In this document: in pieces, positions 1 to 64,000 of the stretch | Layout: each line of letters opens with the position of its first letter | Numbering within the stretch: position 1 is the first letter of the stretch | From: Brachybacterium saurashtrense | GTDB lineage: Bacteria; Actinomycetota; Actinomycetes; Actinomycetales; Dermabacteraceae | Direction: 5' to 3' | Assembly (NCBI RefSeq): GCF_003355475.1 | Contig: NZ_CP031356.1 | Location: 930,001 to 994,000, forward strand | Length of the DNA: 64,000 bases | Translations under genes and position numbers: made by a program | Notes under the pieces: model-generated | Database searches by the model: none | What the model saw: only the letters and a program-made list of their open reading frames with translations | Told to the model about the DNA's origin: nothing

Positions 1-2
1 TG

Positions 3-1226
3 TTCGCTCTCAGCGCCGGGGCGCTCACCGTGGGCGCCCGGGTGATGGCCCGCCTGCCGCTGGTGCCGCGGGAGAGCCTGCGGGGCCGGCCGGACGTCAG
101 CGTGCGGGCCGTGCACCCCGACCGGGTGCACCTGGACGAATCGGCCACCACCGGCCGCGACGGGCTGCTCGCCCTGCGCCAGAGCGGCGGCACCGTGCAC
201 GTGCGCCTGGGCCCGGTGGACGGCAGGCCCACGCCCACCACCGTCTCCCGGCCGCTGCTCGCGGTGGACACCGAGGTGCCGCTCGAGGTGGCCCGCGCCG
301 CGAGCAACGGCTTCTACTGGGCCGGCACCCCGCAGACGGCCCACGGCCTGCCCACCGAGGAGGTCGCGGTGGAGTCCCCGGTGGGGTCGATGCCCGCCTG
401 GCTGGTGCCCCCGGACCCGGCGCACGGGGCGGAGCCCGGCCAGGAGGACACCTGGGCGATCCTCATCCACGGCCACGGCTCCGCGCGCGGTGAGGCGCTG
501 CGGGTCATCCCGCTGCTGCACCGTCTGGGGCTCACCAGTCTCGCGATCACCTATCGCAACGACGTGGGGGCCCCGGCCTCCGCGGACCGCATGCACCACC
601 TCGGCTCCGCGGAGTGGGAGGACACCGAGGCCGCCATCGAGTTCGCCCTCGCCCACGGCGCCCGGCGGATCCTGCTGGTGGGCTGGTCGATGGGCGGGGG
701 GATCGCGCTGCGCACCTCGCTCCGCTCCGCGCACCGCGACCGGATCGCGGCCCTGGTGCTCGACTCGCCGGCCGTGGACTGGCAGGACATCCTCATCCAC
801 CACGCCACCTCGCTCAAGGCACCCGGGCCGATGAAGGAGCTGGCGCTGTGGATGATGACCTCCCGGATGGGGGCGCGGATGGTGCGCCTGCGGGAGCCGC
901 TGGCGCTGCACGAGATGACCCCGTCCCACTACGCCGAGCACCTCCGGCATCCCACCCTGCTGTTCCACGCCCTGGACGACGCGACCGTGCCGCCCGGTCC
1001 CAGCCGCGAGCTCGCAGGGATGCGGCCGGACCTGATCGAGTTCGCCCCCGTCGAGGGCGCGTCCCACACGCGCGAGTGGAACCGCGACCCCGCCCGCTAC
1101 GAGCGCCGCCTGGCCGAGTACCTGGTGCGGGTTCTGGACCTGCCCGTGGACGCCGACGCGCTCGAGGTGCCGGTGCGCGATCCTGCCGTCCCGGCTCTCG
1201 AGGGGTCGATCGGCCTGCGCCTCTGA
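3..1226 (+). CDS. alpha/beta hydrolase, N-terminus cut by the window start
   Basis: Likely serine hydrolase of the alpha/beta-hydrolase fold; the substrate cannot be told. The frame is open back to base 3 and begins with a hydrophobic stretch (FALSAGALTV), so the true start probably lies upstream and the protein may have an N-terminal membrane anchor. Counting from the GTG at 30, the nucleophile elbow GWSMGG places Ser near residue 220, the acid is Asp316/317 (LDDATVP) and the catalytic His is near 346 (GASHTREW), all in the order expected for the fold. An oxyanion-type HGHGS motif lies near residue 148. The gene ends 31 bp before zapE. Peptidase or lipase activity is possible but unproven. 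Confidence 0.8.
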   Translation, partial: FALSAGALTVGARVMARLPLVPRESLRGRPDVSVRAVHPDRVHLDESATTGRDGLLALRQSGGTVHVRLGPVDGRPTPTTVSRPLLAVDTEVPLEVARAASNGFYWAGTPQTAHGLPTEEVAVESPVGSMPAWLVPPDPAHGAEPGQEDTWAILIHGHGSARGEALRVIPLLHRLGLTSLAITYRNDVGAPASADRMHHLGSAEWEDTEAAIEFALAHGARRILLVGWSMGGGIALRTSLRSAHRDRIAALVLDSPAVDWQDILIHHATSLKAPGPMKELALWMMTSRMGARMVRLREPLALHEMTPSHYAEHLRHPTLLFHALDDATVPPGPSRELAGMRPDLIEFAPVEGASHTREWNRDPARYERRLAEYLVRVLDLPVDADALEVPVRDPAVPALEGSIGLRL

Positions 1227-1244
1227 GCGTCTGCGCACGGCCCC

Positions 1245-1250
1245 TACACT
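1245..1250 (+). promoter_or_regulatory. -10 element TACACT of a probably leaderless zapE promoter
   Basis: TACACT is followed by only 7 nt before the GTG at 1258. The predicted transcription start therefore falls at or one base before the start codon, and no Shine-Dalgarno sequence is visible. Leaderless genes are common in actinobacteria. Inferred from spacing only. Confidence 0.45.
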
Positions 1251-1257
1251 GGCCTGC

Positions 1258-2394
1258 GTGACCGAAGCACTCAGCGACCGCCGGCCCGACCCGTCCCTGG
1301 AGCGCCTGCTGGCGGACCTGGTGCCCCCGCCCCGCTTCGCGCAGGCGCGCCTGGACAACTACGTGCCCGATCCCGCGCACCCCTCGCAGCAGGAGGCCAA
1401 GGAGCACGTCACGGCCTTCGCCGCCTCCCTGGGGACGCCCCGCGGCGGATTCCTGTCCCGGCTGCGGCGGCGCACGCCGCAGGCGGCCCGCGGGATCTAC
1501 CTCGACGGAGGGTTCGGCGTGGGCAAGACCCACCTGCTGACCTCGCTGTTCCATGCCGTGGAAGGGCACCGCGTGTACGGCACCTTCGTGGAGTACACCG
1601 ATCTGGTGGGCGCGCTCGGCTTCCAGAAGGCGGTGGACCTGCTGGGCGAGTCGGTGCTGGTGTGCATCGACGAGTTCGAGCTCGACGACCCCGGGGACAC
1701 GCTGCTGATGACCCGGCTGATCCGCGAGCTCTCGGACCGGGGCGTCGCGATCGTGGCCACCTCCAACACCCTCCCGGACGCCCTGGGGGAGGGGCGGTTC
1801 GCCGCGCAGGACTTCCTGCGCGAGATCCAGGCGATGGCCGAGCGCTTCGAGGTGCTGCGGATCGACGGCGAGGACTACCGTCGACGCGACGGCGTGAGCG
1901 AGATCATGGCGCTGCCCGAGGAGGCGGTCCGCGCCCACGCCGAGGGGCAGCAGGACGCCACGCTCGACGACTTCGACACCCTCCTCGCCCACCTCACGAA
2001 GGTGCACCCCTCGCGCTACGGCGCCCTGATCGACGACGTCCCCGCCGCGCACCTCACGGGCCTGCACGGGCTCACCCACCACCACGACGCACTGCGCTTC
2101 GTGGTGCTGGTGGACAGGCTCTACGACCGCGAGGTGCCCGTGCTGCTCTCCGCCGCGCCCGCGGGCGGGCCCGGGAGCGGCGACGCGCAGGAGGCGGAGC
2201 ACGCAGCCGTGCCGCCCGAGGAGGGCGCCGCCGCCGCGCACGCCGTGCGCGACCTCTTCTCCGAGGAGCTGCTGCGCAGCGGATACCGCAAGAAGTACCT
2301 GCGCGCCTTGTCGCGTCTCGCCTCCCTGGCCGACGACGGCCGCCGTCTGCTGCCCGGGCGGGCCCCGGCCGAGGCCGCCGACCCGTCCCGCTGA
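1258..2394 (+). CDS. zapE: cell division protein ZapE (AFG1-like P-loop ATPase)
   Basis: AAA-type ATPase of the ZapE/AFG1 family; the E. coli member acts at the division ring and related proteins assist membrane-protein quality control. The 378-residue protein has Walker A GGFGVGKT (residues 84-91) and Walker B ending in IDEFEL with Asp-Glu at 138-139, followed by a sensor-like ATSNTLPD segment. The family's N-terminal pattern (PPPRF...LDNYVPD...Q) is present. Start GTG 1258 follows a -10-like TACACT with no Shine-Dalgarno sequence, suggesting a leaderless mRNA. The last ~80 residues (Ala/Gly/Pro-rich, then LFSEELLRSGYRKKYLRALSRL) are an actinobacterial-style tail. It is convergent with treZ. 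Confidence 0.92.
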   Translation: MTEALSDRRPDPSLERLLADLVPPPRFAQARLDNYVPDPAHPSQQEAKEHVTAFAASLGTPRGGFLSRLRRRTPQAARGIYLDGGFGVGKTHLLTSLFHAVEGHRVYGTFVEYTDLVGALGFQKAVDLLGESVLVCIDEFELDDPGDTLLMTRLIRELSDRGVAIVATSNTLPDALGEGRFAAQDFLREIQAMAERFEVLRIDGEDYRRRDGVSEIMALPEEAVRAHAEGQQDATLDDFDTLLAHLTKVHPSRYGALIDDVPAAHLTGLHGLTHHHDALRFVVLVDRLYDREVPVLLSAAPAGGPGSGDAQEAEHAAVPPEEGAAAAHAVRDLFSEELLRSGYRKKYLRALSRLASLADDGRRLLPGRAPAEAADPSR

Positions 2395-2515
2395 GGGGCG
2401 CGCGCGAGGGCTGCACCTGAACGGTCGGGCGTGCGCGCCGCACCTGCGCTGCCGGGCGTGCGCGTCGCGGCCGGAGCGGCCGGGCATGCGTGCGTGCCGC
2501 GGCCGGCGGCGTCCG

Positions 2516-4357
2516 TCAGCCCCGGGGCGTGCGCATGACGGCCGCGCCGGCCCCGTCCACCCGCACGCCCTCGCCGGCGAGCGCGACCTCGCCGAAGGAG
2601 GCGAGCAGCGCCGTGGCCGGCACGGGCTCGCCCAGCGGGTCCGGGCCCCGGTGGGCGAGCACCGCCAGCTCGTCCCGGCGCATCAGCACCGTCCCCTCGC
2701 CGAGCACCTCGACCTCCACCCGGCGCAGGTCCGGATCGCGCAGCGCGGGATGCTCCCGTCGCAGGGCGATCAGGGTGCGGTACCAGGCGAGCATCTCCGC
2801 GTGGCCGGGGCGCTCCCGCTCCTGCCACGACAGGATCGAGGACTCGAAGGTGGCACGGGCCTGCGGATCGGGGACCTCCTCACCCCAGCCCATCGCCGCG
2901 AACTCCTCCACGCGCCCGGCGCTCACCAGCGGCCCCAGCTCCTCGTCGTGGTCGGTGAAGAAGGTGAACGGCGTCGAGGCGGCCCACTCCTCGCCCTGGA
3001 ACAGCATCGGCGTGCCCGGGCCCAGCAGGATCAGCGCGCTCGCGGCGGCGTGCTGCGCCGGGGTGAGGCCGTGGTGGATCCTGTCCCCGGCGGCACGGTT
3101 GCCCACCTGGTCGTGATCCTGCAGGAAGGTCACGAAGGAGTGGGCGTCGTAGTCCGCGGAGCCGGGGTCCACCGGGGTGCCCCACACCTCCTCGCGGAAG
3201 GTGGACCAGGTGCCTGCGTGGAGGAACACCCGCGACAGCACGGTCGCGAGCACCTCCGCGGAGCCGAAGTCGCCGTAGTAGCCCTCGCGCTCGCCGGTGA
3301 TCCAGGCGTGCACGCCGTGGTGGACGTCGTCCGCCCACTGCATGTCCATGCCGAGCCCGCCGCGGGCGGTGGGGGTGACGGTGGCGGGCTGGTTGCGGTC
3401 GGACTCCGCGATGAGGGTGAGGGGCCGGCCGGTCTCCACCTCCCAGCCCGCGGCCGCCTCGGCGAGCTCCGCCAGCAGGTGGCGCGGGGAGTCGTCGCGC
3501 AGCTCATGGACCGCGTCCAGCCGCAGCCCGTCCACGCCGACGTCCACCAGCCACTGCCGGGCGCTGCCCAGCAGCAGCGCGCGCACCTCGGCCGCGCGGG
3601 GCTGGTCGAGGTTCACCGCGGCGCCCCACGGGGTCTGATGCTCGTCGGTGAAGTAGGGGCCGAACATGCCCAGGTAGTTGCCCGAGGGCCCCAGGTGGTT
3701 GTGGACCACGTCGAGCACCACGGCGAGGCCGCGCCGGTGCGCCGCCGCGACGAAGCGCGCCAGCGCGGTCGGTCCGCCGTAGGCGGCATGGACGCCGTAC
3801 AGCCCCACCCCGTCGTAGCCCCAGCCGCGGTCCCCGGGGAAGGGGGCCAGCGGCATCAGCTCCACGGCGTCCGCACCGAGCTCCACCAGCGCGTCGAGGC
3901 GCTCGATCGCGCTGTCGAGCGTGCCCCCGCACCCCTCGGGCCCCGGCGTGAACGTCCCCACGTGCAGTTCGTACAGCACGCGGCCCCGCAGGTCCCGGCC
4001 CTGCCAGCCGTCCTCTTCCCGCAGCGCGCGGGGATCGACCACCTCGCTGTCGGCGTGGACCCCGTCGGGCTGGGAGAGGGAGCGTGGGTCCGGCAGCCAG
4101 AGCTCGCCGTCGTCCAGGCGGAAGGCGTAGCGGGACCCCGGCACCGCCGGGAGGTCGGGCAGCGTGAACCAGCCGTCGTCGGCCGGTCGCATCGCGTGCA
4201 CCGCGCCGTCCACCCGCACCGCGACCTCCTGCGCGCGCGGCGCCCACACCGCGTAGCAGGTGTAGTCCCGCGGCGGGACCGCGGGGTGGGGCGGACGCGG
4301 CGGGAGTGGCGGGTGCGGTGGGATCGCCGGGTGCGAGGAGCCGGTGGAGGCGCTCAT
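2516..4357 (-). CDS. treZ: malto-oligosyltrehalose trehalohydrolase (TreZ)
   Basis: Releases trehalose from maltooligosyl-trehalose, the last step of the TreY/TreZ route, in the cytoplasm. The 613-residue protein has an N-terminal beta-sandwich domain (YAVWAPRAQEVAVRVDG) and a GH13 barrel with DVVHNHLGPSGNYL, the nucleophile region GVDGLRLDAVHEL (Asp281), the acid Glu318 in IAESDR, and QDHDQVGNR. I chose ATG 4357 because AGGAGG sits just upstream and the ATG overlaps the treY stop (ATGA at 4354-4357), which indicates translational coupling. The frame stays open upstream, but that part is only antisense-like read-through inside treY. The N-terminal ~28 residues are Pro-rich. Confidence 0.95.
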   Translation of the reverse strand: MSASTGSSHPAIPPHPPLPPRPPHPAVPPRDYTCYAVWAPRAQEVAVRVDGAVHAMRPADDGWFTLPDLPAVPGSRYAFRLDDGELWLPDPRSLSQPDGVHADSEVVDPRALREEDGWQGRDLRGRVLYELHVGTFTPGPEGCGGTLDSAIERLDALVELGADAVELMPLAPFPGDRGWGYDGVGLYGVHAAYGGPTALARFVAAAHRRGLAVVLDVVHNHLGPSGNYLGMFGPYFTDEHQTPWGAAVNLDQPRAAEVRALLLGSARQWLVDVGVDGLRLDAVHELRDDSPRHLLAELAEAAAGWEVETGRPLTLIAESDRNQPATVTPTARGGLGMDMQWADDVHHGVHAWITGEREGYYGDFGSAEVLATVLSRVFLHAGTWSTFREEVWGTPVDPGSADYDAHSFVTFLQDHDQVGNRAAGDRIHHGLTPAQHAAASALILLGPGTPMLFQGEEWAASTPFTFFTDHDEELGPLVSAGRVEEFAAMGWGEEVPDPQARATFESSILSWQERERPGHAEMLAWYRTLIALRREHPALRDPDLRRVEVEVLGEGTVLMRRDELAVLAHRGPDPLGEPVPATALLASFGEVALAGEGVRVDGAGAAVMRTPRG

Positions 4358-6960
4358 CGGGCGTCCTCCTCCGCGCCGACGCGGACCAGCAGCGCCACCG
4401 GCCAGTCCTCGAGCAGTGCGGCGAGGGGGACCTGGCCGCCTTCGCGCTCGGCGCCGCTGAGCGCGTCCCGCCACCGCCCCGGCGGCAGTGCGATCCAGGA
4501 CTCGCCCCAGCCGCCGCGCTGCGCGAGTCCGTGCGCGAGCCGGGTCACGACGGTGACTGCCTCGATCGGCCCCTCGCCGTGCGCGCGCCCGAAGGCCAGG
4601 GCGTGGCCGGTGGTGGTCGCCAGCGGGTGGTAGGCCGCCTCGCGGCCCTGGAACAGCTCCGGCCGCTCCCGGCGCAGGCCCAGCGCCCGGTGGGTGAGCC
4701 ACAGCTTCTCGTCGCCGATCCCGTCGGGTCCGGCGCCGTCGATCATCCGCGCGAGCCGCGCCGCGTGCGCGGCATGGTCCACCGCGCGGCGGTTGTCCGG
4801 GTCCACCAGGGACAGGTCCACGGACTCGTTGCCCTGGTACACGTCCGGCACGCCCGGCATCGTCAGCTGCACCAGCTTCTGGCCCAGGATCGCGCTGCGC
4901 TGCGCGGCGGCGGTGCGACGCGTCCAGTCGGCGAGGATCTCCGCGACCTCCTCGGACTCGAGCGCGGCACGCCCCAGCGCCAGCACCTGCTGCTCGTACT
5001 CCGGGTCCTGGGCGGTCCATGCGGTGCGGGTCTTGGCCTCCCGCATGGCCTTGAGCAGATAGTCCTCCAGACGCTGAGGGGACAGCGGTGCGGCGCCGCC
5101 GCCGGGCAGCTCGCCGCAGGCGGCGAGGGTCTGCCACAGCAGCAGCTCGATCGCGCCGTCGACCCGGTCGCCCCGGTGGGCGGCGGTGGCGTGCGCCAGC
5201 GCCTGCACCACCATCGTCCACTCCGCCGGCTGCTCGGTGAGGACGGCGAGGCGGGCGCGCACGTCCTCGCTGCGCTTGGTGTCGTGGGTGGACAGCGTGG
5301 TCATCGCATCCGGACGGGTGCGCACCATCGACAGGGCGTGGTCGTGCAGCTCGTCCGGCGCCACCCCGATCCGCTCAGGATCCGCGCCCACCTCGTTCAC
5401 CGGCAGGAAGCGGGTGTACCGGTAGAAGGCGGTGTCCTCCAGGCCCTTGGCGTGCACCGGGCCGCAGGTCTGGGCGAAGCGCACCACCACCTCGTCGCGC
5501 TCCGCGCTGCGGGTGCGGCCCGCGCTGCCCACCTCGTCGCCGCACACCAGCGCCACCACCGTCTCCAGCGTCGCCACGACGTCCTCGTCCTCGCCCAGCC
5601 GGTCCCGGGCCCGCGCCGCGGCCTGCTCGATCACGCCGCGCTCCGCGCCGGAGGCGGGCTCGCCGGGCACGATGTAGGCGCGGTAGCGGTCCATCGAGCC
5701 CAGCAGCGCCACCACCACCGACTGGATGTTCCGCCGCGTGGTGTCGCGCAGGCGGATGTCCTCCTGGCAGATGCGGTGGATCAGCGCCGTGAGCCGCTCG
5801 ATCTCCGCCCACAGGCTGTGGGAGATGATCCTGTCCGTGGACTCCGCGGCGACCTCCTCGAAGGGGCGCAGGTCCCCGGTGCGGGACTGCCACAGATGGG
5901 TGAGTCCCAGCGCGCCGTGCGGGTCGTGGAACAGCCCGCCCACCCGCCACAGCGCGTCGTAGCCGGTGGTGCCCGCGCAGGGGAGGTCCCCGGGCAGCTG
6001 CTCCTCGCCGTGCAGGATCTTCTCCACCACGGTCCAGGCCCCGCCGGTCGCGTCCTCGAGGTCGCGCAGGTACCCGCGCGGATCCGCCAGCCCGTCGGGG
6101 TGATCGATCCGGTAGCCGTCGATCACGCCCTCGCCCTGCAGGCGCAGCAGCGTCGCATGGGTCGCCTCGAACACCTCCGGCAGCTCCACCCGCACCGCTG
6201 CCAGGGTGTCCACGTCGAAGAAGCGCCGGTAGTCCAGCTCGTCGTCCGCCACCTTCCAGTACGCCAGGCGGTACCACTGCCGGTCCAGCAGGTCCGCCAG
6301 GCCCAGGTGCTCGGTCCCCGCGGCCACGGGGAGCACGTGGTCGAAGTACCGCACCACGGGCTCGGTGCGCACCGTCCCGTCGGCCTGCGGGACCTCCTCG
6401 CTCCCCAGCGAGATCTCGCCGTCGGCGAGGACCGTGCCGATTGGGCGGCCCAGCACCGGCACCAGCAGCGAGCGCTCGCCGTCGAGATCCACGTCGAACC
6501 AGTCCGCGAAGGGGGAGGCGGGGCCGTCCCGCAGCACCGACCACAGGGCCCGGTTGTGCCAGATCGGGGTGGGGATCGCCATGTGGTTCGGCACCACGTC
6601 CACGATCAGGCCCATGCCGTGGGCGTGGGCGGCGTTCGCCAGGCGACGCAGCGCGTCCTCGCCGCCGATCTCCTCGCCGATGCGGGAGTGGTCGACCACG
6701 TCGTAGCCGTGCGTGGACCCGGGGGCGGCCTGCAGCACGGGGGAGCAGAACAGGTGGCCCACGCCCAGGCGGGACAGGTAGGGGACGATCTCCGCGGCGT
6801 CGAGGGCGGTGAACCCCGCATGCAGCTGCAGGCGGTACGTGGAGGTGGGGACGGGACGCACGGCGCGCAGCGCACCGGTGGCGGAGGCGCGGCTCCGCTC
6901 CTCGGCGCGCCCGGGGTCCGGGGTGTCGGGGGAGGGACGGGGGCCGGGGTCGGGGCTCAC
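4354..6960 (-). CDS. treY: malto-oligosyltrehalose synthase (TreY)
   Basis: Isomerises the reducing-end alpha-1,4 bond of maltooligosaccharides to alpha-1,1, giving maltooligosyl-trehalose for TreZ. The family signature STYRLQLHAGFTALDAAEIVPYL and GVGHLFCSPVLQA lie near the N-terminus, followed by DVVPNHMA, the catalytic region GYRIDHPDGLADP and a C-terminal VPDVYQGNE segment. At 868 residues it is somewhat longer than most TreY proteins because of a ~35-residue Pro/Ala-rich N-terminal extension. The GTG start at 6960 has AAGGAGAG upstream. It is the middle gene of the minus-strand glgX-treY-treZ set: 126 bp separate it from glgX and its stop overlaps the treZ start. Confidence 0.95.
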   Translation of the reverse strand: MSPDPGPRPSPDTPDPGRAEERSRASATGALRAVRPVPTSTYRLQLHAGFTALDAAEIVPYLSRLGVGHLFCSPVLQAAPGSTHGYDVVDHSRIGEEIGGEDALRRLANAAHAHGMGLIVDVVPNHMAIPTPIWHNRALWSVLRDGPASPFADWFDVDLDGERSLLVPVLGRPIGTVLADGEISLGSEEVPQADGTVRTEPVVRYFDHVLPVAAGTEHLGLADLLDRQWYRLAYWKVADDELDYRRFFDVDTLAAVRVELPEVFEATHATLLRLQGEGVIDGYRIDHPDGLADPRGYLRDLEDATGGAWTVVEKILHGEEQLPGDLPCAGTTGYDALWRVGGLFHDPHGALGLTHLWQSRTGDLRPFEEVAAESTDRIISHSLWAEIERLTALIHRICQEDIRLRDTTRRNIQSVVVALLGSMDRYRAYIVPGEPASGAERGVIEQAAARARDRLGEDEDVVATLETVVALVCGDEVGSAGRTRSAERDEVVVRFAQTCGPVHAKGLEDTAFYRYTRFLPVNEVGADPERIGVAPDELHDHALSMVRTRPDAMTTLSTHDTKRSEDVRARLAVLTEQPAEWTMVVQALAHATAAHRGDRVDGAIELLLWQTLAACGELPGGGAAPLSPQRLEDYLLKAMREAKTRTAWTAQDPEYEQQVLALGRAALESEEVAEILADWTRRTAAAQRSAILGQKLVQLTMPGVPDVYQGNESVDLSLVDPDNRRAVDHAAHAARLARMIDGAGPDGIGDEKLWLTHRALGLRRERPELFQGREAAYHPLATTTGHALAFGRAHGEGPIEAVTVVTRLAHGLAQRGGWGESWIALPPGRWRDALSGAEREGGQVPLAALLEDWPVALLVRVGAEEDAR

Positions 6961-7086
6961 GGTGCGATGCTCTCCTTGGGACGGGTCGTGCCTTCGTGCC
7001 GGATCCTGCCGCGGTCGGGGAGGGGCGTTCGCGCCGGGAGGCCCCGCGGCGTCGGCGCGGCAGGACCGGCGCCGGCGGGCCCGCCC

Positions 7087-9252
<2,166 letters not shown>

Positions 9253-9312
9253 GGGGCCAGAGTAGACGCAGTCCCGCGGGCCGGCCCGGCCGCCGCCGAC
9301 CGCGCGGACGAC

Positions 9313-9344
9313 GAAGGTCCCCCCGCCGCGGCGAGGGGACCTTC
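9313..9344 (-). terminator. hairpin terminator after minus-strand tRNA-Val
   Basis: Perfect 10-bp stem GAAGGTCCCC/GGGGACCTTC with a 12-nt G+C-rich loop, starting 4 nt beyond the encoded CCA of the minus-strand tRNA-Val. It also lies upstream of glgX. No clear T-run follows on either side. Confidence 0.6.
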
Positions 9345-9347
9345 AGG

Positions 9348-9422
9348 TGGTGGGCGATACTGGGTTCGAACCAGTGACCTCTTCCGTGTCAGGGAAGCGC
9401 GCTACCGCTGCGCCAATCGCCC
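9348..9422 (-). tRNA. tRNA-Val (anticodon GAC), CCA encoded
   Basis: On the minus strand GGGCGAT pairs with ATCGCCC, with discriminator A and encoded CCA. The anticodon arm CTTCC-CTGACAC-GGAAG gives anticodon GAC, and the T-loop GGTTCGAACCC is intact. It is identical base for base to the plus-strand copy at 10244-10318. Confidence 0.93.
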
Positions 9423-9450
9423 GGTGCGTCCGGCGGACGCGGGGGAGAAA

Positions 9451-9526
9451 TGGAGCGGACGACCGGATTCGAACCGGCGACCCTCACCTTGGCAAGGTGA
9501 TGCTCTACCAACTGAGCTACGTCCGC
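9451..9526 (-). tRNA. tRNA-Gly (anticodon GCC), CCA encoded
   Basis: Minus-strand cloverleaf: acceptor GCGGACG/CGTCCGC, D-arm GCTCAGTTGGTAGAGC, anticodon loop TTGCCAA (GCC) and T-arm GCCGGTTCGAATCCGGT, then T plus encoded CCA. It lies 28 bp upstream of the minus-strand tRNA-Val, so the two are probably co-transcribed. Its body is identical to the plus-strand tRNA-Gly at 10010. Confidence 0.93.
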
Positions 9527-9911
9527 ACATCGGCGTGGCCGACGAGGGAAGACAGTATGCCGCCGCGGCCCGACGCGCAAATGCTGAGGGCCCGCAGTGG
9601 TCGAGGTCACCGTGGGGGTCGGGGTGGTGCGCGGGGTGGTGCGCGGGGTGGTGTGCGGAGGGGCGGTGGACGGGCGGCGCGGCCGGCGACGGGGCGGACG
9701 CGCGACGAGCGGGCCGGGGTGGTGCGGCACGGCGTGCGACGGCCGGCGCGGGCGCTCGTATTAGCAGACGGTGCGAGCTCGCGGGCGGTGCGACGCGGCA
9801 CGGCGAAGAACGATGTAGCTCACACCCTCAGTGGTCCTCATCGGCCCCGGACCTCGTGTAGGCTTCTTCGAGTCCGCTCCGGAGAGTGGATGCTGATGGT
9901 GCGACATCATC
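9527..9911. other. 385-bp spacer between the two divergent tRNA groups, no gene seen
   Basis: No convincing reading frame. It holds a 12-bp triplicated repeat at 9621-9656 and must contain the two divergent tRNA promoters. A possible plus-strand -10 (TAGGCT, around 9859-9864) precedes tRNA-Val(CAC) by ~48 bp, but no clear -35 was identified. Confidence 0.6.
9621..9656. repeat. 12-bp tandem repeat, three copies
   Basis: GGGGTGGTGCGC is repeated twice exactly and a third time with one change (GGGGTGGTGTGC). It lies in the tRNA spacer. It looks like a small slippage-prone repeat rather than a CRISPR or binding array. Confidence 0.75.
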
Positions 9912-9983
9912 GGGCGATTGGCGCAGGGGTAGCGCGCTTCCTTCACACGGAAGAGGTCACTGGTTCGATCCCAGTATCGCCCA
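9912..9983 (+). tRNA. tRNA-Val (anticodon CAC)
   Basis: Acceptor GGGCGAT/ATCGCCC, anticodon arm CTTCC-TTCACAC-GGAAG (CAC), T-loop GGTTCGATCCC. CCA is not encoded (CGA follows the discriminator A). It differs from the GAC isoacceptor at only a few positions. Confidence 0.92.
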
Positions 9984-10009
9984 CGACGGGATCCCCGGAT
10001 CCCCGTCAC

Positions 10010-10082
10010 GCGGACGTAGCTCAGTTGGTAGAGCATCACCTTGCCAAGGTGAGGGTCGCCGGTTCGAATCCGGTCGTCCGCT
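10010..10082 (+). tRNA. tRNA-Gly (anticodon GCC)
   Basis: Same cloverleaf as the minus-strand copy at 9451-9526, but here the CCA is not encoded (T then CCG). It lies 26 bp after tRNA-Val(CAC). Confidence 0.92.
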
Positions 10083-10088
10083 CCGAGG

Positions 10089-10124
10089 AGCGGCGCGCTC
10101 GACGACTCGTCGGGAGCGCCGTTT
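10089..10124 (+). terminator. hairpin with TTT after tRNA-Gly
   Basis: Imperfect stem with outer arms CGGCGC/GCGCCG and inner arms GACGA/TCGTC, followed by TTT. It may terminate or process the Val-Gly transcript before tRNA-Cys. Confidence 0.45.
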
Positions 10125-10147
10125 CGCGTAGATGCGACGGCATCTGC

Positions 10148-10218
10148 GGTGGGTTGGCCGAGAGGCGAGGCAACGGCCTGCAAAGCCGTGTACACGGGTT
10201 CGAATCCCGTACCCACCT
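10148..10218 (+). tRNA. tRNA-Cys (anticodon GCA)
   Basis: 71-nt tRNA: acceptor GGTGGGT/ACCCACC, short D-loop, anticodon arm ACGGC-CTGCAAA-GCCGT (GCA), T-arm ACGGGTTCGAATCCCGT. CCA is not encoded. Confidence 0.92.
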
Positions 10219-10243
10219 CCGACGGCCCCTCACGGGGCCGCCC

Positions 10244-10318
10244 GGGCGATTGGCGCAGCGGTAGCGCGCTTCCCTGACACGGAAGAGGTCACTGGTTCGA
10301 ACCCAGTATCGCCCACCA
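10244..10318 (+). tRNA. tRNA-Val (anticodon GAC), CCA encoded; source of the island-end fragments
   Basis: Identical to the minus-strand tRNA-Val at 9348-9422. Its 3' end is the sequence found again in part at both island ends (12 bp at 11220-11231; 25 of 26 bp at 41892-41917), which makes it, or its twin, the likely original integration target. Confidence 0.93.
10292..10317 (+). other. tRNA-Val 3' end matching the island-end repeats (putative attachment core)
   Basis: The last 26 bases of this tRNA, through CC of the CCA, match 41892-41917 at 25 of 26 positions. Bases 10308-10319 match 11220-11231 exactly. tRNA 3' ends are typical integrase targets. No integrase gene is present, so the att role is inferred. 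Confidence 0.55.
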
Positions 10319-10325
10319 GTGCAGC

Positions 10326-10355
10326 AGAGCCCCGGTCCCCGCGGACCGGGGCTCT
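10326..10355 (+). terminator. strong hairpin after tRNA-Val(GAC)
   Basis: Perfect 13-bp stem AGAGCCCCGGTCC/GGACCGGGGCTCT with a 4-nt loop, 7 nt after the tRNA CCA. It ends the plus-strand tRNA group before azoR. Confidence 0.8.
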
Positions 10356-10509
10356 CGTGCGTCCGCGGAGGGGTGTCCCGCGGTCGGGCTCCACGGCCGA
10401 GCTCCACCAGGCCCTCGGTCCCGGTGCGCGGCCCCTGCGGCCTCTAGGCTCGACGGTGACGAGACCGCCGTCACGTCGCCCGCCATGCCGACCAGGAGGA
10501 GACCTCAGC

Positions 10510-11127
10510 ATGCGTGCCCTCATCATCCGCGCCCATCCGCTGGACCCCAGCAAGTCCCGTTCCATGACGATGGCCGATGCCTTCGTCGAGGAGCTCGCTG
10601 CGCATCGCCCCGACACGGTGGTCGACGACGTGCGGCTGTACGAGACCGCCGTGCCCGAGATCGACCTGGACATGATGACCGGCTGGGAGCGGCTGCGAGC
10701 GGGCGAGCATTTCTCCCACCTCACCGGTGCCCAGCAGAACAAGCTGGCACTGTTCGACCAGTACACCAAGCAGTTCCAGAGCGCGGACCTGGTGGTGATC
10801 GCGAACCCGCTGTGGAACCTCTCGGTGCCCACGCGGCTGAAGGCCTGGATCGACACCATCTGCCGTGCCGGCGTGACCTTCCGGTACACGGCCGAGGGTG
10901 AGGCGGAGGGCCTGGTCACGGACAAGACCGTGGTGCATCTGCAGGCCAGCGGCGGGCACTTCGGCCAGCAGGATCCCGCGAGCCTGTACATCGCCGGGAT
11001 GTTCCAGTTCCTGGGCTGCACCACCCACACCCTCGCCGCCGAGGGCATGGACCACGAGCCCGATCGTGCCGGGGAGATCATGGAGGAGGCGCTCCGTCGG
11101 GTCCGCGAGCTCGCGCGCTCCCTCTGA
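10510..11127 (+). CDS. azoR: FMN-dependent NAD(P)H oxidoreductase, AzoR/flavodoxin-fold family
   Basis: Likely cytosolic FMN-dependent azoreductase/quinone reductase. The 205-residue protein has the N-terminal phosphate-binding region of the fold (RALIIRAHPLDPSKSRSMTMADAF), the motif NPLWNLSVPTRLKAWIDTICRAGVTFRYT (~residues 98-126) that contacts FMN in this family, and the QASGGHF segment. ATG 10510 has AGGAGGAG 8-10 nt upstream. Codons 72 to the stop and 78 bp beyond are repeated exactly at 41918-42399. This is the intact copy; the one next to thrS is truncated. The physiological electron acceptor is unknown. Confidence 0.88.
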   Translation: MRALIIRAHPLDPSKSRSMTMADAFVEELAAHRPDTVVDDVRLYETAVPEIDLDMMTGWERLRAGEHFSHLTGAQQNKLALFDQYTKQFQSADLVVIANPLWNLSVPTRLKAWIDTICRAGVTFRYTAEGEAEGLVTDKTVVHLQASGGHFGQQDPASLYIAGMFQFLGCTTHTLAAEGMDHEPDRAGEIMEEALRRVRELARSL

Positions 11128-11205
11128 GCCGCCGCCGTCGAGGGGCCGGTCCGGCGCGGGCGCGCCGGCCGGTACGATCGACGACGGATCCGGCATCGTC
11201 GGCCG
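10724..11205 (+). repeat. left copy of the 482-bp direct repeat flanking the island
   Basis: Identical to 41918-42399 with a constant offset of 31194 and no indels. It covers azoR from codon 72, the intergenic region and the thrS -10 element (TACGAT here at 11173-11178). Identity ends at 11205/11206, where island DNA begins. Confidence 0.97.
11173..11178 (+). promoter_or_regulatory. duplicate of the thrS -10 element, now facing the island
   Basis: TACGAT in the same context as the thrS promoter at 42367-42372. In this copy it points into the island end, where the first gene lies on the opposite strand, so it would drive antisense or no useful transcription. Confidence 0.45.
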
Positions 11206-11219
11206 AACTCTGTGACGAC

Positions 11220-11231
11220 ATCGCCCACCAG
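11220..11231 (+). repeat. 12-bp tRNA-Val 3'-end fragment at the left island edge
   Basis: ATCGCCCACCAG is identical to tRNA-Val bases 10308-10319 and lies 14 bp inside the island. A chance match is possible at this length; the matching fragment at the other edge makes it more meaningful. Confidence 0.5.
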
Positions 11232-11326
11232 GACAGCGGGGCCCCAGCCTTCGGACCGCGGCCCAGTTGCTCGTCCCCGCTCCTCGAGCGCGGCTCATAG
11301 CCCGACGCCGATCGGGCCCCCACTGG

Positions 11327-11998
11327 TCAGAATCCGGCGATTCCTCGGCCGATGAGGGTCACCCCGATGGTCAGCAGGAGGACGGTCATGACAGCGGCAT
11401 TGTGCGCCGTGAGCCAGGACTGCAGCGCTTCCAGGGGAGCCCGCATCCGCTTCGGGGCCAGCAGGTTCCCGAGGACGGGAGTGCCGACGGCACAGGAGGC
11501 GATCGCGACGAAGCAGGCGATCGCCAGCGCCTGCCCGGCGGGAGGCAGCCCGCCGGCGCCGATCGTCACCCCGGCGGCAAGGGAGAGGGTCAGATTCTTG
11601 GGGTTGACCCCCGCGAGCAGAGCGCCGAGGCCGCAGGCCTTCCGCGCAGTCATCGAGTCGACTGCTGACATCCATCTCGGGAGGACGGGATCCTCGCCCG
11701 CGCGGGGTCGTCCTCTCCACTGCTTCACCCCGAGGGTGACGGCGGCTGCGCCCAGGATCAATTTCAGGGTCGACGCGATCGGGGACGACTCGGAGGTGTC
11801 CGAGTCCGTGACCGGGGATATCAGGATTGCGACGACAAGGACCACGACCGTCAGCGCAGCGATCCATCCGGCCAAGAAGGCGAGGGAGGAGCCGCGGGCG
11901 TCCGGTGTCAGCAGCATCAGGATCACGGCGATCAACGGCACCGGTGAGATTGCTATTCCCAGCGCGATCGGCAGGAGTGCTCCCAGCACCTCGTTCAT
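11327..11998 (-). CDS. GAP/Sap-family membrane protein (LysE-like topology)
   Basis: 223-residue integral membrane protein of the GAP/Sap (SfLAP-type) family, whose mycobacterial members help move glycolipids (glycopeptidolipid, sulfolipid) to the cell surface; the cargo here is unknown. About six hydrophobic segments are visible, beginning MNEVLGALLPIALGIAISPVPLIAVILMLL, with the family's ...KQWRGRPRAGEDPVLPRWM and GVNPKNLTL segments. ATG 11998 has AAAGGAGAG upstream; the longer open frame starts outside the family match. A putative regulon box lies at 12080-12096 with -10 TAGAGT. It is the outermost island gene on the left and faces azoR. Confidence 0.75.
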   Translation of the reverse strand: MNEVLGALLPIALGIAISPVPLIAVILMLLTPDARGSSLAFLAGWIAALTVVVLVVAILISPVTDSDTSESSPIASTLKLILGAAAVTLGVKQWRGRPRAGEDPVLPRWMSAVDSMTARKACGLGALLAGVNPKNLTLSLAAGVTIGAGGLPPAGQALAIACFVAIASCAVGTPVLGNLLAPKRMRAPLEALQSWLTAHNAAVMTVLLLTIGVTLIGRGIAGF

Positions 11999-12079
11999 GT
12001 CGACTCTCCTTTCCCGCGGATGAGGATCGGTAGCGATCTCTCCTCGGCCAGACTCTAGGCGCCGCGTGCGGGGATCGGG

Positions 12080-12096
12080 CCACCCGTTCCGGGCGG
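12080..12096 (-). promoter_or_regulatory. island regulon box upstream of the GAP/Sap gene
   Basis: On the minus strand CCGCCCGGAACGGGTGG (three departures from TCACC-N6-GGGTGA). TAGAGT (12052-12057) follows after exactly 22 nt and would serve as the -10. Confidence 0.5.
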
Positions 12097-12147
12097 TGCG
12101 CCCCGGTGACGCGACGCGAGCGCGCGATGACGATGGAGAGTCACGAT

Positions 12148-12164
12148 TCACCAGGATCGGGCGA
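12148..12164 (+). promoter_or_regulatory. island regulon box upstream of DUF1269 gene 1
   Basis: TCACCAGGATCGGGCGA, 76 bp before the ATG. The flank GATCGGGCGAAGC resembles the one before the HdeD-like gene (GAATCGGGCGAAGC). The -10 is unclear (CAGCCT at a 23-nt gap). Confidence 0.45.
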
Positions 12165-12240
12165 AGCCCCGTGGAGGGGTGACGGCCCAGCCTGATGGTG
12201 AGTCCTGCAGGGCTCGTCCGATATCGACCGAGGAGCATCC

Positions 12241-12738
12241 ATGGCACAGGCCACATTGACCGTCTGGAAGTTCGGCACCCCGGGCGGCGCCGAAGACGCA
12301 TCGTCCACCTTGAAGGAACTGGCCAAGCAGAACCTGATCACCATTCATGATGCCGCGTACGTGACATGGGCGCCCGACAAGAAGAAGCCCAAGACCCATC
12401 AGCTCAACTCGGTGGTGGGGCGCGGAGCGTTGGGCGGAACCTTCTGGGGCCTGCTGTTCGGCCTGATCTTCTTCGTGCCGCTGCTCGGCGCCGCCGTCGG
12501 TGCGGCGACCGGAGCTCTGGCCGGCACGCTGACCGACGCCGGAATCGATGATTCGTTCATCAACCAGGTGCGAGACCAGGTCACCCCCGGAACGTCCGCA
12601 CTCTTCCTGATGTCCTCGGACGCCGTGATCGACAAGGTGAAGGACGAGCTGGCGGGACACGATCCCGATGAGCTGATCTTCACCAACCTGAGCGGTGAGC
12701 AGGAAGCGGCGCTGCGCCAGGTGTTCGCTCAGGACTGA
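12241..12738 (+). CDS. DUF1269 domain-containing membrane-associated protein
   Basis: 165 residues of unknown function. The N-terminal ferredoxin-like part (TLTVWKFGTPGGAEDASSTL) is followed by KKKPKTHQ and a glycine-rich hydrophobic hairpin (GTFWGLLFGLIFFVPLLGAAVGAATGALAG, residues ~66-95), then a soluble C-terminus with ...VTPGTSALFLMSSDAVIDKV. This is the usual length and layout of DUF1269 proteins, which often lie in stress clusters with sulfatases and SHOCT proteins. ATG 12241 has GAGGAG 6 nt upstream. A paralog with the same architecture lies at 27645-28133. A hairpin terminator follows at 12750. Confidence 0.85.
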   Translation: MAQATLTVWKFGTPGGAEDASSTLKELAKQNLITIHDAAYVTWAPDKKKPKTHQLNSVVGRGALGGTFWGLLFGLIFFVPLLGAAVGAATGALAGTLTDAGIDDSFINQVRDQVTPGTSALFLMSSDAVIDKVKDELAGHDPDELIFTNLSGEQEAALRQVFAQD

Positions 12739-12749
12739 CCGACGCGCAG

Positions 12750-12783
12750 AGGTGAAGGGGTGCTCCGGTGCGCCCCTTCACCT
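12750..12783 (+). terminator. hairpin after DUF1269 gene 1
   Basis: Perfect 11-bp stem AGGTGAAGGGG/CCCCTTCACCT with a 12-nt loop, 11 nt after the stop. No T-run follows. The next regulon box begins 5 nt later. Confidence 0.65.
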
Positions 12784-12788
12784 GCATC

Positions 12789-12805
12789 TCACCTGCCGCG
12801 GGTGA
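12789..12805 (+). promoter_or_regulatory. island regulon box upstream of LAL regulator 1
   Basis: TCACCTGCCGCGGGTGA matches the consensus in all eleven fixed positions. TAGCAT (12828-12833) follows after exactly 22 nt. The site suggests that LAL regulator 1 controls itself or is controlled by the other LAL. Confidence 0.6.
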
Positions 12806-12865
12806 TGGCGGCCGTCGCGAGCCTTCCTAGCATGTGTGACGAATTGCACATCCGAGGGGGTGCGA

Positions 12866-15598
12866 ATGGGCCGCGGACCGTCCGGGCATCTTCAGGCCGA
12901 CTCGCCGTACGTCGCTGTCCGGGGCGTTGCGCCGCCGGGCGAGGCCGCACCTCGCTCTCCAGGCACGCCGGGTGACGCTCACGGTGTCCCAGCTATTGGG
13001 CGGGATGATGTCGCCTCCGCGACGCCTCATCTTCCTCGTACGCTTGTCCCTCGGCGCCGCTACTGGGCCCGATTGGATCGAGCTGCGACACAGTCCGTGA
13101 CGGTCGTCATCGCTCCCGCAGGCGCTGGCAAGAGCATCGGCACGATCGGGTGGTTGCGCCGCGATGGACGCGAACCTGACGAGCTGTGGATCCATGCTGA
13201 TTCGACGTGGGACTGCGAACGGTTCCGGGCCCTCCTGGATTTCGCCGCGCGCGCGGACGGACCACGGCGCATCGTCGTCGACGATGCTCATCGCCTTCCC
13301 TCGGAGAGCTTCCGTCTGCTCGGCGAGCGGCTCACTCATCACCCCGACACTCTCCGGATGCTGCTGCTGAGCCGCTGGGACCTTCCTCTGGCCACGCTCG
13401 TGCCCGAGCTTCTCGGCCACTACTCGGCCCTCCGGGGGGACGTGTTGCGGACCGATGATGAGGAGACCGCTTCTCTGGTGCGCGCCCACGCACCGACCGC
13501 GGAGTCTTCGGCCGTGGAGGTGATCAGCACCTTTGCGCAGGGCTGGTGCGCGCCGATAGTGCTCACCGCTCGTGTCCTGGGGGCGGCACAGGTCTCGACC
13601 GATGCCGTGCATCGCTACGCGAATGCGAACGCCGGAGGCGTCGATCAGGTGGTCAACGAGGTGTTCGCGACGTTGAGACCGGACGAGCGGCACCTGTTGC
13701 TCTGCACAGCATCGGAGGAGATCCTCACTCCTCGGGCCGCGATCCATCTCACACGAGACCCTCGAGCCGGCGACGCGTTGGACAGACTGGCTGCGACCGG
13801 GCTGCTCGTCCTACGGATCGGTGACGCGGCGGACTCGAGCTCTGGGAACGTCGGTGACGAGAGTCGATACATGGTCCACCCGCTCCTGCGGGAAGTGGTG
13901 CGACGCAGGCTCCTGCACGGCGGCGTCGACGTAGTCCGCGCCCAGGCGACCGTGTCCCGCGCCGTGGCACTGGACGTCTCCCATGGTGACGGGGGACGGG
14001 CGTTCGAACGGCTCGTGGCCGTGAACGAGATCGGGCGGGCCACGGAGCTGCTCGGCAACGAGGGACTCAGGATGGTGATGCGGGGCGAGGGCCACGCGGT
14101 CGCAGACTTCGTCCGCTGCCATCCCGAGGAGGTCCACGTCGATCCGCGGACCTGGTTCGCCATCGCCCTGGACAGGTGGATGGAGGATGACCTCGAGGCA
14201 GCGCTGGGGTGGATGGAGCTCATCGTGCAGGACGGCGCATCGAATGATCCGGGCAGCGACGATCTGGCATCGGTGTGCATCGGCCTGATGCGTGCCCGGC
14301 TCGGGATCGGCTCTCCGATGGAGGCGCTCGATGCTGCACAGAAGGTCCTCACCAGGGTCGACCCTGGACGCCAGCAGCTCTGGCCACAGCTCCTCACAGA
14401 AATGGGCAGTCTGCAGAACTGGGTCGGTGACCTCGATGGCGCAGAAGCGCACCTGACCCGAGCTGTGGAATGCGGCCAGCAGCGGGGACTGTCTCAGCTC
14501 GCCGCGGAGGCCACCTCTCAGCTCGCCATCACGCAGATGATGGCCGGACGGGAGGCCGCTGCGCACCAGCTGGCAGTGGAGACTCTGTGCATTCTGGACA
14601 CCACTCACGGAGGCGGTTCGCGTTTCACGAGGGCCAGGGCGGTCATGGTCCGCACACTGGTCCAGCTGTGGGCGGCCCCGGGACAGGTCGAATCGTCTGA
14701 GCCGGGCGGCGCCGCTGAGGAGGTGCCGGCATCGGACCCTTGCTCCAGGTTCTGGCTCCGGCTCTGCGAGGCACGGCGGTCTCTGGTCGACGGGACCCCG
14801 GCGGACGCGGAGCGCATACTGTCTACTCCACTGTCAGCTCCGGTGGCGCAGGCCCAGCTGCCTGAGCATCTTCAGATCGTGATTCTGGTCGAGCACGCGC
14901 TTCTCGCGACTCTTGCTGCGGATCGCGATCAACTCGCGAGCCTCGAAGCCCGCCTGGCGGAGCTCGGAAGCTCCGGGGAAGCACTGTTCGTGCGCGGCCT
15001 GAGGCATGATCTCGCCGGAGACCGGCACGCCGCAGCGGCAGACTTCGAGACTGCGTCCGAAGAGCAGTTCCGCGCGCAGCCCCCCGGCCGTGCCCTCTGC
15101 CTCGCGAGCAGAGCCCAGCTCCTGAACGCCGCGGGCCAGGAGGAGCAATCACTCAGGATGCTCTCCGAAGCGCTGCGCATCACCGAGGCGCGACAGATCG
15201 CGGTGCCTTTCCACGGCTGGATCCGGCAGGGCACTCCGATGGGCCATCTGCTGCTCAGGTTGCGCACACTGGACGGTGCAGCGGCGAGAAACTGGCTGGA
15301 TGCCCTGGCGTCGTCGGCTGCGGGGACGTCCGATGCGGTAGCGCGTTTCGCACCGAGAACGGCCACACCCCGGGAACGGGCCGTCGCCACGACGACGGTC
15401 GTGCGCCCTGCACTGAGTCCGCGAGAGCGCGACGTGCTCAATGAGCTCGCCCGGGGTGCGACCTACGCCGATATCGCCGCGGCGCTCTTCGTGTCCGAGA
15501 ACACCGTGAAGACACATGTCTCGAGCCTCTACGGGAAGCTCGCGGTGTCCCGCCGCAGCGACGCGCTCGCTGCGGCGCGGAGCATGAATCTCCTGTGA
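12866..15598 (+). CDS. LAL-type LuxR family ATPase transcriptional regulator 1
   Basis: Large MalT-like regulator of 910 residues. A P-loop (APAGAGKS, residues 83-90, Lys89) and a Walker-B-like RRIVVDDAHRL open a STAND-type ATPase domain, a long helical repeat region follows, and a C-terminal LuxR HTH ends the protein (LSPRERDVLNELARGATYADIAAALFVSENTVKTHVSSLYGKL..., last ~60 residues). ATG 12866 is preferred over GTG 12836 because GAGGGGG lies 5 nt upstream. Residues 1-60 look unstructured (Pro/Gly-rich). Its own promoter carries the regulon box, making it a prime candidate for the regulator of the 17-bp sites. The inducing ligand is unknown. Confidence 0.88.
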   Translation: MGRGPSGHLQADSPYVAVRGVAPPGEAAPRSPGTPGDAHGVPAIGRDDVASATPHLPRTLVPRRRYWARLDRAATQSVTVVIAPAGAGKSIGTIGWLRRDGREPDELWIHADSTWDCERFRALLDFAARADGPRRIVVDDAHRLPSESFRLLGERLTHHPDTLRMLLLSRWDLPLATLVPELLGHYSALRGDVLRTDDEETASLVRAHAPTAESSAVEVISTFAQGWCAPIVLTARVLGAAQVSTDAVHRYANANAGGVDQVVNEVFATLRPDERHLLLCTASEEILTPRAAIHLTRDPRAGDALDRLAATGLLVLRIGDAADSSSGNVGDESRYMVHPLLREVVRRRLLHGGVDVVRAQATVSRAVALDVSHGDGGRAFERLVAVNEIGRATELLGNEGLRMVMRGEGHAVADFVRCHPEEVHVDPRTWFAIALDRWMEDDLEAALGWMELIVQDGASNDPGSDDLASVCIGLMRARLGIGSPMEALDAAQKVLTRVDPGRQQLWPQLLTEMGSLQNWVGDLDGAEAHLTRAVECGQQRGLSQLAAEATSQLAITQMMAGREAAAHQLAVETLCILDTTHGGGSRFTRARAVMVRTLVQLWAAPGQVESSEPGGAAEEVPASDPCSRFWLRLCEARRSLVDGTPADAERILSTPLSAPVAQAQLPEHLQIVILVEHALLATLAADRDQLASLEARLAELGSSGEALFVRGLRHDLAGDRHAAAADFETASEEQFRAQPPGRALCLASRAQLLNAAGQEEQSLRMLSEALRITEARQIAVPFHGWIRQGTPMGHLLLRLRTLDGAAARNWLDALASSAAGTSDAVARFAPRTATPRERAVATTTVVRPALSPRERDVLNELARGATYADIAAALFVSENTVKTHVSSLYGKLAVSRRSDALAAARSMNLL

Positions 15599-15655
15599 GG
15601 CGTTGCAGGGGGCGTCGTCAGGTCGGGCGTTCTCCGTGACAGGGGTCGGCCCTTG

Positions 15656-15672
15656 CCACCTGAATCGGGCGA
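15656..15672 (+). promoter_or_regulatory. island regulon box upstream of the HdeD-like gene
   Basis: CCACCTGAATCGGGCGA, then a possible -10 CACGAT (15696-15701) after 23 nt. Confidence 0.45.
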
Positions 15673-15737
15673 AGCGGCCCTCGGATCCACGTGCCCACGA
15701 TGTGTGCATCACTCGCCGCGGGAGGAGCATGGTCACC

Positions 15738-16370
15738 ATGTCGGATGACGTCATCGGCTTCGCGCAGAAGGTGAACAACCAGCCCCGAATCCCCGGAGCC
15801 GTCAGCCTGTGGACGCTCTCCCTGGCCTATGGCGTGGTGACGCTCGGGCTCGGAGTGACCCTTGTGGCGTGGCCCCGCAGCTCCCTGGTCGTCATCGCCG
15901 TTCTGGTCGCCCTCCAACTGCTGGTCGCCGGTGTGCTGCGCGTTGTCGCGGCCGTACTCCCGATCGAGCTCCACCTCGTTGACCGGCTGTTGCTCGCGGT
16001 CACCGGAGCGCTCGCCGTGATCGTGGGTCTGCTGTGCTTGAGGGAGCCGTTGCAGACGGTGCTCACACTGAGCATCGTCCTCGGTGCGTGGTGGGTGCTC
16101 TGCGGCGTCGTGGACGTGGTGAGGGCCGTCCTCACCGAACGCGGTGTCGAGCGGGCGCTGAGCATCATCCGGGCGTTGCTCACCGTCGGCGTGGGCTGCC
16201 TGCTCGTGGTGATCCCGAAACTGTCCCTCGGTCTGATGGTCCTCATCGTGAGTCTCGGAATGATCGTCATCGGTCTGCTGTCCATCCTCGGGGCGGTGCA
16301 GCTGAGGTCCGCCCGGAACTCGTCCGAGACCCCCGGCTTGAGGCCGCCGTCACCTGCTCGAGCGTCCTGA
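15738..16370 (+). CDS. HdeD-like DUF308 membrane protein
   Basis: 210-residue protein with about six hydrophobic segments in three helix pairs, the pattern of the HdeD/DUF308 family; E. coli HdeD supports acid resistance at high cell density, but the role here is unproven. Recognisable parts are GVTLVAWPRSSLVVIAVLVALQLLVAGVLRVV, GLLCLREPLQTVLTLSIVLGAWWVLCGVVDV and the C-terminal VGVGCLLVVIPKLSLGLMVLIV. Start: ATG 15738 gives a 10-nt spacing to GGAGGAG; ATG 15729 would leave almost none. A regulon box lies 65 bp upstream. It is convergent with the SulP gene ending at 16383 (12 bp apart). Confidence 0.78.
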   Translation: MSDDVIGFAQKVNNQPRIPGAVSLWTLSLAYGVVTLGLGVTLVAWPRSSLVVIAVLVALQLLVAGVLRVVAAVLPIELHLVDRLLLAVTGALAVIVGLLCLREPLQTVLTLSIVLGAWWVLCGVVDVVRAVLTERGVERALSIIRALLTVGVGCLLVVIPKLSLGLMVLIVSLGMIVIGLLSILGAVQLRSARNSSETPGLRPPSPARAS

Positions 16371-16382
16371 CCGCGGCGCCGA

Positions 16383-18128
16383 TCACTGAGCCTGGCCCGG
16401 ACCACCGGAGCAGTCGCGGCGGAATGCCGTCACGGCGGCGTCGAGCGAGGCGTGGGTGCGGCCCGCATCCTGCCAGGTGGCCCAGGCAGTTCCGCGCCTC
16501 ACCCGGGCCAGGGCCTGGGTGGGGAGCTCGGCGACCCACAGCTCGATACCCCTCACGGAGAGCCGTCGATCGGTCTCGGCGAAGGAGTCCATCACGGTGA
16601 CCGAGACGTCCGAAACTCCCCTCGCATCGAGCAGGACGACCCGTGGCGGCGTGTCGAGGGCATCGATCCGCTCGATGAGCTCCCGCTGGACCCTGCGGAT
16701 GTTCATCGTGTAAAGGACTCCTTCGAGCCGGAGGACGAGAAGGCCCGGTATCGGCTCATCGGCGGCCCGTGCGGGCTCCAGCCGGTTCGTTCCCGGGTCT
16801 GGGCGCAGCTCGATCAGGGAAGGGCGGTCGAGCCGCCGGAGCAGGAGATAGAAGGTGAGCAGGATGCCCGTGAGCACACCGACGAGGAGGTCGGTCAGGA
16901 GTGCGATGGCAGCCGTGATGAGGGCGACGGCGAGCTCCCCGCGGTCGATGCGGGCGATCCGCCGCAGCTCACGGATGTCGATGAGGCCGATGACCGCGCC
17001 GATGACGATGCTCGCCAATGTCGCCTGGGGCAGGAGGCTGAGGAGCGGCGCGAGGACGAGCGCGACACCTATCGCCAGGAAGGCCGTGACCGCGCTGCTG
17101 AGCTGCGTCCTTGCCCCGGCGCCGGCGTTCACCATGGTCTGGGAGAAGCCACCCGCCGGGGGAGCAGTGGAGAAGAAAGAGCCGGCGACGGCGGCCAGCC
17201 CGTTGACGGCGAGTTCACGGTTGTTCGACAGCGGTGGGTCCGAGACTCCGCGAGTGCCCCGTCCGACGGCGATGGTCTCGGTGTAGGCCATCAGCGCGAT
17301 GGCCAGGGCGAAGGGGAGGAGCGCCCCGGCGTGGTCGAGATCCGGCAGACCCGGTACCGGCAGTCCGCGCGCGACCGGCGGGATGAGCTCCACGCCGTGC
17401 TCGTCCGCGCGCAGCAGTCCGATCGTGACGATTCCCGCGACCAGCACCAGCAACGGTCCGGGGACTCTCGGCAGCCACCGTGCGGTGCCAAGGAGCACCA
17501 CGAGGGAGCCGACACCGATGGCAGCGGTCGCCGGGTCGGCGTGGCTGAGACCGGTCACGACATGCCCGAGGACCCGGAAGAAGCCCTCGGGTCCGGGATC
17601 GATCCCCAGCAGAGCGGGGATCTGCTCGACGATGATCGTCAGCCCCACGCCGAGCTTCAACCCGGTGATGACGACGTTCGAGACGGCGTCGACCACCCAG
17701 CCGATGCGGATCACGGCGAACACCAGCATCGACACCCCGACCATGAGAGTGAGCGTCGCGACGGTGGCCATTGCGCGGTCAGGGTCGTCCCGGATCCCGG
17801 CCGAGGAGAGAGCGAGGCCGGCCAGCGCCACGATCGTGGACGTCGTGCTCATACTCAGCCTTCTCGCGCCGCCCAGCAGGGAGTACATCAGCATGGGCAC
17901 GATGCAGGTGTACAGACCGACCTGGGCGGGGAGCCCCGCGACCGTGGCGTAGCCCATCGCCTGGGGCACCACGACAGCACCGGCCACCAACCCCGCCAGG
18001 ACATCCGCTCGGAGCCACGAACGCCGGTACCCGCGAACCCATCCGGGGAGCGGCAGCCACCGCTCCCGGACGTCTCCGTGAGACGACGCCGAATCGTCGG
18101 ACGGCTGATCGCTGCGCCTCACCGTCAT
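16383..18128 (-). CDS. SulP family anion transporter 1 with STAS domain
   Basis: 581 residues. The SulP signature (LRADVLAGLVAGAVVVPQAMGYATVAGLPAQVGLYTCIVPML) leads into about 12-14 membrane segments, with the conserved NRELAVNGLAAVAGSFFSTAPPAGGFSQTMVNAGAGARTQLSS region. A C-terminal STAS domain follows (GLLVLRLEGVLYTMNIRRVQRELIERI, ~450-560). The substrate could be sulfate, bicarbonate or another anion; the sulfatase context favours sulfate. ATG 18128 has AGGTGG upstream. It is divergent from the next SulP gene. The near-symmetric box at 18310 also has an xAxxxT hexamer (AAGACT) at a 22-nt gap on this strand, so it may serve both directions. Confidence 0.87.
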   Translation of the reverse strand: MTVRRSDQPSDDSASSHGDVRERWLPLPGWVRGYRRSWLRADVLAGLVAGAVVVPQAMGYATVAGLPAQVGLYTCIVPMLMYSLLGGARRLSMSTTSTIVALAGLALSSAGIRDDPDRAMATVATLTLMVGVSMLVFAVIRIGWVVDAVSNVVITGLKLGVGLTIIVEQIPALLGIDPGPEGFFRVLGHVVTGLSHADPATAAIGVGSLVVLLGTARWLPRVPGPLLVLVAGIVTIGLLRADEHGVELIPPVARGLPVPGLPDLDHAGALLPFALAIALMAYTETIAVGRGTRGVSDPPLSNNRELAVNGLAAVAGSFFSTAPPAGGFSQTMVNAGAGARTQLSSAVTAFLAIGVALVLAPLLSLLPQATLASIVIGAVIGLIDIRELRRIARIDRGELAVALITAAIALLTDLLVGVLTGILLTFYLLLRRLDRPSLIELRPDPGTNRLEPARAADEPIPGLLVLRLEGVLYTMNIRRVQRELIERIDALDTPPRVVLLDARGVSDVSVTVMDSFAETDRRLSVRGIELWVAELPTQALARVRRGTAWATWQDAGRTHASLDAAVTAFRRDCSGGPGQAQ

Positions 18129-18309
18129 CCACCTGTCTTCCCGCCCTCCCGGGCCATCACACCGCTGCCGAACGAAGGACGGCTGAACACCCCGAGGCGT
18201 GCCGACCGTCCCGGCGCAGATCGACGAGACAGTTGCCATGGACGACCACATCACGAGCCATCGCATCGGGACAGCACCCCCAGTCTTTGCGACCGAGATC
18301 AGCACAGGC

Positions 18310-18326
18310 TCACCCCAACTGGGTGA
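18310..18326 (+). promoter_or_regulatory. island regulon box between the divergent SulP genes
   Basis: TCACCCCAACTGGGTGA, a consensus match. On the plus strand GAGAGT (18349-18354) follows after 22 nt, putting the predicted start of transcription on the ATG at 18361. On the minus strand AAGACT (18282-18287) also lies at 22 nt. Confidence 0.6.
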
Positions 18327-18360
18327 CGGGTTCGACCGGGAGACGACCGAGAGTGGACGC

Positions 18361-20157
18361 ATGCAGGAGGAGCGGACGAACGTATCCCGGGCATATCTCG
18401 CTGGCAGAAGATGGCTGCGCGGCATCCGCCCGGAGCGGAGACACCTGCGCGCGGACACTGTCGCCGCGATGCCGAGCGCCGTCTCCAGCGTCCCCGACGG
18501 CATGGCCTCGGCGGCGCTGATCGGCGTGAGCCCGGTCGTCGGGCTGTACTCGAGCATCGTGGGACCTGTGTTCGGAGGCCTGACCACGAGCACCCGCATG
18601 ATGATCGTCTCGACGACGACCGCAGCCGCTCTGGCCGCCGCCTCCGCGCTGGAAGGGGTGCCGCCGTCCGATCGGCCCGCCGCGCTGTTCCTGCTCACGA
18701 TCATCGCCGGCGCGCTGATGATCGGAGCGGGCCTGGCACGCCTGGGTCGCTACACCCGTTTCGTCTCGCATTCTGTGATGACCGGGTTCCTGACGGGCGT
18801 CGCGGCAAGCATCATCTTCGGGCAGCTCTCTGACCTGGCGGGGGCGGAGACATCCGGTGACTCGAACATCGCCGAGGCGCTGGACCTGCTCCTGCATCTG
18901 GGACGGGTGGACCCGGCTTCGGCTATCGTCGGACTGGCCACTCTGGCTATCCTCTTCGGGCTCAAACGCACCCGGGCGTCGTCCTTCAGCGCGTTGCTGG
19001 CTCTGCTCCTGCCCACGCTCGCCATGGTGCTGTTCGGGCTGGACAGCGTCGCCCAGGTGCGGGACGGCGGAGCGATCCCCCGCGGGATTCCGCTGCCGGC
19101 CCTTCCGGAGCTTCGGATGCTGTCCTTCGAACTGGTCGCCGGGGCCGCGGCGGTGACCGTCATCGTGCTGGTGCAGGGTGCGGGGGTGAGCGAGTCCGCG
19201 CCCAATCAGGATGGCTCCCCCTCCAGCATGAACAAGGACTTCATCGGGCAGGGGATCGCAAACGTGGCGGTCGGCATCTTCCGTGGTCAGCCCGTCGGAG
19301 GATCGGTCAGCGGCACGGCACTGAGCCTCGCGATGGGGGCCAGGACGCGGTGGGCGGCCATCATGTCCGGGCTGCTGCTGCTGCCGATCGTGGTTCTCCT
19401 CTCGGGGCTGGTGGGCCTGGTGCCGGTGCCGGTGCTCGCGGGTGTGCTGATCTTCGCTGCGATCGGCGCGATCCGGCCGGGCACCGCAGCCATGATCTGG
19501 CGCACCGGCAAGGCCTCCACGATCGCGATGGTCGCGACTTTCGTCGCCACTCTCTTCCTCCCGGTCGCAGCCGCTGTCGGCATCGGTGTCGCACTGTCGC
19601 TGATCCTGCAGCTGAACCAGGAGTCGATGGATCTGAGGATCGTCCAGCTGACGGCGCAGCCGGACGGGCACTTCCGCGAAGGCCCGGGGCCCACGCGGCT
19701 CACCAGCCATGAGGCGACCGTGCTCGACGTCTACGGGAGCCTCCTGTACGCGGGATCGAAGACGATGCAGAAGCGTCTGCCGGATCCCGCCGGGACCGAA
19801 GGGGCCGCCGTCATCATCCGATTGCGCGGCCGTACAGCGCTGGGTGCGACGTTCTACCGGATGATGGCCGACTACTCCCGGAAGCTCGCCGACACCGGTG
19901 GCCGGCTCTACCTGTCAGGTCTGGAGCCTGAACTGCTCGAACAGGCCCGCCGCGCCGGCGGGATGGACATGAGCGGTCCAGTCCGTGCGCTGCCCGCGAC
20001 GGAGATCCTCGGCGAGTCCACGTGGAAGGCGCTGCATGAGGCCGGCGCCTGGCTGGTCCGGCATCGAACAGATCTTCGCTCACCCGGGACGGGGGAGGAC
20101 CCCACCGCGGGAGCGGCCGACGATGAGGATCCTCGAACCCGCCCCGAGGATCGGTAG
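18361..20157 (+). CDS. SulP family anion transporter 2 with divergent STAS-like C-terminus
   Basis: 598 residues. The core resembles SulP (LRADTVAAMPSAVSSVPDGMASAALIGVSPVVGLYSSIVGPVFGGL, then GQPVGGSVSGTALSLAMGARTRWAAIMSG), with ~12 hydrophobic segments. The C-terminal cytosolic domain carries a STAS-like pattern (VYGSLLYAGSKTMQKRLPD...AAVIIRLRGRTALGATFYRMM). I chose ATG 18361 because the upstream 54 codons look non-coding and the regulon promoter predicts transcription beginning on this A, giving a leaderless mRNA. It forms an operon with SulP 3 (8-bp gap). The substrate is unproven. Confidence 0.82.
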   Translation: MQEERTNVSRAYLAGRRWLRGIRPERRHLRADTVAAMPSAVSSVPDGMASAALIGVSPVVGLYSSIVGPVFGGLTTSTRMMIVSTTTAAALAAASALEGVPPSDRPAALFLLTIIAGALMIGAGLARLGRYTRFVSHSVMTGFLTGVAASIIFGQLSDLAGAETSGDSNIAEALDLLLHLGRVDPASAIVGLATLAILFGLKRTRASSFSALLALLLPTLAMVLFGLDSVAQVRDGGAIPRGIPLPALPELRMLSFELVAGAAAVTVIVLVQGAGVSESAPNQDGSPSSMNKDFIGQGIANVAVGIFRGQPVGGSVSGTALSLAMGARTRWAAIMSGLLLLPIVVLLSGLVGLVPVPVLAGVLIFAAIGAIRPGTAAMIWRTGKASTIAMVATFVATLFLPVAAAVGIGVALSLILQLNQESMDLRIVQLTAQPDGHFREGPGPTRLTSHEATVLDVYGSLLYAGSKTMQKRLPDPAGTEGAAVIIRLRGRTALGATFYRMMADYSRKLADTGGRLYLSGLEPELLEQARRAGGMDMSGPVRALPATEILGESTWKALHEAGAWLVRHRTDLRSPGTGEDPTAGAADDEDPRTRPEDR

Positions 20158-20165
20158 GAGGAGCG

Positions 20166-21893
20166 ATGCTGACCACTCTCCGGGATTCTCTGCGCGGATA
20201 CAGGCGCGCATCGCTCCGGAGCGACATCGTCGCAGGCCTCACCGTGTGGGCGGTGCTGATCCCGGAGTCTCTCGCCTACGCCTCCATCGCCGGCGTCTCC
20301 CCGGTGGTCGGTCTGTACGCCGCTATTCCAGCCCTGCTGCTCTACCCGCTCTTCGGGAGCTCCCGACATCTCGTGGTCGGTCCCATGTCGGCCACCGCCG
20401 CGATGTCGGCGGGAGTCGTCGGCGGCATCGTGAGTGCGAATGACGAGGTGTTCGTCGTCTACACGGCAGGCGTCGCCGTCGCCGTGGGCGTGATGGCGAC
20501 GGTCGCGAGCCTGTTCCGACTGGGGTTCATCGCGAACTTCATCTCCGAGCCCGTCCTCAAGGGCTTCATCGTCGGCATGGCCCTGGTCATCGTCGTCGGA
20601 CAGCTCCCGAAGTTCTTCGGCGTCGAAGGCGGGGAGGGGAACTTCTTCGCCAGGTCATGGGCGGTGATCACCTCGTGGGATGACATCGACGGGTGGACCA
20701 CTGCCGTCGCCACCGGTGGGCTCCTCCTGCTGATCGGGCTGAGGAGGTTCGCACCCAGACTGCCGGGATCGTTGATCGTGGTGGTGCTCAGCACCCTCGC
20801 TGTCCTGGTTCTGGATCTCCAGTCCAGAGGAGTCGCGACCGTGGGGACGATCGAACCGGGCCTTCCCCGTCTCGGGGTGCCCGCGGTGGAGGTCGCGGAT
20901 GTGTCCGCCCTGATCTCCGGAGCAGCCGGCGTCATGCTGGTCGGCTTCGCGGAGGGGCTCGGGGCTGCGAAGACCTATGCGCAGAAGAACGGGTACCGCA
21001 TTGATGCCAATCGCGAGCTGCTCGGGCTGGGCGGATCGAATCTCGGGTCCGGATTCCTCTCGGGCATGGTCGTCAACGGAAGCCTGTCGAAGACCGCCGT
21101 GAACGGAGCGGCCGGCGCGAGGACACAGCTCTCCGGCTATGTCGTCGCGATGCTGACCGTGCTGACCCTGCTGTTCCTCACACCGCTCTTCGCCGGCCTG
21201 CCCGAACCGACCCTCGCCGCGGTCGTGATCGCCGCAGTGGTCGAACTGATCGACATCGGCTCGCTCCGCCAGCTGTACAGGGTCAGCACGTCCCGCCTGG
21301 TCGCGATCTACGGGCGCACCGCTCGGGCCGACTTCCTCGCTGCTAGCGCCACATTGCTGGGCGTGCTGGTCTTCGACACTCTCCCGGGGCTCGTGATCGG
21401 GGTCATGCTCTCGGTGCTGCTTCTGCTGTTCAGGGTGTCGACCCCGCACATGCCCGTGCTCGGAGCCGTGCAGGGAGCCGGCGGGCAGTGGGCCGATCGG
21501 GATGGGCGCACGGACACCACCACCGTCCCGGGTGTGGTCGTGGTCCGGGTGGAGGGACCGCTCGTCTTCGCCAACGCCGACGCGGTGCAGGAAAGGTTGA
21601 CCTCCCTGGCTGTGCCGGATGAGGTGTGCACCGTCGTCCTGGATGCCGCGGCGGTGCCGATGATCGACGTCAGCGCAGCCCGGATGCTGCACAACGTGGC
21701 GAGCTCCCTGCAGGACCACGGCACCGATCTGGTCACCGTGGGTGACGTCGGGCAGGTCCGGGACGTGCTGCGGACGTCCGGCGAAGCAGGCTCGCTGCTC
21801 ACGATCCATGCGACGATCGAGGACGCCGTGGACGCTGCGACGTCGGCGTGGGGGACGACCCCGGGGGCGCCGGGTGGTGGTGCGGAAGAGTAG
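20166..21893 (+). CDS. SulP family anion transporter 3 with STAS domain
   Basis: 575-residue SulP protein: LRSDIVAGLTVWAVLIPESLAYASIAGVSPVVGLYAAIPALLLYPLFG, then SRHLVVGPMSATAAM, and the NRELLGLGGSNLGSGFLSGMVVNGSLSKTAVNGAAGARTQLSGYVVA signature. The C-terminal STAS domain runs from ~residue 465 (GVVVVRVEGPLVFANADAVQERL ... VVLDAAAVPMIDVSAARML). ATG 20166 has GGAGGAG 2-8 nt upstream and starts 8 bp after SulP 2, so the two are co-transcribed. Three adjacent SulP genes next to sulfatases suggest handling of sulfate or similar anions, but SulP proteins also carry bicarbonate or dicarboxylates. Confidence 0.88.
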   Translation: MLTTLRDSLRGYRRASLRSDIVAGLTVWAVLIPESLAYASIAGVSPVVGLYAAIPALLLYPLFGSSRHLVVGPMSATAAMSAGVVGGIVSANDEVFVVYTAGVAVAVGVMATVASLFRLGFIANFISEPVLKGFIVGMALVIVVGQLPKFFGVEGGEGNFFARSWAVITSWDDIDGWTTAVATGGLLLLIGLRRFAPRLPGSLIVVVLSTLAVLVLDLQSRGVATVGTIEPGLPRLGVPAVEVADVSALISGAAGVMLVGFAEGLGAAKTYAQKNGYRIDANRELLGLGGSNLGSGFLSGMVVNGSLSKTAVNGAAGARTQLSGYVVAMLTVLTLLFLTPLFAGLPEPTLAAVVIAAVVELIDIGSLRQLYRVSTSRLVAIYGRTARADFLAASATLLGVLVFDTLPGLVIGVMLSVLLLLFRVSTPHMPVLGAVQGAGGQWADRDGRTDTTTVPGVVVVRVEGPLVFANADAVQERLTSLAVPDEVCTVVLDAAAVPMIDVSAARMLHNVASSLQDHGTDLVTVGDVGQVRDVLRTSGEAGSLLTIHATIEDAVDAATSAWGTTPGAPGGGAEE

Positions 21894-21905
21894 GGACCCC
21901 AGACA

Positions 21906-21967
21906 TCTCATGGCCCGGGGGCACCCTCGACTCCTCGAGGCGATTCCGCTCGAGACGCTCCCATGAG
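21906..21967. terminator. possible bidirectional hairpin between SulP 3 and the HAD gene
   Basis: Arms TCTCATGG and CCATGAGA enclose ~45 nt that contain a second small inverted repeat (CTCGA/TCGAG). It sits midway between convergent stops. No T-run is seen. Confidence 0.35.
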
Positions 21968-22026
21968 AGCCCGGGCCCGTGAAGCATCCCCGCACATGCC
22001 CGAAGGAGTGACGAGGAGGGGAGTGA

Positions 22027-22950
22027 TCACTCCCTCTCTACGGTCGGGAAGACGTGCGTCCAGTCCTCGGCGATGCTCACCGTCACCCAGCCGAGCCGCT
22101 CGGCGACGGTCGTGATCGGCTCGGCGTCCTGGAAGGTCGCCGCTGAGCCCCGGTAGTCGTACTCGTGGTCGGCGTCGTCGTGATCGATGAGGATCGCTAG
22201 ACCTCCGCGTGGGGAGGACTTCGCCCATTCGAGCATCTCGCGGTCGCCGCCCGAGTTGCCCACGGCGATGAGCGGGCGCCGACCCGTCTGGGCCTGGATA
22301 TTGGCGATCTTCGCCGGGCCCTCGTTGGCGGTGCCCATCCGCTGCACCGTCCGGCGCAGGCGCGGGCGGTCAACGTGGGTCCGCGAGAACTCGTAGCCGA
22401 TGATGGTGCCGACGACCAGCTCCGGCGGGATCCCGTACAGGCGCTGGCTGATGCGGCGCACGAACTCGGTCCCTCCGGCGGTGACGAGGCCGACGGTCAC
22501 GTCCCGGGCGCGCAGCTCCTCGATCAGCTCGAGCATCGGCTGGTAGACCACGGAGGTGATGGGCACGTCCTGCGTCGGGTGCCGGTACCGCTCGACGAAG
22601 TCATCGACCGCCGCCCCGAACTCCTCCGGGGTGGCGCCGTCGAACAGTGCAGCCAGGGCCACAGCGACCTCCGCAAGACCCATCTCGCCGATCGCCTGCA
22701 TATCGGCGCTGAGTACGGCGGCGAACTCGGGCCGCGTCGCGAGCGAGGGGTCCTGCACAGCCCGCTGCTCCAGCGCGTCGAGGAAGAAGTCGTACTGGAC
22801 ACATGTCGGCTTCTCGCACCACATCGTGCCGTCGTTGTCGAGGTAGGCGACGCGCTCCTTGACCGGCACGTCCGCGATCCCGTCGAGGAAGCTCAAGATC
22901 GCGTTCCTCGTCGGCCCGGGGCGCCAGGAAGGAAGTCTCTGCGTGGTCAT
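22027..22950 (-). CDS. HAD superfamily phosphatase, last gene of the sulfatase operon
   Basis: 307-residue haloacid-dehalogenase-fold hydrolase, probably a phosphatase. Motif I is YLDNDGTMW (near residue 38), motif II VTAGG (Thr after VTVGL), and motifs III/IV AVGNSGGDREML. A helical cap lies between motifs I and II. ATG 22950 overlaps the FGE stop (ATGA), so translation would be coupled. It is the only gene of the four-gene unit whose frame is intact. The longer open frame upstream lies inside the FGE gene and is not used. The phosphorylated substrate is unknown; its link to sulfate metabolism rests on context only. Confidence 0.8.
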   Translation of the reverse strand: MTTQRLPSWRPGPTRNAILSFLDGIADVPVKERVAYLDNDGTMWCEKPTCVQYDFFLDALEQRAVQDPSLATRPEFAAVLSADMQAIGEMGLAEVAVALAALFDGATPEEFGAAVDDFVERYRHPTQDVPITSVVYQPMLELIEELRARDVTVGLVTAGGTEFVRRISQRLYGIPPELVVGTIIGYEFSRTHVDRPRLRRTVQRMGTANEGPAKIANIQAQTGRRPLIAVGNSGGDREMLEWAKSSPRGGLAILIDHDDADHEYDYRGSAATFQDAEPITTVAERLGWVTVSIAEDWTHVFPTVERE

Positions 22951-23911
22951 CGGTGCTCCTCGTCGGTGGATCGGGACCACGCACAGCGGAATCCGACGTG
23001 GCTCATCCCGGTGTCGATCATCTGTGGTCTTCGAGCCGCAGGCCGGTACCGAAGGCAGTACGTGTCCGCGCACAGATCCGAGCCGCCCTTGATCACCTTG
23101 CGGGGCACGCGGAACTGGGGCTGCGCCGGGTCGTAGCTGTCCTCGACCGCGCCGCCGCGCGGATCCCCCGAGGCGCAGCAGCTCGAGGCGGCCGCGTCCG
23201 GGTGCTGCGCGCTCCACCAGTCCTCGGTCCACTCCCAGACGTTGCCGGCCATGTCGTGGAGGCCGTAGCCGTTGGCGGGGAAGGAGCCGACGGGCGCGGT
23301 GCGCTTGAAGCCCGACTCACCGGTCGAGCGCCAGGGGAAGTCGAGACCGTCCCAGGTGTTGGCCATGATCCGGCCGTCCGGACGACTTCGTCACCCCAGG
23401 TGAACTGCGCCTTGTCGAGACCGCCACGGGCAGCGAACTCCCATTCGGCCTCAGTGGGCAGGCGCGCGCCGACCCACTGGGCGTAGGCGTGTGCGTCCTC
23501 CTAGGCGATATGGACTACAGGATGATCGCCGCGGTCAGCGACCGTCGAGGGGAATCCTTCGGGGCGGGCCCAGCTGGCACCCGGCTTCCAGTGCCACCAC
23601 TGGCTCAGGTGTCGCAGATCCACAGGGCCGGACGTCGGGGTGAACACCATCGAGCCGGGCAGGAGCCTCTCCCGCGGCACTCCGGGGAAGTCATCCGGAT
23701 CCAGCGGACGTTGCGCGACAGTGCGATAGCCGGAGTCCTCGACGAAGGCCGCGAACTGGCTGTTGGTCACCTGGTGGCGGTCGATGCCGAAAGCGTCGAC
23801 CCTCACGGGGTGCGCCGGGGCCTCTTCCGGGTAGTGGCGGTCGGAGCCCATGGTGAAGGTGCCGCCGTTCAGGACGACCACGTCATGGGTGCTCCGCAGA
23901 GTCTCGGTCAT
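22947..23911 (-). pseudogene. formylglycine-generating enzyme (SUMF1/EgtB-type), broken by a stop and a frameshift
   Basis: FGE converts the active-site Cys of sulfatases to formylglycine. The first part (23501-23911) reads VVLNGGTFTMGSDRHYPEEAPAHPVRVDAFGIDRHQVTN; a TAG at 23501-23503 then interrupts it. After the stop, in the same frame, comes [28 protein letters not shown] one-base loss near 23372-23390 shifts to the frame of [39 protein letters not shown] and GGSDLCADTYCLRYRPAARRPQ. The two catalytic-type cysteines in the last motif are kept. The length of 965 nt is one short of whole codons. The ATG overlaps the methyltransferase stop and the TGA overlaps the HAD ATG. It is either recently inactivated or carries sequencing errors. 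Confidence 0.85.
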
Positions 23912-25156
23912 GAGGTCGTCCCCTCACAGGAGGAGGCGTCGAGGACGACCAGATCGTGGCGCACCAGGCGGCGGACGAACTCCGCGGCTCCGAGCCCCAG
24001 CTCGGCGATCGCGGTGTTCCCGTCGATCCGGTGGAACATCGCCAACTCCTCGGGGTCGGCGAACAGCACCAGGTCCGTGTCCGTGTGGGCACGATTCAGC
24101 AGGGCCGCCGCGACGCCCGGGGGCAGGCATTCCTGCACCGCGAGCACCGTCGGCACCGGGATCGGTCGCCACGTCCTCGCATCGGGGCGCGCGGGGTCAG
24201 GCTTCTCCGCGGTGGGATCGGGCTGGTGCGCGTCGCGGTCGTCGTCGGCGACCGCGATCGCGGTGTGCCGCAGCATGGTGCCGCGGAACAGCTCGAGAGC
24301 CGCGTGCTGCTCCGCGGCGGGGAGGGCAGTGACGGCTGCTGTGCGGGGTCTCGCTGATCGATCCGCAGTCCGGGAGGTACGGGGCCTGGCGGACCCAGCG
24401 AGCCAGGCGCAGCCCCGCGCTCTCCAGCAGCTCATAGAGCTGCGGCACCGAGTAGGCGCGGTCGCGAGGGTTCAGCAGGGCGTCGGCCAGCGCGCCGTCG
24501 TCGGCGAAGTCGCGGGTCTCGCGCAGCAGGCGGCTGATCGGATGGCCGGAAGGGATCTCCCGCAATGTGGCGACGAGATCGGTGATGTCCTCCGGTGCGC
24601 TGCTCAGGCCCAGACGGCGGCAGTAGTCCTGGATGAGGTAGACGCCGGCACGGCCGTACGGGGCGAACACCATCAGCGTCATCGCACCGCCGCGCGAGAG
24701 GACGTTCCGCAGCGCGCGCAGCCCCACCTCGGGATCTGAGAGGTGATGAAGCACGCCGGTGCTGATGACGTGGTCGAACTCGGCGCCGAGCTCGGTGGCG
24801 TCCTCGATCGGCAACTGGTGCAGCCGCAGGTTGGGCACCTGATGGCGCCGGGCGAGTCGGCGCGACCGCTCGATCGCGGTGCGGCTGACGTCGATGCCGA
24901 CGACCCCGGCAGAGGGGTCCTGCAGGGCATGCCGGACCGCCTGGCTGGCGCCGCATCCGGCGACCAGCACCCGGTGCGAGGCCGGGACCGGTCGCCACGG
25001 CCACAGCAGGTGATGCGCCGCCCGCTGCTGCAGGGGCGAACGCGGCGCGGCGGTGTCGAGGCGGGTCGGCGGCGGGTACGGATGGTGATCGTAGAACTGC
25101 TCGATCACATCCGCCCGCTGACAGACGGGGGCCCGACGCCCCAGCGAGCTCGTCAT
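23908..25156 (-). pseudogene. class I SAM-dependent methyltransferase, frameshifted
   Basis: The N-terminal part shows EQFYDHHPYPPPTRLD, the SAM-binding glycine-rich loop VLVAGCGASQAVRHAL, an acidic GIDVSRTAIERS strand and the HVISTGVLHHLSDPEVGLRALRNVLSRGG segment, so it is a class I methyltransferase. The frame breaks near 24340-24360: ...PYLPDCGSISETPH continues in the next frame as AAVTALPAAEQHAALELFRGTMLRHTAIA to the end. The region is one nucleotide over a whole number of codons. ATGA overlaps join it to the sulfatase upstream and FGE downstream. The target molecule is unknown. A sequencing error cannot be excluded. Confidence 0.75.
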
Positions 25157-26651
25157 GCGCTGCCCGCACCTACCCGGAGCTTCGCCATCACCTTGTCGAC
25201 GCTGAAGGACGCGGGCTGCTGGCGCGGCGGGAAATCCTGGAGCGTCTGCAGCAGCTGCGCGACGTACATCTGGGCGGGGACCAGGAGGAAAGCGTGGCTG
25301 ATCATCCAGTCGTAGTACGTGTTCGAGGTGATGTCCGCCCGCTCGTAGGGATCAGTCCGCGGGTTGAAGATCTTGGGGACCCTCAGCTCCGTGTACGGAT
25401 CGATCCACACCTGCATGGTGCCCGGAGCACGCTGCTCGAGAAGACGATCTTCCAGTTGTCATAGCGCAGCGCCGTGAGATCCCCGTCGTCGGAGACGTAG
25501 AAGAAGTGGTTGCGTGAGCTCTTCTCCGCAGCACCGGTGAGGTAGTCGAGCTGGTTGTACCCGTCCAGGTGGACCTTGTACTCGGTCCCGTTCAGGTCGT
25601 GTCCCTGTCGAAGCTGGTCGGCGACGTCGGGATTGCCGGCCGCGGCGAGCAGCGTCACGAACCAGTCGTTGTGACTCACGATGTCGTTGAGCACGCTTCC
25701 GGGCCGGATCTTCCCGGGCCACCGGACCACGCAGGGCACCCGGTAGGCACCCTCCCAGTTGGAGTCCTTCTCGTTGCGGAACGGCGTCATCCCCGCATCC
25801 GGCCACGAGTTCATGTGCGGACCGTTGTCGGTCGAGTACAGGACGATGGTGTTGTCCGCGATGCCCAGGCGGTCGAGCTCGTCGAGCACCTGACCCACGA
25901 TCTCGTCGTGGTACAGCATCGTGTCGTGGTACGGCGACTGCCAGCGCCCCGCCCGCCCCAGGTCCTCCTCGCGGGTATGGGTCCGGAAGTGCATGTGGGT
26001 GGTGTTGAACCACGTGAAGAACGGGGTGTCGGACTCCACCTGACGGCGCATGAAGTCGATGGTGGCGTCCCGGAACTCCTCGTCACAGGTCTCCATCCGC
26101 TTCATGGCCAGCGGCCCGGTGTTCTCGATCCGCTGGGTGCCGTCCCCGTTGGCCCAGGACTTGATGACCCCACGCGGGCCGAAACGCTCCGCGAAGTTCG
26201 GGAACTCCTCCTCGGTCGGATAGTCGGGATCCTCGGGCTCCTCCTCGGCGTTGAGGTGGTAGAGATTGCCGAAGAACTCGTCGAACCCATGGGCGGTGGG
26301 GAGGAACTCGTCGCGGTCACCGAAGTGGTTCTTCCCGAACTGCCGGGTCGCGTAGCCCTCTGCCTTGAGCGCCGTCGCGATCGTCGGATCGTCCGCCCGG
26401 TATCCGATCGGGGCACCGGGAATGCCCACCTTGGTGAGGCCGGTGCGGTAGGGATTCTGGCCGCTGATGAACGCGGCGCGGCCGGCAGTGCAGCTCTGCT
26501 CGCCGTAGTAATCGGTGAATCGAGCGCCCTCCTCGGCGATCCGGTCGATGTTCGGGGTGCGGTAGCCCATCAGGCCATCGCTGTAGCAGCTGAGGTTGCT
26601 GATCCCGATGTCGTCGCCCCAGATGACCACGATGTTCGGCTTGTCAGCCAT
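25153..26651 (-). pseudogene. arylsulfatase A, frameshifted near its C-terminus
   Basis: Type I sulfatase hydrolysing sulfate esters. MADKPNIVVIWGDDIGISNLSCY carries the metal-binding Asp pair, and SCTAGRAAFISGQNPYRTG is the C-x-A-x-R modification motif whose Cys becomes formylglycine. Further family residues lie in FGKNHFGD and STDNGPH. At ~25430 the frame breaks after YDNWKIVF and resumes as EQRAPGTMQVWIDPYTELRVPKIFNPRTDPYERADITSNTYYDWM to the natural end. Restoring one base gives 500 codons. ATG 26651 has GAGGAGAG upstream. Its stop overlaps the methyltransferase ATG. A regulon box lies ~100 bp upstream. There is no signal peptide, so it is probably cytosolic. Confidence 0.85.
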
Positions 26652-27644
26652 GTCTTCTCTCCTCGAGCTGGTCTCACGGTCTGCTCCGCCGCGCCGGTCC
26701 TGGCACTCGCCGACCTCCTCAGTATCGGGAGCGGGCCTGGGAAGGTATCCCCCGATGAAGGTGATGGGCCCGACCTGCCGGGCCGCAGGATGGGAGGATC
26801 GGGTGTCGCGGGATCCGTAGGTTCGGCCATCAGGGTGAGGACCGACCACGTCGGCATCGTCGTCGAGGATCCGGTCCACTGCGAGGACGCGCACCGGCAG
26901 TGCTCCGCGCGGGGTCGGAGGAACTCCTCGTCCGCCACGCTCAAGAACTCGGAGGACGATGCTCCGCGCCGTCCGACCGTCACCGCCCCGCAGACACCCA
27001 GGATCGACACCAGACGAGGCAGTGAGCTCGGTGGGAACCCTCACCGGGACATCACCGGGGTACTCGTGCTCGGGGTCGCCGAGGACTTTCCGTGCATCCA
27101 CTCCGGCCCGGACGCACTCCCCGACGCGTTCGCGCACATGCTCCTGCTCGAACGCTTCCAGGGGCCAGTGGTCGCGGAGATACCGAAGCGATCGCCACTG
27201 TCACGGTCGGTGACCAGATGTGTGTCGCTCCGCGGCGGCGCGAGCACGAGCGCGCCTGCTGCGCTGGCACGGGACGAGCACCAGCTCGTCATCTGCTGCC
27301 AGTGCCACGGGGCCGACGAAGGTTCCTGGCCGGGCTCTGCGGAGATCGGCTTCGTGGCCACGGCGAGCCGCAGCGTCAGGGCCGGGGTGCCCTCAGCCGC
27401 GAGATCCTCGTCAAGCGGTGCCCCGACTCAAGACATAGCTCTCGGGGGGGGGTGACTCGCCGGTCGCGGGCTCGAAGCGCGAATTCTCCCGCGGTGCTCT
27501 CACCTCAGCGCCTGTATCTGGAGGGAGCGGTCCGGAACGGGGACGAGCCCACTCCGCGACGCCGAGGACGAAGGAAAGGCGAGTGCGACGTGCAGATGGC
27601 GCCCTCCCTGCCGGGAGAGCGCCCACTGCGTTGAATGAAGCAGG
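26652..27644. other. 993-bp stretch without a recognisable gene
   Basis: It contains the promoter region of arylsulfatase A (regulon box 26748-26764). The rest has only short overlapping open frames on both strands with no family resemblance I can name. It may be decayed coding sequence, since G/C-ending codon periodicity is uneven. Confidence 0.5.
26748..26764 (-). promoter_or_regulatory. island regulon box upstream of the sulfatase operon
   Basis: On the minus strand TCACCTTCATCGGGGGA, with GATACT (26721-26726) 21 nt downstream as a good -10. It would control the sulfatase-methyltransferase-FGE-HAD unit. Confidence 0.5.
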
Positions 27645-28133
27645 TCAGTCGATGAATGCCAGACGCAACGCGAACTCTTGCTCGTTCGAGAGGTTCGAAT
27701 GGATCAGGTGCGGGTGCAGCTGCAGCTCGGAGAGTGCATCCCTGACCTTGTCCTGGACGGCGTCCTCCGTCAAGAGGAAGACGGCCGAGGTGCCCTCGGT
27801 GACTTCGTTGCGGACCTCCTTGATGAAGTCGTCGTCGATCCCGACGTCGGAGAGCTTTCCCGCCAGAGCGCCGGCTGCAGCGCCCACGGCTGCACCGAGC
27901 AGGGGAACGAAGAACAGCAGTCCGAAGAGCAGCCCCCACAGTCCGCCGCCGGCGGCACCGGCTCCCTCCAGGTTCACCTGCCTCGTCTTCGGCTTCTTCT
28001 TGCCTTCTTTCCACGACACGGTCGCGGAGTCGAGAACCCGAATGAGCTCTTCCTTCTGCAAGCCATTGAGTGCTTCGACTGCGACGTCCGCGGAGGACGG
28101 ATCGTCAAACTTCCACACTGTGAACGTAGCCAT
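27645..28133 (-). CDS. DUF1269 domain-containing membrane-associated protein 2
   Basis: 162 residues with the same plan as the DUF1269 protein at 12241: TVWKFDDPSSADVAVEALN, KKKPKTRQVN, a Gly-rich hydrophobic segment (GLLFGLLFFVPLLGAAVGAAAGALAG) and EGTSAVFLLTEDAVQDKV. The two are clearly paralogs, close in length and alike along their whole length. ATG 28133 has AAGGAG 8 nt upstream. A regulon box sits 71 bp upstream (28204-28220). It is a single-gene unit between the two sulfatase loci. Biochemical function unknown. Confidence 0.85.
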   Translation of the reverse strand: MATFTVWKFDDPSSADVAVEALNGLQKEELIRVLDSATVSWKEGKKKPKTRQVNLEGAGAAGGGLWGLLFGLLFFVPLLGAAVGAAAGALAGKLSDVGIDDDFIKEVRNEVTEGTSAVFLLTEDAVQDKVRDALSELQLHPHLIHSNLSNEQEFALRLAFID

Positions 28134-28203
28134 GGTCCACTCCTTCTCTTTCTCTTGGTGTTCTTTCCGTTTTCCATCCTCTCGGAGCGGCGAGAGGACG
28201 CCT

Positions 28204-28220
28204 TCACCCCTACTGGGTGA
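28204..28220 (-). promoter_or_regulatory. island regulon box upstream of DUF1269 gene 2
   Basis: On the minus strand TCACCCAGTAGGGGTGA matches the consensus; GAGGAT (28176-28181) follows after exactly 22 nt. Confidence 0.55.
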
Positions 28221-28399
28221 ACGTGAGACGGCGCGCTGCACATCAGCGGCCGGACCATCGAGGAAGCCGGTACGGGCGAGTTCGAGCCGGTCTGGCGTGG
28301 TCGCTCTGTCCGTGGCCTCCGGCGATCTCGGGGTCGATTCAGTCGGCGCACCATTCTCGGCGGGATCGGAGGAGGCGGTGGGTTTCGGCGGCTACGTAG

Positions 28400-28450
28400 G
28401 GGACTGCCGCACGGAGAGGTGATATCTTCACCTGCTCGTGCGGCAGTCCC
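28400..28450. terminator. 51-bp nested perfect hairpin
   Basis: The outer 13-bp arms GGGACTGCCGCAC/GTGCGGCAGTCCC enclose 4-nt bulges and a second perfect stem AGGTGA/TCACCT with loop TATCT. It lies 51 bp after the arylsulfatase B stop (minus strand), so it is a plausible terminator. There is no T-run, and the symmetry is more extended than usual. Confidence 0.6.
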
Positions 28451-28501
28451 GACCGGAAAGGGAGCCAGTGGCATGTGTGCCGACGATGACACTACGTGCA
28501 G

Positions 28502-30853
28502 TCAGTCCATCGCGGTGGCCAGCCTGAGCCGGTCCATTCCAGTCGGCTCCTCGAAGTCCCCGAACTCGAAGGTGATCGAATCGATGGTGCCGGTGAACTC
28601 GAAGAGTCCGCGATCCTTGTAGTCGTCGCAGACGGGCGACCGACTGTCTTGTCCGACGTCGAAGCACTCGGCTCCCGAGCGCATCGGAATCTGTCGTGCC
28701 ACGCGCGTTGCGGCGACTTGCTCCCCGTCGACGAAGAGAGCCGCCGTGGCCGGGCTGCCTGGTGCGGCAGCATCGGGCAGGACGTCCACCACTATGGTGT
28801 GGTGGCCTTGGGGAAGCGGCTCCTCGGCGATAGCGTCGTAGCGCTCGAGGCCGAAGAAATTGTAGTGATAGCGGAGCTTGCCTTCCCACAGGAATACCGA
28901 GAACCCGGCGGCGTCGCCACCAAGTGCGAACAGCACGCCCTCGGCGCCGCCTTCCGGGACTTCGATAGGAATCGTCGCTTTCCAGGGGACGCTAATGAAC
29001 TTCGGGCCCGATCCCTCCGGCTGTCTGATCATCCCCGGATAGAAGGTGACCTTCTTGCGTCCGTGGTAGAAGCTGGGCCTCAGTGTGACATCAAGACGCT
29101 CAGCGAAGCGGTCGTCAAGCGGCATGACCTGGTACTTCGCGGCCTCCGTGAGGAATAGGTCTTGCAGCTCCTTGAGCTTGTCGGGTTTCTCGGCCGCGAG
29201 GTCGACGGACTGGCTGAAGTCTCTTGAGATGTCGTAGAGCTCCCAGGAATCCTCCTCGAAGGAGAAGGTCCCGGACGTCTCCCAGGGCAGGCGTCCGTGT
29301 CGACAGGACGCCATCCAGCCTTCGTGATAAATGCCGCGATTGCCCATCATTTCAAAGTACTGCGTCTCGTGGCGGCCCGGAGCCTCTGCGTCGGCGAAAG
29401 AGTAGGCGAAGCTTGTGCCCTCGATCGGCCGCTGGGCTACACCATTGACTTCGACCGGCTCGCGGATGCCGACTACCTCCATGATCGTGGGCATAACATC
29501 GACGACATGATGGAATTGGGAGCGCACCTCACCCCGGCCGGTGATGCGATTTGGCCAGGAGACGATCATGGAGTTGCGGGTCCCACCGAAGTGGGAGGCG
29601 ATCTGTTTGGTCCACTGGAACGGGGTGTCTCCGGCGTGCGCCCATCCGGCGGCGTAGTGCGGGGAGGTTCCGGGCAGGCCCCAGGTATCGAGGAAGCCCA
29701 TGGCCTCGTCAATCGTGGGCTGTATGCCGTTGAGGCTCATGATCTCATTCGGCGTGCCAAGCAGAGAGCCTTCGCCGGAAGAGCCGTTGTCACCGATGAT
29801 GTAGATGACGAGAGTGTTGTCCAGTTCGCCCAGCTCATCATAAGCATCGATGACGCGACCGACCTCGTGGTCAGTATGTTCGAGAAAGTCCGCGAAGTTC
29901 TCGGCCTGGCGGGCAAAAAGCTGCTTGTGATCGGCAGGCTGGGAGTCCCATGACGGGATCTGTTCCGGCCGTTCGGTGAGGTTCGTGCCGTCGGGAATGA
30001 TGCCCATCCTCAGCTGGTTCTCGTGCACCTGGCGACGGTACTCGTCCCATCCCATGTCGAACCGCCCGGCGTTGCGGCCGCGCCAATCTAGCGGCGGCTG
30101 GTGCGGGGCGTGGGCGGCACCGGTGGAGAAGTACGTGAACACGGGGCGGCCCGGAGCGATCGTCTTCTGCTCCCGCAGCCAGGTGATGCAGTCGTCGGCG
30201 AGATCGCGCTGCAGCTGGTAGCCATCCTCGGGCCGCGAGGGCGCCTCCACCGGCGTGGTGTTGCGGATCAGCGACGGGTAGAACTGGTCGGTCTCCCCGG
30301 CAATGAAGCCGTAGAAGTAGTCGAACCCCTGTCCGGTAGGCCAGTTGCTGAATGGGCCGGCGGGGCTCGTCTCGTTGTCGGGAACGTTGTGATTCTTGCC
30401 CCACCAGCCGCAGGTGTAGCCGGCCTGCTTCAGAAGCTCACTGACCGTGGCGCAGCTCTTGGGGATGATGCCGCAATAACCGGGATAGCCGGTGGCCATC
30501 TCTTGGATCACGCCGGCGCCGACTGAGTGGTGGTTGCGTCCGGTCAACATCGCCGCCCGGGTCGGAGCACACAGAGCAGTGGTGTGGAACTGGTTGTAGA
30601 AAAGCCCGCGGTTATGCATCCGTTCCGCATTGGGCATGCGCACCAGGCCGCCGTTGACGCTCGGCCAGCCGAAGCCGACGTCGTCGATCAGGACCAGCAG
30701 GATGTTCGGGGCGCCGGCGGGCGCCTTCTTCGGCGGCGGGAAGTCCGGCTCGGAGTCGGCGGCGTAGGTGTTGACTGTCGCATTCGGGTACGACCACTCC
30801 GGCTCGGGCAGGTGATAGCGGTCTTGGTTCAGCGGAAACTCTTCTGTAGTCAT
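28502..30853 (-). CDS. arylsulfatase B, intact type I sulfatase
   Basis: 783-residue sulfatase, the long ~780-aa type typical of actinobacteria. Metal-site residues lie in NILLVLIDDVGFGWPSVNGG. The modification motif is CAPTRAAMLTGRN (C-x-P-x-R), so activity needs formylglycine formation. Other core motifs are GWWGKNHNV, STGAAHAPHQPP and IIGDNGSSGEG. The C-terminal ~180 residues form a beta-rich domain seen in this subgroup. There is no signal peptide. ATG 30853 sits where the regulon promoter predicts transcription to begin, so the mRNA may be leaderless. G+C is visibly lower than in neighbouring genes. FGE is broken in this window, so maturation may depend on another copy. Confidence 0.92.
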   Translation of the reverse strand: MTTEEFPLNQDRYHLPEPEWSYPNATVNTYAADSEPDFPPPKKAPAGAPNILLVLIDDVGFGWPSVNGGLVRMPNAERMHNRGLFYNQFHTTALCAPTRAAMLTGRNHHSVGAGVIQEMATGYPGYCGIIPKSCATVSELLKQAGYTCGWWGKNHNVPDNETSPAGPFSNWPTGQGFDYFYGFIAGETDQFYPSLIRNTTPVEAPSRPEDGYQLQRDLADDCITWLREQKTIAPGRPVFTYFSTGAAHAPHQPPLDWRGRNAGRFDMGWDEYRRQVHENQLRMGIIPDGTNLTERPEQIPSWDSQPADHKQLFARQAENFADFLEHTDHEVGRVIDAYDELGELDNTLVIYIIGDNGSSGEGSLLGTPNEIMSLNGIQPTIDEAMGFLDTWGLPGTSPHYAAGWAHAGDTPFQWTKQIASHFGGTRNSMIVSWPNRITGRGEVRSQFHHVVDVMPTIMEVVGIREPVEVNGVAQRPIEGTSFAYSFADAEAPGRHETQYFEMMGNRGIYHEGWMASCRHGRLPWETSGTFSFEEDSWELYDISRDFSQSVDLAAEKPDKLKELQDLFLTEAAKYQVMPLDDRFAERLDVTLRPSFYHGRKKVTFYPGMIRQPEGSGPKFISVPWKATIPIEVPEGGAEGVLFALGGDAAGFSVFLWEGKLRYHYNFFGLERYDAIAEEPLPQGHHTIVVDVLPDAAAPGSPATAALFVDGEQVAATRVARQIPMRSGAECFDVGQDSRSPVCDDYKDRGLFEFTGTIDSITFEFGDFEEPTGMDRLRLATAMD

Positions 30854-30888
30854 GTGACCGAGTGTCGTGGTCGCGCTCACCCAACTGG

Positions 30889-30905
30889 TCACCCAGTTTG
30901 GGTGA
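30889..30905 (-). promoter_or_regulatory. island regulon box upstream of arylsulfatase B
   Basis: On the minus strand TCACCCAAACTGGGTGA, full consensus. GACACT (30861-30866) follows after 22 nt, predicting the transcript start at 30853-30854, on the ATG. Confidence 0.6.
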
Positions 30906-31026
30906 GGGTGGGGCCGAGCCCCGGGAAGTGGTGAATCGGCCCAGCGTCGCCCCGGGTTCGGTGACGGAAGGTCTTGACCGGCGGGGGCCCACAGGCGCGA
31001 TCATCGCGAAGCGCGCGCCTGGGAGC

Positions 31027-31386
31027 CATGCGGCGGGTGGAGACGCCGGCGAGGTAGCAGTCGACGACCACGGTGACCAGCACGGTCTCGGCCCGCTCGC
31101 GACGCTCCAGCATCCAGTGGGGGACATAGCTGCCCGAACGGAGCGTGGGCACAGCAACCTCGATCGTGCCGACGCGCGTGTCGAGCTCGCCGTGGCGGTA
31201 GCCGTTGCACTGGGCGCTCCGGGTCCCGCCGGGCGGGCCGTACTCCGCGCCGGTGACGAGGTCGGCATCCGCGGACAGCAGCATGTTGATCGTGCTCTGC
31301 AGCAGATCACGCATCGGATCCGGTGACGCTTCGGACAGAGCGTGGCTGAGCAGGCCAGCAGGGTCGACAGTAAGAGGAGCGGTCAT
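31027..31386 (-). pseudogene. IS256-family transposase remnant (N-terminal ~120 residues)
   Basis: Residues 1-120 resemble the N-terminus of IS256/mutator transposases: LLQSTINMLLSADADLVTGAEYG, CNGYRHGELDTRVGTIEVAVPTLRSGSYVPHWMLERR and VVDCYLAGVSTRRM. The similarity stops there. The DDE catalytic region and the remaining ~300 residues are absent, replaced by the arylsulfatase B promoter region. No terminal inverted repeats were found. It is a dead fragment that records an old insertion or deletion event. Confidence 0.82.
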
Positions 31387-32083
31387 CGTGACGACCGCGC
31401 TCGAATGAGAAGTAGAGAGCCTTCTTGGGGAATCATATGGTGGCCGCGTCCCCGTCCGGGTCGTTCACGGTGACCACCGCGCTGCACCACTATGCGGCAC
31501 TCAACTGATCCCGAGCTCCTCACCGATGCGACGGGACGTTCCCGACCTCGTCGCTGGATCCCGTCGCTCTTCCACGGCCATCCTCGTGGCCCTCGCCCGA
31601 AGCTCATCCGGGGATCCCTCGGTACTGCGATGCCCCTCGTCCTCCCGTGGTATCAGAGCCTCCACCGGACCCGGGCTGATTCCCCCCCCGCCCGCCCCAG
31701 ATGAGCGCAGGGATGCCGACTGCGATCTGCGACTCTCCCTCCGATCCTCGTGCCTCCCTCAGACCGTCCTCCGCGAGCTCCCGCGCCACGGGCATGCCGC
31801 GCGGCGCAAGGCCGGTGCCTGGTCGCCCAGTTCACGCGATCCGGGGGAAGCGATGGCGAGGGGCCGGCGCTGAGATGGGCCATCTACGATCGGCTCGGGA
31901 GGGAGAGAGTGGTGCGGAACCGTATCCTGGGCATGCATCTGCGACGGACGTCGCCGAATCGGTGCGGAGCGTCAGGTCTTGCCAAGCAGCGACCGCTCGC
32001 CCCGGATTATCGAAGTGAGACTTGTGGCGTGCCCGGGCACGTAGACACGAGGGCCAACGGGTCGCGATGGACGACGGTGTGCA
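31387..32083. other. 697-bp stretch without a recognisable gene
   Basis: Several short frames on both strands lack family resemblance and ribosome sites. No clear match to the 17-bp regulon box was found before the AI-2E gene. It may be debris of the IS256 event. Confidence 0.5.
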
Positions 32084-33271
32084 ATGGCTGAAGTCTACGC
32101 ACGGAGCGGCAGTTCTGCTGCGGATTCCCGTCCACGTGTCGCAGTGATACTGGTCGGCGCTGCGTCCGTGGTGATCGTTCTGGCCGGGATGCGTGCGATC
32201 TCGGGAATCGTTGCACCGGTGTTCCTTGCCCTGGTCATTACCGTCACGCTGCATCCCATCCGGAAGCGCCTGGAGCGCTGGCGCCTGCCCGGATGGGTGA
32301 ACTCCACGCTCATGTTGCTCATCGCCTATTTGGAGTTGCTGTTTCTCGCCATCGCGCTCTTCGTGTCGGCGTCGCAGCTGGCCGCGCTGGTGCCTCAGTA
32401 TTCGGAGAAGCTCCATGAGGCGAGATCAACTCTCGGAGCAGTTCTGAGCGCGGCCGGGATGGACTCGATGCACGTAGACACCATCATGGATTCTCTCGAT
32501 CCGGGCCGACTGCTCAACATCATAGCGGCCATCCTGTCGAGCAGCTTCGGCATGGTCGCAAACCTGTTCTTCCTCGCCACCATTCTTCTGTTCTTCGCCT
32601 TCGACACCGATTCGACACGCCGCGGTCTTGCCTTCGCAGGGAGGCGCCATTTTCCAGGAGTTGTCGAGGCGCTCGCAAGCTTCACTCGCGGGACTCGCAA
32701 CTACATGAACGTGGCGACAGGCTTCGGATTGATCGTCGCGGTGGTCGACGGCATCGTGCTCTACCTTTTGGACGTCCCTGGGGCCTTCGCATGGGCAGTG
32801 CTGGCATTCGTCACGAACTACATTCCGAACATCGGGTTCGTCATCGGTCTCGTGCCCCCGGCGTTCATCGCGCTGCTGGACGGCGGCACGGGGAAGATGC
32901 TCCTCGTCATCGTGCTCTACTGCGTCATCAACTTCGTGATCCAGTCCATGATCCAGCCGCGGATCGTCGGTGACGCCGTCGGACTGTCGGCGACGTTGAC
33001 ATTTCTGTCGCTGGCCTTCTGGGCCTGGTTGCTCGGACCCATCGGGGCACTGCTCGCCGTTCCGCTCAGCCTTCTGGCCAGAGCGATGTTCCTCGAGGTG
33101 GACCGCAACACGGCGTGGGCGCTGCCCCTTGCTGCGGGGAAGTCGGGGCAACCTGTCCCCGAGAGCGAAGCCGCACGCGAGCCCGAGCTCTGCGAGCACG
33201 AGGAGGACGAGCGCGCCCCCGGGGATCGAGAAGGTCCGGAGGTCGGGCCGCGGACTGGTTCGGATTCCTGA
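32084..33271 (+). CDS. AI-2E family (PerM/TqsA-like) transporter
   Basis: 395-residue membrane protein with about eight hydrophobic segments. The family pattern is clear: VVIVLAGMRAISGIVAPVFLALVITVTLHPIRKRLERWRLPGW near the N-terminus, LLDVPGAFAWAVLAFVTNYIPNIGFVIGLVPPAFIALLDGG, then IQPRIVGDAVGLSATLTFLSLAFWAWLLGPIGALLAVPL. E. coli relatives include a putative AI-2 exporter, but most members have unknown substrates. The C-terminal ~50 residues are charged and Glu-rich. No good ribosome site precedes ATG 32084, so the start is less certain. A small hairpin follows at 33293. Confidence 0.85.
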   Translation: MAEVYARSGSSAADSRPRVAVILVGAASVVIVLAGMRAISGIVAPVFLALVITVTLHPIRKRLERWRLPGWVNSTLMLLIAYLELLFLAIALFVSASQLAALVPQYSEKLHEARSTLGAVLSAAGMDSMHVDTIMDSLDPGRLLNIIAAILSSSFGMVANLFFLATILLFFAFDTDSTRRGLAFAGRRHFPGVVEALASFTRGTRNYMNVATGFGLIVAVVDGIVLYLLDVPGAFAWAVLAFVTNYIPNIGFVIGLVPPAFIALLDGGTGKMLLVIVLYCVINFVIQSMIQPRIVGDAVGLSATLTFLSLAFWAWLLGPIGALLAVPLSLLARAMFLEVDRNTAWALPLAAGKSGQPVPESEAAREPELCEHEEDERAPGDREGPEVGPRTGSDS

Positions 33272-33292
33272 GGCGTTTGGGCCGGCCGCCCC

Positions 33293-33311
33293 GGACCCCC
33301 GTCACGGGGTC
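33293..33311 (+). terminator. small hairpin after the AI-2E gene
   Basis: Stem GACCCC/GGGGTC with a short loop, ~22 nt after the stop. Weak, without a T-run. Confidence 0.35.
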
Positions 33312-33334
33312 AGCGGCGGTATTTCTTGCGCTCA

Positions 33335-33364
33335 TTGACTGCCAGCATCGACCACGACGATACT
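33335..33364 (+). promoter_or_regulatory. sigma-A-type promoter for LAL regulator 2
   Basis: TTGACT (33335-33340), an 18-bp spacer and GATACT (33359-33364), ~45 bp before the GTG start. Unlike most island promoters it has a -35 and no 17-bp box, so this regulator is probably expressed independently of the regulon. Confidence 0.6.
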
Positions 33365-33420
33365 CGCTTGAAAGCGTCGAGGCGTGGCTCTGGAACACGC
33401 CTTGAGGGAGGGGCGGCATC

Positions 33421-36063
33421 GTGGGGGCCAGGGTTGCAGGAGGGGGGCTCTTCGTCGCGCCCTCGAGGTTGCGCCCGCCCCGGCTCCCGAAGGCCTTCGT
33501 GAGTCGGAGGCGTCTGACAGAGGATGTGCTCGGCCAGCATCGGATCACTCTGGTCTCTGCACCCGCAGGTTCAGGGAAGACGATGCTCGTCGCGGACTGG
33601 GCACGCCGCAGGATCTCGGACGGCGACGACGTCGCCTGGCTGACTGTGGAGGGCGTGGACGATCGTCCGTTCGAGTTCTGGTCCGCGCTTCTCCAGGCAT
33701 GCGCCATCGCGTCGGATGATGCGGCAGCCGTCCGGCTTCGTGCGATGACACCCCCGCGTCGGGATTTCGATGCACGCTTCATCGTCGCGATCGCGCAGGC
33801 CATCGGAAGGACATCGCTTGGCGCCGTGGTGCTGGACGATGTCCACCGACTGCACCATCCCGCCGTCCTGGCCGGCCTCGATCTGCTCCTCACCGAGATG
33901 CCGCCCGCCACGTCGATCATTCTTCTGTCGCGCTCAGCGCCGAGGATCTCCCTGCACGCGCGCGTCGCGGGCGACTCGTACAGCGAGGTGAGCGGCGCTG
34001 ATCTCGCCTTCACACTTGACGAGGCCGTGGCGCTGTTCGAGCGCGTCACTGACCGGATCGAGGTCTCCGATGTCTCCCGCCTGCTCGCGAGGACGGAGGG
34101 GTGGGCAGTCGGGCTCGGCCTGGCTGCCTTCTCGATGAGAAGCGTCGCCGATCCGGCTGTACTCATCGACATGTTCGAAGGGAGCGATCACCGGGTCGCG
34201 GACTACCTCTTCGCCGAGATCATCCAGAAGCTCTCCGCGGAGCGCTACGAATTCCTCCTCGCGACGTGTGTTCCGCGTCAGCTGACCGTGGAACTGGCAG
34301 CCCATCTCTCCGGACGCGATGATGCAGGAGAAGAACTCGATGAGTTGTGTCGACTGAACGCGCTCGTCACTCAGTCCGATGATGGCTCCTGCTACCGCTA
34401 TCACAGCCTGTTGAGGAGCTATCTGATCGCGACGCTGAATCGCAGGGACATCAGCGGCCTGCGACACCAGCATGTTCGTTCCGCACTGTGGTTCGAGAAT
34501 TATGGAGATCCTGCATCGGCTATTGCGCATGCTTTCTCTTCTCGTGATGGCGACCTGCTGAACGACCTGCTCAGCCATCACGGCCCGCATCTGATCCTCT
34601 GCGGGCAGTCGGGCTGGATCCTCAGTCTCGTCGGGGCGCCGCCTCGGTCCGGGAAGATGGATCCTCGAATCATCCTCGTGGCGGCACTCGCCGCACTGGA
34701 GATGTCAGAACCAGACATGGCCGATGCGTGGCTGGGCCTTCTCGCTGACAGGGATCCGTTCCCGGAGGATCTTCGGTCGGCGGCTCTGCTCTCGGCGACG
34801 ATCGTGCTCAGGTCTCTCTTCGGTGGTGACGTCTCCACGGCGTCGGCGCAGACCACCGTCCTTGACGTCCCCCCTACCGGGGACAGCGACGTGGACCTGA
34901 TCGTTCTCACCGCGCGTCCCCCATGCCGCATGCGCACCGGAGATTTCTCGGGTGCGGTCAGCGATCTGGAGAAGGTGCTCAGGATCGCGACCGCACGTGA
35001 GTACCAGCACAGCGCGTTGTATGCGATATCACAGCTGGCAGGGATGCACGGAGCCCTCTGCGAATGGGGCCCAGCCAGGTACTGGGCACGGCGGGCCATC
35101 GAGTTCGCCCGCAGCAATGGCTGGGGAGAGTCGGTTCGTCTCGCCCATGCTCACCTGGTCGCCGCATGGACAGCTTTCCAGACCGGTGATTCGGCGGAGC
35201 TGTTCGAGCACTCCGAGAGCGGGGCGCGCGCGCTGGTCGGCGCCCATAACGTGGAGATAGGAATCGGCCTTCGAAGCTTGCAGGCGTTGTCGCAGTTCGA
35301 TCGGGGATCAGGCGCCGAACTCGCGGAGGCTGCGGCCAGCGTCCATCAGATCTGGGAGCGCACCAGCGAGGTGGACCAGGTGTCGCCGGCGCTGATCAGT
35401 CAGTCGGCTCCCCAGGAGATCCGTGTTTGCCTGCTCACGGGACACATCGACTGGGCAGAGGCGGCGGCGGACAGGACGCGGCGACGGCTGCCGGGCAGCG
35501 TCGAGGCGGTGCTCACGCACGCTCAGGTTCTCGCAGCTCGGGGACGTGCCGAGGAGGCCGTCATGCACCTCAGGGAATGTCGAGACGGCAGGGTTGCCGT
35601 GCACGCAGCGACGGCGACGGTGACGGCTGATGTGCTCGCTGCTGTTCTTGAGAACGGGCTGGGAAATCACCAGCGAAGCTTCGTGTCGCTCGAGTCGGCT
35701 CTCGAGCGGGCGGCACCTCATTCGTTCAGGCGTCCCTTTCTCGATGCCTGGGATGATGTCCGACCGCTGCTCGCCGCGCATCGGGGCCGCTTTGGTGGGG
35801 CCGAACATTTCGTCGATAGCCTCTTCAGGAATCGGAATCGCTCGGACGTTCGCGATTCGTCACCTGCGGACCGTGCTCTCACCCACCGTGAGCAGTGCCT
35901 TCTGCGCGACCTTCCTGCAATGCTGACCCTCCGCGAGATCGCCGAGGCTCGAGGGATCAGCGAGAACACCGTCAAGACACACGTCCGCTCGATCTATCGG
36001 AAGCTGGGCATCAACAATCGCGCTTCGGCCGTACGGAAGGCGCGCGAGCGCGGCTTGCTCTGA
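33421..36063 (+). CDS. LAL-type LuxR family ATPase transcriptional regulator 2
   Basis: 880 residues. Walker A APAGSGKT (47-54) lies in SRRRLTEDVLGQHRITLVSAPAGSGKTML, a Walker-B-like AVVLDDVHRLHHP follows, then TEGWAVGLGLAAFSMR typical of MalT-like STAND ATPases, a long helical region, and a C-terminal LuxR HTH (LTHREQCLLRDLPAMLTLREIAEARGISENTVKTHVRSIYRKLGINNRASAV). GTG 33421 has GGGAGGGG upstream. The HTH differs from that of LAL 1 within the recognition helix neighbourhood, so the two may bind different sites. It has its own sigma-A-type promoter. Confidence 0.88.
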   Translation: MGARVAGGGLFVAPSRLRPPRLPKAFVSRRRLTEDVLGQHRITLVSAPAGSGKTMLVADWARRRISDGDDVAWLTVEGVDDRPFEFWSALLQACAIASDDAAAVRLRAMTPPRRDFDARFIVAIAQAIGRTSLGAVVLDDVHRLHHPAVLAGLDLLLTEMPPATSIILLSRSAPRISLHARVAGDSYSEVSGADLAFTLDEAVALFERVTDRIEVSDVSRLLARTEGWAVGLGLAAFSMRSVADPAVLIDMFEGSDHRVADYLFAEIIQKLSAERYEFLLATCVPRQLTVELAAHLSGRDDAGEELDELCRLNALVTQSDDGSCYRYHSLLRSYLIATLNRRDISGLRHQHVRSALWFENYGDPASAIAHAFSSRDGDLLNDLLSHHGPHLILCGQSGWILSLVGAPPRSGKMDPRIILVAALAALEMSEPDMADAWLGLLADRDPFPEDLRSAALLSATIVLRSLFGGDVSTASAQTTVLDVPPTGDSDVDLIVLTARPPCRMRTGDFSGAVSDLEKVLRIATAREYQHSALYAISQLAGMHGALCEWGPARYWARRAIEFARSNGWGESVRLAHAHLVAAWTAFQTGDSAELFEHSESGARALVGAHNVEIGIGLRSLQALSQFDRGSGAELAEAAASVHQIWERTSEVDQVSPALISQSAPQEIRVCLLTGHIDWAEAAADRTRRRLPGSVEAVLTHAQVLAARGRAEEAVMHLRECRDGRVAVHAATATVTADVLAAVLENGLGNHQRSFVSLESALERAAPHSFRRPFLDAWDDVRPLLAAHRGRFGGAEHFVDSLFRNRNRSDVRDSSPADRALTHREQCLLRDLPAMLTLREIAEARGISENTVKTHVRSIYRKLGINNRASAVRKARERGLL

Positions 36064-36071
36064 CGCGCGAG

Positions 36072-36088
36072 TCTCACCGGTTTCAGAG
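36072..36088 (+). promoter_or_regulatory. weaker island regulon box upstream of the DUF4203-like gene
   Basis: TCACCGGTTTCAGAGGA keeps the left half but has three changes in the right half. GACTCT (36111-36116) follows after exactly 22 nt. Confidence 0.35.
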
Positions 36089-36156
36089 GATACGTACCGC
36101 AGGAGGTCGGGGGACTCTCGGGGCGACTGTTCGGCGCGGATCGCCCAGGGGGAACT

Positions 36157-36732
36157 ATGTCACCGCTGATGCTCATCGCTGCCGGCACCGCCATGTGCTT
36201 CGCCGGGGCCAGATCCGTGCGCCTCGCCGTGCTCGTGGCGGGATTCGGGGCGGGCTGGACCCTGGCCCTCGTGCTCGACACCACCCCCCTCGCCTCATTG
36301 CTCATCGCGTTGCTCGTCGCCATAGGGGCCCTGCTCGTGATGCTGCTCGTGTCGAGGTCGGCGTTCTTCGTAGCCGGCTTCGTCGTGGGGGGCGTCACCG
36401 CGATCAAAGCGGTGGCCCTCATCTCGGGTGCCTCCGACACGTCGTGGATCCTCGCGGTCGCTTTGGTTCCACCGATCGCCCTCGGCTGCGCGTGGCTCAC
36501 TGCCAGGTGGAGGACTCCGATGCTGCGCTGGGGCACGGCGGTGGCAGGGGCTGCGCTCATCCTCACGGGAGTGGAGCACGGTGTGAACTCCCTGGAGAGT
36601 CTCTTCCTGCGGCCGTGGCCCGCTTCGGCCCTGGGAACGCTGCTGGTGCTGGCGTCCTGGGCCGTGATCGCGGTGTGCGGAGAGCGCGTCCAAGCTCGGG
36701 CGCGCCATCACGTAGCTCGTGTCGATGAATGA
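36157..36732 (+). CDS. DUF4203-like multi-pass membrane protein
   Basis: 191 residues of unknown function with about seven hydrophobic segments and almost no soluble domain (MSPLMLIAAGTAMCFAGARSVRLAVLVAGFGAGW..., GALLVMLLVSRSAFFVAGFVVGGVTAIKAVAL). The repeating Gly-rich helices resemble DUF4203 (TM7SF3-like) proteins, though this assignment is by pattern only. ATG 36157 follows AGGGGG at a short distance. The C-terminus is basic (RVQARARHHVARVDE). Confidence 0.55.
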   Translation: MSPLMLIAAGTAMCFAGARSVRLAVLVAGFGAGWTLALVLDTTPLASLLIALLVAIGALLVMLLVSRSAFFVAGFVVGGVTAIKAVALISGASDTSWILAVALVPPIALGCAWLTARWRTPMLRWGTAVAGAALILTGVEHGVNSLESLFLRPWPASALGTLLVLASWAVIAVCGERVQARARHHVARVDE

Positions 36733-36735
36733 GAG

Positions 36736-36752
36736 CCACCCGCTTCGGGGGA
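36736..36752 (+). promoter_or_regulatory. island regulon box upstream of the YggT-like gene
   Basis: CCACCCGCTTCGGGGGA; AATGCT (36775-36780) follows after exactly 22 nt. It leaves a ~100-nt leader. Confidence 0.45.
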
Positions 36753-36886
36753 AGTCCGTCGGACGCATGTGGCGAATGCTCACAGAACGACCGACGAGGC
36801 CCCGCGCATGAGAGGCCTGCCGCTCACGCCACGTTCTTGGGGTCTGCCGAGACGGTGTGGATCGTCACTGAAGGGAGCGAAGACTC

Positions 36887-37312
36887 ATGACACTTGACAG
36901 GCCCGCAGGTGGCGAGACGACGCGAGAGACGAGAGCGTCTCCCGAGCATCCCCCGGCGTGGGCCGTCCTTCGGGGAGCACGGTTTCTCGTCTACGTGCTG
37001 TACGTCTACGTGCTGGTGACAGAGGTAGTCCTTGTTCTGGGTTTCATTCTGCTGCTGTTCGGGGCCAATCCAGATGCCAGCTTCGTCCAGTGGGTGTATC
37101 GCGCTTTGGAACGCTCTATGGAGCCATTCCGCGGGATCTTCTCGCCGATTGATCTCGGGAAGACGGGAAATCAGGTGGAAGCTGTTCTGGACACCTCCAT
37201 CCTCTTCGCGATGATCGTGTACGGAGTCGTTGCACTGGCCCTCCGTGCGGGTATCGACTGGGCAGCTCTGCGTCTGTACAGAATGGGTGCGAGTAAGGGT
37301 GGAGCGCTGTGA
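36887..37312 (+). CDS. YggT family membrane protein
   Basis: 141 residues. After a polar N-terminus come two membrane segments (FLVYVLYVYVLVTEVVLVLGFILLLF and a second around SILFAMIVYGVVALAL). The YggT core FGANPDASFVQWVYRALERSMEPFRGIFSPID matches the family's N-P-x-x-x-F...PFRG-I-F-P pattern. YggT proteins take part in membrane or osmotic homeostasis and CCB3-like roles; here it is an accessory copy in a stress island. AGGGAG precedes ATG 36887. Confidence 0.72.
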   Translation: MTLDRPAGGETTRETRASPEHPPAWAVLRGARFLVYVLYVYVLVTEVVLVLGFILLLFGANPDASFVQWVYRALERSMEPFRGIFSPIDLGKTGNQVEAVLDTSILFAMIVYGVVALALRAGIDWAALRLYRMGASKGGAL

Positions 37313-37448
37313 GAGCCGAGGAGCCTGTGTGCGCAGGAGTGCTTCCTCTGTCAACGGGACTGCCGGGCCAGGGGAGTGGCCCCGATGGTGGGGCTTCGGG
37401 CAGTGCTGAGGTTCGCGGAGGAGAACGGGCGGGGGGCGGGAGAATGTC

Positions 37449-38171
37449 ATGAACGGAAGATCTCAGGACGGGAAAACGCCCGAGCAGGCAGCTCGCCCGG
37501 TTGTGGAGACGGATGCTGTGCCGGGACGGCGACGGGGTCGAGTCGAAGTCGACGAGAGGTCGAAGGGAGTCCTGGAGTACATCTCCGTCGTCACGCTCGC
37601 CGTCACAGCTCTCCTGACAGCATGGAGCGGATTCGAGGCGAGCAAGTGGGGAGGAGAGATGTCGATCGCCTTCTCGAGGGCATCCTCGGCGCGCATCGAA
37701 GCCTCCCGGTACGACACGGAGGCCGAGGCGGCAAGGAACTTCGACCTGCAGGTGTTCTCTTCGTACGTCGAAGCCGTAGCGATCGGCGATGAGAACTTGG
37801 AGGGGTTCGTGCGGTCCCGCTTCACGGACCATTTCACCGAGGCGTTCGAGGTGTGGATCGCGATGGATCCGCTGGAGGATCCAGACGCTCCCGAGGCTCC
37901 GTTCGGTCTCGAAGAGTACTCCCCGCCAGGCAGAGCCGAGGCGATCGAAGCGGACGCCCGTGCGGATCAGCACTTCGAGGACGCCCTCACCTTCAACCGA
38001 CGCGGGGACAACTACACACTGCTGACCGTCCTCTTCGCCACCGTTCTCTTCTTCGTGGCGATCTCTCAGAGGCAGCGTACCCAGCGGATGTCGTTCACAC
38101 TGCTGGCGTGCGGTGAGATTCTCTTCGTCATCGGTGTGGTGTGCCTCGTCGCGTTCCCCAAGATCATATGA
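37449..38171 (+). CDS. uncharacterised membrane protein with one N-terminal and two C-terminal helices
   Basis: 240 residues. A membrane segment near residues 45-62 (ISVVTLAVTALLTAWSGF) is followed by an Ala/Glu-rich, probably helical extracytoplasmic or coiled region (EASKWGGEMSIAFSRASSARIEASRYDTEAEAARNF), then two hydrophobic helices at the end (LLTVLFATVLFFVAIS and FTLLACGEILFVIGVVCLVAF). The topology resembles DUF4337-type proteins but I do not claim that family. ATG 37449 has GGGAG upstream. It lies 136 bp after the YggT-like gene with no regulon box between, so it may share that transcript. Confidence 0.65.
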   Translation: MNGRSQDGKTPEQAARPVVETDAVPGRRRGRVEVDERSKGVLEYISVVTLAVTALLTAWSGFEASKWGGEMSIAFSRASSARIEASRYDTEAEAARNFDLQVFSSYVEAVAIGDENLEGFVRSRFTDHFTEAFEVWIAMDPLEDPDAPEAPFGLEEYSPPGRAEAIEADARADQHFEDALTFNRRGDNYTLLTVLFATVLFFVAISQRQRTQRMSFTLLACGEILFVIGVVCLVAFPKII

Positions 38172-38476
38172 GTATCCGAAAGCGCTGTGTGTCGTCGCCG
38201 GCGGCGGGGTGCACCGATGTCGCCGCGCTCCGAGTACTGGTAGATACCCCCGAGCGAGGCGCTCACGAGGATGTCTGGACCCGGTCGACCGTGGCGTTCG
38301 GCAGCACGGAATCTCGCCCGATGCCGGACGCGAACCAGCTGGATGCGCTCCGTGCCGTGGGCGCCATGAGTGCACGGGCCCCTGGTCGGGGCGTCAGCTG
38401 TGAGTGTCTCGCGGAATCCGCTCGCATGGTCCGACGAACCGAGCGTGGCAGCCCTGCGGGCGCGTGAAGAAAAGGT
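38172..38476. other. 305-bp intergenic stretch, no gene seen
   Basis: A short frame here (38141-38467) overlaps the previous gene and has no family resemblance. A -10-like TAGATA occurs around 38241 without a convincing upstream element. Confidence 0.5.
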
Positions 38477-38701
38477 GTGTTCGTGGTGAAACGGGTTCAT
38501 ATTCGGGTCGATGCGGACCTCTCCGACGATTTTACGAGCATCTTTCCCGAGCTTCTAAAACGCACTCAGCGTGCGACGACAACTCTGACCGGAAACATTG
38601 CGGATCAGCAGGAGCTCCAGGGTATTCTGAATCTCCTCAGCGCTATGGACGTCGACGTGATCGAGGTCGTGACGATGCCCACGGACGACGAGGACGGGTG
38701 A
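38477..38701 (+). CDS. small uncharacterised protein, 72-74 residues
   Basis: KRVHIRVDADLSDDFTSIFPELLKRTQRATTTLTGNIADQQELQGILNLLSAMDVDVIEVVTMP, predicted beta-alpha-beta, with a conserved-looking LTGNIADQQELQGIL segment and an acidic tail. I cannot name the family. Similar short proteins with an L-x-G-x-(I/V)-x-D-Q-x-x-L pattern do occur beside SHOCT and DUF6325 genes in actinobacteria (from memory). The start is GTG 38477 or 38483; AAAAGG suits 38483 better. It ends ~120 bp before the next regulon box. Confidence 0.6.
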   Translation: MFVVKRVHIRVDADLSDDFTSIFPELLKRTQRATTTLTGNIADQQELQGILNLLSAMDVDVIEVVTMPTDDEDG

Positions 38702-38821
38702 ACTCGTTCCGCGGCGGCTCGATGGCGAGCCATCGTGCGTCCAGACGACCCCGACTCGTCGTCGAGTGCACGGCGGGGCGCCCATCGCACGGCCATCAGC
38801 CCGTGAGGACCGACCATGTGC

Positions 38822-38838
38822 TCACCCTTCGGAGGTGA
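38822..38838 (+). promoter_or_regulatory. island regulon box upstream of cardiolipin synthase
   Basis: TCACCCTTCGGAGGTGA; TAGCGT (38861-38866) follows after exactly 22 nt, predicting a ~20-nt leader that holds the ribosome site. Confidence 0.6.
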
Positions 38839-38893
38839 ACCGTAGCTGACTCTCTTCCCATAGCGTCCGGAGGACTCGAGGAGAGGTGTGACG

Positions 38894-40351
38894 ATGTCCG
38901 AGTCTCTGACAGTCCTGGCGGCCCTGCTGGCAGTGGGCGTCGCGCTCGCTCATGTGGTGTTCTGCATCGCAGCTCTCGGAGTCATCCCGGGACGGTCGAA
39001 GCCATCGTCGGGCATGGCATGGCTCATCCTCATCCTGGCGGTCCCCGTCGTGGGCGCTGTGGGGTACCTGCTGCTCGGCAACACGACCGTCGGACGCCGG
39101 CGGCGCGGCATCCAACGTGACGTCGACGAGCAGCTCAGGCTCCGCCACCACTCCGGTGGCACCGAGGAGGGGTGCGGTGCGGATACGTGGAGTGGCATCT
39201 CCCGATTGAACCAGGAGCTCGGCGGGCTGCCTCTCATCGGCGGGAACGGTGCCGATATCCTCGACGACCAGCTCAAGTGCATGGCAGCGATGTGCCGAGA
39301 GATCGCCCGCGCGCAAAGGTCAGTGCACGTGGAGTTCTACATCGCTGCGTGGGACCGGGCGACCGCCGATTTCTTCGACGAGCTCGTGGCGGCGGCCGAA
39401 CGCGGAGTCGCTGTGCGCCTGTTGTTCGATCATCTGGGGACACGAGGCATCCCGGGGTACCCCGAGTTCCTGCGACGCCTCGATGCATCCCCGATCCGAT
39501 GGGAGAAGATGCTCCCGATCGCGCCGCTGAAGGGGCAGACCCGGCGACCGGATCTCCGTAACCATCGCAAGATTCTGGTGGTGGATGGCCAGGTCGCATT
39601 CACCGGCTCCCAGAATCTCATCGAGCCCGGGTACAACAAGCCGAAGAACCATCGCCTCGGTCGCGAATGGGTGGACCTGATGGTGCGACTGCAGGGTCCA
39701 GTGGTCCGGCAGCTCGAGACGGTCTTCGCCACGGATTGGTTCGCCGAGACGGACGAGGATCTGCGTGAAGAGTTGAGGACTGCAGAGCCCGTACCCGACG
39801 ACGTCGACTGCCAAGTCGTCCCGAGCGGTCCCGGCTACGTCACGGAGAACAATCTGCGGATGTTCAACAGCCTGATCTATGCCGCCACCTCGAAGCTGTC
39901 CATCACCAGCCCATACTTCGTCCCCGACGAGTCGCTGCTCTATGCGGTGACGACAGCGGCGCGTCGCGGCGTGGAGGTGGAGCTCTTCGCGAGCGCGGAG
40001 GCGGATCAGTTCATGGTCCACCACGCCCAGCGCTCGTACTATCGCGCCCTTCTCGACGCGGGGGTGCGGATCTGGCTCTATCCCGCACCCGCAATCCTTC
40101 ACGCGAAGCACGTGACAGTGGACGGCGCCGTTGCGGTCGTGGGTTCCAGCAACATGGACATGAGGTCCTTCGCCCTGGATTACGAGGTGGTGGTCGTCAT
40201 GCACGATGCCGCGGTCGTGTCCCGTCTTGCAGAGGTGCAGGACAACTACCGCGAGCTCTCCAGCGAGCTGACTCTCGCCGGGTGGCGGCGTCGCAGCTGG
40301 TGGGGAGCCTACATGGACAACGTCATGCGCCTGACCGCTGCGCTCCAGTAG
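38894..40351 (+). CDS. cls: cardiolipin synthase, phospholipase D superfamily
   Basis: 485-residue membrane-bound enzyme that condenses phosphatidylglycerol-type lipids to cardiolipin. Two N-terminal membrane helices (residues 5-60) form a PLDc_N segment. They are followed by two HKD motifs: NHRKILVVDG (His224) and HAKHVTVDGAVAVVGSSNMD (His403), both with the H-x-K-x4-D spacing. YFVPDESLL and the C-terminal FALDYEVVVVMHD region are as in bacterial ClsA. ATG 38894 is preferred to GTG 38888 because GAGGAGAGG lies ~7 nt upstream. It is controlled by the island box at 38822. Membrane remodelling under stress fits the island theme. Confidence 0.9.
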   Translation: MSESLTVLAALLAVGVALAHVVFCIAALGVIPGRSKPSSGMAWLILILAVPVVGAVGYLLLGNTTVGRRRRGIQRDVDEQLRLRHHSGGTEEGCGADTWSGISRLNQELGGLPLIGGNGADILDDQLKCMAAMCREIARAQRSVHVEFYIAAWDRATADFFDELVAAAERGVAVRLLFDHLGTRGIPGYPEFLRRLDASPIRWEKMLPIAPLKGQTRRPDLRNHRKILVVDGQVAFTGSQNLIEPGYNKPKNHRLGREWVDLMVRLQGPVVRQLETVFATDWFAETDEDLREELRTAEPVPDDVDCQVVPSGPGYVTENNLRMFNSLIYAATSKLSITSPYFVPDESLLYAVTTAARRGVEVELFASAEADQFMVHHAQRSYYRALLDAGVRIWLYPAPAILHAKHVTVDGAVAVVGSSNMDMRSFALDYEVVVVMHDAAVVSRLAEVQDNYRELSSELTLAGWRRRSWWGAYMDNVMRLTAALQ

Positions 40352-40372
40352 GAGGCGAGGGCGCTCTCGTGA

Positions 40373-40717
40373 TCAGCGGTTCAGGGCTTTGGCTTTGATC
40401 GTCTCGAACTCTGTGTCATCGATGATGCCGGCATCGCGCATCGATACGGCCTTGGCGATCTCATCGGAGATCGAGGCGTTGCCGAGCGCGTTGTCGAGGA
40501 CGGCGGACCGCTCTGCCATGCCGCTGCCGCGAAGGAAGAGGTACAGGACCGCAGTGAGGATCGGCAGGAACACCATCGCGATCATCCATAGCGCCTTCGC
40601 CCAGCCCGGCAGGGCGTGGTCGCGGAAGATATCGCTGATGATGCTGACGAGCACTACGAGGTATGCCAGGAAGACGAAGCAGATCATGACGATGACGAGG
40701 ACGTCCCAGAAGTTCAT
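40373..40717 (-). CDS. PLDc_N plus SHOCT domain membrane protein
   Basis: 114 residues. Two membrane helices of PLDc_N type (FWDVLVIVMICFVFLAYLVVLVSIISDIFRDHALPGWAKALWMIAMVFLPILTAVLYLFLRG) are followed by a SHOCT tail (SDEIAKAVSMRDAGIIDDTEFETIKAKALNR). It probably acts as a small membrane partner; the function is unknown. ATG 40717 has GGAAGGG upstream. It is convergent with cls (21 bp) and divergent from the DUF6325 gene; each has its own regulon box in the 286-bp shared region. Confidence 0.8.
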   Translation of the reverse strand: MNFWDVLVIVMICFVFLAYLVVLVSIISDIFRDHALPGWAKALWMIAMVFLPILTAVLYLFLRGSGMAERSAVLDNALGNASISDEIAKAVSMRDAGIIDDTEFETIKAKALNR

Positions 40718-40776
40718 GAGTGAACCCTTCCGGTGGGGTGATCGTCTGATCCCGGTGGCCACGTACTCGCTTGCAC

Positions 40777-40793
40777 TCACCCACGGAGGGTGA
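40777..40793 (-). promoter_or_regulatory. island regulon box upstream of the PLDc_N/SHOCT gene
   Basis: On the minus strand TCACCCTCCGTGGGTGA, full consensus. The hexamer at 22 nt is CGGGAT (40749-40754), a weaker -10. Confidence 0.55.
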
Positions 40794-40923
40794 GTTGCGC
40801 ACGGAGCGTCCGCGTGCGTGTGGGTCAGCGGGGACGTCGAGGATTGCTGGACCGACAGTGTCCGTCTCCGGGGCGCTCGCGGGGGCCGGACGGCGCGAGC
40901 GCGTGGCCTTCCGCTGCGCCGGG

Positions 40924-40940
40924 TGGCCCGAAGGGGGTGA
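40924..40940 (+). promoter_or_regulatory. island regulon box upstream of the DUF6325 gene
   Basis: TGGCCCGAAGGGGGTGA: right half perfect, left half degenerate. TAGCGT (40963-40968) follows after exactly 22 nt, the same hexamer and spacing as before cls. Confidence 0.5.
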
Positions 40941-41003
40941 AGCCGCGACGGGGACACAGCACTAGCGTCGCGGCATCAGCGTTTCCGAGACGAGGAGGTC
41001 GTC

Positions 41004-41447
41004 ATGACCGAGACAGCTGCAGGGGCCGAGGACGTCGAACTCGGGCCCGTCGACTTTCTGATCATCGAGTTTCCCGGCGGACAGGTGGCGGGCGAAGGGC
41101 TCTCCCACCTGCTGGACCTCGTCGATCGCGGTGTCATCCGCATTCTTGATCTGCTGTTCGTGACGAAGGGGGCGCACGGTGCCGTCGAGGTGGTCGAAGC
41201 GAGAGACCTCGATGGCGACGGAGTGCTGGATCTGACTGTCTTCGACGGGGCGTCGTCGGGTCTTCTCGACGACGAGGACATCTCGCAGGCGGCGAGCGCG
41301 CTCGCCGAAGGGAGCACAGCCGGGGTGCTCATCTACGAGAACGTCTGGGCCGCACCTCTGGCCTCCGCGCTCCGGCGCGGAGGAGCTCAGATGATCGCGA
41401 GCGGGCGGATCCCGCTCGACGACCTCATGGCTGCGGTTTCGGTCTGA
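41004..41447 (+). CDS. DUF6325 family protein
   Basis: 147-residue soluble protein: ELGPVDFLIIEFPGGQVAGEGLSHLLDLVDRGVIRILDLLFVTK, then an acidic linker, and AEGSTAGVLIYENVWAAPLASALRRGGAQMIASGRIPLDDL. This is the DUF6325 pattern as I know it from actinobacterial clusters with SHOCT proteins; biochemical role unknown. ATG 41004 has GAGGAGG upstream. It is followed 49 bp later by the SHOCT gene, probably in one operon. Confidence 0.78.
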   Translation: MTETAAGAEDVELGPVDFLIIEFPGGQVAGEGLSHLLDLVDRGVIRILDLLFVTKGAHGAVEVVEARDLDGDGVLDLTVFDGASSGLLDDEDISQAASALAEGSTAGVLIYENVWAAPLASALRRGGAQMIASGRIPLDDLMAAVSV

Positions 41448-41496
41448 GTTCGCAGAATCGGGGTCCGTCGGGCCCCCTGAAGGAAGGGACGGCAAG

Positions 41497-41784
41497 ATGC
41501 CGGGATTGATCCGAGGAATTGCACGCACCGCAGCGATCGCCGGGACGGCGACAGCAGTGTCGAATCGCGTGTCGCGCCGACAGGCCGGCCGCTGGGCGGC
41601 CCAGGGCGCCGAACAGCAGGGCTTCGTCCCTCCGCCCCCTCCCCAGCCGGCGCCACCGATCGCAACGCCGATGGATTCCGGTGCGCGCCTCGACGAGCTG
41701 GAGCGCCTGGGGGCGCTCCAGGCCCAGGGAGTGCTCAGCCCCTCCGAGTTCGCTGCGGAGAAGGCGAGGATTCTCGGCTCGTGA
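41497..41784 (+). CDS. SHOCT domain protein
   Basis: 95 residues: a basic Ala/Arg-rich N-terminus (RTAAIAGTATAVSNRVSRRQAGRWA), a Pro-rich linker (PPPPPQPAPP), and a C-terminal SHOCT helix pair (RLDELERLGALQAQGVLSPSEFAAEKARILGS). SHOCT segments are thought to mediate oligomerisation. ATG 41497 has GAAGGAAGG upstream. It is the last intact island gene before the right edge and probably co-transcribed with the DUF6325 gene, a pairing I recall from other actinobacteria. Confidence 0.82.
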   Translation: MPGLIRGIARTAAIAGTATAVSNRVSRRQAGRWAAQGAEQQGFVPPPPPQPAPPIATPMDSGARLDELERLGALQAQGVLSPSEFAAEKARILGS

Positions 41785-41891
41785 CGCCGAGGCCCTCGCG
41801 CGAGGACGCCGACATGCGCACAGGGTCGATCGCGCGGCGGACGGCGCCATAGATGTCGCTGTGACCGGGCAGGGTCCCGGATGCCGATCAC

Positions 41892-41917
41892 CTGGATCGA
41901 ACCCAGTATCGCCCACC
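41892..41917 (+). repeat. tRNA-Val 3'-end fragment at the right island edge (putative attachment site)
   Basis: 25 of 26 bases match the tRNA-Val 3' end at 10292-10317. It joins directly to azoR codon 72, so 406 bp between tRNA and azoR interior are missing in this copy. Confidence 0.65.
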
Positions 41918-42321
41918 CCGGTGCCCAGCAGAACAAGCTGGCACTGTTCGACCAGTACACCAAGCAGTTCCAGAGCGCGGACCTGGTGGTGATCGCGAAC
42001 CCGCTGTGGAACCTCTCGGTGCCCACGCGGCTGAAGGCCTGGATCGACACCATCTGCCGTGCCGGCGTGACCTTCCGGTACACGGCCGAGGGTGAGGCGG
42101 AGGGCCTGGTCACGGACAAGACCGTGGTGCATCTGCAGGCCAGCGGCGGGCACTTCGGCCAGCAGGATCCCGCGAGCCTGTACATCGCCGGGATGTTCCA
42201 GTTCCTGGGCTGCACCACCCACACCCTCGCCGCCGAGGGCATGGACCACGAGCCCGATCGTGCCGGGGAGATCATGGAGGAGGCGCTCCGTCGGGTCCGC
42301 GAGCTCGCGCGCTCCCTCTGA
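41918..42321 (+). pseudogene. 5'-truncated azoR copy next to thrS
   Basis: Identical to the last 134 codons of the azoR gene at 10510-11127 but lacking the first 71, which include the FMN phosphate-binding N-terminus. An ATG at 41881 in the same frame creates a chimeric frame through the tRNA fragment (MPITWIEPSIAHPGAQQNKLA), without a ribosome site. It is expected to be non-functional. In an island-free ancestor this position would have held the intact gene. Confidence 0.9.
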
Positions 42322-42366
42322 GCCGCCGCCGTCGAGGGGCCGGTCCGGCGCGGGCGCGCCGGCCGG

Positions 42367-42372
42367 TACGAT
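42367..42372 (+). promoter_or_regulatory. -10 element TACGAT of thrS
   Basis: TACGAT lies ~57 bp before the thrS GTG. The -35 is poorly conserved. No T-box-like specifier structure is apparent in the short leader. Confidence 0.4.
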
Positions 42373-42428
42373 CGACGACGGATCCGGCATCGTCGGCCGG
42401 CTCACCCCGAGAACCAAGGAGCACCCCC

Positions 42429-44429
42429 GTGGCCCAGATCGCCATCACCCTCGACGGATCACCCCAGCAGATCGAGGAGGGGACCACGGGCACCGCCCTC
42501 TTCGAGGGCACCGTCTCGATCATCGCGCTGCGCCTCGACGGCGAGCTGCGCGACCTCGACACCGCCCCCGCCGCCGGCCAGGACGTCGAGGGCGTGGACA
42601 TCTCGAGCCCCGACGGGCTCGCGATCCTGCGCCACAGCACCGCCCACGTGCTCGCCCAGGCGGTGCAGAAGATCAACCCCGAGGCGAAGCTCGGCATCGG
42701 CCCGCCCGTCACCGACGGCTTCTACTACGACTTCGACGTCGTCGAGCCCTTCACCCCCGAGTCCCTCAAGGCGCTCGAGAAGGAGATGACCCGGATCGTC
42801 AAGTCCGGGCAGCGGTTCGTGCGCCGCGAGATCACCGACGACGCCGCCCGCGCGGAGGAGGCCGCCGAGCCCTACAAGCTCGAGCTCATCGGCCTGAAGT
42901 CCACCGCCGACGACGCCGCCGAGGGCGCCAGCGTCGAAGTGGGCGAGGGCGGCCTGACCATGTACGACAACGTGGACAAGAAGGGCAGCACGGTCTGGAC
43001 CGATCTGTGCCGCGGCCCCCACCTGCCCAGCACGAAGCTCATCGGCAACGGCTTCGCCCTCACCCGCTCCGCCGCCGCCTACTGGCGCGGCAGCGAGAAG
43101 AACCCGATGCTGCAGCGCGTGTACGGCACCGCCTGGCCCACCAAGGAGGAGCTGCGCGCCTACCAGGAGCGCGTGGCCGAGGCCGAGCGGCGCGACCACC
43201 GCCGCCTGGGCAGCGAGCTGGACCTGTTCTCCTTCCCGGACGAGATCGGCTCCGGGCTGCCCGTGTTCCACCCCAAGGGCGCCATGATCAAGATGGAGAT
43301 GGAGGACTACTCGCGCCGCCGCCACGTGGCGGCCGGCTACTCCTTCGTCTCCACTCCGCACATCACGAAGAAGAACCTCTTCGAGACCTCCAAGCACCTC
43401 GAGTGGTACGCGGACGGCATGTACCCCGCCATGCACATGGACGAGGAGGTGGACGCGGACGGCCACGTCACCAAGCAGGGCCAGGACTACTACCTCAAGC
43501 CCATGAACTGCCCGATGCACAACCTCGTCTACAGCTCCCGGGGCCGCTCCTACCGCGAGCTGCCGCTGCGGCTGTTCGAGTTCGGCAGCGTGTACCGCTA
43601 CGAGAAGTCCGGCGTGGTGCACGGGCTCACCCGTGCCCGCGGCTTCACCCAGGACGACGCCCACATCTACACCACCCGCGAGCAGATGAAGGAGGAGCTC
43701 GGCTCGCTGCTGGGCTTCGTGCTGGACCTGCTGCGCGACTACGGGCTGGACGACTTCTACCTGGAGCTCTCCACCCGCGACCCCGAGAAGTCGGTGGGCG
43801 ACGACGCCACCTGGGAGGAGGCCACCGCCACCCTCGAGGAGGTCGCCACCGCCTCCGGCCTTGAGCTGGTGCCGGATCCGGGCGGCGCCGCCTTCTACGG
43901 GCCGAAGATCTCCGTCCAGGCGAAGGACGCGATCGGCCGCACCTGGCAGCTGTCCACCATCCAGCTGGACTTCTTCGAGCCCGAGCTGTTCGAGCTGGAG
44001 TACACCGCTCCCGACGGCTCCCGGCAGCGTCCGGTGATGATCCACCGCGCCCTGTTCGGCTCTATCGAGCGCTTCTTCGGCGTGCTGCTGGAGCACTACG
44101 CCGGTGCGTTCCCGGTGTGGCTGGCCCCGGTGCAGGTGGTGGGCGTCCCGGTCGCCGCCGAGTACGTGCCCTACCTCGAGGAGGTCGCCCAGAAGCTGCG
44201 CGCGCACGGCGTGCGGGTGGAGGTCGACTCCTCGGACGACCGCATGCAGAAGAAGATCCGCACGCACACCAAGGAGAAGGTGCCCTACCTCCTCATCGCC
44301 GGCGGCGAGGACCAGGAGAAGGGGGCGGTCTCCTTCCGGATGCGCGACGGCAGCCAGGACAACGGCATCGACGTGGACACCGCGGTGGAGCGGATCGTCA
44401 CCGCGATCCGCGACAAGGTGCAGGTGTGA
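42429..44429 (+). CDS. thrS: threonine--tRNA ligase
   Basis: Charges tRNA-Thr; cytoplasmic class II synthetase. 666 residues in order: TGS domain (1-65), editing domain with [10 protein letters not shown] and the metal/editing region YYDFD, catalytic core with motif 1 near [11 protein letters not shown], Zn-binding Cys in MNCPMH, motif 2 [32 protein letters not shown] and motif 3 [11 protein letters not shown], then the anticodon-binding domain ([12 protein letters not shown]...). GTG 42429 has AAGGAG upstream. It begins just after the island's right repeat. Its stop overlaps the HIT gene start (GTGA). Confidence 0.97.
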
Positions 44430-44983
44430 CCTCCCCCGAGGAGCCCGTCGTCGAGGGCGCCCGTGACTTCGCGGGCGTCCCCGACGACACCCAGCGCCTG
44501 TGGACCCCGCACCGGATGGCGTACATCGGTGGGCAGGACAAGCCCGCGGACCCGCATGACGAGGGGCAGTGCCCCTTCTGCGCGGGGCCGCGGCGCAGCG
44601 ACGAGGACGCCCTGATCGTCCACCGCGGCGAGCGGGCCTACGTGATCCTGAACCTGTACCCGTACAACGCGGGGCACCTGCTGGTGTGCCCGTACCGGCA
44701 CGTCTCGGACTACACGGACCTCGACCGCGACGAGGTGCTCGAGGTGGGCGAGCTGACGCGCACCGCGATGCGCGTGATCCGCGAGGTGTCCCGCCCGGCC
44801 GGGTTCAACCTGGGCATGAACCAGGGCGAAGTGGCGGGGGCGGGGATCGCCGCCCACCTGCACCAGCACGTGGTCCCGCGCTGGCAGGGGGATGCGAACT
44901 TCCTGCCGATCGTGGGGCGCACCAAGGCCGTGCCGATCCTGCTGGCGGACACGCGCCGCCTGTACGCCGACGCCTGGCCCTGA
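44426..44983 (+). CDS. HIT domain protein (AP4A phosphorylase/hydrolase-like)
   Basis: 185-residue histidine-triad nucleotide-binding protein. It has CPFC near residue 50 (a Cys pair common in actinobacterial members), [43 protein letters not shown] with the H-x-H-x-H triad (HLHQHVV), and a C-terminal [14 protein letters not shown]. It probably acts on dinucleoside polyphosphates. GTG 44426 overlaps the thrS stop, so the two are co-translated, a common thrS-HIT pairing in actinobacteria. The longer frame upstream lies inside thrS. Confidence 0.9.
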
Positions 44984-45075
44984 GCTAGCATGGCCGGGCC
45001 CCGCCGGGCCGCTCCGCGAGAAGCGCGCGGCCCCCGGCACGGGCCGCATCGACCGGGGGAGAGGCAGGGGACGCC

Positions 45076-46368
45076 GTGACGAGCACGACCGGCACCAGCG
45101 CGCCGCCGCGGCCTGCGGCGGAGTCGCCGCGCGAGGGCGGCTACGGATACGACGTGGAACGGGTGGACCCGCACGCACCGGGACGGATCGGCCCGGGCGC
45201 CGCGGGTCCCCGTCGGCGTCGACGCCCCTGGGTGCGCTGGGTCGCGTTCGGGCTCTCCTTCCTGCTGCTGGCCGCCTCCGCGGTGCTGCTGTACCTGTTC
45301 GTGATCCTGCCGCTCGGCGCGGGGACCTCGCTGGTGGCGTTCACCGCGGCGCTGGTGCCGGTCGCGATCGTGCTCGGGGCCGTGTGGTGGCTGGACCGCT
45401 ACACGCCCCAGCCGCGCGCCTCGCTGCTCTACGCCTTCGCCTGGGGAGCGATCGGCTCCGTGCTGCTCACGCTGTTCTTCGGGGGATTCTTCACCGCCTG
45501 GATCTCGCCGGAGGAGAGCAGCCCGACCCTCGACACCTTCCTCGGCGCCGTGGTGCAGGCGCCGGTGATCGAGGAGGCCATGAAGTCCGCCGGGCTGCTC
45601 GGCCTGCTGATCTGGGGGAGGCGATACATCGCCGGACCGCTGGACGGCGTGGTCTACGCGGCGCTGATCGCGGGCGGCTTCGCCTTCACCGAGAACATCC
45701 TCTACTTCGGCGACTCCTTCCACCAGGCGCAAGCCGCCGGCGAGGTCGCCGTGTTCTGGCAGACGTTCTTCCTGCGCGGGCTCCTCTCGCCCTTCGCGCA
45801 CGTCTCCTTCACCGCGCTGTGCGGGCTGGGCCTCGGCATCGCGGCAGAACGCCGCTCGCTGATGCTGTACGCGGGCCTGGGGATAGGCGGGCTGTCGCTG
45901 GGGATGGTGCTCCACGCGATCTGGAACGGCTCCTCCTTCCTGCTCCCCGTCGACCCCGAGGCGCCGCTGGCCGGCTTCTTCCGCTACTACGTCAGCATCC
46001 AGGTGCCGATCTTCGTGCTGCTGGTGGGGATCGTGGTGGTGCTGCGCCTGCGGGAGAAGCGGATCCTGCGCCGTCAGCTCTCCGAGTACGGTCGCGCCGG
46101 CTGGTTCGCGCCGCACGAGGTGGAGATGCTGGTGTCGATGCGCCGTCGGCGGCGCGCCGAACGGTGGGCGTCCCGCCACGGCGCCGTCGCGCGGATGGCC
46201 ATGCGCCACCTGATCACGGCGGCGGTCGCGCTGGGGATGGAACGCCACAGCGTGCTGTTCGCGGCGCCGACCGCGAGGACCCGCGCCCGCGAGCGCGAGC
46301 TGCTGGAGACGATCACGGCGCAGCGGCGACTGCTCGGTGCGCTCACGGCGCCCGTCGTGCGCGGCTGA
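45076..46368 (+). CDS. PrsW family intramembrane metalloprotease
   Basis: 430-residue membrane protein with about eight helices. The PrsW-type motifs are present: APVIEEAMKSAGLL (E-E-x-x-K), GGFAFTENILYF and HAIWNG. B. subtilis PrsW cleaves an anti-sigma factor; the substrate here is unknown. The N-terminal ~50 residues are cytosolic, Pro/Arg-rich, and the C-terminal ~100 residues are a basic helical tail (MRRRRRAERWASRHG). GTG 45076 is preceded by GGGGGAGAGG at some distance. A -10-like TAGCAT lies at 44986-44991, right after the HIT stop. Confidence 0.85.
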   Translation: MTSTTGTSAPPRPAAESPREGGYGYDVERVDPHAPGRIGPGAAGPRRRRRPWVRWVAFGLSFLLLAASAVLLYLFVILPLGAGTSLVAFTAALVPVAIVLGAVWWLDRYTPQPRASLLYAFAWGAIGSVLLTLFFGGFFTAWISPEESSPTLDTFLGAVVQAPVIEEAMKSAGLLGLLIWGRRYIAGPLDGVVYAALIAGGFAFTENILYFGDSFHQAQAAGEVAVFWQTFFLRGLLSPFAHVSFTALCGLGLGIAAERRSLMLYAGLGIGGLSLGMVLHAIWNGSSFLLPVDPEAPLAGFFRYYVSIQVPIFVLLVGIVVVLRLREKRILRRQLSEYGRAGWFAPHEVEMLVSMRRRRRAERWASRHGAVARMAMRHLITAAVALGMERHSVLFAAPTARTRARERELLETITAQRRLLGALTAPVVRG

Positions 46369-46447
46369 GGCGGTGCGCACCGGTCCCGTACCGCTCCCGC
46401 GCCTCCGCCCTCCCCGGTCCTCGTCGGGGGTGCGCGGCGCCTGCCCC

Positions 46448-46453
46448 TAGAAT
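46448..46453 (+). promoter_or_regulatory. -10 element TAGAAT for yebC
   Basis: TAGAAT is 55 bp before the yebC ATG; the -35 is not recognisable. It suggests a transcript covering yebC and the ruv genes. Confidence 0.45.
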
Positions 46454-46507
46454 GGGGCGGCAGTTCGCCGCCGGCCGCCGGCCGGCGGAAGAGTCGGGAG
46501 GAGAGAG

Positions 46508-47266
46508 ATGTCCGGGCATTCCAAGTGGGCGACCACGAAGCACAAGAAGGCCGTGATCGACGCCAAGCGGGGCAAGCTGTTCGCCAAGCTGGTGAAGAAC
46601 ATCGAGGTCGCCGCGCGCATGGGTGGTCCCGACCCGGCAGGGAACCCGACTCTCTACGACGCCATCCAGAAGGCGAAGAAGACCTCCGTCCCCAATGACA
46701 ACATCGACCGTGCGGTCAAGCGCGGCGGCGGCCTCGACGGCGGCGGCGTGGACTACGAGACCCTCATGTACGAGGGCTACGCGCCCGGCGGCGTCGCCGT
46801 GCTGGTGGAGTGCCTCACCGACAACAAGAACCGCGCGGTCTCCGAGGTGCGCCTCGCCTTCAACCGCGGCGGCGGCAACATGGCGGACTCCGGCTCGGTC
46901 TCCTACCTCTTCGAGCGCCGGGGCGTGGTGACCGTCCCCCGGGGCGAGCTCAGCGAGGACGACCTCCTCGAGGTGGTGCTCGACGCGGGCGCCGAGGAGA
47001 TCACCGACGAGGGCGAGACCTTCGAGATCCTCTCCGCGGCCACGGACGTGGTCGCCGTGCGCACCGCGCTGCAGGAGGCGGGCATCGACTACGACAGCGC
47101 GGAGGCGCAGTTCGTGCCCACGATGCGCACCCCCGTCGACCTCGAGGGCGCGCGCAAGGCGCTGAACCTCATCGAGGCGCTCGAGGACAGCGACGACGTG
47201 CAGAACGTGTACTCCAACCTCGACATCCCCGCGGACGTCGCGGCCCAGCTGGAGAGCTCCGAGTGA
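46508..47266 (+). CDS. yebC: YebC/PmpR family regulator
   Basis: 252 residues, the full family length: [37 protein letters not shown] at the N-terminus, [36 protein letters not shown] and the C-terminal [16 protein letters not shown]. YebC proteins were described as transcription regulators and more recently as translation factors aiding ribosomes at proline-rich stretches. GGAGGAGAG precedes ATG 46508. It sits upstream of ruvC as in many bacteria. Confidence 0.95.
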
Positions 47267-47351
47267 CCGGAGCGGGCGATGCGCGCGCCTCCTCGGCCGC
47301 GCGCACCGCCCGCCCCGCGGAGGCCCCCGCACGACGACGGCGAGGAGGACG

Positions 47352-47939
47352 ATGATGCGCGTGCTCGGCGTGGATCCCGGGCTCACCCGCTGCGGGATCG
47401 GCGTGGTCGACGCCCTCGGCGGCCGGCGGGCCCGGCTCGTGCATGCCGGCGTGCTGCGCTCGGACTCCGACGCCCCCCTGGACCAGCGCCTGCTCACCAT
47501 CGCCCGGGGCCTGCGGGAGGTGCTCGAGGAGCACGGCCCCGACAGCGTGGCGGTGGAGCGGGTGTTCAGCCAGAACAACATCTCCACCGTCATGGGGACC
47601 GCGCAGGTCTCGGGCATCACGCTGCTCGAGGCCGCCGAGCGCGGGATCCCCGTGGCGATGCACACCCCCTCCGAGGTGAAGGCCGCGGTGACCGGCAGCG
47701 GCCGGGCGGACAAGAAGCAGGTCCAGACCATGCTGGTGAAGCTGCTGGGCCTGGACGCCGCCCCGCAGCCCGCGGACGCCTCGGACGCCGTCGCGATCGC
47801 GCTCACCCAGCTGTGGCGAGGGCCGGGCCCGGTGGCGCGGGACCGCACCGGCGGCGCCCGCACCAGCGCCCAGGCCGTGTGGGCGCGTGCCGAGCGCGAG
47901 GCCCGACGCGCCCGGGAGCGCTCCACCTCCCGCCAATGA
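47352..47939 (+). CDS. ruvC: crossover junction endodeoxyribonuclease RuvC
   Basis: Holliday-junction resolvase, 195 residues. MRVLGVDPGLTRCGIGVVD holds the first catalytic Asp, VAVERVFSQNN the Glu, and DASDAVAIALTQ the final acidic pair. The C-terminal 25 residues are Arg-rich. ATG 47352 or 47355 both fit GAGGAGG; the second gives the usual MRVLG start. Its stop lies directly before a LexA-like box that precedes ruvA. Confidence 0.95.
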   Translation: MMRVLGVDPGLTRCGIGVVDALGGRRARLVHAGVLRSDSDAPLDQRLLTIARGLREVLEEHGPDSVAVERVFSQNNISTVMGTAQVSGITLLEAAERGIPVAMHTPSEVKAAVTGSGRADKKQVQTMLVKLLGLDAAPQPADASDAVAIALTQLWRGPGPVARDRTGGARTSAQAVWARAEREARRARERSTSRQ

Positions 47940-47955
47940 TCGAACACGTGTTCTA
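47940..47955 (+). promoter_or_regulatory. LexA-type SOS box before ruvA
   Basis: TCGAACACGTGTTCTA contains the perfect palindrome GAACACGTGTTC, close to the actinobacterial LexA consensus CGAAC-N4-GTTCG (one change at the edge). It begins at the base after the ruvC stop and ends 10 bp before the ruvA GTG, so it would repress ruvAB until DNA damage. Confidence 0.72.
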
Positions 47956-47965
47956 GGGTGAGGGC

Positions 47966-48577
47966 GTGATCGCTTCCCTGACCGGCCGCGTGGCCCGCAT
48001 CGACCTCGACTCCCTCGTGCTCGAGGTGGGCGGGATCGGCTACCTCGTCCGCACCACCCCGGAGGCGCTGAGCGCCACCCGTCACGGCGCCGAGCTGACC
48101 CTCCACACCGAGCTGGTGGTGCGCGAGGACTCCATGACCCTCTACGGCTTCCCGCACCCCGAGGAGGCGGAGACCTTCCGGATCGTGCAGTCCGTCTCCG
48201 GGATCGGGCCGCGCACGGCGCTGGCCGTGCTGGCCGTGCTGGCCCCCGAGGAGCTGCACCGCGCCGTCGCCGCGCAGGATGCGACGGCGATCACCCGCAC
48301 ACCCGGGATCGGCCCGAAGGTGGCCAGCCGCATGCTGCTCGAGCTCGGCGGCCGGCTTCCGGCGCCCAGCATCCCCGGCGGCGAGGAGGTCGCGCAGCCC
48401 GCGCCCGCCGCACCGGGCGGCGCGGATGCCGATGTGGTCGACGCGCTGACGGGTCTCGGCTGGCCGGAGAAGGCGGCGCAGAAGGCCGTGCAGGCGGTGC
48501 GCGAGGCGGAGGGCGAGGGCCTGGACGCCGCCGAGCTGCTGCGCCGCGCGCTGCGCGGCCTGGGAGGGAACCGATGA
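47966..48577 (+). CDS. ruvA: Holliday junction branch migration protein RuvA
   Basis: 203 residues: N-terminal OB domain ([31 protein letters not shown]), double helix-hairpin-helix ([15 protein letters not shown] and [16 protein letters not shown]), Pro/Ala linker, and a C-terminal RuvB-binding helix domain ([22 protein letters not shown]). GTG 47966 is preceded by GGGTGAGGG. Its stop overlaps the ruvB ATG (ATGA). Confidence 0.96.
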
Positions 48578-49620
48578 CGGACCCCGGCGACCCGTCCGTG
48601 ACCAGTCCCGAGGCCGTCCCGCCGGAGCGCACCGCCGAGGCGGCGCTGCGCCCGCGCCGGCTCGACGAGTTCGTGGGCCAGCAGGTGGTGCGCGAGCAGC
48701 TCTCGCTGGTGCTCGACGCCGCGAGCGGCCGGGGACGCTCGCCGGAGCACATGCTGCTGTCCGGTCCGCCCGGGCTGGGCAAGACCACGCTCGCGATGAT
48801 CATCGCCGCCGAGCTCTCGGCCGCCCTGCGGATCACCTCGGGCCCCGCCATCCAGCACGCGGGCGACCTCGCCGCGATCCTCTCCTCCCTCGACGAGGGC
48901 GAGGTGCTGTTCATCGACGAGATCCACCGGCTCGCCCGGCCCGCCGAGGAGATGCTCTACATCGCGATGGAGGACTTCCGGGTCGACGTCGTGGTGGGCA
49001 AGGGGGTGGGGGCCACCTCCATCCCGCTGGAGCTGCCGCCGTTCACCGTGGTCGGCGCGACCACCCGTGCCGGTCTGCTGCCCGCGCCGCTGCGGGACCG
49101 CTTCGGCTTCATCGGCCACCTCGACTTCTACGGCACCGAGGAGCTGCACGAGGTGGTCCGTCGGTCCGCCGAGCGGCTGGAGGTCGAGCTCGAGGAGCAT
49201 GCGGCGCGCGAGATCGCCTCGCGCTCGCGCGGCACGCCGCGCATCGCGAACCGTCTGCTGCGACGGGTGCGGGACTGGGCCCAGGTGCGCGGCAGCGGGC
49301 GGCTGGACCTCGAGGCGGCGCGGGAGGCGCTGCAGGTCTACGAGGTCGACGCGCGGGGCCTGGACCGGCTGGACCGCGCCGTGCTCTCCGCCCTCTGCGG
49401 GCGCTTCGCGGGCGGGCCCGTGGGGCTCTCCACCCTCGCGGTCGCGGTGGGGGAGGAGACGGAGACGGTGGAGACGATGGTCGAGCCCTACCTCGTGCGG
49501 GAGGGCTTCCTGCTGCGCACCCCGCGCGGCCGTGCGGCGGCGCCGGCGGCCTGGGAGCATCTGGGCCTCGAGCCGCCGGAGGGGTCGGTGGGCGCCGCAC
49601 CCATGCTGGGGAGGTTCTGA
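48574..49620 (+). CDS. ruvB: Holliday junction branch migration ATPase RuvB
   Basis: 348-residue AAA+ motor: [21 protein letters not shown], Walker [12 protein letters not shown], Walker [10 protein letters not shown], sensor GATTRAGLL, arginine finger region LRDRFGF, and the winged-helix C-terminus ([38 protein letters not shown]). ATG overlap with ruvA supports co-translation. Confidence 0.97.
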
Positions 49621-49672
49621 GGCGGCCGCGCACCTCACGTCCCGGCTGGGAGGTGAGGCCGGACGCGGCGGG

Positions 49673-49678
49673 TACAGT
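49673..49678 (+). promoter_or_regulatory. -10 element TACAGT before yajC
   Basis: TACAGT lies 76 bp upstream of the yajC GTG, after the ruvB stop; the -35 is not clear. It may start the yajC-secDF-apt transcript. Confidence 0.4.
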
Positions 49679-49754
49679 GGGGCGGTCAGTCGTCCGCGGC
49701 GGCCTGCGCACCGTGCCTCCGCACGGTCCCGGACCGTCCGCCGAAAGGAAATCC

Positions 49755-50165
49755 GTGGAACTCCTCCTCCTGCTCGTGCTCGCCGTCATGTTCGTGCCGA
49801 TGCTGCTGCTCTCCTCGCGCCAGAGGAAGGCGCAGAAGCAGCAGCAGGAGCTGGTGAGGCAGCTCGGCGTCGGCGACGAGGTGCGCACCCACTCCGGCTT
49901 CTTCGGCCTGATCGTCGAAGCCTACGACGACGTGGTGGTGCTCGAGTCCGAGGACGGCAGCCAGTCCAAGTGGGCCCGCCAGGCGATCGCGATGCAGGTC
50001 GAGGCCGAGGAGTCGGCGGACTCCGCGGACGCCGACGGCGCGGAGGCCCCGGAGGGCGGGGACGACGCCGACGAGGCACCTCGTGCGGACGCCTCCGGTG
50101 ACCCGGTGCCCGGGGTGACCGTGGATGAGGACGCCTCCGACGAGCAGCGCCGCGACCGCTCCTGA
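49755..50165 (+). CDS. yajC: preprotein translocase subunit YajC
   Basis: 136 residues: one N-terminal membrane helix (ELLLLLVLAVMFVPMLLL), then RKAQKQQQELVRQLGVGDEVRTHSGFFGLIVEAYDDVVVLES, the YajC core, and a ~60-residue acidic tail. It is part of the SecDF-YajC accessory complex of the Sec translocon. GTG 49755 has AAAGGAAA upstream. It is followed by secD. Confidence 0.93.
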   Translation: MELLLLLVLAVMFVPMLLLSSRQRKAQKQQQELVRQLGVGDEVRTHSGFFGLIVEAYDDVVVLESEDGSQSKWARQAIAMQVEAEESADSADADGAEAPEGGDDADEAPRADASGDPVPGVTVDEDASDEQRRDRS

Positions 50166-50248
50166 CCCGGGGAGCCGTCGCCGTGTGAGACGGCGCCCCG
50201 CGGCTCCGCCTCGGCCCACCGTCCGCCACCCTTGAGGAATCTCCCACC

Positions 50249-52168
50249 ATGCCCGCACGTCGCATCGCCCTGACGGCACTTGCGGTGCTGATCCTGCTGC
50301 TCGGCGGCGGGATCGGCGCCGGGGTGTGGCAGGGCGGCTGGCAGCCAGCCCCGAAGCTCGCCCTCGATCTCGAGGGCGGCACCCAGATCATCCTCCAGGC
50401 CCAGTCGCGGGACGGCTCCGAGATCGACGACGCCGCGATGGAGCAGGCCCGCCAGATCATGAGCCAGCGCGTGAACGCGATGGGCGTGGCGGAGACCGAG
50501 ATCACCGTGCAGGGCGGGACCAACATCGTCATCGACGTCCCCGGTCAGCTCGACCAGGAGACCTCCGAGGCGATCCGGCAGACCGCCGCGATGGCGTTCC
50601 GGCCCGTGCTGGGCGTGGTCGCGCCCGAGGGCACGGGCGAGATGCCTTCGGACGGCGGCGGCGACGGGGAGACGGAGGAGACCTCCGAGGCGCCGGCGGA
50701 TCCCTCCCAGCTCCAGTTCGACTCCCTGGTGAGCGGCGACTCCGCCCTCGCCCCCACGGGGACCACGGGGGATCTCGCTCACCCGGCCTGGTCCCTGGAC
50801 TGGCTCACCCCGGAGCTGCAGACGGAGCTGATGGCGGTGGACTGCGCCGACCCGGGCGCGCAGCAGGAGCGTGCCGCGGCCGCCGCGCCGGACGAGCCGG
50901 TGGTCGTCTGCGACCCCGACGGCGCCGCGAAGTACCTGCTGGGCCCCGAGGTGGTGGCGGGGTCGGCGATCTCGGGCTCCAGCGTCTCGGCGGATGTCAC
51001 GCCCACCGGTCAGGCGACCGGGTACTACGTGGTGAACATGAGCTTCTCCGACGAGGGCGCCCAGGCGTTCTCGACCATGACCAGCGCCCTGTACAGCGGC
51101 GAGGGCGCCACCGGTGCGTTCGCCATCGTGCTGGACGGCCTGGTCATCTCCGCCCCGGAGGTGCAGGAGCCGTCCCCGGGCGGCGAGGCGCAGATCTCCG
51201 GGAACTTCTCCCAGGAGGACGCCTCCCAGCTCTCGGACCAGCTGCGGTTCGGCGCGCTGCCGCTCGAGTTCGAGGTCGCCTCCGAGCAGCAGATCTCCGC
51301 GACCCTCGGCGCCGACCAGCTCGAGATGGGCCTCCTGGCCGGGCTCATCGGGCTCGCCCTGGTGGTGCTGTACGCGTTCTTCCAGTACCGCCTGCTCGCC
51401 TTCGTGACCACCACCAGCCTCGCGATGATGGGGCTGCTCACCTACGGCACGCTCACCGTGCTCTCCAACATCCCGGAGATCGGCTACCGGCTCTCGCTCG
51501 CGGGCGTGGTGGGCCTGATCGTGGCGATCGCCTTCACCGCCGACTCCTTCATCGTGTACTTCGAACGGGTGCGGGACGAGGTGCGCGAGGGCCGCGGCAT
51601 CGTCGCGGCGGTCGACCACGGCTGGGACCGCGCCAAGCGCACGATCCTCGCCTCCGATGCCGTGAACCTCCTGGCCGCCGTGGTGCTGTACCTCCTCTCC
51701 ACCGGAGGCGTGCGCGGCTTCGCCTTCGTGCTGGGTCTCACCACCGTGCTCGACCTCCTGGTGGTGTTCCTGTTCACCCACCCGGTGCTGCAGGCCCTCG
51801 TGCGCACCCGCTTCTTCGGCAAGGGGCATCCGCTCAGCGGCCTCGACCCCGCCGCGCTCGGCCGCGACGTGCCCGCCTACGCGGGGCGGGGGCGCGTGCG
51901 CTCCGCCGCTCAGCGCGGCCGCGGGGATGTCGAGGACGTCGAGGAGACCGAACGGGAGCCGATCGCGGTGCGGCGTGCACGGATGCGCCGAGAGGCGGCC
52001 GAGCGCGAGGCGGCCCACCGGGAGGACGCCGGGGACGAGGCGGCGGAGCGCGAGGCCCCCGCCCGCGGCTCCGGCGCGCCGGGGACGGCCGGGCACCGGA
52101 CGTCCCGATCCGAGGCCCACGCCACCGACGACGCCGACGACGACGGCACCGAGGAGACGAGCCGATGA
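50249..52168 (+). CDS. secD: protein translocase subunit SecD
   Basis: 639 residues. TM1 (LTALAVLILLLGGGIGAGVW), LALDLEGGTQIILQA at the family's D1 motif, periplasmic P1 domain with an acidic insert, then five C-terminal helices including LVVLYAFFQYRLLAFVTTTSLAMMGLL and IAFTADSFIVYFERVRDEVREGR. The C-terminal ~115 residues are a charged cytosolic tail (many Arg/Glu/Asp), common in actinobacterial SecD. It uses the proton gradient to pull exported proteins. ATGA overlap with secF. Confidence 0.95.
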   Translation: MPARRIALTALAVLILLLGGGIGAGVWQGGWQPAPKLALDLEGGTQIILQAQSRDGSEIDDAAMEQARQIMSQRVNAMGVAETEITVQGGTNIVIDVPGQLDQETSEAIRQTAAMAFRPVLGVVAPEGTGEMPSDGGGDGETEETSEAPADPSQLQFDSLVSGDSALAPTGTTGDLAHPAWSLDWLTPELQTELMAVDCADPGAQQERAAAAAPDEPVVVCDPDGAAKYLLGPEVVAGSAISGSSVSADVTPTGQATGYYVVNMSFSDEGAQAFSTMTSALYSGEGATGAFAIVLDGLVISAPEVQEPSPGGEAQISGNFSQEDASQLSDQLRFGALPLEFEVASEQQISATLGADQLEMGLLAGLIGLALVVLYAFFQYRLLAFVTTTSLAMMGLLTYGTLTVLSNIPEIGYRLSLAGVVGLIVAIAFTADSFIVYFERVRDEVREGRGIVAAVDHGWDRAKRTILASDAVNLLAAVVLYLLSTGGVRGFAFVLGLTTVLDLLVVFLFTHPVLQALVRTRFFGKGHPLSGLDPAALGRDVPAYAGRGRVRSAAQRGRGDVEDVEETEREPIAVRRARMRREAAEREAAHREDAGDEAAEREAPARGSGAPGTAGHRTSRSEAHATDDADDDGTEETSR

Positions 52169-53235
52169 CCGCGACCTTCGCCCGTTTCGGCAACGACCTC
52201 CACGCCGGGCGCCGCACCGTCCCGATCGTGAGCCGGCGGCGCACCTGGTACGTGCTGAGCCTGATCGTGATCCTGCTGCTGGCCGCCGGCTCCGCCGTGC
52301 GCGGTCCGAACTTCGGCATCGAGTTCACCGGCGGCAGCGAGTTCCAGATCGCCTCGGTGGCGGACACCGAACAGGTCTCCGCCCGCGAGGTGGTCCGCGA
52401 GCACGTGCCCGGCAACGAGCCGAAGGTCACCGTGCTCGGCGGCGACACCCTGCGGGTCCAGACCGAGCAGCTGGACTCCGCCGAGACGGCCGAGCTCGCG
52501 CAGAAGCTCGCCGAGGCATACGGCGTCTCCGCGGACGCCGTCTCCACCTCGTACATCGGGCCGGTGTGGAGCACGGACATCACCCAGAAGATGCTCCGCG
52601 GCGTCGTGGTCTTCCTGGTGCTGGTCGCGGCGCTGATGACCCTGTACTTCCGCAACCTGAAGTCGTCGCTCGCGGCGATGGGCGCGCTCGTTCACGACAT
52701 GCTGATCACCATCGGCGTGTACCTGGTGGTGGGCTTCGAGATCACCCCGGGCACCGTGATCGGCTTCCTCACGGTGATGGGCTACTCGCTCTACGACACC
52801 ATCGTGGTCTTCGACAAGATCCGCGAGAACACCGACGGCATCGCCCGCTCCACGTCGGCCACCTTCGCCGAGGAGGTGGAGCGCGCCGCGAACCAGACCC
52901 TGGTGCGCTCGATCAACACCTCCCTCGTCGCGCTGCTGCCGGTGGGCTCGATCCTGGGCATCGGAGCGTTCCTGCTGGGAGCCGGCACGCTCAAGGACAT
53001 CTCCCTGGCGCTGTTCATCGGCATCCTCGCCGGCACCTACTCCTCCGTCTTCCTGGCGCCGGGGTTCCTGGTGGATCTGCGGCGCCGCGAGGGCTGGCTC
53101 GTGGAGCAGGCCGACCGCGTGCGGCGTGCACGGCGCGGCGAGGAGCCGTGGGGCGCGGGGGAACGCGACGCCGAGGGCACGGACCCCGACGACGGCCCGC
53201 GCCGCCGGCGCACGATCCAGCGGGGGCACCGATGA
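52165..53235 (+). CDS. secF: protein translocase subunit SecF
   Basis: 356 residues: TM1 (WYVLSLIVILLLAAGSAV), FGIEFTGGSEFQI, P1 loop, then helices with MTLYFRNLKSSLAAMGALVHDMLITIGVYLVVGFEITPGTVIGFLTVMGYSLYDTIVVFDKIRENT and a basic tail. ATG overlaps the secD stop; the TGA overlaps the apt ATG, so secD-secF-apt are coupled. Confidence 0.95.
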   Translation: MTATFARFGNDLHAGRRTVPIVSRRRTWYVLSLIVILLLAAGSAVRGPNFGIEFTGGSEFQIASVADTEQVSAREVVREHVPGNEPKVTVLGGDTLRVQTEQLDSAETAELAQKLAEAYGVSADAVSTSYIGPVWSTDITQKMLRGVVVFLVLVAALMTLYFRNLKSSLAAMGALVHDMLITIGVYLVVGFEITPGTVIGFLTVMGYSLYDTIVVFDKIRENTDGIARSTSATFAEEVERAANQTLVRSINTSLVALLPVGSILGIGAFLLGAGTLKDISLALFIGILAGTYSSVFLAPGFLVDLRRREGWLVEQADRVRRARRGEEPWGAGERDAEGTDPDDGPRRRRTIQRGHR

Positions 53236-53780
53236 CCGATCCCGCCGCCGACGGGTGCCTCGACGACCTCGTGCGCACCCACATCGCACTGCACCCGGAC
53301 TTCCCCAACCCCGGCGTGCTGTTCCGCGACATCACACCGCTGCTCGCGGACGCCGCGGCGCTGCGGGCCGTGATCCGCCACTGGACCACGCTGCTGCCCG
53401 AGGGGATCGAGTACGTGGTGGGGACCGAGGCGCGCGGATTCGTGCTGGGCGCCCCGCTGGCCTACGAGCTCGGGGCCGGCTTCGTCCCGGCGCGCAAGGC
53501 GGGCAAGCTGCCGGGCACCCCGGCGGGGCTCTCCTACGACCTCGAGTACGGCAGCGCCCGGATCGAGATCCCGGAGCACGCCCTGCCCGCCGGCGGGCGG
53601 ACGCTGCTGGTCGACGACCTGCTGGCCACCGGGGGCACGGCCGCCGCGACCCTCGAGCTGACCCGGCGCTTCGACGTCGAGCTGCTGGGGGCGAGCTTCC
53701 TCATCGAGCTCGCCGGCCTCGGCGGCAGGGAGAAGCTGCCGGGCGTGCCTCTCACGGCGGTGTGGACGCTCGACGCCTGA
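53232..53780 (+). CDS. apt: adenine phosphoribosyltransferase
   Basis: Salvages adenine to AMP using PRPP. 182 residues with HPDFPNPGVLFRDITPLLAD near the N-terminus, VVGTEARGFVLGAPLAYELGAGFVPARKAGKLP, and the PRPP loop TLLVDDLLATGGTAAATLEL. ATG 53232 overlaps the secF stop. secDF-apt-relA is a recurrent order in actinobacteria and links nucleotide salvage with (p)ppGpp synthesis. Confidence 0.95.
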   Translation: MTDPAADGCLDDLVRTHIALHPDFPNPGVLFRDITPLLADAAALRAVIRHWTTLLPEGIEYVVGTEARGFVLGAPLAYELGAGFVPARKAGKLPGTPAGLSYDLEYGSARIEIPEHALPAGGRTLLVDDLLATGGTAAATLELTRRFDVELLGASFLIELAGLGGREKLPGVPLTAVWTLDA

Positions 53781-53873
53781 GGCCCGCCGGGCCCTGCGGT
53801 GCGCCGGCGGCGGACGAGGTCCGGCACGCGGTGACCGGCGCGTAGACTGTGGCCTCCGAGCCAGGAGGTGTGC

Positions 53874-56300
53874 ATGCCGCAGGAATCCGCATCCCCGTCC
53901 TCGAGGGCGTCCGCCGCCTCGGGGGACGAGCACACCGCGCCGCCCGGTGGCTCGAGCCCGCGCAGCCCCGCCTCGCCGCCGCGCACCCCGTCGCCGGCGC
54001 CCCGCCGGAGCCGCTCGCGCCTGGCGTTCTTCGGCTCCCGCGCCGGGGCACCGGTGGACCCGCTGCTCGCCCCGCTGCTGGAGACGATCACGGCGGTGAG
54101 CCCGAAGGAGAGCCCGGAGCTGGTGCGCCGCGCCTACGCCGTGGCGGAGCGCGCGCACCGCGGGCAGACCCGCAAGAGCGGGGACCCGTACATCACCCAC
54201 CCCGTCTCGGTGGCGATGATCCTCGCGGAGCTCGGCTCGCCCGCCGAGGTGGTCGCCGCGGCGCTCCTGCACGACACGGTGGAGGACACGGACTACTCGC
54301 TGGAGAGGCTCCGCAGCGAGTTCGGCGAGGTCATCGCCGTCATGGTGGACGGCGTCACCAAGCTCGACAAGGTCACCTACGGCGAAGCCGCCCAGGCCGA
54401 GACGGTGCGCAAGATGATCGTCGCGATGAGCCGGGACGTGCGGGTGCTGCTGATCAAGCTCGCCGACAGGCTCCACAACGCGCGCACCTGGAAGTACGTG
54501 CCGGCCGCCTCCGCGGAGCGGAAGGCCAAGGAGACCCTCGAGATCTACGCGCCCCTCGCGCACCGCCTGGGCCTGAACACGATGAAGTGGGAGCTCGAGG
54601 ACCGCTCCTTCCAGGTGCTGTACCCGAAGGTGTACGAGGAGATCGTCTCCCTCGTGGCCCAGCACGCCCCCGCCCGGGAGCAGTACCTCTCCACCGTCTC
54701 TTCGCAGATCAACGAGGATCTCCGCAAGGCACGGATCAAGGCCGAGGTGACCGGGCGCCCGAAGCACTACTACTCGATCTACCAGAAGATGATCGTGCGC
54801 GGCCGCGACTTCGCCGACATCTACGACCTGGTGGGCGTGCGCGTGCTCGTGGACAGCGTGCGCGATTGCTACGGCGTGCTGGGCACCCTCCATGCCCGCT
54901 GGTCGCCGGTGCAGGGGCGGTTCAAGGACTACATCGCCCTGCCCAAGTTCAATCTGTACCAGTCGCTGCACACCACCGTGATCGGCCCCACCGGCAAGCC
55001 CGTGGAGGTGCAGATCCGCACCCGGGAGATGCACCGCCGTGCCGAGTACGGCGTGGCCGCGCACTGGAAGTACAAGGCGATGGCGGGCAGCCAGGGCGGG
55101 GCGGAGCCGGCCACCGTCACGAATGACGCCGCCTGGCTCCGTCAGCTGATGGACTGGCAGAAGGAGACCACGGACTCGGGCGAGTTCCTGGACTCCCTGC
55201 GCTTCGAGATCACCGCGCAGGAGGTGTACGTCTTCACGCCGAAGGGGGACGTGCTGGCGCTGCCCCAGGGCGCCACTCCGGTGGACTTCGCGTACTCGGT
55301 GCACACCGAGGTGGGACATCGCACCATCGGCGCTCGCGTGAACGGCCGGCTGGTCTCGCTCGAGTCGACCCTGTCCACGGGGGACGTGGTGGAGGTGTTC
55401 ACCTCCAAGTCGCCGGACGCCGGGCCCAGCAGGGACTGGCTGGGCTTCGTGAAGTCCCCCCGTGCGCGCAGCAAGATCCGCCACTGGTTCTCGAAGGAGC
55501 GCCGGGAGGAGGCGCTGGAGAAGGGCAAGGACGAGCTCGCCAAGGCACTGCGCCGGCAGGATCTCCCGATGCGGCGCCTGCTCACCCACGACACGCTCGC
55601 CACGGTGGCCGACGATCTGAACCTCGGCTCGGTGGACGCGCTGTACACCTCCATCGGGGAGGGACATACCGGGGCGCAGCACGTGGTCGAGAAGCTGCGC
55701 GCCTCCTTCGGCGGCTCCGACGGCGCGGAGGAGGACCTCGCGGAGATCACCCTCCCGTCGAAGGTGCGCTCCCGCCCGGGCCGGGCAGAGCGTCACACCG
55801 CGGAGACGGACCAGGGCGTGATCGTCGACGGCCACGCGGACCTCTGGGTCAAGCTCGCGAAGTGCTGCGCCCCCGTCCCGGGGGACCCGATCGTGGGCTT
55901 CATCACCCGCGGGTCCGGCATCTCCGTGCACCACGCCTCGTGCACGAACGCCCTCCAGCTGCAGGAGCAGCAGCCGGATCGGATGGTCGACGTCTCGTGG
56001 TCGGGCCGCCACAGCACCGCGTACCTCGTGCACATCAAGGTCGAGGCGCTGGACCGGCCCCGCCTGCTCACGGATCTGGCGCTGGTGATCTCGGAGCAGC
56101 AGGTGAACCTCCACTCCGCCTCGGCGCAGTCGAACTCGGACCGGCTGGCCACCACGTTCTTCTCCTTCGAGCTCGCCGATCCCTCCCATCTGCAGGCGGT
56201 CCTGGCCCAGGTGCGGCGCATCGAGGGCGTCTACGACGTCTACCGGGTCACCGCGGACGGCAAGCCGGTGGGGGCCTCGGCCCCGCTCACCGCGAGCTGA
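53874..56300 (+). CDS. relA: bifunctional (p)ppGpp synthetase/hydrolase (RelA/SpoT homolog)
   Basis: 808 residues controlling the stringent response. A disordered Ser/Pro N-terminus (1-60) precedes the HD hydrolase (HRGQTRKSGDPYITHPVSVAMILAELG, LLHDTVEDTDYS), synthetase with RGRDFADIYDLVGVRVLVDS and YQSLHTTVIGP, TGS domain (VYVFTPKGDVLALPQGATPVDFAYSVHTEVGHRTIGARVNG), a Zn-finger-like CCAPVPGDPI, and a C-terminal ACT domain. ATG 53874 fits AGGAGG better than GTG 53868. A -10-like TAGACT lies at 53843-53848. Its 3' end overlaps the convergent gene at 56240 by 61 bp. Confidence 0.96.
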   Translation: MPQESASPSSRASAASGDEHTAPPGGSSPRSPASPPRTPSPAPRRSRSRLAFFGSRAGAPVDPLLAPLLETITAVSPKESPELVRRAYAVAERAHRGQTRKSGDPYITHPVSVAMILAELGSPAEVVAAALLHDTVEDTDYSLERLRSEFGEVIAVMVDGVTKLDKVTYGEAAQAETVRKMIVAMSRDVRVLLIKLADRLHNARTWKYVPAASAERKAKETLEIYAPLAHRLGLNTMKWELEDRSFQVLYPKVYEEIVSLVAQHAPAREQYLSTVSSQINEDLRKARIKAEVTGRPKHYYSIYQKMIVRGRDFADIYDLVGVRVLVDSVRDCYGVLGTLHARWSPVQGRFKDYIALPKFNLYQSLHTTVIGPTGKPVEVQIRTREMHRRAEYGVAAHWKYKAMAGSQGGAEPATVTNDAAWLRQLMDWQKETTDSGEFLDSLRFEITAQEVYVFTPKGDVLALPQGATPVDFAYSVHTEVGHRTIGARVNGRLVSLESTLSTGDVVEVFTSKSPDAGPSRDWLGFVKSPRARSKIRHWFSKERREEALEKGKDELAKALRRQDLPMRRLLTHDTLATVADDLNLGSVDALYTSIGEGHTGAQHVVEKLRASFGGSDGAEEDLAEITLPSKVRSRPGRAERHTAETDQGVIVDGHADLWVKLAKCCAPVPGDPIVGFITRGSGISVHHASCTNALQLQEQQPDRMVDVSWSGRHSTAYLVHIKVEALDRPRLLTDLALVISEQQVNLHSASAQSNSDRLATTFFSFELADPSHLQAVLAQVRRIEGVYDVYRVTADGKPVGASAPLTAS

Positions 56301-57001
56301 GCCGACCCCGGCGCCCGCGGGCGCAGGATCCCGCCCTGCGGGGCGCGGCCGCGCAGGAAGTCCCGCCGGGGCGCGCTGCGCTCGAGGTACTCCTCCCAGC
56401 GTCCCCGCACCGCGCGGATCCCGGGATGGCGGTCCATGCGCCGCAGCGCCCGATCCACCGCGCCGCGCTCCAGGTGGCCGCTGCGCTCCAGCCCCCTCAG
56501 GAGCGGCGCGGCCGCCGGAACGGGGCAGTAGCGCAGCAGGTCGATCGCGGTGCGCTCCGGCACCGTCATCGGGGCGCCGCCCACGGTCTCCACCTCGTCG
56601 GGGCGGAGCATGCCGTGGCGGAGCGACACCCCCGCCATCGCGCTGCGATGAGTGGCCGAGAGCAGCTCGGGGACAGTCGGCGGCACGCCGCCCAGCAGCA
56701 CCCAGGCGGCCGAGGGGCCGGCGATCACGTGATGGGGCAGGAGCCGCGCCCCCATCGCGCACCCCAGGGCGAGCGCCCGGGGGATCGCACCGTGCAGCAC
56801 GTCGGGCGGGACGTAGCGTCCGGGCAGGAGGCGCGCCAGGAGGCCCTCGGCGACGAGCACCCGCGTGGACGGGGTGTCCTCCCACTCCTGGAGGGCGTCG
56901 CCGATCGGCACGGCCAGCTCCGCGGCGTGGGAGGACCAGGCGGCGCACAGCCCGAGAGGTGGGGCGGGCGCCTCGGCGGCGGGAGCGGGTGAGCGTGCCA
57001 T
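56240..57001 (-). CDS. AbiEi-antitoxin-like protein of unknown role
   Basis: 253 residues. The middle (GARLLPHHVIAGPSAAWVLLGGVPPTVPELLSATHRS, then GMLRPDEVETVGGAPMTVPERTAIDLLRYCPVPAAAPLLRGL) resembles the core of actinobacterial AbiEi-type proteins, which are DNA-binding antitoxins in type IV systems but often occur alone. No AbiEii nucleotidyltransferase toxin is adjacent. ATG 57001 is the first good start, though its ribosome site is weak. The 3' end overlaps relA tail-to-tail by 61 bp. Confidence 0.65.
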   Translation of the reverse strand: MARSPAPAAEAPAPPLGLCAAWSSHAAELAVPIGDALQEWEDTPSTRVLVAEGLLARLLPGRYVPPDVLHGAIPRALALGCAMGARLLPHHVIAGPSAAWVLLGGVPPTVPELLSATHRSAMAGVSLRHGMLRPDEVETVGGAPMTVPERTAIDLLRYCPVPAAAPLLRGLERSGHLERGAVDRALRRMDRHPGIRAVRGRWEEYLERSAPRRDFLRGRAPQGGILRPRAPGSAQLAVSGAEAPTGLPSAVTR

Positions 57002-57116
57002 GTCTCGAGGGTGCGGGGAGGAGGGCCCGACGGCAACGCCCCCGCCTGTCCTGTGGACAGACGGGGGCGGGGGAGGGACGGTGGGGCCGCGGCGCGGGGC
57101 CCGCCGGGGCGGGGCC

Positions 57117-58793
57117 TCAGCCCAGGTCGCGCGCCGAGCGCTCGATGACGGCGAGCCACTCCTTGCGGGCTTCCAGGGCGGCCTCGGCCTCGGCGATCTT
57201 CGCGGGGTCCCCACCGGCGACCGCCTCGTCCAGCGCCTCCTGATAGCTCGCGATCGCGGAGTGCAGCTGCGAGGACGCTCCTTCGACCCGGGCGCGGGTG
57301 CGCGGGTCGGTGCGCCGCCACTCGTCCTGCTCCGCGTTCTTCACCGCGCGCTCCACGGCGCGCAGGCGGTCGTCGATCCGGCGCATGTCCCCGCGCGGCA
57401 CCTTGCCGGCCTCCTCCCAGCGGTCCTGCACCGAGCGCAGCGCCTTCTTCGCGCGCTCCAGGTCCGTGCCGGGGTCGATCGACTCCGCCTCGCCGAGCAG
57501 GGCCTCCTTCACGGCGAGGTTCTCGCGCTGCTCGGCCTCGGTCTCGTGGAGATCGGCGTTGCGCGCCTGGAAGAAGGTGTCCTGGGCGGCCTTGAACCGC
57601 TTCCACTGGGCGTCGTCCTTCTTCCGGCTGCCGCGCGGGGCGCTGCGCCACTCGTCCATCAGCGCCTTGTACGCCCGCACGGTGGGGCCCCAGTCGGTGG
57701 AGTCCTGCATCGCCTCGGCCCGTGCGATCAGCTCCTCCTTCGCCTGCGCGGCCTCGGCGTGCTTGGCGTCGAGCTGGGAGAAGAACTGCTTGCGCATCCG
57801 ATCGAACGTCGCGCGGGCCGCGGAGAGCCGCTTCCACAGGGCGTCCTCGGTGGGACGGTCGAGGGAGACGTCCTCCTGCTGCATCTGCTTCCAGGTGGGG
57901 ACCATCTGGCGCATGGTCTCCCCGGCGTTCTTCCAGGAGATCTGCTCGGGATCGGTCGCGACCAGGGCCTCGATCGACTCGACGAACTCGGTGCGACGCC
58001 GCGTGGCCTCCTCGCGCCCCTTGGCGCGCTCCGCCTCGAGGGCCCGGATCTTCTCCTTGGCCTGCTCCCGCAGCTCGTTCGCCCGTGCACGCAGCGCGGG
58101 GATGTCGCCCACCACCTGCGGCTCCTTCATGTTCTTGCGCAGGTTCTCCAGCAGCCGGTTGAGCTCGTTCTGGGTGTGCTCGGGCGCGTTGAGCGTGGTC
58201 TGCGTGAGATCGAGGAAGGCCACCAGATCCAGGTAGCCGCGCGCGAACGGCTCCAGCGCCGCGGCGTGGTCGGTCTCCTGCGTCTGCCCGATGGCGCGCA
58301 CCTGGGTGCCGTCCTGGACGGTGACCGTGCCGTCCTCCGCGACCGCGCCGAACGCCGTCGCCGCGGCGACCTGCTCCGGGTCGTACTCCGTGACGGGAGG
58401 AGCCACCGGCAGCAGGGCCGCGCTGGGCTTCTTCGCCGCGAGGGCGGCGGGGGAGGGAGCGCCGGGGCGGGGTCCCGGGGCCGCGGGGCGCGGGCTCCCG
58501 GGCCGCGGTCCCGGTGCGGCGGGAGCGCCCTCCGGGCCGCCGGACTCCGCCGGAGCGGACTCGGCCTGCGGGGCAGGTCCGGACTCTGCGGCGTGCTCGG
58601 CCTCGGCGGGCTCGGGCTCCGCGGCGGGAGCGCCGTCGGGCTGTGCGGCGGCGTCGGCCGCGGGGTCGCCGGCGGGTGCGCCGTCGGGCGCCTCGTCCCG
58701 CGCCGGGGCCTGGGGAGCGTCCTGGGCGGGTGCGGCCTCGGGGGCCTTCTCGGCGGGGGTCGACGCGGTGACGGGGGACTCGGACTCGCTCAC
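57117..58793 (-). CDS. DUF349 repeat protein
   Basis: 558 residues. An acidic Ala/Pro-rich N-terminal ~170 residues precede at least five DUF349 helical repeats, each with an (F/L)-x-x-A...W pattern, such as ATRRRTEFVESIEALV, WKRLSAARATFDRMRKQFFSQLDAKH and WKRFKAAQDTFFQARN. The long helices suggest a coiled rod. The function is unproven; DUF349 proteins are near-universal in actinobacteria and usually lie beside hisS, as here. GTG 58793 has AAGGAGC upstream. It is divergent from hisS. Confidence 0.88.
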   Translation of the reverse strand: MSESESPVTASTPAEKAPEAAPAQDAPQAPARDEAPDGAPAGDPAADAAAQPDGAPAAEPEPAEAEHAAESGPAPQAESAPAESGGPEGAPAAPGPRPGSPRPAAPGPRPGAPSPAALAAKKPSAALLPVAPPVTEYDPEQVAAATAFGAVAEDGTVTVQDGTQVRAIGQTQETDHAAALEPFARGYLDLVAFLDLTQTTLNAPEHTQNELNRLLENLRKNMKEPQVVGDIPALRARANELREQAKEKIRALEAERAKGREEATRRRTEFVESIEALVATDPEQISWKNAGETMRQMVPTWKQMQQEDVSLDRPTEDALWKRLSAARATFDRMRKQFFSQLDAKHAEAAQAKEELIARAEAMQDSTDWGPTVRAYKALMDEWRSAPRGSRKKDDAQWKRFKAAQDTFFQARNADLHETEAEQRENLAVKEALLGEAESIDPGTDLERAKKALRSVQDRWEEAGKVPRGDMRRIDDRLRAVERAVKNAEQDEWRRTDPRTRARVEGASSQLHSAIASYQEALDEAVAGGDPAKIAEAEAALEARKEWLAVIERSARDLG

Positions 58794-59083
58794 GATTGAG
58801 CTCCTTCGACGGGATCCGCTGCAGGGCGGGACACTGCCGCCGATGTCGGCGGGCGGGCGGGTACGGCGCCGCTCCCGGCGTCGGGGCGGCTCATCTCACG
58901 GAACTCTACAGCCCCGGGCCCGCCGCGGCGCCCTCGTCCGTGCAGGCGGGCCCGGCGCCGCTCCGTCCCGGGCGGGAGCGACGGCCGGCCGCGCCGCGGC
59001 GCGTGCCCGCGCACGATGTCCGGGGACGGTTCGGGGGATAATGGCTCGGCCCCCAGTCCGTCATCGCAAAGGATGTGCACCGC

Positions 59084-60439
59084 ATGGCGAAGATCGCCGC
59101 CCTGTCAGGATTCCCGGAGTGGCTCCCCGCGGAGCGTCTCGTCGAGCAGCACGTCATCGACGTGTTCCGCGAGGTCGCCGAGCTGCACGGGTTCTCGGGC
59201 ATCGAGACGCGCGCCGTCGAGCCCCTCGAGCAGCTGCTGCGCAAGGGGGAGATCGACAAGGAGGTGTACGTGCTGCGCCGGCTCCATGCAGAGGAGGACG
59301 GCGACGATGCCCGCGAGGACCGCTCGCGCACCCTGGGCCTGCACTTCGACCTCACGGTGCCGCTCGCGCGCTACGTGCTCGAGCACCAGAACGACCTCGC
59401 CTTCCCGCTACGCCGGTTCCAGATCCAGAAGGTGTGGCGGGGCGAGCGCCCGCAGGACGGCCGCTTCCGCGAGTTCTACCAGGCCGATCTCGACGTGATC
59501 GGCCAGGACACCCTGCCGGGGCACATCGAGGCGGAGGTCGCCGTGGTGATGGCCGAGATCCTCGACCGCCTGCCGGTGCCGGCCTTCACGATCCACGCCA
59601 ACACCCGCCGCCTCTCCGAGGGCTTCTTCCGGGCGCTGGGCCTGGAGGACCAGGCCGCGGTGCTGCGCAGCCTCGACAAGCTGCCCAAGATCGGGGAGGA
59701 GGCCGTGCGGGAGCTGCTGCTCACCGAGGCGGGCGCCACCGAGGAGCAGGCGCGGGCGTGCCTCGCCTTCGCTGCGATCCGCACCCGGGACGCCTCCTTC
59801 GCCGAGCAGGTGCGGGCCCTCGGCGGCACCGGCGAGATGGTCGAGCAGGGCATCGCCGAGCTCACCGCGGTGCTCGAACGCGTGGAGGCGGCCGTCCCGG
59901 GCGTGATCATGGCGGACCTCTCGATCGCCCGCGGCCTGGACTACTACACGGGGACCGTCTTCGAGACCTTCGTGACCGGCCACGAGTCGCTCGGCTCCAT
60001 CTGCTCCGGCGGCCGCTACGACGCCCTCGCCTCGGACAACCGCCACACCTATCCCGGCGTGGGGCTCTCCATCGGCCTCTCGCGCCTGGTCTCCCGTCTG
60101 CTCTCGGCGGGCCTGGCGACCGCCTCCCGGGCGGTGCCCACCTGCGTGCTGGTCTCGGTCGGCGACGAGAGCCTCCGCGAGCTCAGCGATGCCGCCGCCC
60201 GTTCGCTGCGGCGGCGCGGGATCGCGTGCGAGGTCGCGCCCACGGCCGCGAAGTTCGGCAAGCAGATCCGGTACGCGGACCGGCGAGGCATCCCCTTCAT
60301 CTGGTTCCCGGGGACGGACGGCGCCGCCGACGAGGTCAAGGACATCCGCACGGGGGAGCAGGTCGCGGCCGACGCCGGCAGCTGGGAGCCCCCGGCCGAG
60401 GACCGCGCGGTGCGTGTGCTCGGCGCGGCGCAGGAGTGA
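59084..60439 (+). CDS. hisS: histidine--tRNA ligase
   Basis: Class II synthetase, 451 residues. FDLTVPLARYVLEHQNDLAFPLRRFQIQKVWRGERPQDGRFREFYQADLDVIG is motif 2, ARGLDYYTGTVFETF is the histidine-binding HisA motif, and GVGLSIGLSRL is motif 3; the C-terminal anticodon domain starts near VPTCVLVSVGD. ATG 59084 is preferred to GTG 59075, which would leave almost no space to AAAGG. A -10-like GATAAT occurs at 59037-59042. Confidence 0.95.
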   Translation: MAKIAALSGFPEWLPAERLVEQHVIDVFREVAELHGFSGIETRAVEPLEQLLRKGEIDKEVYVLRRLHAEEDGDDAREDRSRTLGLHFDLTVPLARYVLEHQNDLAFPLRRFQIQKVWRGERPQDGRFREFYQADLDVIGQDTLPGHIEAEVAVVMAEILDRLPVPAFTIHANTRRLSEGFFRALGLEDQAAVLRSLDKLPKIGEEAVRELLLTEAGATEEQARACLAFAAIRTRDASFAEQVRALGGTGEMVEQGIAELTAVLERVEAAVPGVIMADLSIARGLDYYTGTVFETFVTGHESLGSICSGGRYDALASDNRHTYPGVGLSIGLSRLVSRLLSAGLATASRAVPTCVLVSVGDESLRELSDAAARSLRRRGIACEVAPTAAKFGKQIRYADRRGIPFIWFPGTDGAADEVKDIRTGEQVAADAGSWEPPAEDRAVRVLGAAQE

Positions 60440-60472
60440 CGCCCGCCCGGCGAGGATGAGCTGGCTCACAGC

Positions 60473-60503
60473 GCGGCGCCGCGGGAATGTTCCGCGGCGC
60501 CGC
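60473..60503 (+). terminator. near-perfect hairpin between hisS and the thioredoxin gene
   Basis: The arms GCGGCGCCGCGGGAA and TTCCGCGGCGCCGC, with a 2-nt loop, end 15 bp before the thioredoxin ATG. It may end hisS transcription or affect access to the thioredoxin ribosome site. There is no T-run. Confidence 0.5.
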
Positions 60504-60518
60504 GACGTTCCAGGGGGC

Positions 60519-60896
60519 ATGGCTACGCTCACCCTGACCACCGAGAACCACGACAAGACCGTCGAGGACGGCATCGTCCTGATCGACTTCTGGGCGGGCT
60601 GGTGCGTGCCGTGCCAGCGCTTCGCCCCCATCTTCGAGGAGGCCTCGGACACGCACGAGGACGTCACCTTCGCGAAGGTCGACACCGAGGACCAGCAGGA
60701 GCTGGCGATGCGCTACGGCGTCACCTCGATCCCCACCCTGGTCGCCTACCGCGAGGGCGTCCCGGTGTTCTCCCAGGCCGGCGCGCTCCCGCAGTCCGCT
60801 CTCGAGGACCTCATCGGCCAGGTGAAGAACCTGGACATGGACGAGGTGCGCAAGGCCTACGCCGAGGCGCAGGCCCAGGCGCAGCAGCAGGACTGA
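60519..60896 (+). CDS. thioredoxin with WCVPC active site
   Basis: 125 residues: VEDGIVLIDFWAGWCVPCQRFAPIFEEAS (Cys-Val-Pro-Cys in place of the usual CGPC), VTFAKVDTEDQQELAMRYGVTSIPTLVAYREG with the cis-Pro, and a C-terminal helix extended by an Ala/Gln tail. The Gly-to-Val change in the CXXC is expected to alter redox potential. AGGGGG precedes ATG 60519. A hairpin starts 79 bp after hisS and another follows at 60924, so it is probably a single transcript unit. Confidence 0.9.
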   Translation: MATLTLTTENHDKTVEDGIVLIDFWAGWCVPCQRFAPIFEEASDTHEDVTFAKVDTEDQQELAMRYGVTSIPTLVAYREGVPVFSQAGALPQSALEDLIGQVKNLDMDEVRKAYAEAQAQAQQQD

Positions 60897-60923
60897 CCTC
60901 CCGCCCGCCGAGACCCACCGAGA

Positions 60924-60960
60924 AGGGCCCCGTCACCGCGCATCGCGGTGACGGGGCCCT
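60924..60960. terminator. 17-bp perfect hairpin between thioredoxin and the DEAD-box gene
   Basis: The arms AGGGCCCCGTCACCGCG and CGCGGTGACGGGGCCCT enclose a 3-nt loop (CAT). It lies 27 bp after the thioredoxin stop and 49 bp after the convergent helicase stop, so it probably works in both directions. Confidence 0.82.
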
Positions 60961-61009
60961 GTCGCGCGGCGGCCGGCACGCGCCGGCCGCCGCGACCTGA
61001 GCGGAGGGC

Positions 61010-62857
61010 TCAGGCGTCGCCGCGGCGGGGACCGCGGCGCGGGGCGTCGTAGCGACCGCCGCGCTCGTCACGACGGGGTCGGTCGTCGCGGCGGAAGGGT
61101 CGCTCGCCGTCCCGGCGCGGCCCCTTGCCGCCGCGCGGGCCGCGGTCCGGGCCGATGCGCAGCTCCCGACCACCCACCTGGGCGCGCGAGATCCGCTCCA
61201 TCTGCTCCGCGCTCAGCGAGCCTCGGATCTGCACCAGCGAGAAGTGCGGGAAGATCTGGATCTTGCCGATGTCCTTGCCGTGCAGGCCGCCCTCGCCGGT
61301 GATCGCGCCGACGATGCCCGGCGGACGGGCGCCGTGGTTGTGGCCCACGCCCACCTTGTAGGAGGTGTACCCGTGCTCCGTGGGCGTGGCCTCGCGCGGG
61401 CCGCGGTCGCGCGAGCGCTCCTCGGTGCGCGGCGACGGGGCGGTGAACTCCTCCTCTTCGGTGGCGGAGCCCGGGCCGTCGTCGCCCACCGACATGGCGC
61501 CCAGCGCGGCCACCAGATCCAGCGGGTCGATCTCGTTCTCGGCGACGAACTCGCCGATCAGCTCGCGGTACAGCTCCAGCCGGCCCCGGGAGATGCGCTC
61601 GGGGACCTGGGTGAGCAGCGCGGCGAGGCGATGCTTGGAGACGTCGCGGGGCGAGGGGATGGTCGCCTCGGCGAGGGTCTGCTTCGTGGCGCGCTCGATG
61701 TTCTTCAGCGCGCGGCGCTCGTGGGGGCCGATGAAGGTCAGCGCTTCGCCCGAGCGGCCGGCGCGGCCGGTGCGGCCGATCCGGTGGACGTAGGACTCCG
61801 CCTCCTTCGGCACATCGAAGTTGACGACCAGGCCGATCCGCTCCACATCCAGGCCGCGGGCGGCGACGTCGGTGGCGACGAGCACCTGCAGCGAGCCGTC
61901 GCGCAGCCGCTCGACGATCTTCTCGCGCTCCTTCTGCGGCACGTCGCCGCTGATGGAGGCGGCGATCAGGCCGCGGGCCACCAGCGAGGTGCCCACCTCC
62001 TCGGCCGCGGCACGGGTGCGCACGAACACGATCGCCGCCTCGGCGGGAGACGTCGCGAGCACCCGCGCGAGGGCACCGGTGCGGTGGCGGAAGGGCACCA
62101 CGGCGTAGGTCTGGCGCACGCTCTTGACGGTCGAGGACTGCGGGGTGACGCTCACCCGCACCGGATCCTTCATGTGCGTCTGGGCGACGCGCTGGATCGC
62201 CGCGGGCATCGTCGCGGAGAACAGCGCCACCTGGCGGGAGTCGGGGGAGTGGGAGAGGATCTCCTCGACGTCCTCGGCGAAGCCCATGCGGAGCATCTCG
62301 TCGGCCTCGTCGAGCACGGCCACGCGGATGGTGTCCAGGCGCAGGTTGGCCCGGCGCATGTGGTCCATCACGCGGCCTGGGGTGCCCACCACCACCTGGG
62401 CGCCGCGGGACAGCGCGCGCTCCTGGGGGCCGTAGGGGGAGCCGCCGTAGAGCGCGACCACGTCGAGCCCGCCCAGCGAGGTCGCGAAGGAGGCGATCGC
62501 GTCGGCGACCTGCATCGCCAGCTCACGGGTGGGGGCGAGCACGAGCGCCTGCACCTCCCGCACCGAGGGATCGATCGCGGCCAGCAGGGGGAGGCCGAAG
62601 GCGGCGGTCTTGCCGGTGCCGGTCTGGGCCACGCCGATCACGTCGCGGCCCTCCAGCAGCGGCGGGATCGCCTGGGCCTGGATGGCGGAGGGCGTGCTGA
62701 AGCCGAGCTCGTCGACCGCCCGGCGCAGCGGCGCCGGCAGGTCGATGTCGTCGAAGCTCGGGCTCGCCGGGGCCTCGGGTGCGGCGTCGGCGGGGGCGGT
62801 GGAGCCCTCGGCCACGGGGGCGTCGGCGGAGGCGGGGGCAGGGGAGACGTCGGTCAT
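61010..62857 (-). CDS. DEAD-box RNA helicase (DeaD/CsdA-like)
   Basis: 615 residues. Helicase motifs in order: Q motif (FSTPSAIQAQAIP), AQTGTGKT (I), PTRELAMQ (Ia), TPGRV (Ib), DEAD (II, in VLDEADEML), SAT (III), and C-terminal ATDVAARGLD (V) and HRIGRTGRAGR (VI). A DbpA-type RNA-binding domain follows (~residues 485-560: YKVGVGHNHGARPPGIVGAITGEGGLHGKDIGKIQIFPHFSLVQI), then an Arg/Gly/Asp-rich tail. It probably acts in ribosome assembly or mRNA turnover. ATG 62857 follows AAGGACACC. Confidence 0.93.
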   Translation of the reverse strand: MTDVSPAPASADAPVAEGSTAPADAAPEAPASPSFDDIDLPAPLRRAVDELGFSTPSAIQAQAIPPLLEGRDVIGVAQTGTGKTAAFGLPLLAAIDPSVREVQALVLAPTRELAMQVADAIASFATSLGGLDVVALYGGSPYGPQERALSRGAQVVVGTPGRVMDHMRRANLRLDTIRVAVLDEADEMLRMGFAEDVEEILSHSPDSRQVALFSATMPAAIQRVAQTHMKDPVRVSVTPQSSTVKSVRQTYAVVPFRHRTGALARVLATSPAEAAIVFVRTRAAAEEVGTSLVARGLIAASISGDVPQKEREKIVERLRDGSLQVLVATDVAARGLDVERIGLVVNFDVPKEAESYVHRIGRTGRAGRSGEALTFIGPHERRALKNIERATKQTLAEATIPSPRDVSKHRLAALLTQVPERISRGRLELYRELIGEFVAENEIDPLDLVAALGAMSVGDDGPGSATEEEEFTAPSPRTEERSRDRGPREATPTEHGYTSYKVGVGHNHGARPPGIVGAITGEGGLHGKDIGKIQIFPHFSLVQIRGSLSAEQMERISRAQVGGRELRIGPDRGPRGGKGPRRDGERPFRRDDRPRRDERGGRYDAPRRGPRRGDA

Positions 62858-63174
62858 GGTGTCCTTCGACAGTCAGGGGATGAACAAGCCCTCACGTGTC
62901 GCTAGGGCAGGGGCGCCCACACATCTCGCACGACGAGGGCCGTGCGACAGCACGGCGTGGCTCGGGCGAACTCGGGCGGAACAGGACCCGCGATCTCGCA
63001 GGTCGGACCGTGGACGAGTCTACGGGCAGCATGGCGCGATCAACAGGCCCCCGATGGCGAGATCGCTCACCCTCCGCGGTAGGGTGGGTCCTCCACGCGC
63101 CCCCGCGTGACGGGCCCCGAGGCCCTCCCGCCCGGACGCGCCCCACCCTGTCGTCACCACCAGAAGGACACCCC
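62858..63174. other. 317-bp divergent promoter region, no gene seen
   Basis: It holds the helicase and aspS promoters. TAGGGT around 63082-63087 is a -10 candidate for aspS. TCACC and GGGTGG occur here, but with a wider gap than in the island boxes, so I do not count them as a regulon site. Confidence 0.5.
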
Positions 63175-64000
63175 GTGCTGCGCACCCACACCGCCGGTGA
63201 GCTCCGCCAGGAGCACATCGGACAGACCGTCACCCTCACCGGCTGGATCGGCCGTCGCCGTGACCACGGCGGCGTGACGTTCCTCGATCTGCGCGACGCC
63301 GGCGGCGTCACCCAGGTGGTGGTGCGCGAGGACGAGGCGATGCACCTGCGGGGCGAGTACGTGCTCAAGGTGATCGGCACCGTGGGCCGTCGCCCGGAGG
63401 GCAACGAGAACCCGCAGCTGCCCACCGGCGACATCGAGGTCACCGCGACCGAGGTCGAGGTGCTCAGCACCTCCGCACCGCTGCCCTTCCAGCTCGACGA
63501 GCACAGCGAGGTGGGCGAGGAGGCGCGCCTGCGCTACCGCTACCTGGACCTGCGGCGGCAGGGCCCCGCCGCCGCGATGCGCCTGCGCTCCGAGGTGAAC
63601 CGCGCCGCCCGCGACACCCTGCTGGACCAGGGCTTCGTCGAGGTGGAGACGCCCACCCTCACCCGCTCCACCCCCGAGGGGGCCCGCGACTTCGTGGTGC
63701 CCGCGCGCCTCGCGCCCGGCTCCTGGTACGCGCTGCCCCAGTCCCCGCAGCTGTTCAAGCAGCTGCTGATGGTGGGCGGCATCGAGAAGTACTTCCAGCT
63801 GGCCCGCTGCTACCGCGACGAGGACTTCCGCGCGGACCGCCAGCCCGAGTTCACGCAGCTCGACGTGGAGATGAGCTTCGTGGACCAGGAGGACGTCATC
63901 GCGCTGGCCGAGCAGATCCTCGCCGCCGTGTGGGCGAAGGGCGGTCACGAGGTCGCCGGTCCGTTCCCGCGCATCACCTACGCCGAGTCCATGCGTCGCT
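63175..64000 (+). CDS. aspS: aspartate--tRNA ligase, 3' end beyond the window
   Basis: The open frame from GTG 63175 to the window end gives 275 residues. The N-terminal OB anticodon domain reads [48 protein letters not shown]. The catalytic start is [11 protein letters not shown], followed by [26 protein letters not shown] (motif 1), [47 protein letters not shown] (motif 2). AGAAGGA lies ~7 nt upstream. Whether it is the discriminating or non-discriminating type cannot be judged here. Confidence 0.96.

Follow-up and report, generated by a model that had tools for sequence, protein, structure and literature searches.

A palindromic box at a fixed distance from the −10 region marks about a dozen predicted promoters in a Brachybacterium island encoding MalT-like LAL regulators

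Introduction

The closest described counterpart of the locus analysed here is that of Actinoplanes sp. SE50/110, in which 34.4 ± 1.0 nt separate the 3' end of the palindrome TCATCC-N5-GGATGA from the mapped start sites downstream (Droste et al. 2020, PMC7567727). Seventeen start sites with this motif fall within one 51-gene region activated by a MalT-like regulator of the LAL (large ATP-binding LuxR-type) family; the region contains two MalT-like regulators, many of its genes lack an annotated function, and it is only partly present in relatives (PMC7567727). The activation is documented by deletion, upon which the genes lose expression, by overexpression and by mapped start sites, and the paper names no binding assay (PMC7567727). 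The MalT boxes of Escherichia coli, GGA(T/G)GA, are described in the discussion of the same paper as repeated copies of a core hexanucleotide. Two further systems share some of these elements, namely the group I box of the response regulator BldM (about 200 residues) in Streptomyces venezuelae, TCACcCgnncGgGTGA, a 16-bp palindrome with an N4 spacer (PMC4125116), and SCO6993 of Streptomyces coelicolor, a LAL acting as a negative regulator and binding palindromes for which no consensus could be predicted (PMC9628970).

We analysed a 64,000-nt stretch of the Brachybacterium saurashtrense genome (the window; contig NZ_CP031356.1, positions 930,001 to 994,000), in which about 12 predicted promoters of a 30-kb island carry the same 17-bp palindrome, TCACCC-N5-GGGTGA, at a fixed distance from the putative transcription start. 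As in Actinoplanes, the box is a TCAYCC-N5-GGRTGA palindrome with a 5-nt spacer, overlapping the −35 region at a fixed promoter distance (in silico here, with the start site predicted 35–36 nt past the box 3' end versus 34.4 nt mapped there; PMC7567727). A preliminary description of this DNA, which knew of no described operator with such a layout, was thus mistaken on that point. The two systems differ in one half-site base, T in Actinoplanes and C in the window, and in their genes: the Actinoplanes set comprises amino-acid enzymes, permeases and others, as far as the text tells, and the words "sulfatase", "sulfate" and "DUF1269" are absent from its main text (PMC7567727), whereas the island carries sulfatase, SulP, DUF1269 and SHOCT genes. 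With E. coli MalT the locus shares the LAL architecture, the helix core (TIKTH there, TVKTH here), a related half-site and a box near −35, but not the hexanucleotide repeat, and none of the island genes was recognised as a maltose gene. SCO6993 is likewise a LAL with palindromic sites; unlike the activator proposed here, it represses, and its sites, where quoted, lack TCAYCC-N5-GGRTGA (PMC9628970). Given the near-identical Actinoplanes switch, the system appears to be a genuine, widespread form of control rather than a new kind. What is added here is the spread of the operator and the island predicted to be under its control (sulfatases, SulP, DUF1269, SHOCT and DUF6325); among the papers listed in searches of literature lying mostly outside subscription journals, none described an island regulon under TCACCC-N5-GGGTGA.

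Distribution of the palindrome in the island and the genome

Perfect copies of TCACCC-N5-GGGTGA number 4 in the 3.72-Mb genome, all of them inside the island (18310, 28204, 30889 and 40777), and 7 of the 12 genomic copies with at most one mismatch also lie there; at two mismatches the motif is close to background (163 copies versus 118 for the reversed control). The T form of the half-site is absent from the window. The relaxed pattern TCACC-N7-GGTGA occurs 11 times in the genome, with 6 copies in the island, 2 in tRNA-Gly genes of the window and 3 elsewhere. The tRNA-Gly matches, at 9484 and 10036, are mere gene segments and were discarded as boxes.

A matrix scan with a −10 constraint had been set beforehand as a check. 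The composite matrix, comprising the 20-bp box, a gap of 21–23 nt and the −10 region, was derived from 151 oriented sites in other genomes and yielded 12 distinct island sites with scores of at least 15 (Table 1), whereas the maximum over 20 control segments of the window's own genome (400 kb in total, approximately 11% of it) was 12.7, with none reaching 13. The sole window site outside the island scoring at least 15 is the tRNA-Gly segment at 10036 (15.8). First-order Markov copies of the island (n = 200) contained on average 0.245 oriented sites scoring at least 15, compared with the 15 oriented sites observed, and the highest single score, 22.6, was reached in one copy. This copy, the tRNA-Gly matches and the many isolated boxes elsewhere that lack a −10 are what could be expected if the boxes were chance matches or copies of a repeat dispersed through G+C-rich DNA; however, counts in the control scans, with permuted half-sites and at other gaps are all near zero, and the spacers and flanks of the related-island sites are not conserved in the manner of a repeat, leaving this explanation a negligible probability.

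Table 1. Window coordinates of the boxes and associated features, with composite-matrix scores of the boxes
Feature	Position	Strand	−10 (gap, nt)	Gene context or evidence	Score
Weak, doubtful box CCGCCCGGAACGGGTGG	12080..12096	−	TAGAGT (22)	upstream of SfLAP-family gene	10.7 (below control maximum of 12.7)
Box	12148..12164	+	CAGCCT (23)	upstream of DUF1269 gene a (ATG 12241)	17.5
DUF1269 protein a	12241..12738	+		query for related islands
Box	12789..12805	+	TAGCAT (22)	upstream of LAL1 gene	25.8
LAL1, first candidate regulator	12866..15598	+		910-aa frame, start codon uncertain; P-loop APAGAGKS; weak TPR match; C-terminal GerE HTH (Pfam 55.7–55.9 bits); helix ENTVKTH
Box	15656..15672	+	CACGAT (23)	upstream of DUF308 gene (15729)	17.8
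Perfect box, −10 on both sides	18310..18326		GAGAGT (22) (+); AAGACT (−)	SulP2 (+); SulP1 (−)	27.0 (+); 26.0 (−)
Box	20080..20096	+	GACGAT (22)	within SulP2 3' end, upstream of SulP3 (ATG 20166)	27.9 (best in window)
Box	26748..26764	−	GATACT (21)	upstream of first sulfatase gene	16.2
DUF1269 protein b	27645..28133	−		Pfam 125.2 bits
Perfect box	28204..28220	−	GAGGAT (22)	upstream of DUF1269 gene b (ATG 28133)	26.6
Sulfatase 2	28502..30853	−		Pfam Sulfatase 182.4 bits
Perfect box	30889..30905	−	GACACT (22)	upstream of sulfatase 2	25.7
LAL2, MalT-like, second candidate regulator	33421..36063	+		880-aa frame; P-loop APAGSGKT; GerE HTH (Pfam 44.7 bits); helix ENTVKTH
Box	36736..36752	+	AATGCT (22)	upstream of YGGT-like gene (36887)	17.9
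Box	38822..38838	+	TAGCGT (22)	upstream of PLD-domain gene (38888)	20.9
Perfect box	40777..40793	−	CGGGAT, no xAxxxT	upstream of SHOCT/PLDc_N gene (ATG 40717)	15.3
Box	40924..40940	+	TAGCGT (22)	upstream of DUF6325 gene (ATG 41004)	16.8
26-bp repeat of tRNA-Val 3' end (10292–10317)	41892..41917	+		blastn 96%; probable right attachment site of the island

The repeated palindrome reported in the preliminary description is genuine, with 11 of its 13 sites holding (scores 15.3–27.0). Of the remainder, 12080 has the predicted gap but too weak a box and was dropped as a firm site, and 36072, placed in the wrong register, was rejected, the best nearby match (36074) scoring 7.8. The list was also incomplete, as it overlooked 20080(+) and the second −10 at 18310. 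The accompanying proposal that nearly the whole island is switched on fits most of its promoters but is somewhat too strong: AI-2E (32144), LAL2 (33421), TM198 (36169) and the 37518 ORF have no site scoring at least 15 just upstream, and SfLAP has only the weak 12080 box. The 26748 box scores higher on the plus strand (18.5), where no gene is called, and may also serve the minus-strand run down to HAD (22027).

The gene families under the box include sulfatases, SulP, DUF1269, SHOCT, DUF6325, DUF308 and YGGT. Judging by these families, the regulon would serve sulfate-ester and anion handling plus envelope proteins. PADLOC, applied to 8 island proteins, gave no match that was accepted as a defence system, and the hits of the PLD protein to DrmC models are read as owing to its PLD domain.

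Promoter geometry

Around the 21 oriented boxes of the island, 9 xAxxxT hexamers begin after a gap of 22 nt, and each other gap from 8 to 44 nt gives 0–2. The gap of exactly 22 nt was recovered at all sites for which it had been proposed except 36072, the range of 21–23 nt given for 26748, 15656 and 12148 resolved into 21, 23 and 23, and 40777, where the hexamer had been called weak, has no xAxxxT. The same spacing is preferred in related loci, where the hexamer follows 76 of 295 oriented sites at a gap of 22 and 65 at a gap of 23, and the remaining gaps between 8 and 44 give 1–10 each. ATG or GTG codons of open frames begin 6 and 7 nt past the hexamer in 22 and 15 cases, respectively, compared with a mean of 4.0 at the 21 other offsets (0–22). 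Start codons of apparently leaderless genes thus peak at the predicted +1, supporting the box-to-start geometry. In the island, the SulP2 ATG (18361) coincides with the predicted start site of the 18310 promoter and the sulfatase 2 ATG (30853) is 1 nt off that of the 30889 promoter. At offset −2, 44 start codons form a spike, a model artefact (T−7 followed by a frequent G) that was excluded.

Among the related-island sites, the first base of the −10 is T in only 6–9%, and no −35 hexamer other than the box itself is conserved, as expected for activator-dependent promoters. A site over the −35 region could also block the polymerase, and sequence alone does not give the sign of regulation. That the boxes are repressor operators is nevertheless very improbable, considering these poor promoter elements and the Actinoplanes counterpart, which activates according to deletion and overexpression results (PMC7567727). 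Collectively, the geometry kept in distant genomes, the start codons at the predicted +1 and the association of the box with LALs of one helix type (see below) support the earlier suggestion of an operator near −43 for an activator with a LuxR/NarL-type (GerE) HTH.

Conservation in related loci and genomes

Related islands were found with DUF1269 proteins a and b as queries. The set of 84 loci includes L036, a near-duplicate of L035; L036 was removed from the 295-site gap count and all later counts, those on 83 loci among them. L030, on the same contig as stretches L027 and L028 of genome G024, was removed from all locus counts. The 84 loci contain 47 perfect TCACCC-N5-GGGTGA boxes, whereas 29 permuted half-sites yield 2, 1 and otherwise 0, and perfect half-sites at gaps of 1–4 and 6–11 nt yield none, so that the 5-nt spacer alone matches. 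In the 83 loci, TCAYCC-N5-GGRTGA occurs in C/C (46), mixed (31) and T/T (13) forms, and all 13 occurrences of the last, the Actinoplanes form TCATCC-N5-GGATGA, have a −10. Comparison across related actinobacterial islands thus shows that box, spacer and −10 distance are kept, with xAxxxT 21–23 nt away at 129 of 148 boxes. In the class-sample genomes, only 9 of 28 perfect boxes have a −10, so many isolated boxes are probably due to chance.

Genomes G059, G062 and G063 have no or one site in the DUF1269 stretch, yet 5–6 perfect boxes elsewhere. In G202, 10 perfect boxes, all with a −10, are spread over four contigs, 6 of them adjoining homologues of island proteins, and the best LAL match lies on a fifth contig.

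LAL regulators as candidate activators

Both LAL1 and LAL2 have the architecture of the LAL family, i.e., about 900 aa with an N-terminal P-loop and a C-terminal LuxR-type HTH, and provide the only GerE matches of the window among 13 in the genome. They are MalT-like but not MalT by the NCBIfam equivalog model NF003420, since their scores (73.7 bits for LAL1 and 213.6 for LAL2) are below its cut-off of 537 bits.

The box co-occurs with LALs of the NTVKTH helix type. Of 78 DUF1269 loci, 23 have a LAL helix NT[VIL][KRN][TASF][HQ] and 22 of these contain sites; the counts are 2 of 13 for loci with another LuxR HTH and 17 of 42 for those whose stretch has no such HTH. In the family, LAL1 and DUF1269 are found in the same 2 of 47 genomes, and the other 45 have 0–2 perfect boxes each. 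A LAL-type HTH of at least 86 bits in a frame of at least 880 aa is encoded by 12 of 13 box-rich genomes (out of 17 class-sample genomes with at least 6 boxes, leaving out G160, G189, G233 and G238) versus 1 of 17 box-poor genomes, hand-picked among those with 0 or 1 box; the helix and bit-score cut-offs were chosen after the lists were seen, and related genomes are non-independent. In genome G242 a strong LAL HTH is accompanied by a single perfect TCACCC box; TCATCC forms had been predicted there, but 0 were found. Of 22 genomes searched, 9 contain TCATCC-N5-GGRTGA, box-poor ones included, and this pattern is hence no marker by itself. The helix variants KTH and KSH do not co-vary with C or T at half-site position 4 (p = 0.42).

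Alternatively, the boxes might be bound by a core-genome product, a short response regulator of BldM/NarL type, given that the BldM group I box has identical half-sites (PMC4125116). TVKTH is not exclusive to LALs: the helix of the Streptomyces BldM candidate, which has a GerE-type HTH, reads EDTVKTH, and GerE proteins L139, L140 and L146 of the B. saurashtrense genome carry TVKTH. We label protein L132 a BldM candidate from the position of bldM beside whiD and from its sequence; among the 25 NCBIfam families listed of 98, none is named BldM. A BldM group I operator, however, has a spacer of 4 nt instead of 5 (0 versus 47 perfect matches in the 84 loci) and would be linked to a response regulator with receiver and GerE domains, whereas the linked regulators in the window are LALs. 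The paucity of boxes in the 45 family genomes and the fact that nearly all box-rich genomes tested are those with strong LAL-type HTHs further argue against this alternative, which we consider improbable.

With a probability of roughly 85%, we therefore favour TCACCC-N5-GGGTGA as the operator of an island-encoded MalT-like LAL activator, most likely LAL1, possibly LAL2 or both, working in a class-II-like manner at a poor −10. The activated LAL would bind two inverted GG(A/G)TGA half-sites centred near −43, substitute for the −35 element and recruit RNA polymerase to the xAxxxT hexamer, its first base seldom T, located 22 or 23 nt downstream. LAL1 may activate its own gene through the 12789 box, and several targets appear to be leaderless.

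We also find it fairly likely that sulfate-ester, anion-transport and envelope-protein genes are widely united across actinobacteria in a regulon built on MalT-like LALs and this operator, one that moves between genera as islands of regulator, operators and targets and persists when the genes scatter, as in G202. Box, spacer, −10 and start codon provide a strict sequence rule by which, in many actinobacteria, defined targets can be assigned to poorly understood giant regulators. Placing DUF1269, DUF6325, SHOCT, DUF308 and YGGT under the same control as sulfatases and SulP permeases makes a shared role of these orphan families testable, and the LAL with its box suggests a portable regulator-promoter pair. 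The DUF1269 plasmid search returned 23 records, all below 60% identity and mostly from haloarchaea.

Distribution of the palindrome in the genome and the island

The perfect box, the 17-bp palindrome TCACCC-N5-GGGTGA, occurs 4 times in the whole 3.72-Mb genome, each time within the island, which also holds 7 of the 12 genome matches with at most 1 mismatch. Allowing 2 mismatches brings the count close to background (163 versus 118 for the reversed control). A composite matrix, trained on other genomes (151 oriented sites in 83 loci), yields 12 distinct island sites scoring at least 15 (Table); control sequence totalling 400 kb of this genome reaches 12.7 at most. Of the 13 sites listed in the preliminary description, 11 stand at this threshold, 12080 is weak and 36072 is no site; 20080 is an addition. 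A further addition is that the site at 18310, between the permeases SulP1 and SulP2, is two-sided. With the same matrix no box was found at the gene of LAL2, one of the island's 2 MalT-like large LuxR-type regulators.

The island has a lower GC3 (mostly 0.77–0.90 versus 0.90–0.98 in the flanks) and extends from a tRNA-Val gene to a 26-bp repeat of its 3' end, such a repeat at the far edge being the usual sign of tRNA-gene integration; no integrase was matched among the island proteins scanned against Pfam. The gene content comprises 2 LALs, 3 SulP permeases, 2 sulfatases and FGE-like pieces, as well as 2 DUF1269, SfLAP, DUF308, AI-2E, YGGT-like, PLD, SHOCT and DUF6325 proteins. FGE is split over two ORFs, and the methyltransferase and sulfatase 1 likewise look split across neighbouring frames, as if the operon were decaying or the assembly contained frame errors.

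Features of the island, in window positions
Feature	Position (strand)	Remark
Window	1–64000	positions 930001–994000 of the single-contig genome
tRNA-Val gene	10244–10318	left edge
26-bp repeat of tRNA-Val 3' end	41892–41917	right edge
Flavodoxin-family stretch (~494 bp), left copy	10712–11205	99% identical to right copy
Flavodoxin-family stretch, right copy	41909–42399	without 5' part
LAL1	12866–15598	
LAL2	33421–36063	
FGE	22947–25416 (−)	two ORFs, each matching a different part of the Pfam profile
SulP2 start codon	18361	ATG
Sulfatase 2 start codon	30853	ATG
Mutator-family transposase fragment	30889–31314 (−)	immediately 5' of sulfatase 2; overlaps the box of that gene
Boxes scoring at least 15	12148, 12789, 15656, 18310, 20080, 26748, 28204, 30889, 36736, 38822, 40777, 40924	

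Conservation in related loci and genomes

The best 80 of 201 DUF1269-bearing loci were fetched, 79 of which, with 5 stretches of genome G024, formed a set of 84 loci. The perfect palindrome occurs 47 times in this set, including locus L036, a duplicate of L035 left out of later counts (46 perfect sites then); the best of 29 other half-site permutations occurs twice, and spacers of 1–4 and 6–11 nt gave no perfect occurrence. An xAxxxT hexamer begins 21–23 nt from the box on at least one side at 129 of 148 sites with at most 1 mismatch and is absent at 19, about 8% of sites being expected by chance (six chances per site, ~1.3% each). The hexamer seldom begins with T (6% of sites at gap 22, 9% at gap 23), and a promoter-side G two bases past the palindrome is conserved in 72% and 84%, respectively. 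No site scoring at least 18 was found in the Cellulosimicrobium, Oerskovia, Streptomyces, cyanobacterial and Chloroflexota loci.

Boxes can form tight clusters within a genome: in Haloactinopolyspora alba (G047, locus L058), 10 of 11 perfect boxes fall inside 17.4 kb of a 5.5-Mb genome. The genomes G059, G062 and G063 (loci L101, L088 and L042; Streptomyces, Rhodococcus and Actinacidiphila) have 5–6 perfect boxes outside the DUF1269 stretch and at most one site within it. In the class sample, 98 of 196 genomes have a perfect box; the −10 is present at 9 of 28 such boxes, so that isolated boxes elsewhere are probably often chance occurrences. The 10 boxes of G202 are spread over four contigs, all with xAxxxT at 21–23 nt, and 6 adjoin SulP, sulfatase, SHOCT/PLDc_N or DUF6325 homologues. 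Its best LAL-type HTH lies on a fifth contig, and three of the box contigs carry weaker ones (76–84 bits, frames of 729–1383 aa), in one case at a distance of 6.5 kb from a box.

Co-occurrence of LAL-type regulators with the boxes

Among 78 DUF1269 loci, composite sites scoring at least 18 are present in 22 of 23 loci with a LuxR HTH of helix NT[VIL][KRN][TASF][HQ] versus 2 of the 13 whose LuxR HTH is of another type (Fisher 1.4e-6, kinship not corrected), and in 17 of 42 with no LuxR HTH in the stretch. Both exceptions, L045 and L067, carry the helix SRHTVK[TS]Q. LAL1 and DUF1269 are present in the same 2 of 47 family genomes, the second being G024 from the same genus. Of the 17 class genomes with at least 6 boxes, 13 were compared with 17 having 0 or 1. 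An HTH of LAL type, scoring at least 86 bits in a frame of at least 880 aa, was found in 12 of 13 versus 1 of 17 (Fisher 1.9e-6, with the threshold chosen after the list was seen). In the thirteenth box-rich genome, G140, the HTH scores 80 bits and its frame is cut by the contig end. The box-poor exception, G242, has one perfect box and an HTH of 100 bits (C1:39050–39232) in an 899-aa frame; no TCATCC form was found in its genome, and its operator may differ.

No co-variation between helix and half-site was found, and the TVKTH helix is also present in core regulators of the genome that contains the window. A LAL-like TVKTH helix likewise occurs in a receiver–GerE protein of Streptomyces actuosus (L132, 2084–2749, +), presumably BldM, whose gene shares a 3.2-kb stretch with a WhiB-family match.

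Start codons as a proxy for +1

With the hexamer T at −7, +1 falls six nt past the hexamer, and genes starting there therefore look leaderless. Among 263 oriented sites scoring at least 20 with xAxxxT, in loci of which several are from closely related species, ATG/GTG codons of open frames of at least 60 codons are over-represented at offsets of 6 and 7 nt from the hexamer (22 and 15 cases), against a mean of 4.0 at the 21 other offsets (0 to 22) and counts of up to 14 further downstream, in the zone of ordinary starts. In the window, SulP2 and sulfatase 2 fit the predicted +1. On that basis the box is centred near −43, with its 3' end 35–36 nt from the predicted +1, the start-codon peak standing in for mapped start sites as a sequence-based proxy, no replacement for mapping.

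Relation to known systems

The preliminary description knew of no operator with this layout; this layout had already been published for Actinoplanes by Droste et al. 2020: in a 51-gene region, 17 start sites have 5'-TCATCC-5nt-GGATGA-3', 34.4 ± 1.0 nt from the mapped starts (PMC7567727). That region holds two MalT-like regulators, and deletion and overexpression identified a MalT-like LAL as its activator; binding was deduced, gel shift, footprint and ChIP being unmentioned in the article (PMC7567727). In 83 loci, half-site forms were C/C at 46, mixed at 31 and T/T at 13 sites, with a −10 at 40, 29 and 13, respectively; since all three forms occur with a −10, we regard the window and Actinoplanes motifs as one family. 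The BldM group I box has the same half-sites as the window box, with a spacer of 4 nt versus 5 nt here (PMC4125116).

The boxes would be class-II-like sites at which a LAL switch protein, STAND-type by analogy with MalT, is predicted to bind; we infer the sign (activation), the binder and the inducer. LAL1 is the first candidate since a strong box lies in the promoter of its own gene, recalling Actinoplanes malT, which rises together with its own regulon (PMC7567727). The C-terminal HTH of E. coli MalT includes ATTIKTHIRNLYQKLG and that of LAL2 ENTVKTHVRSIYRKLG.
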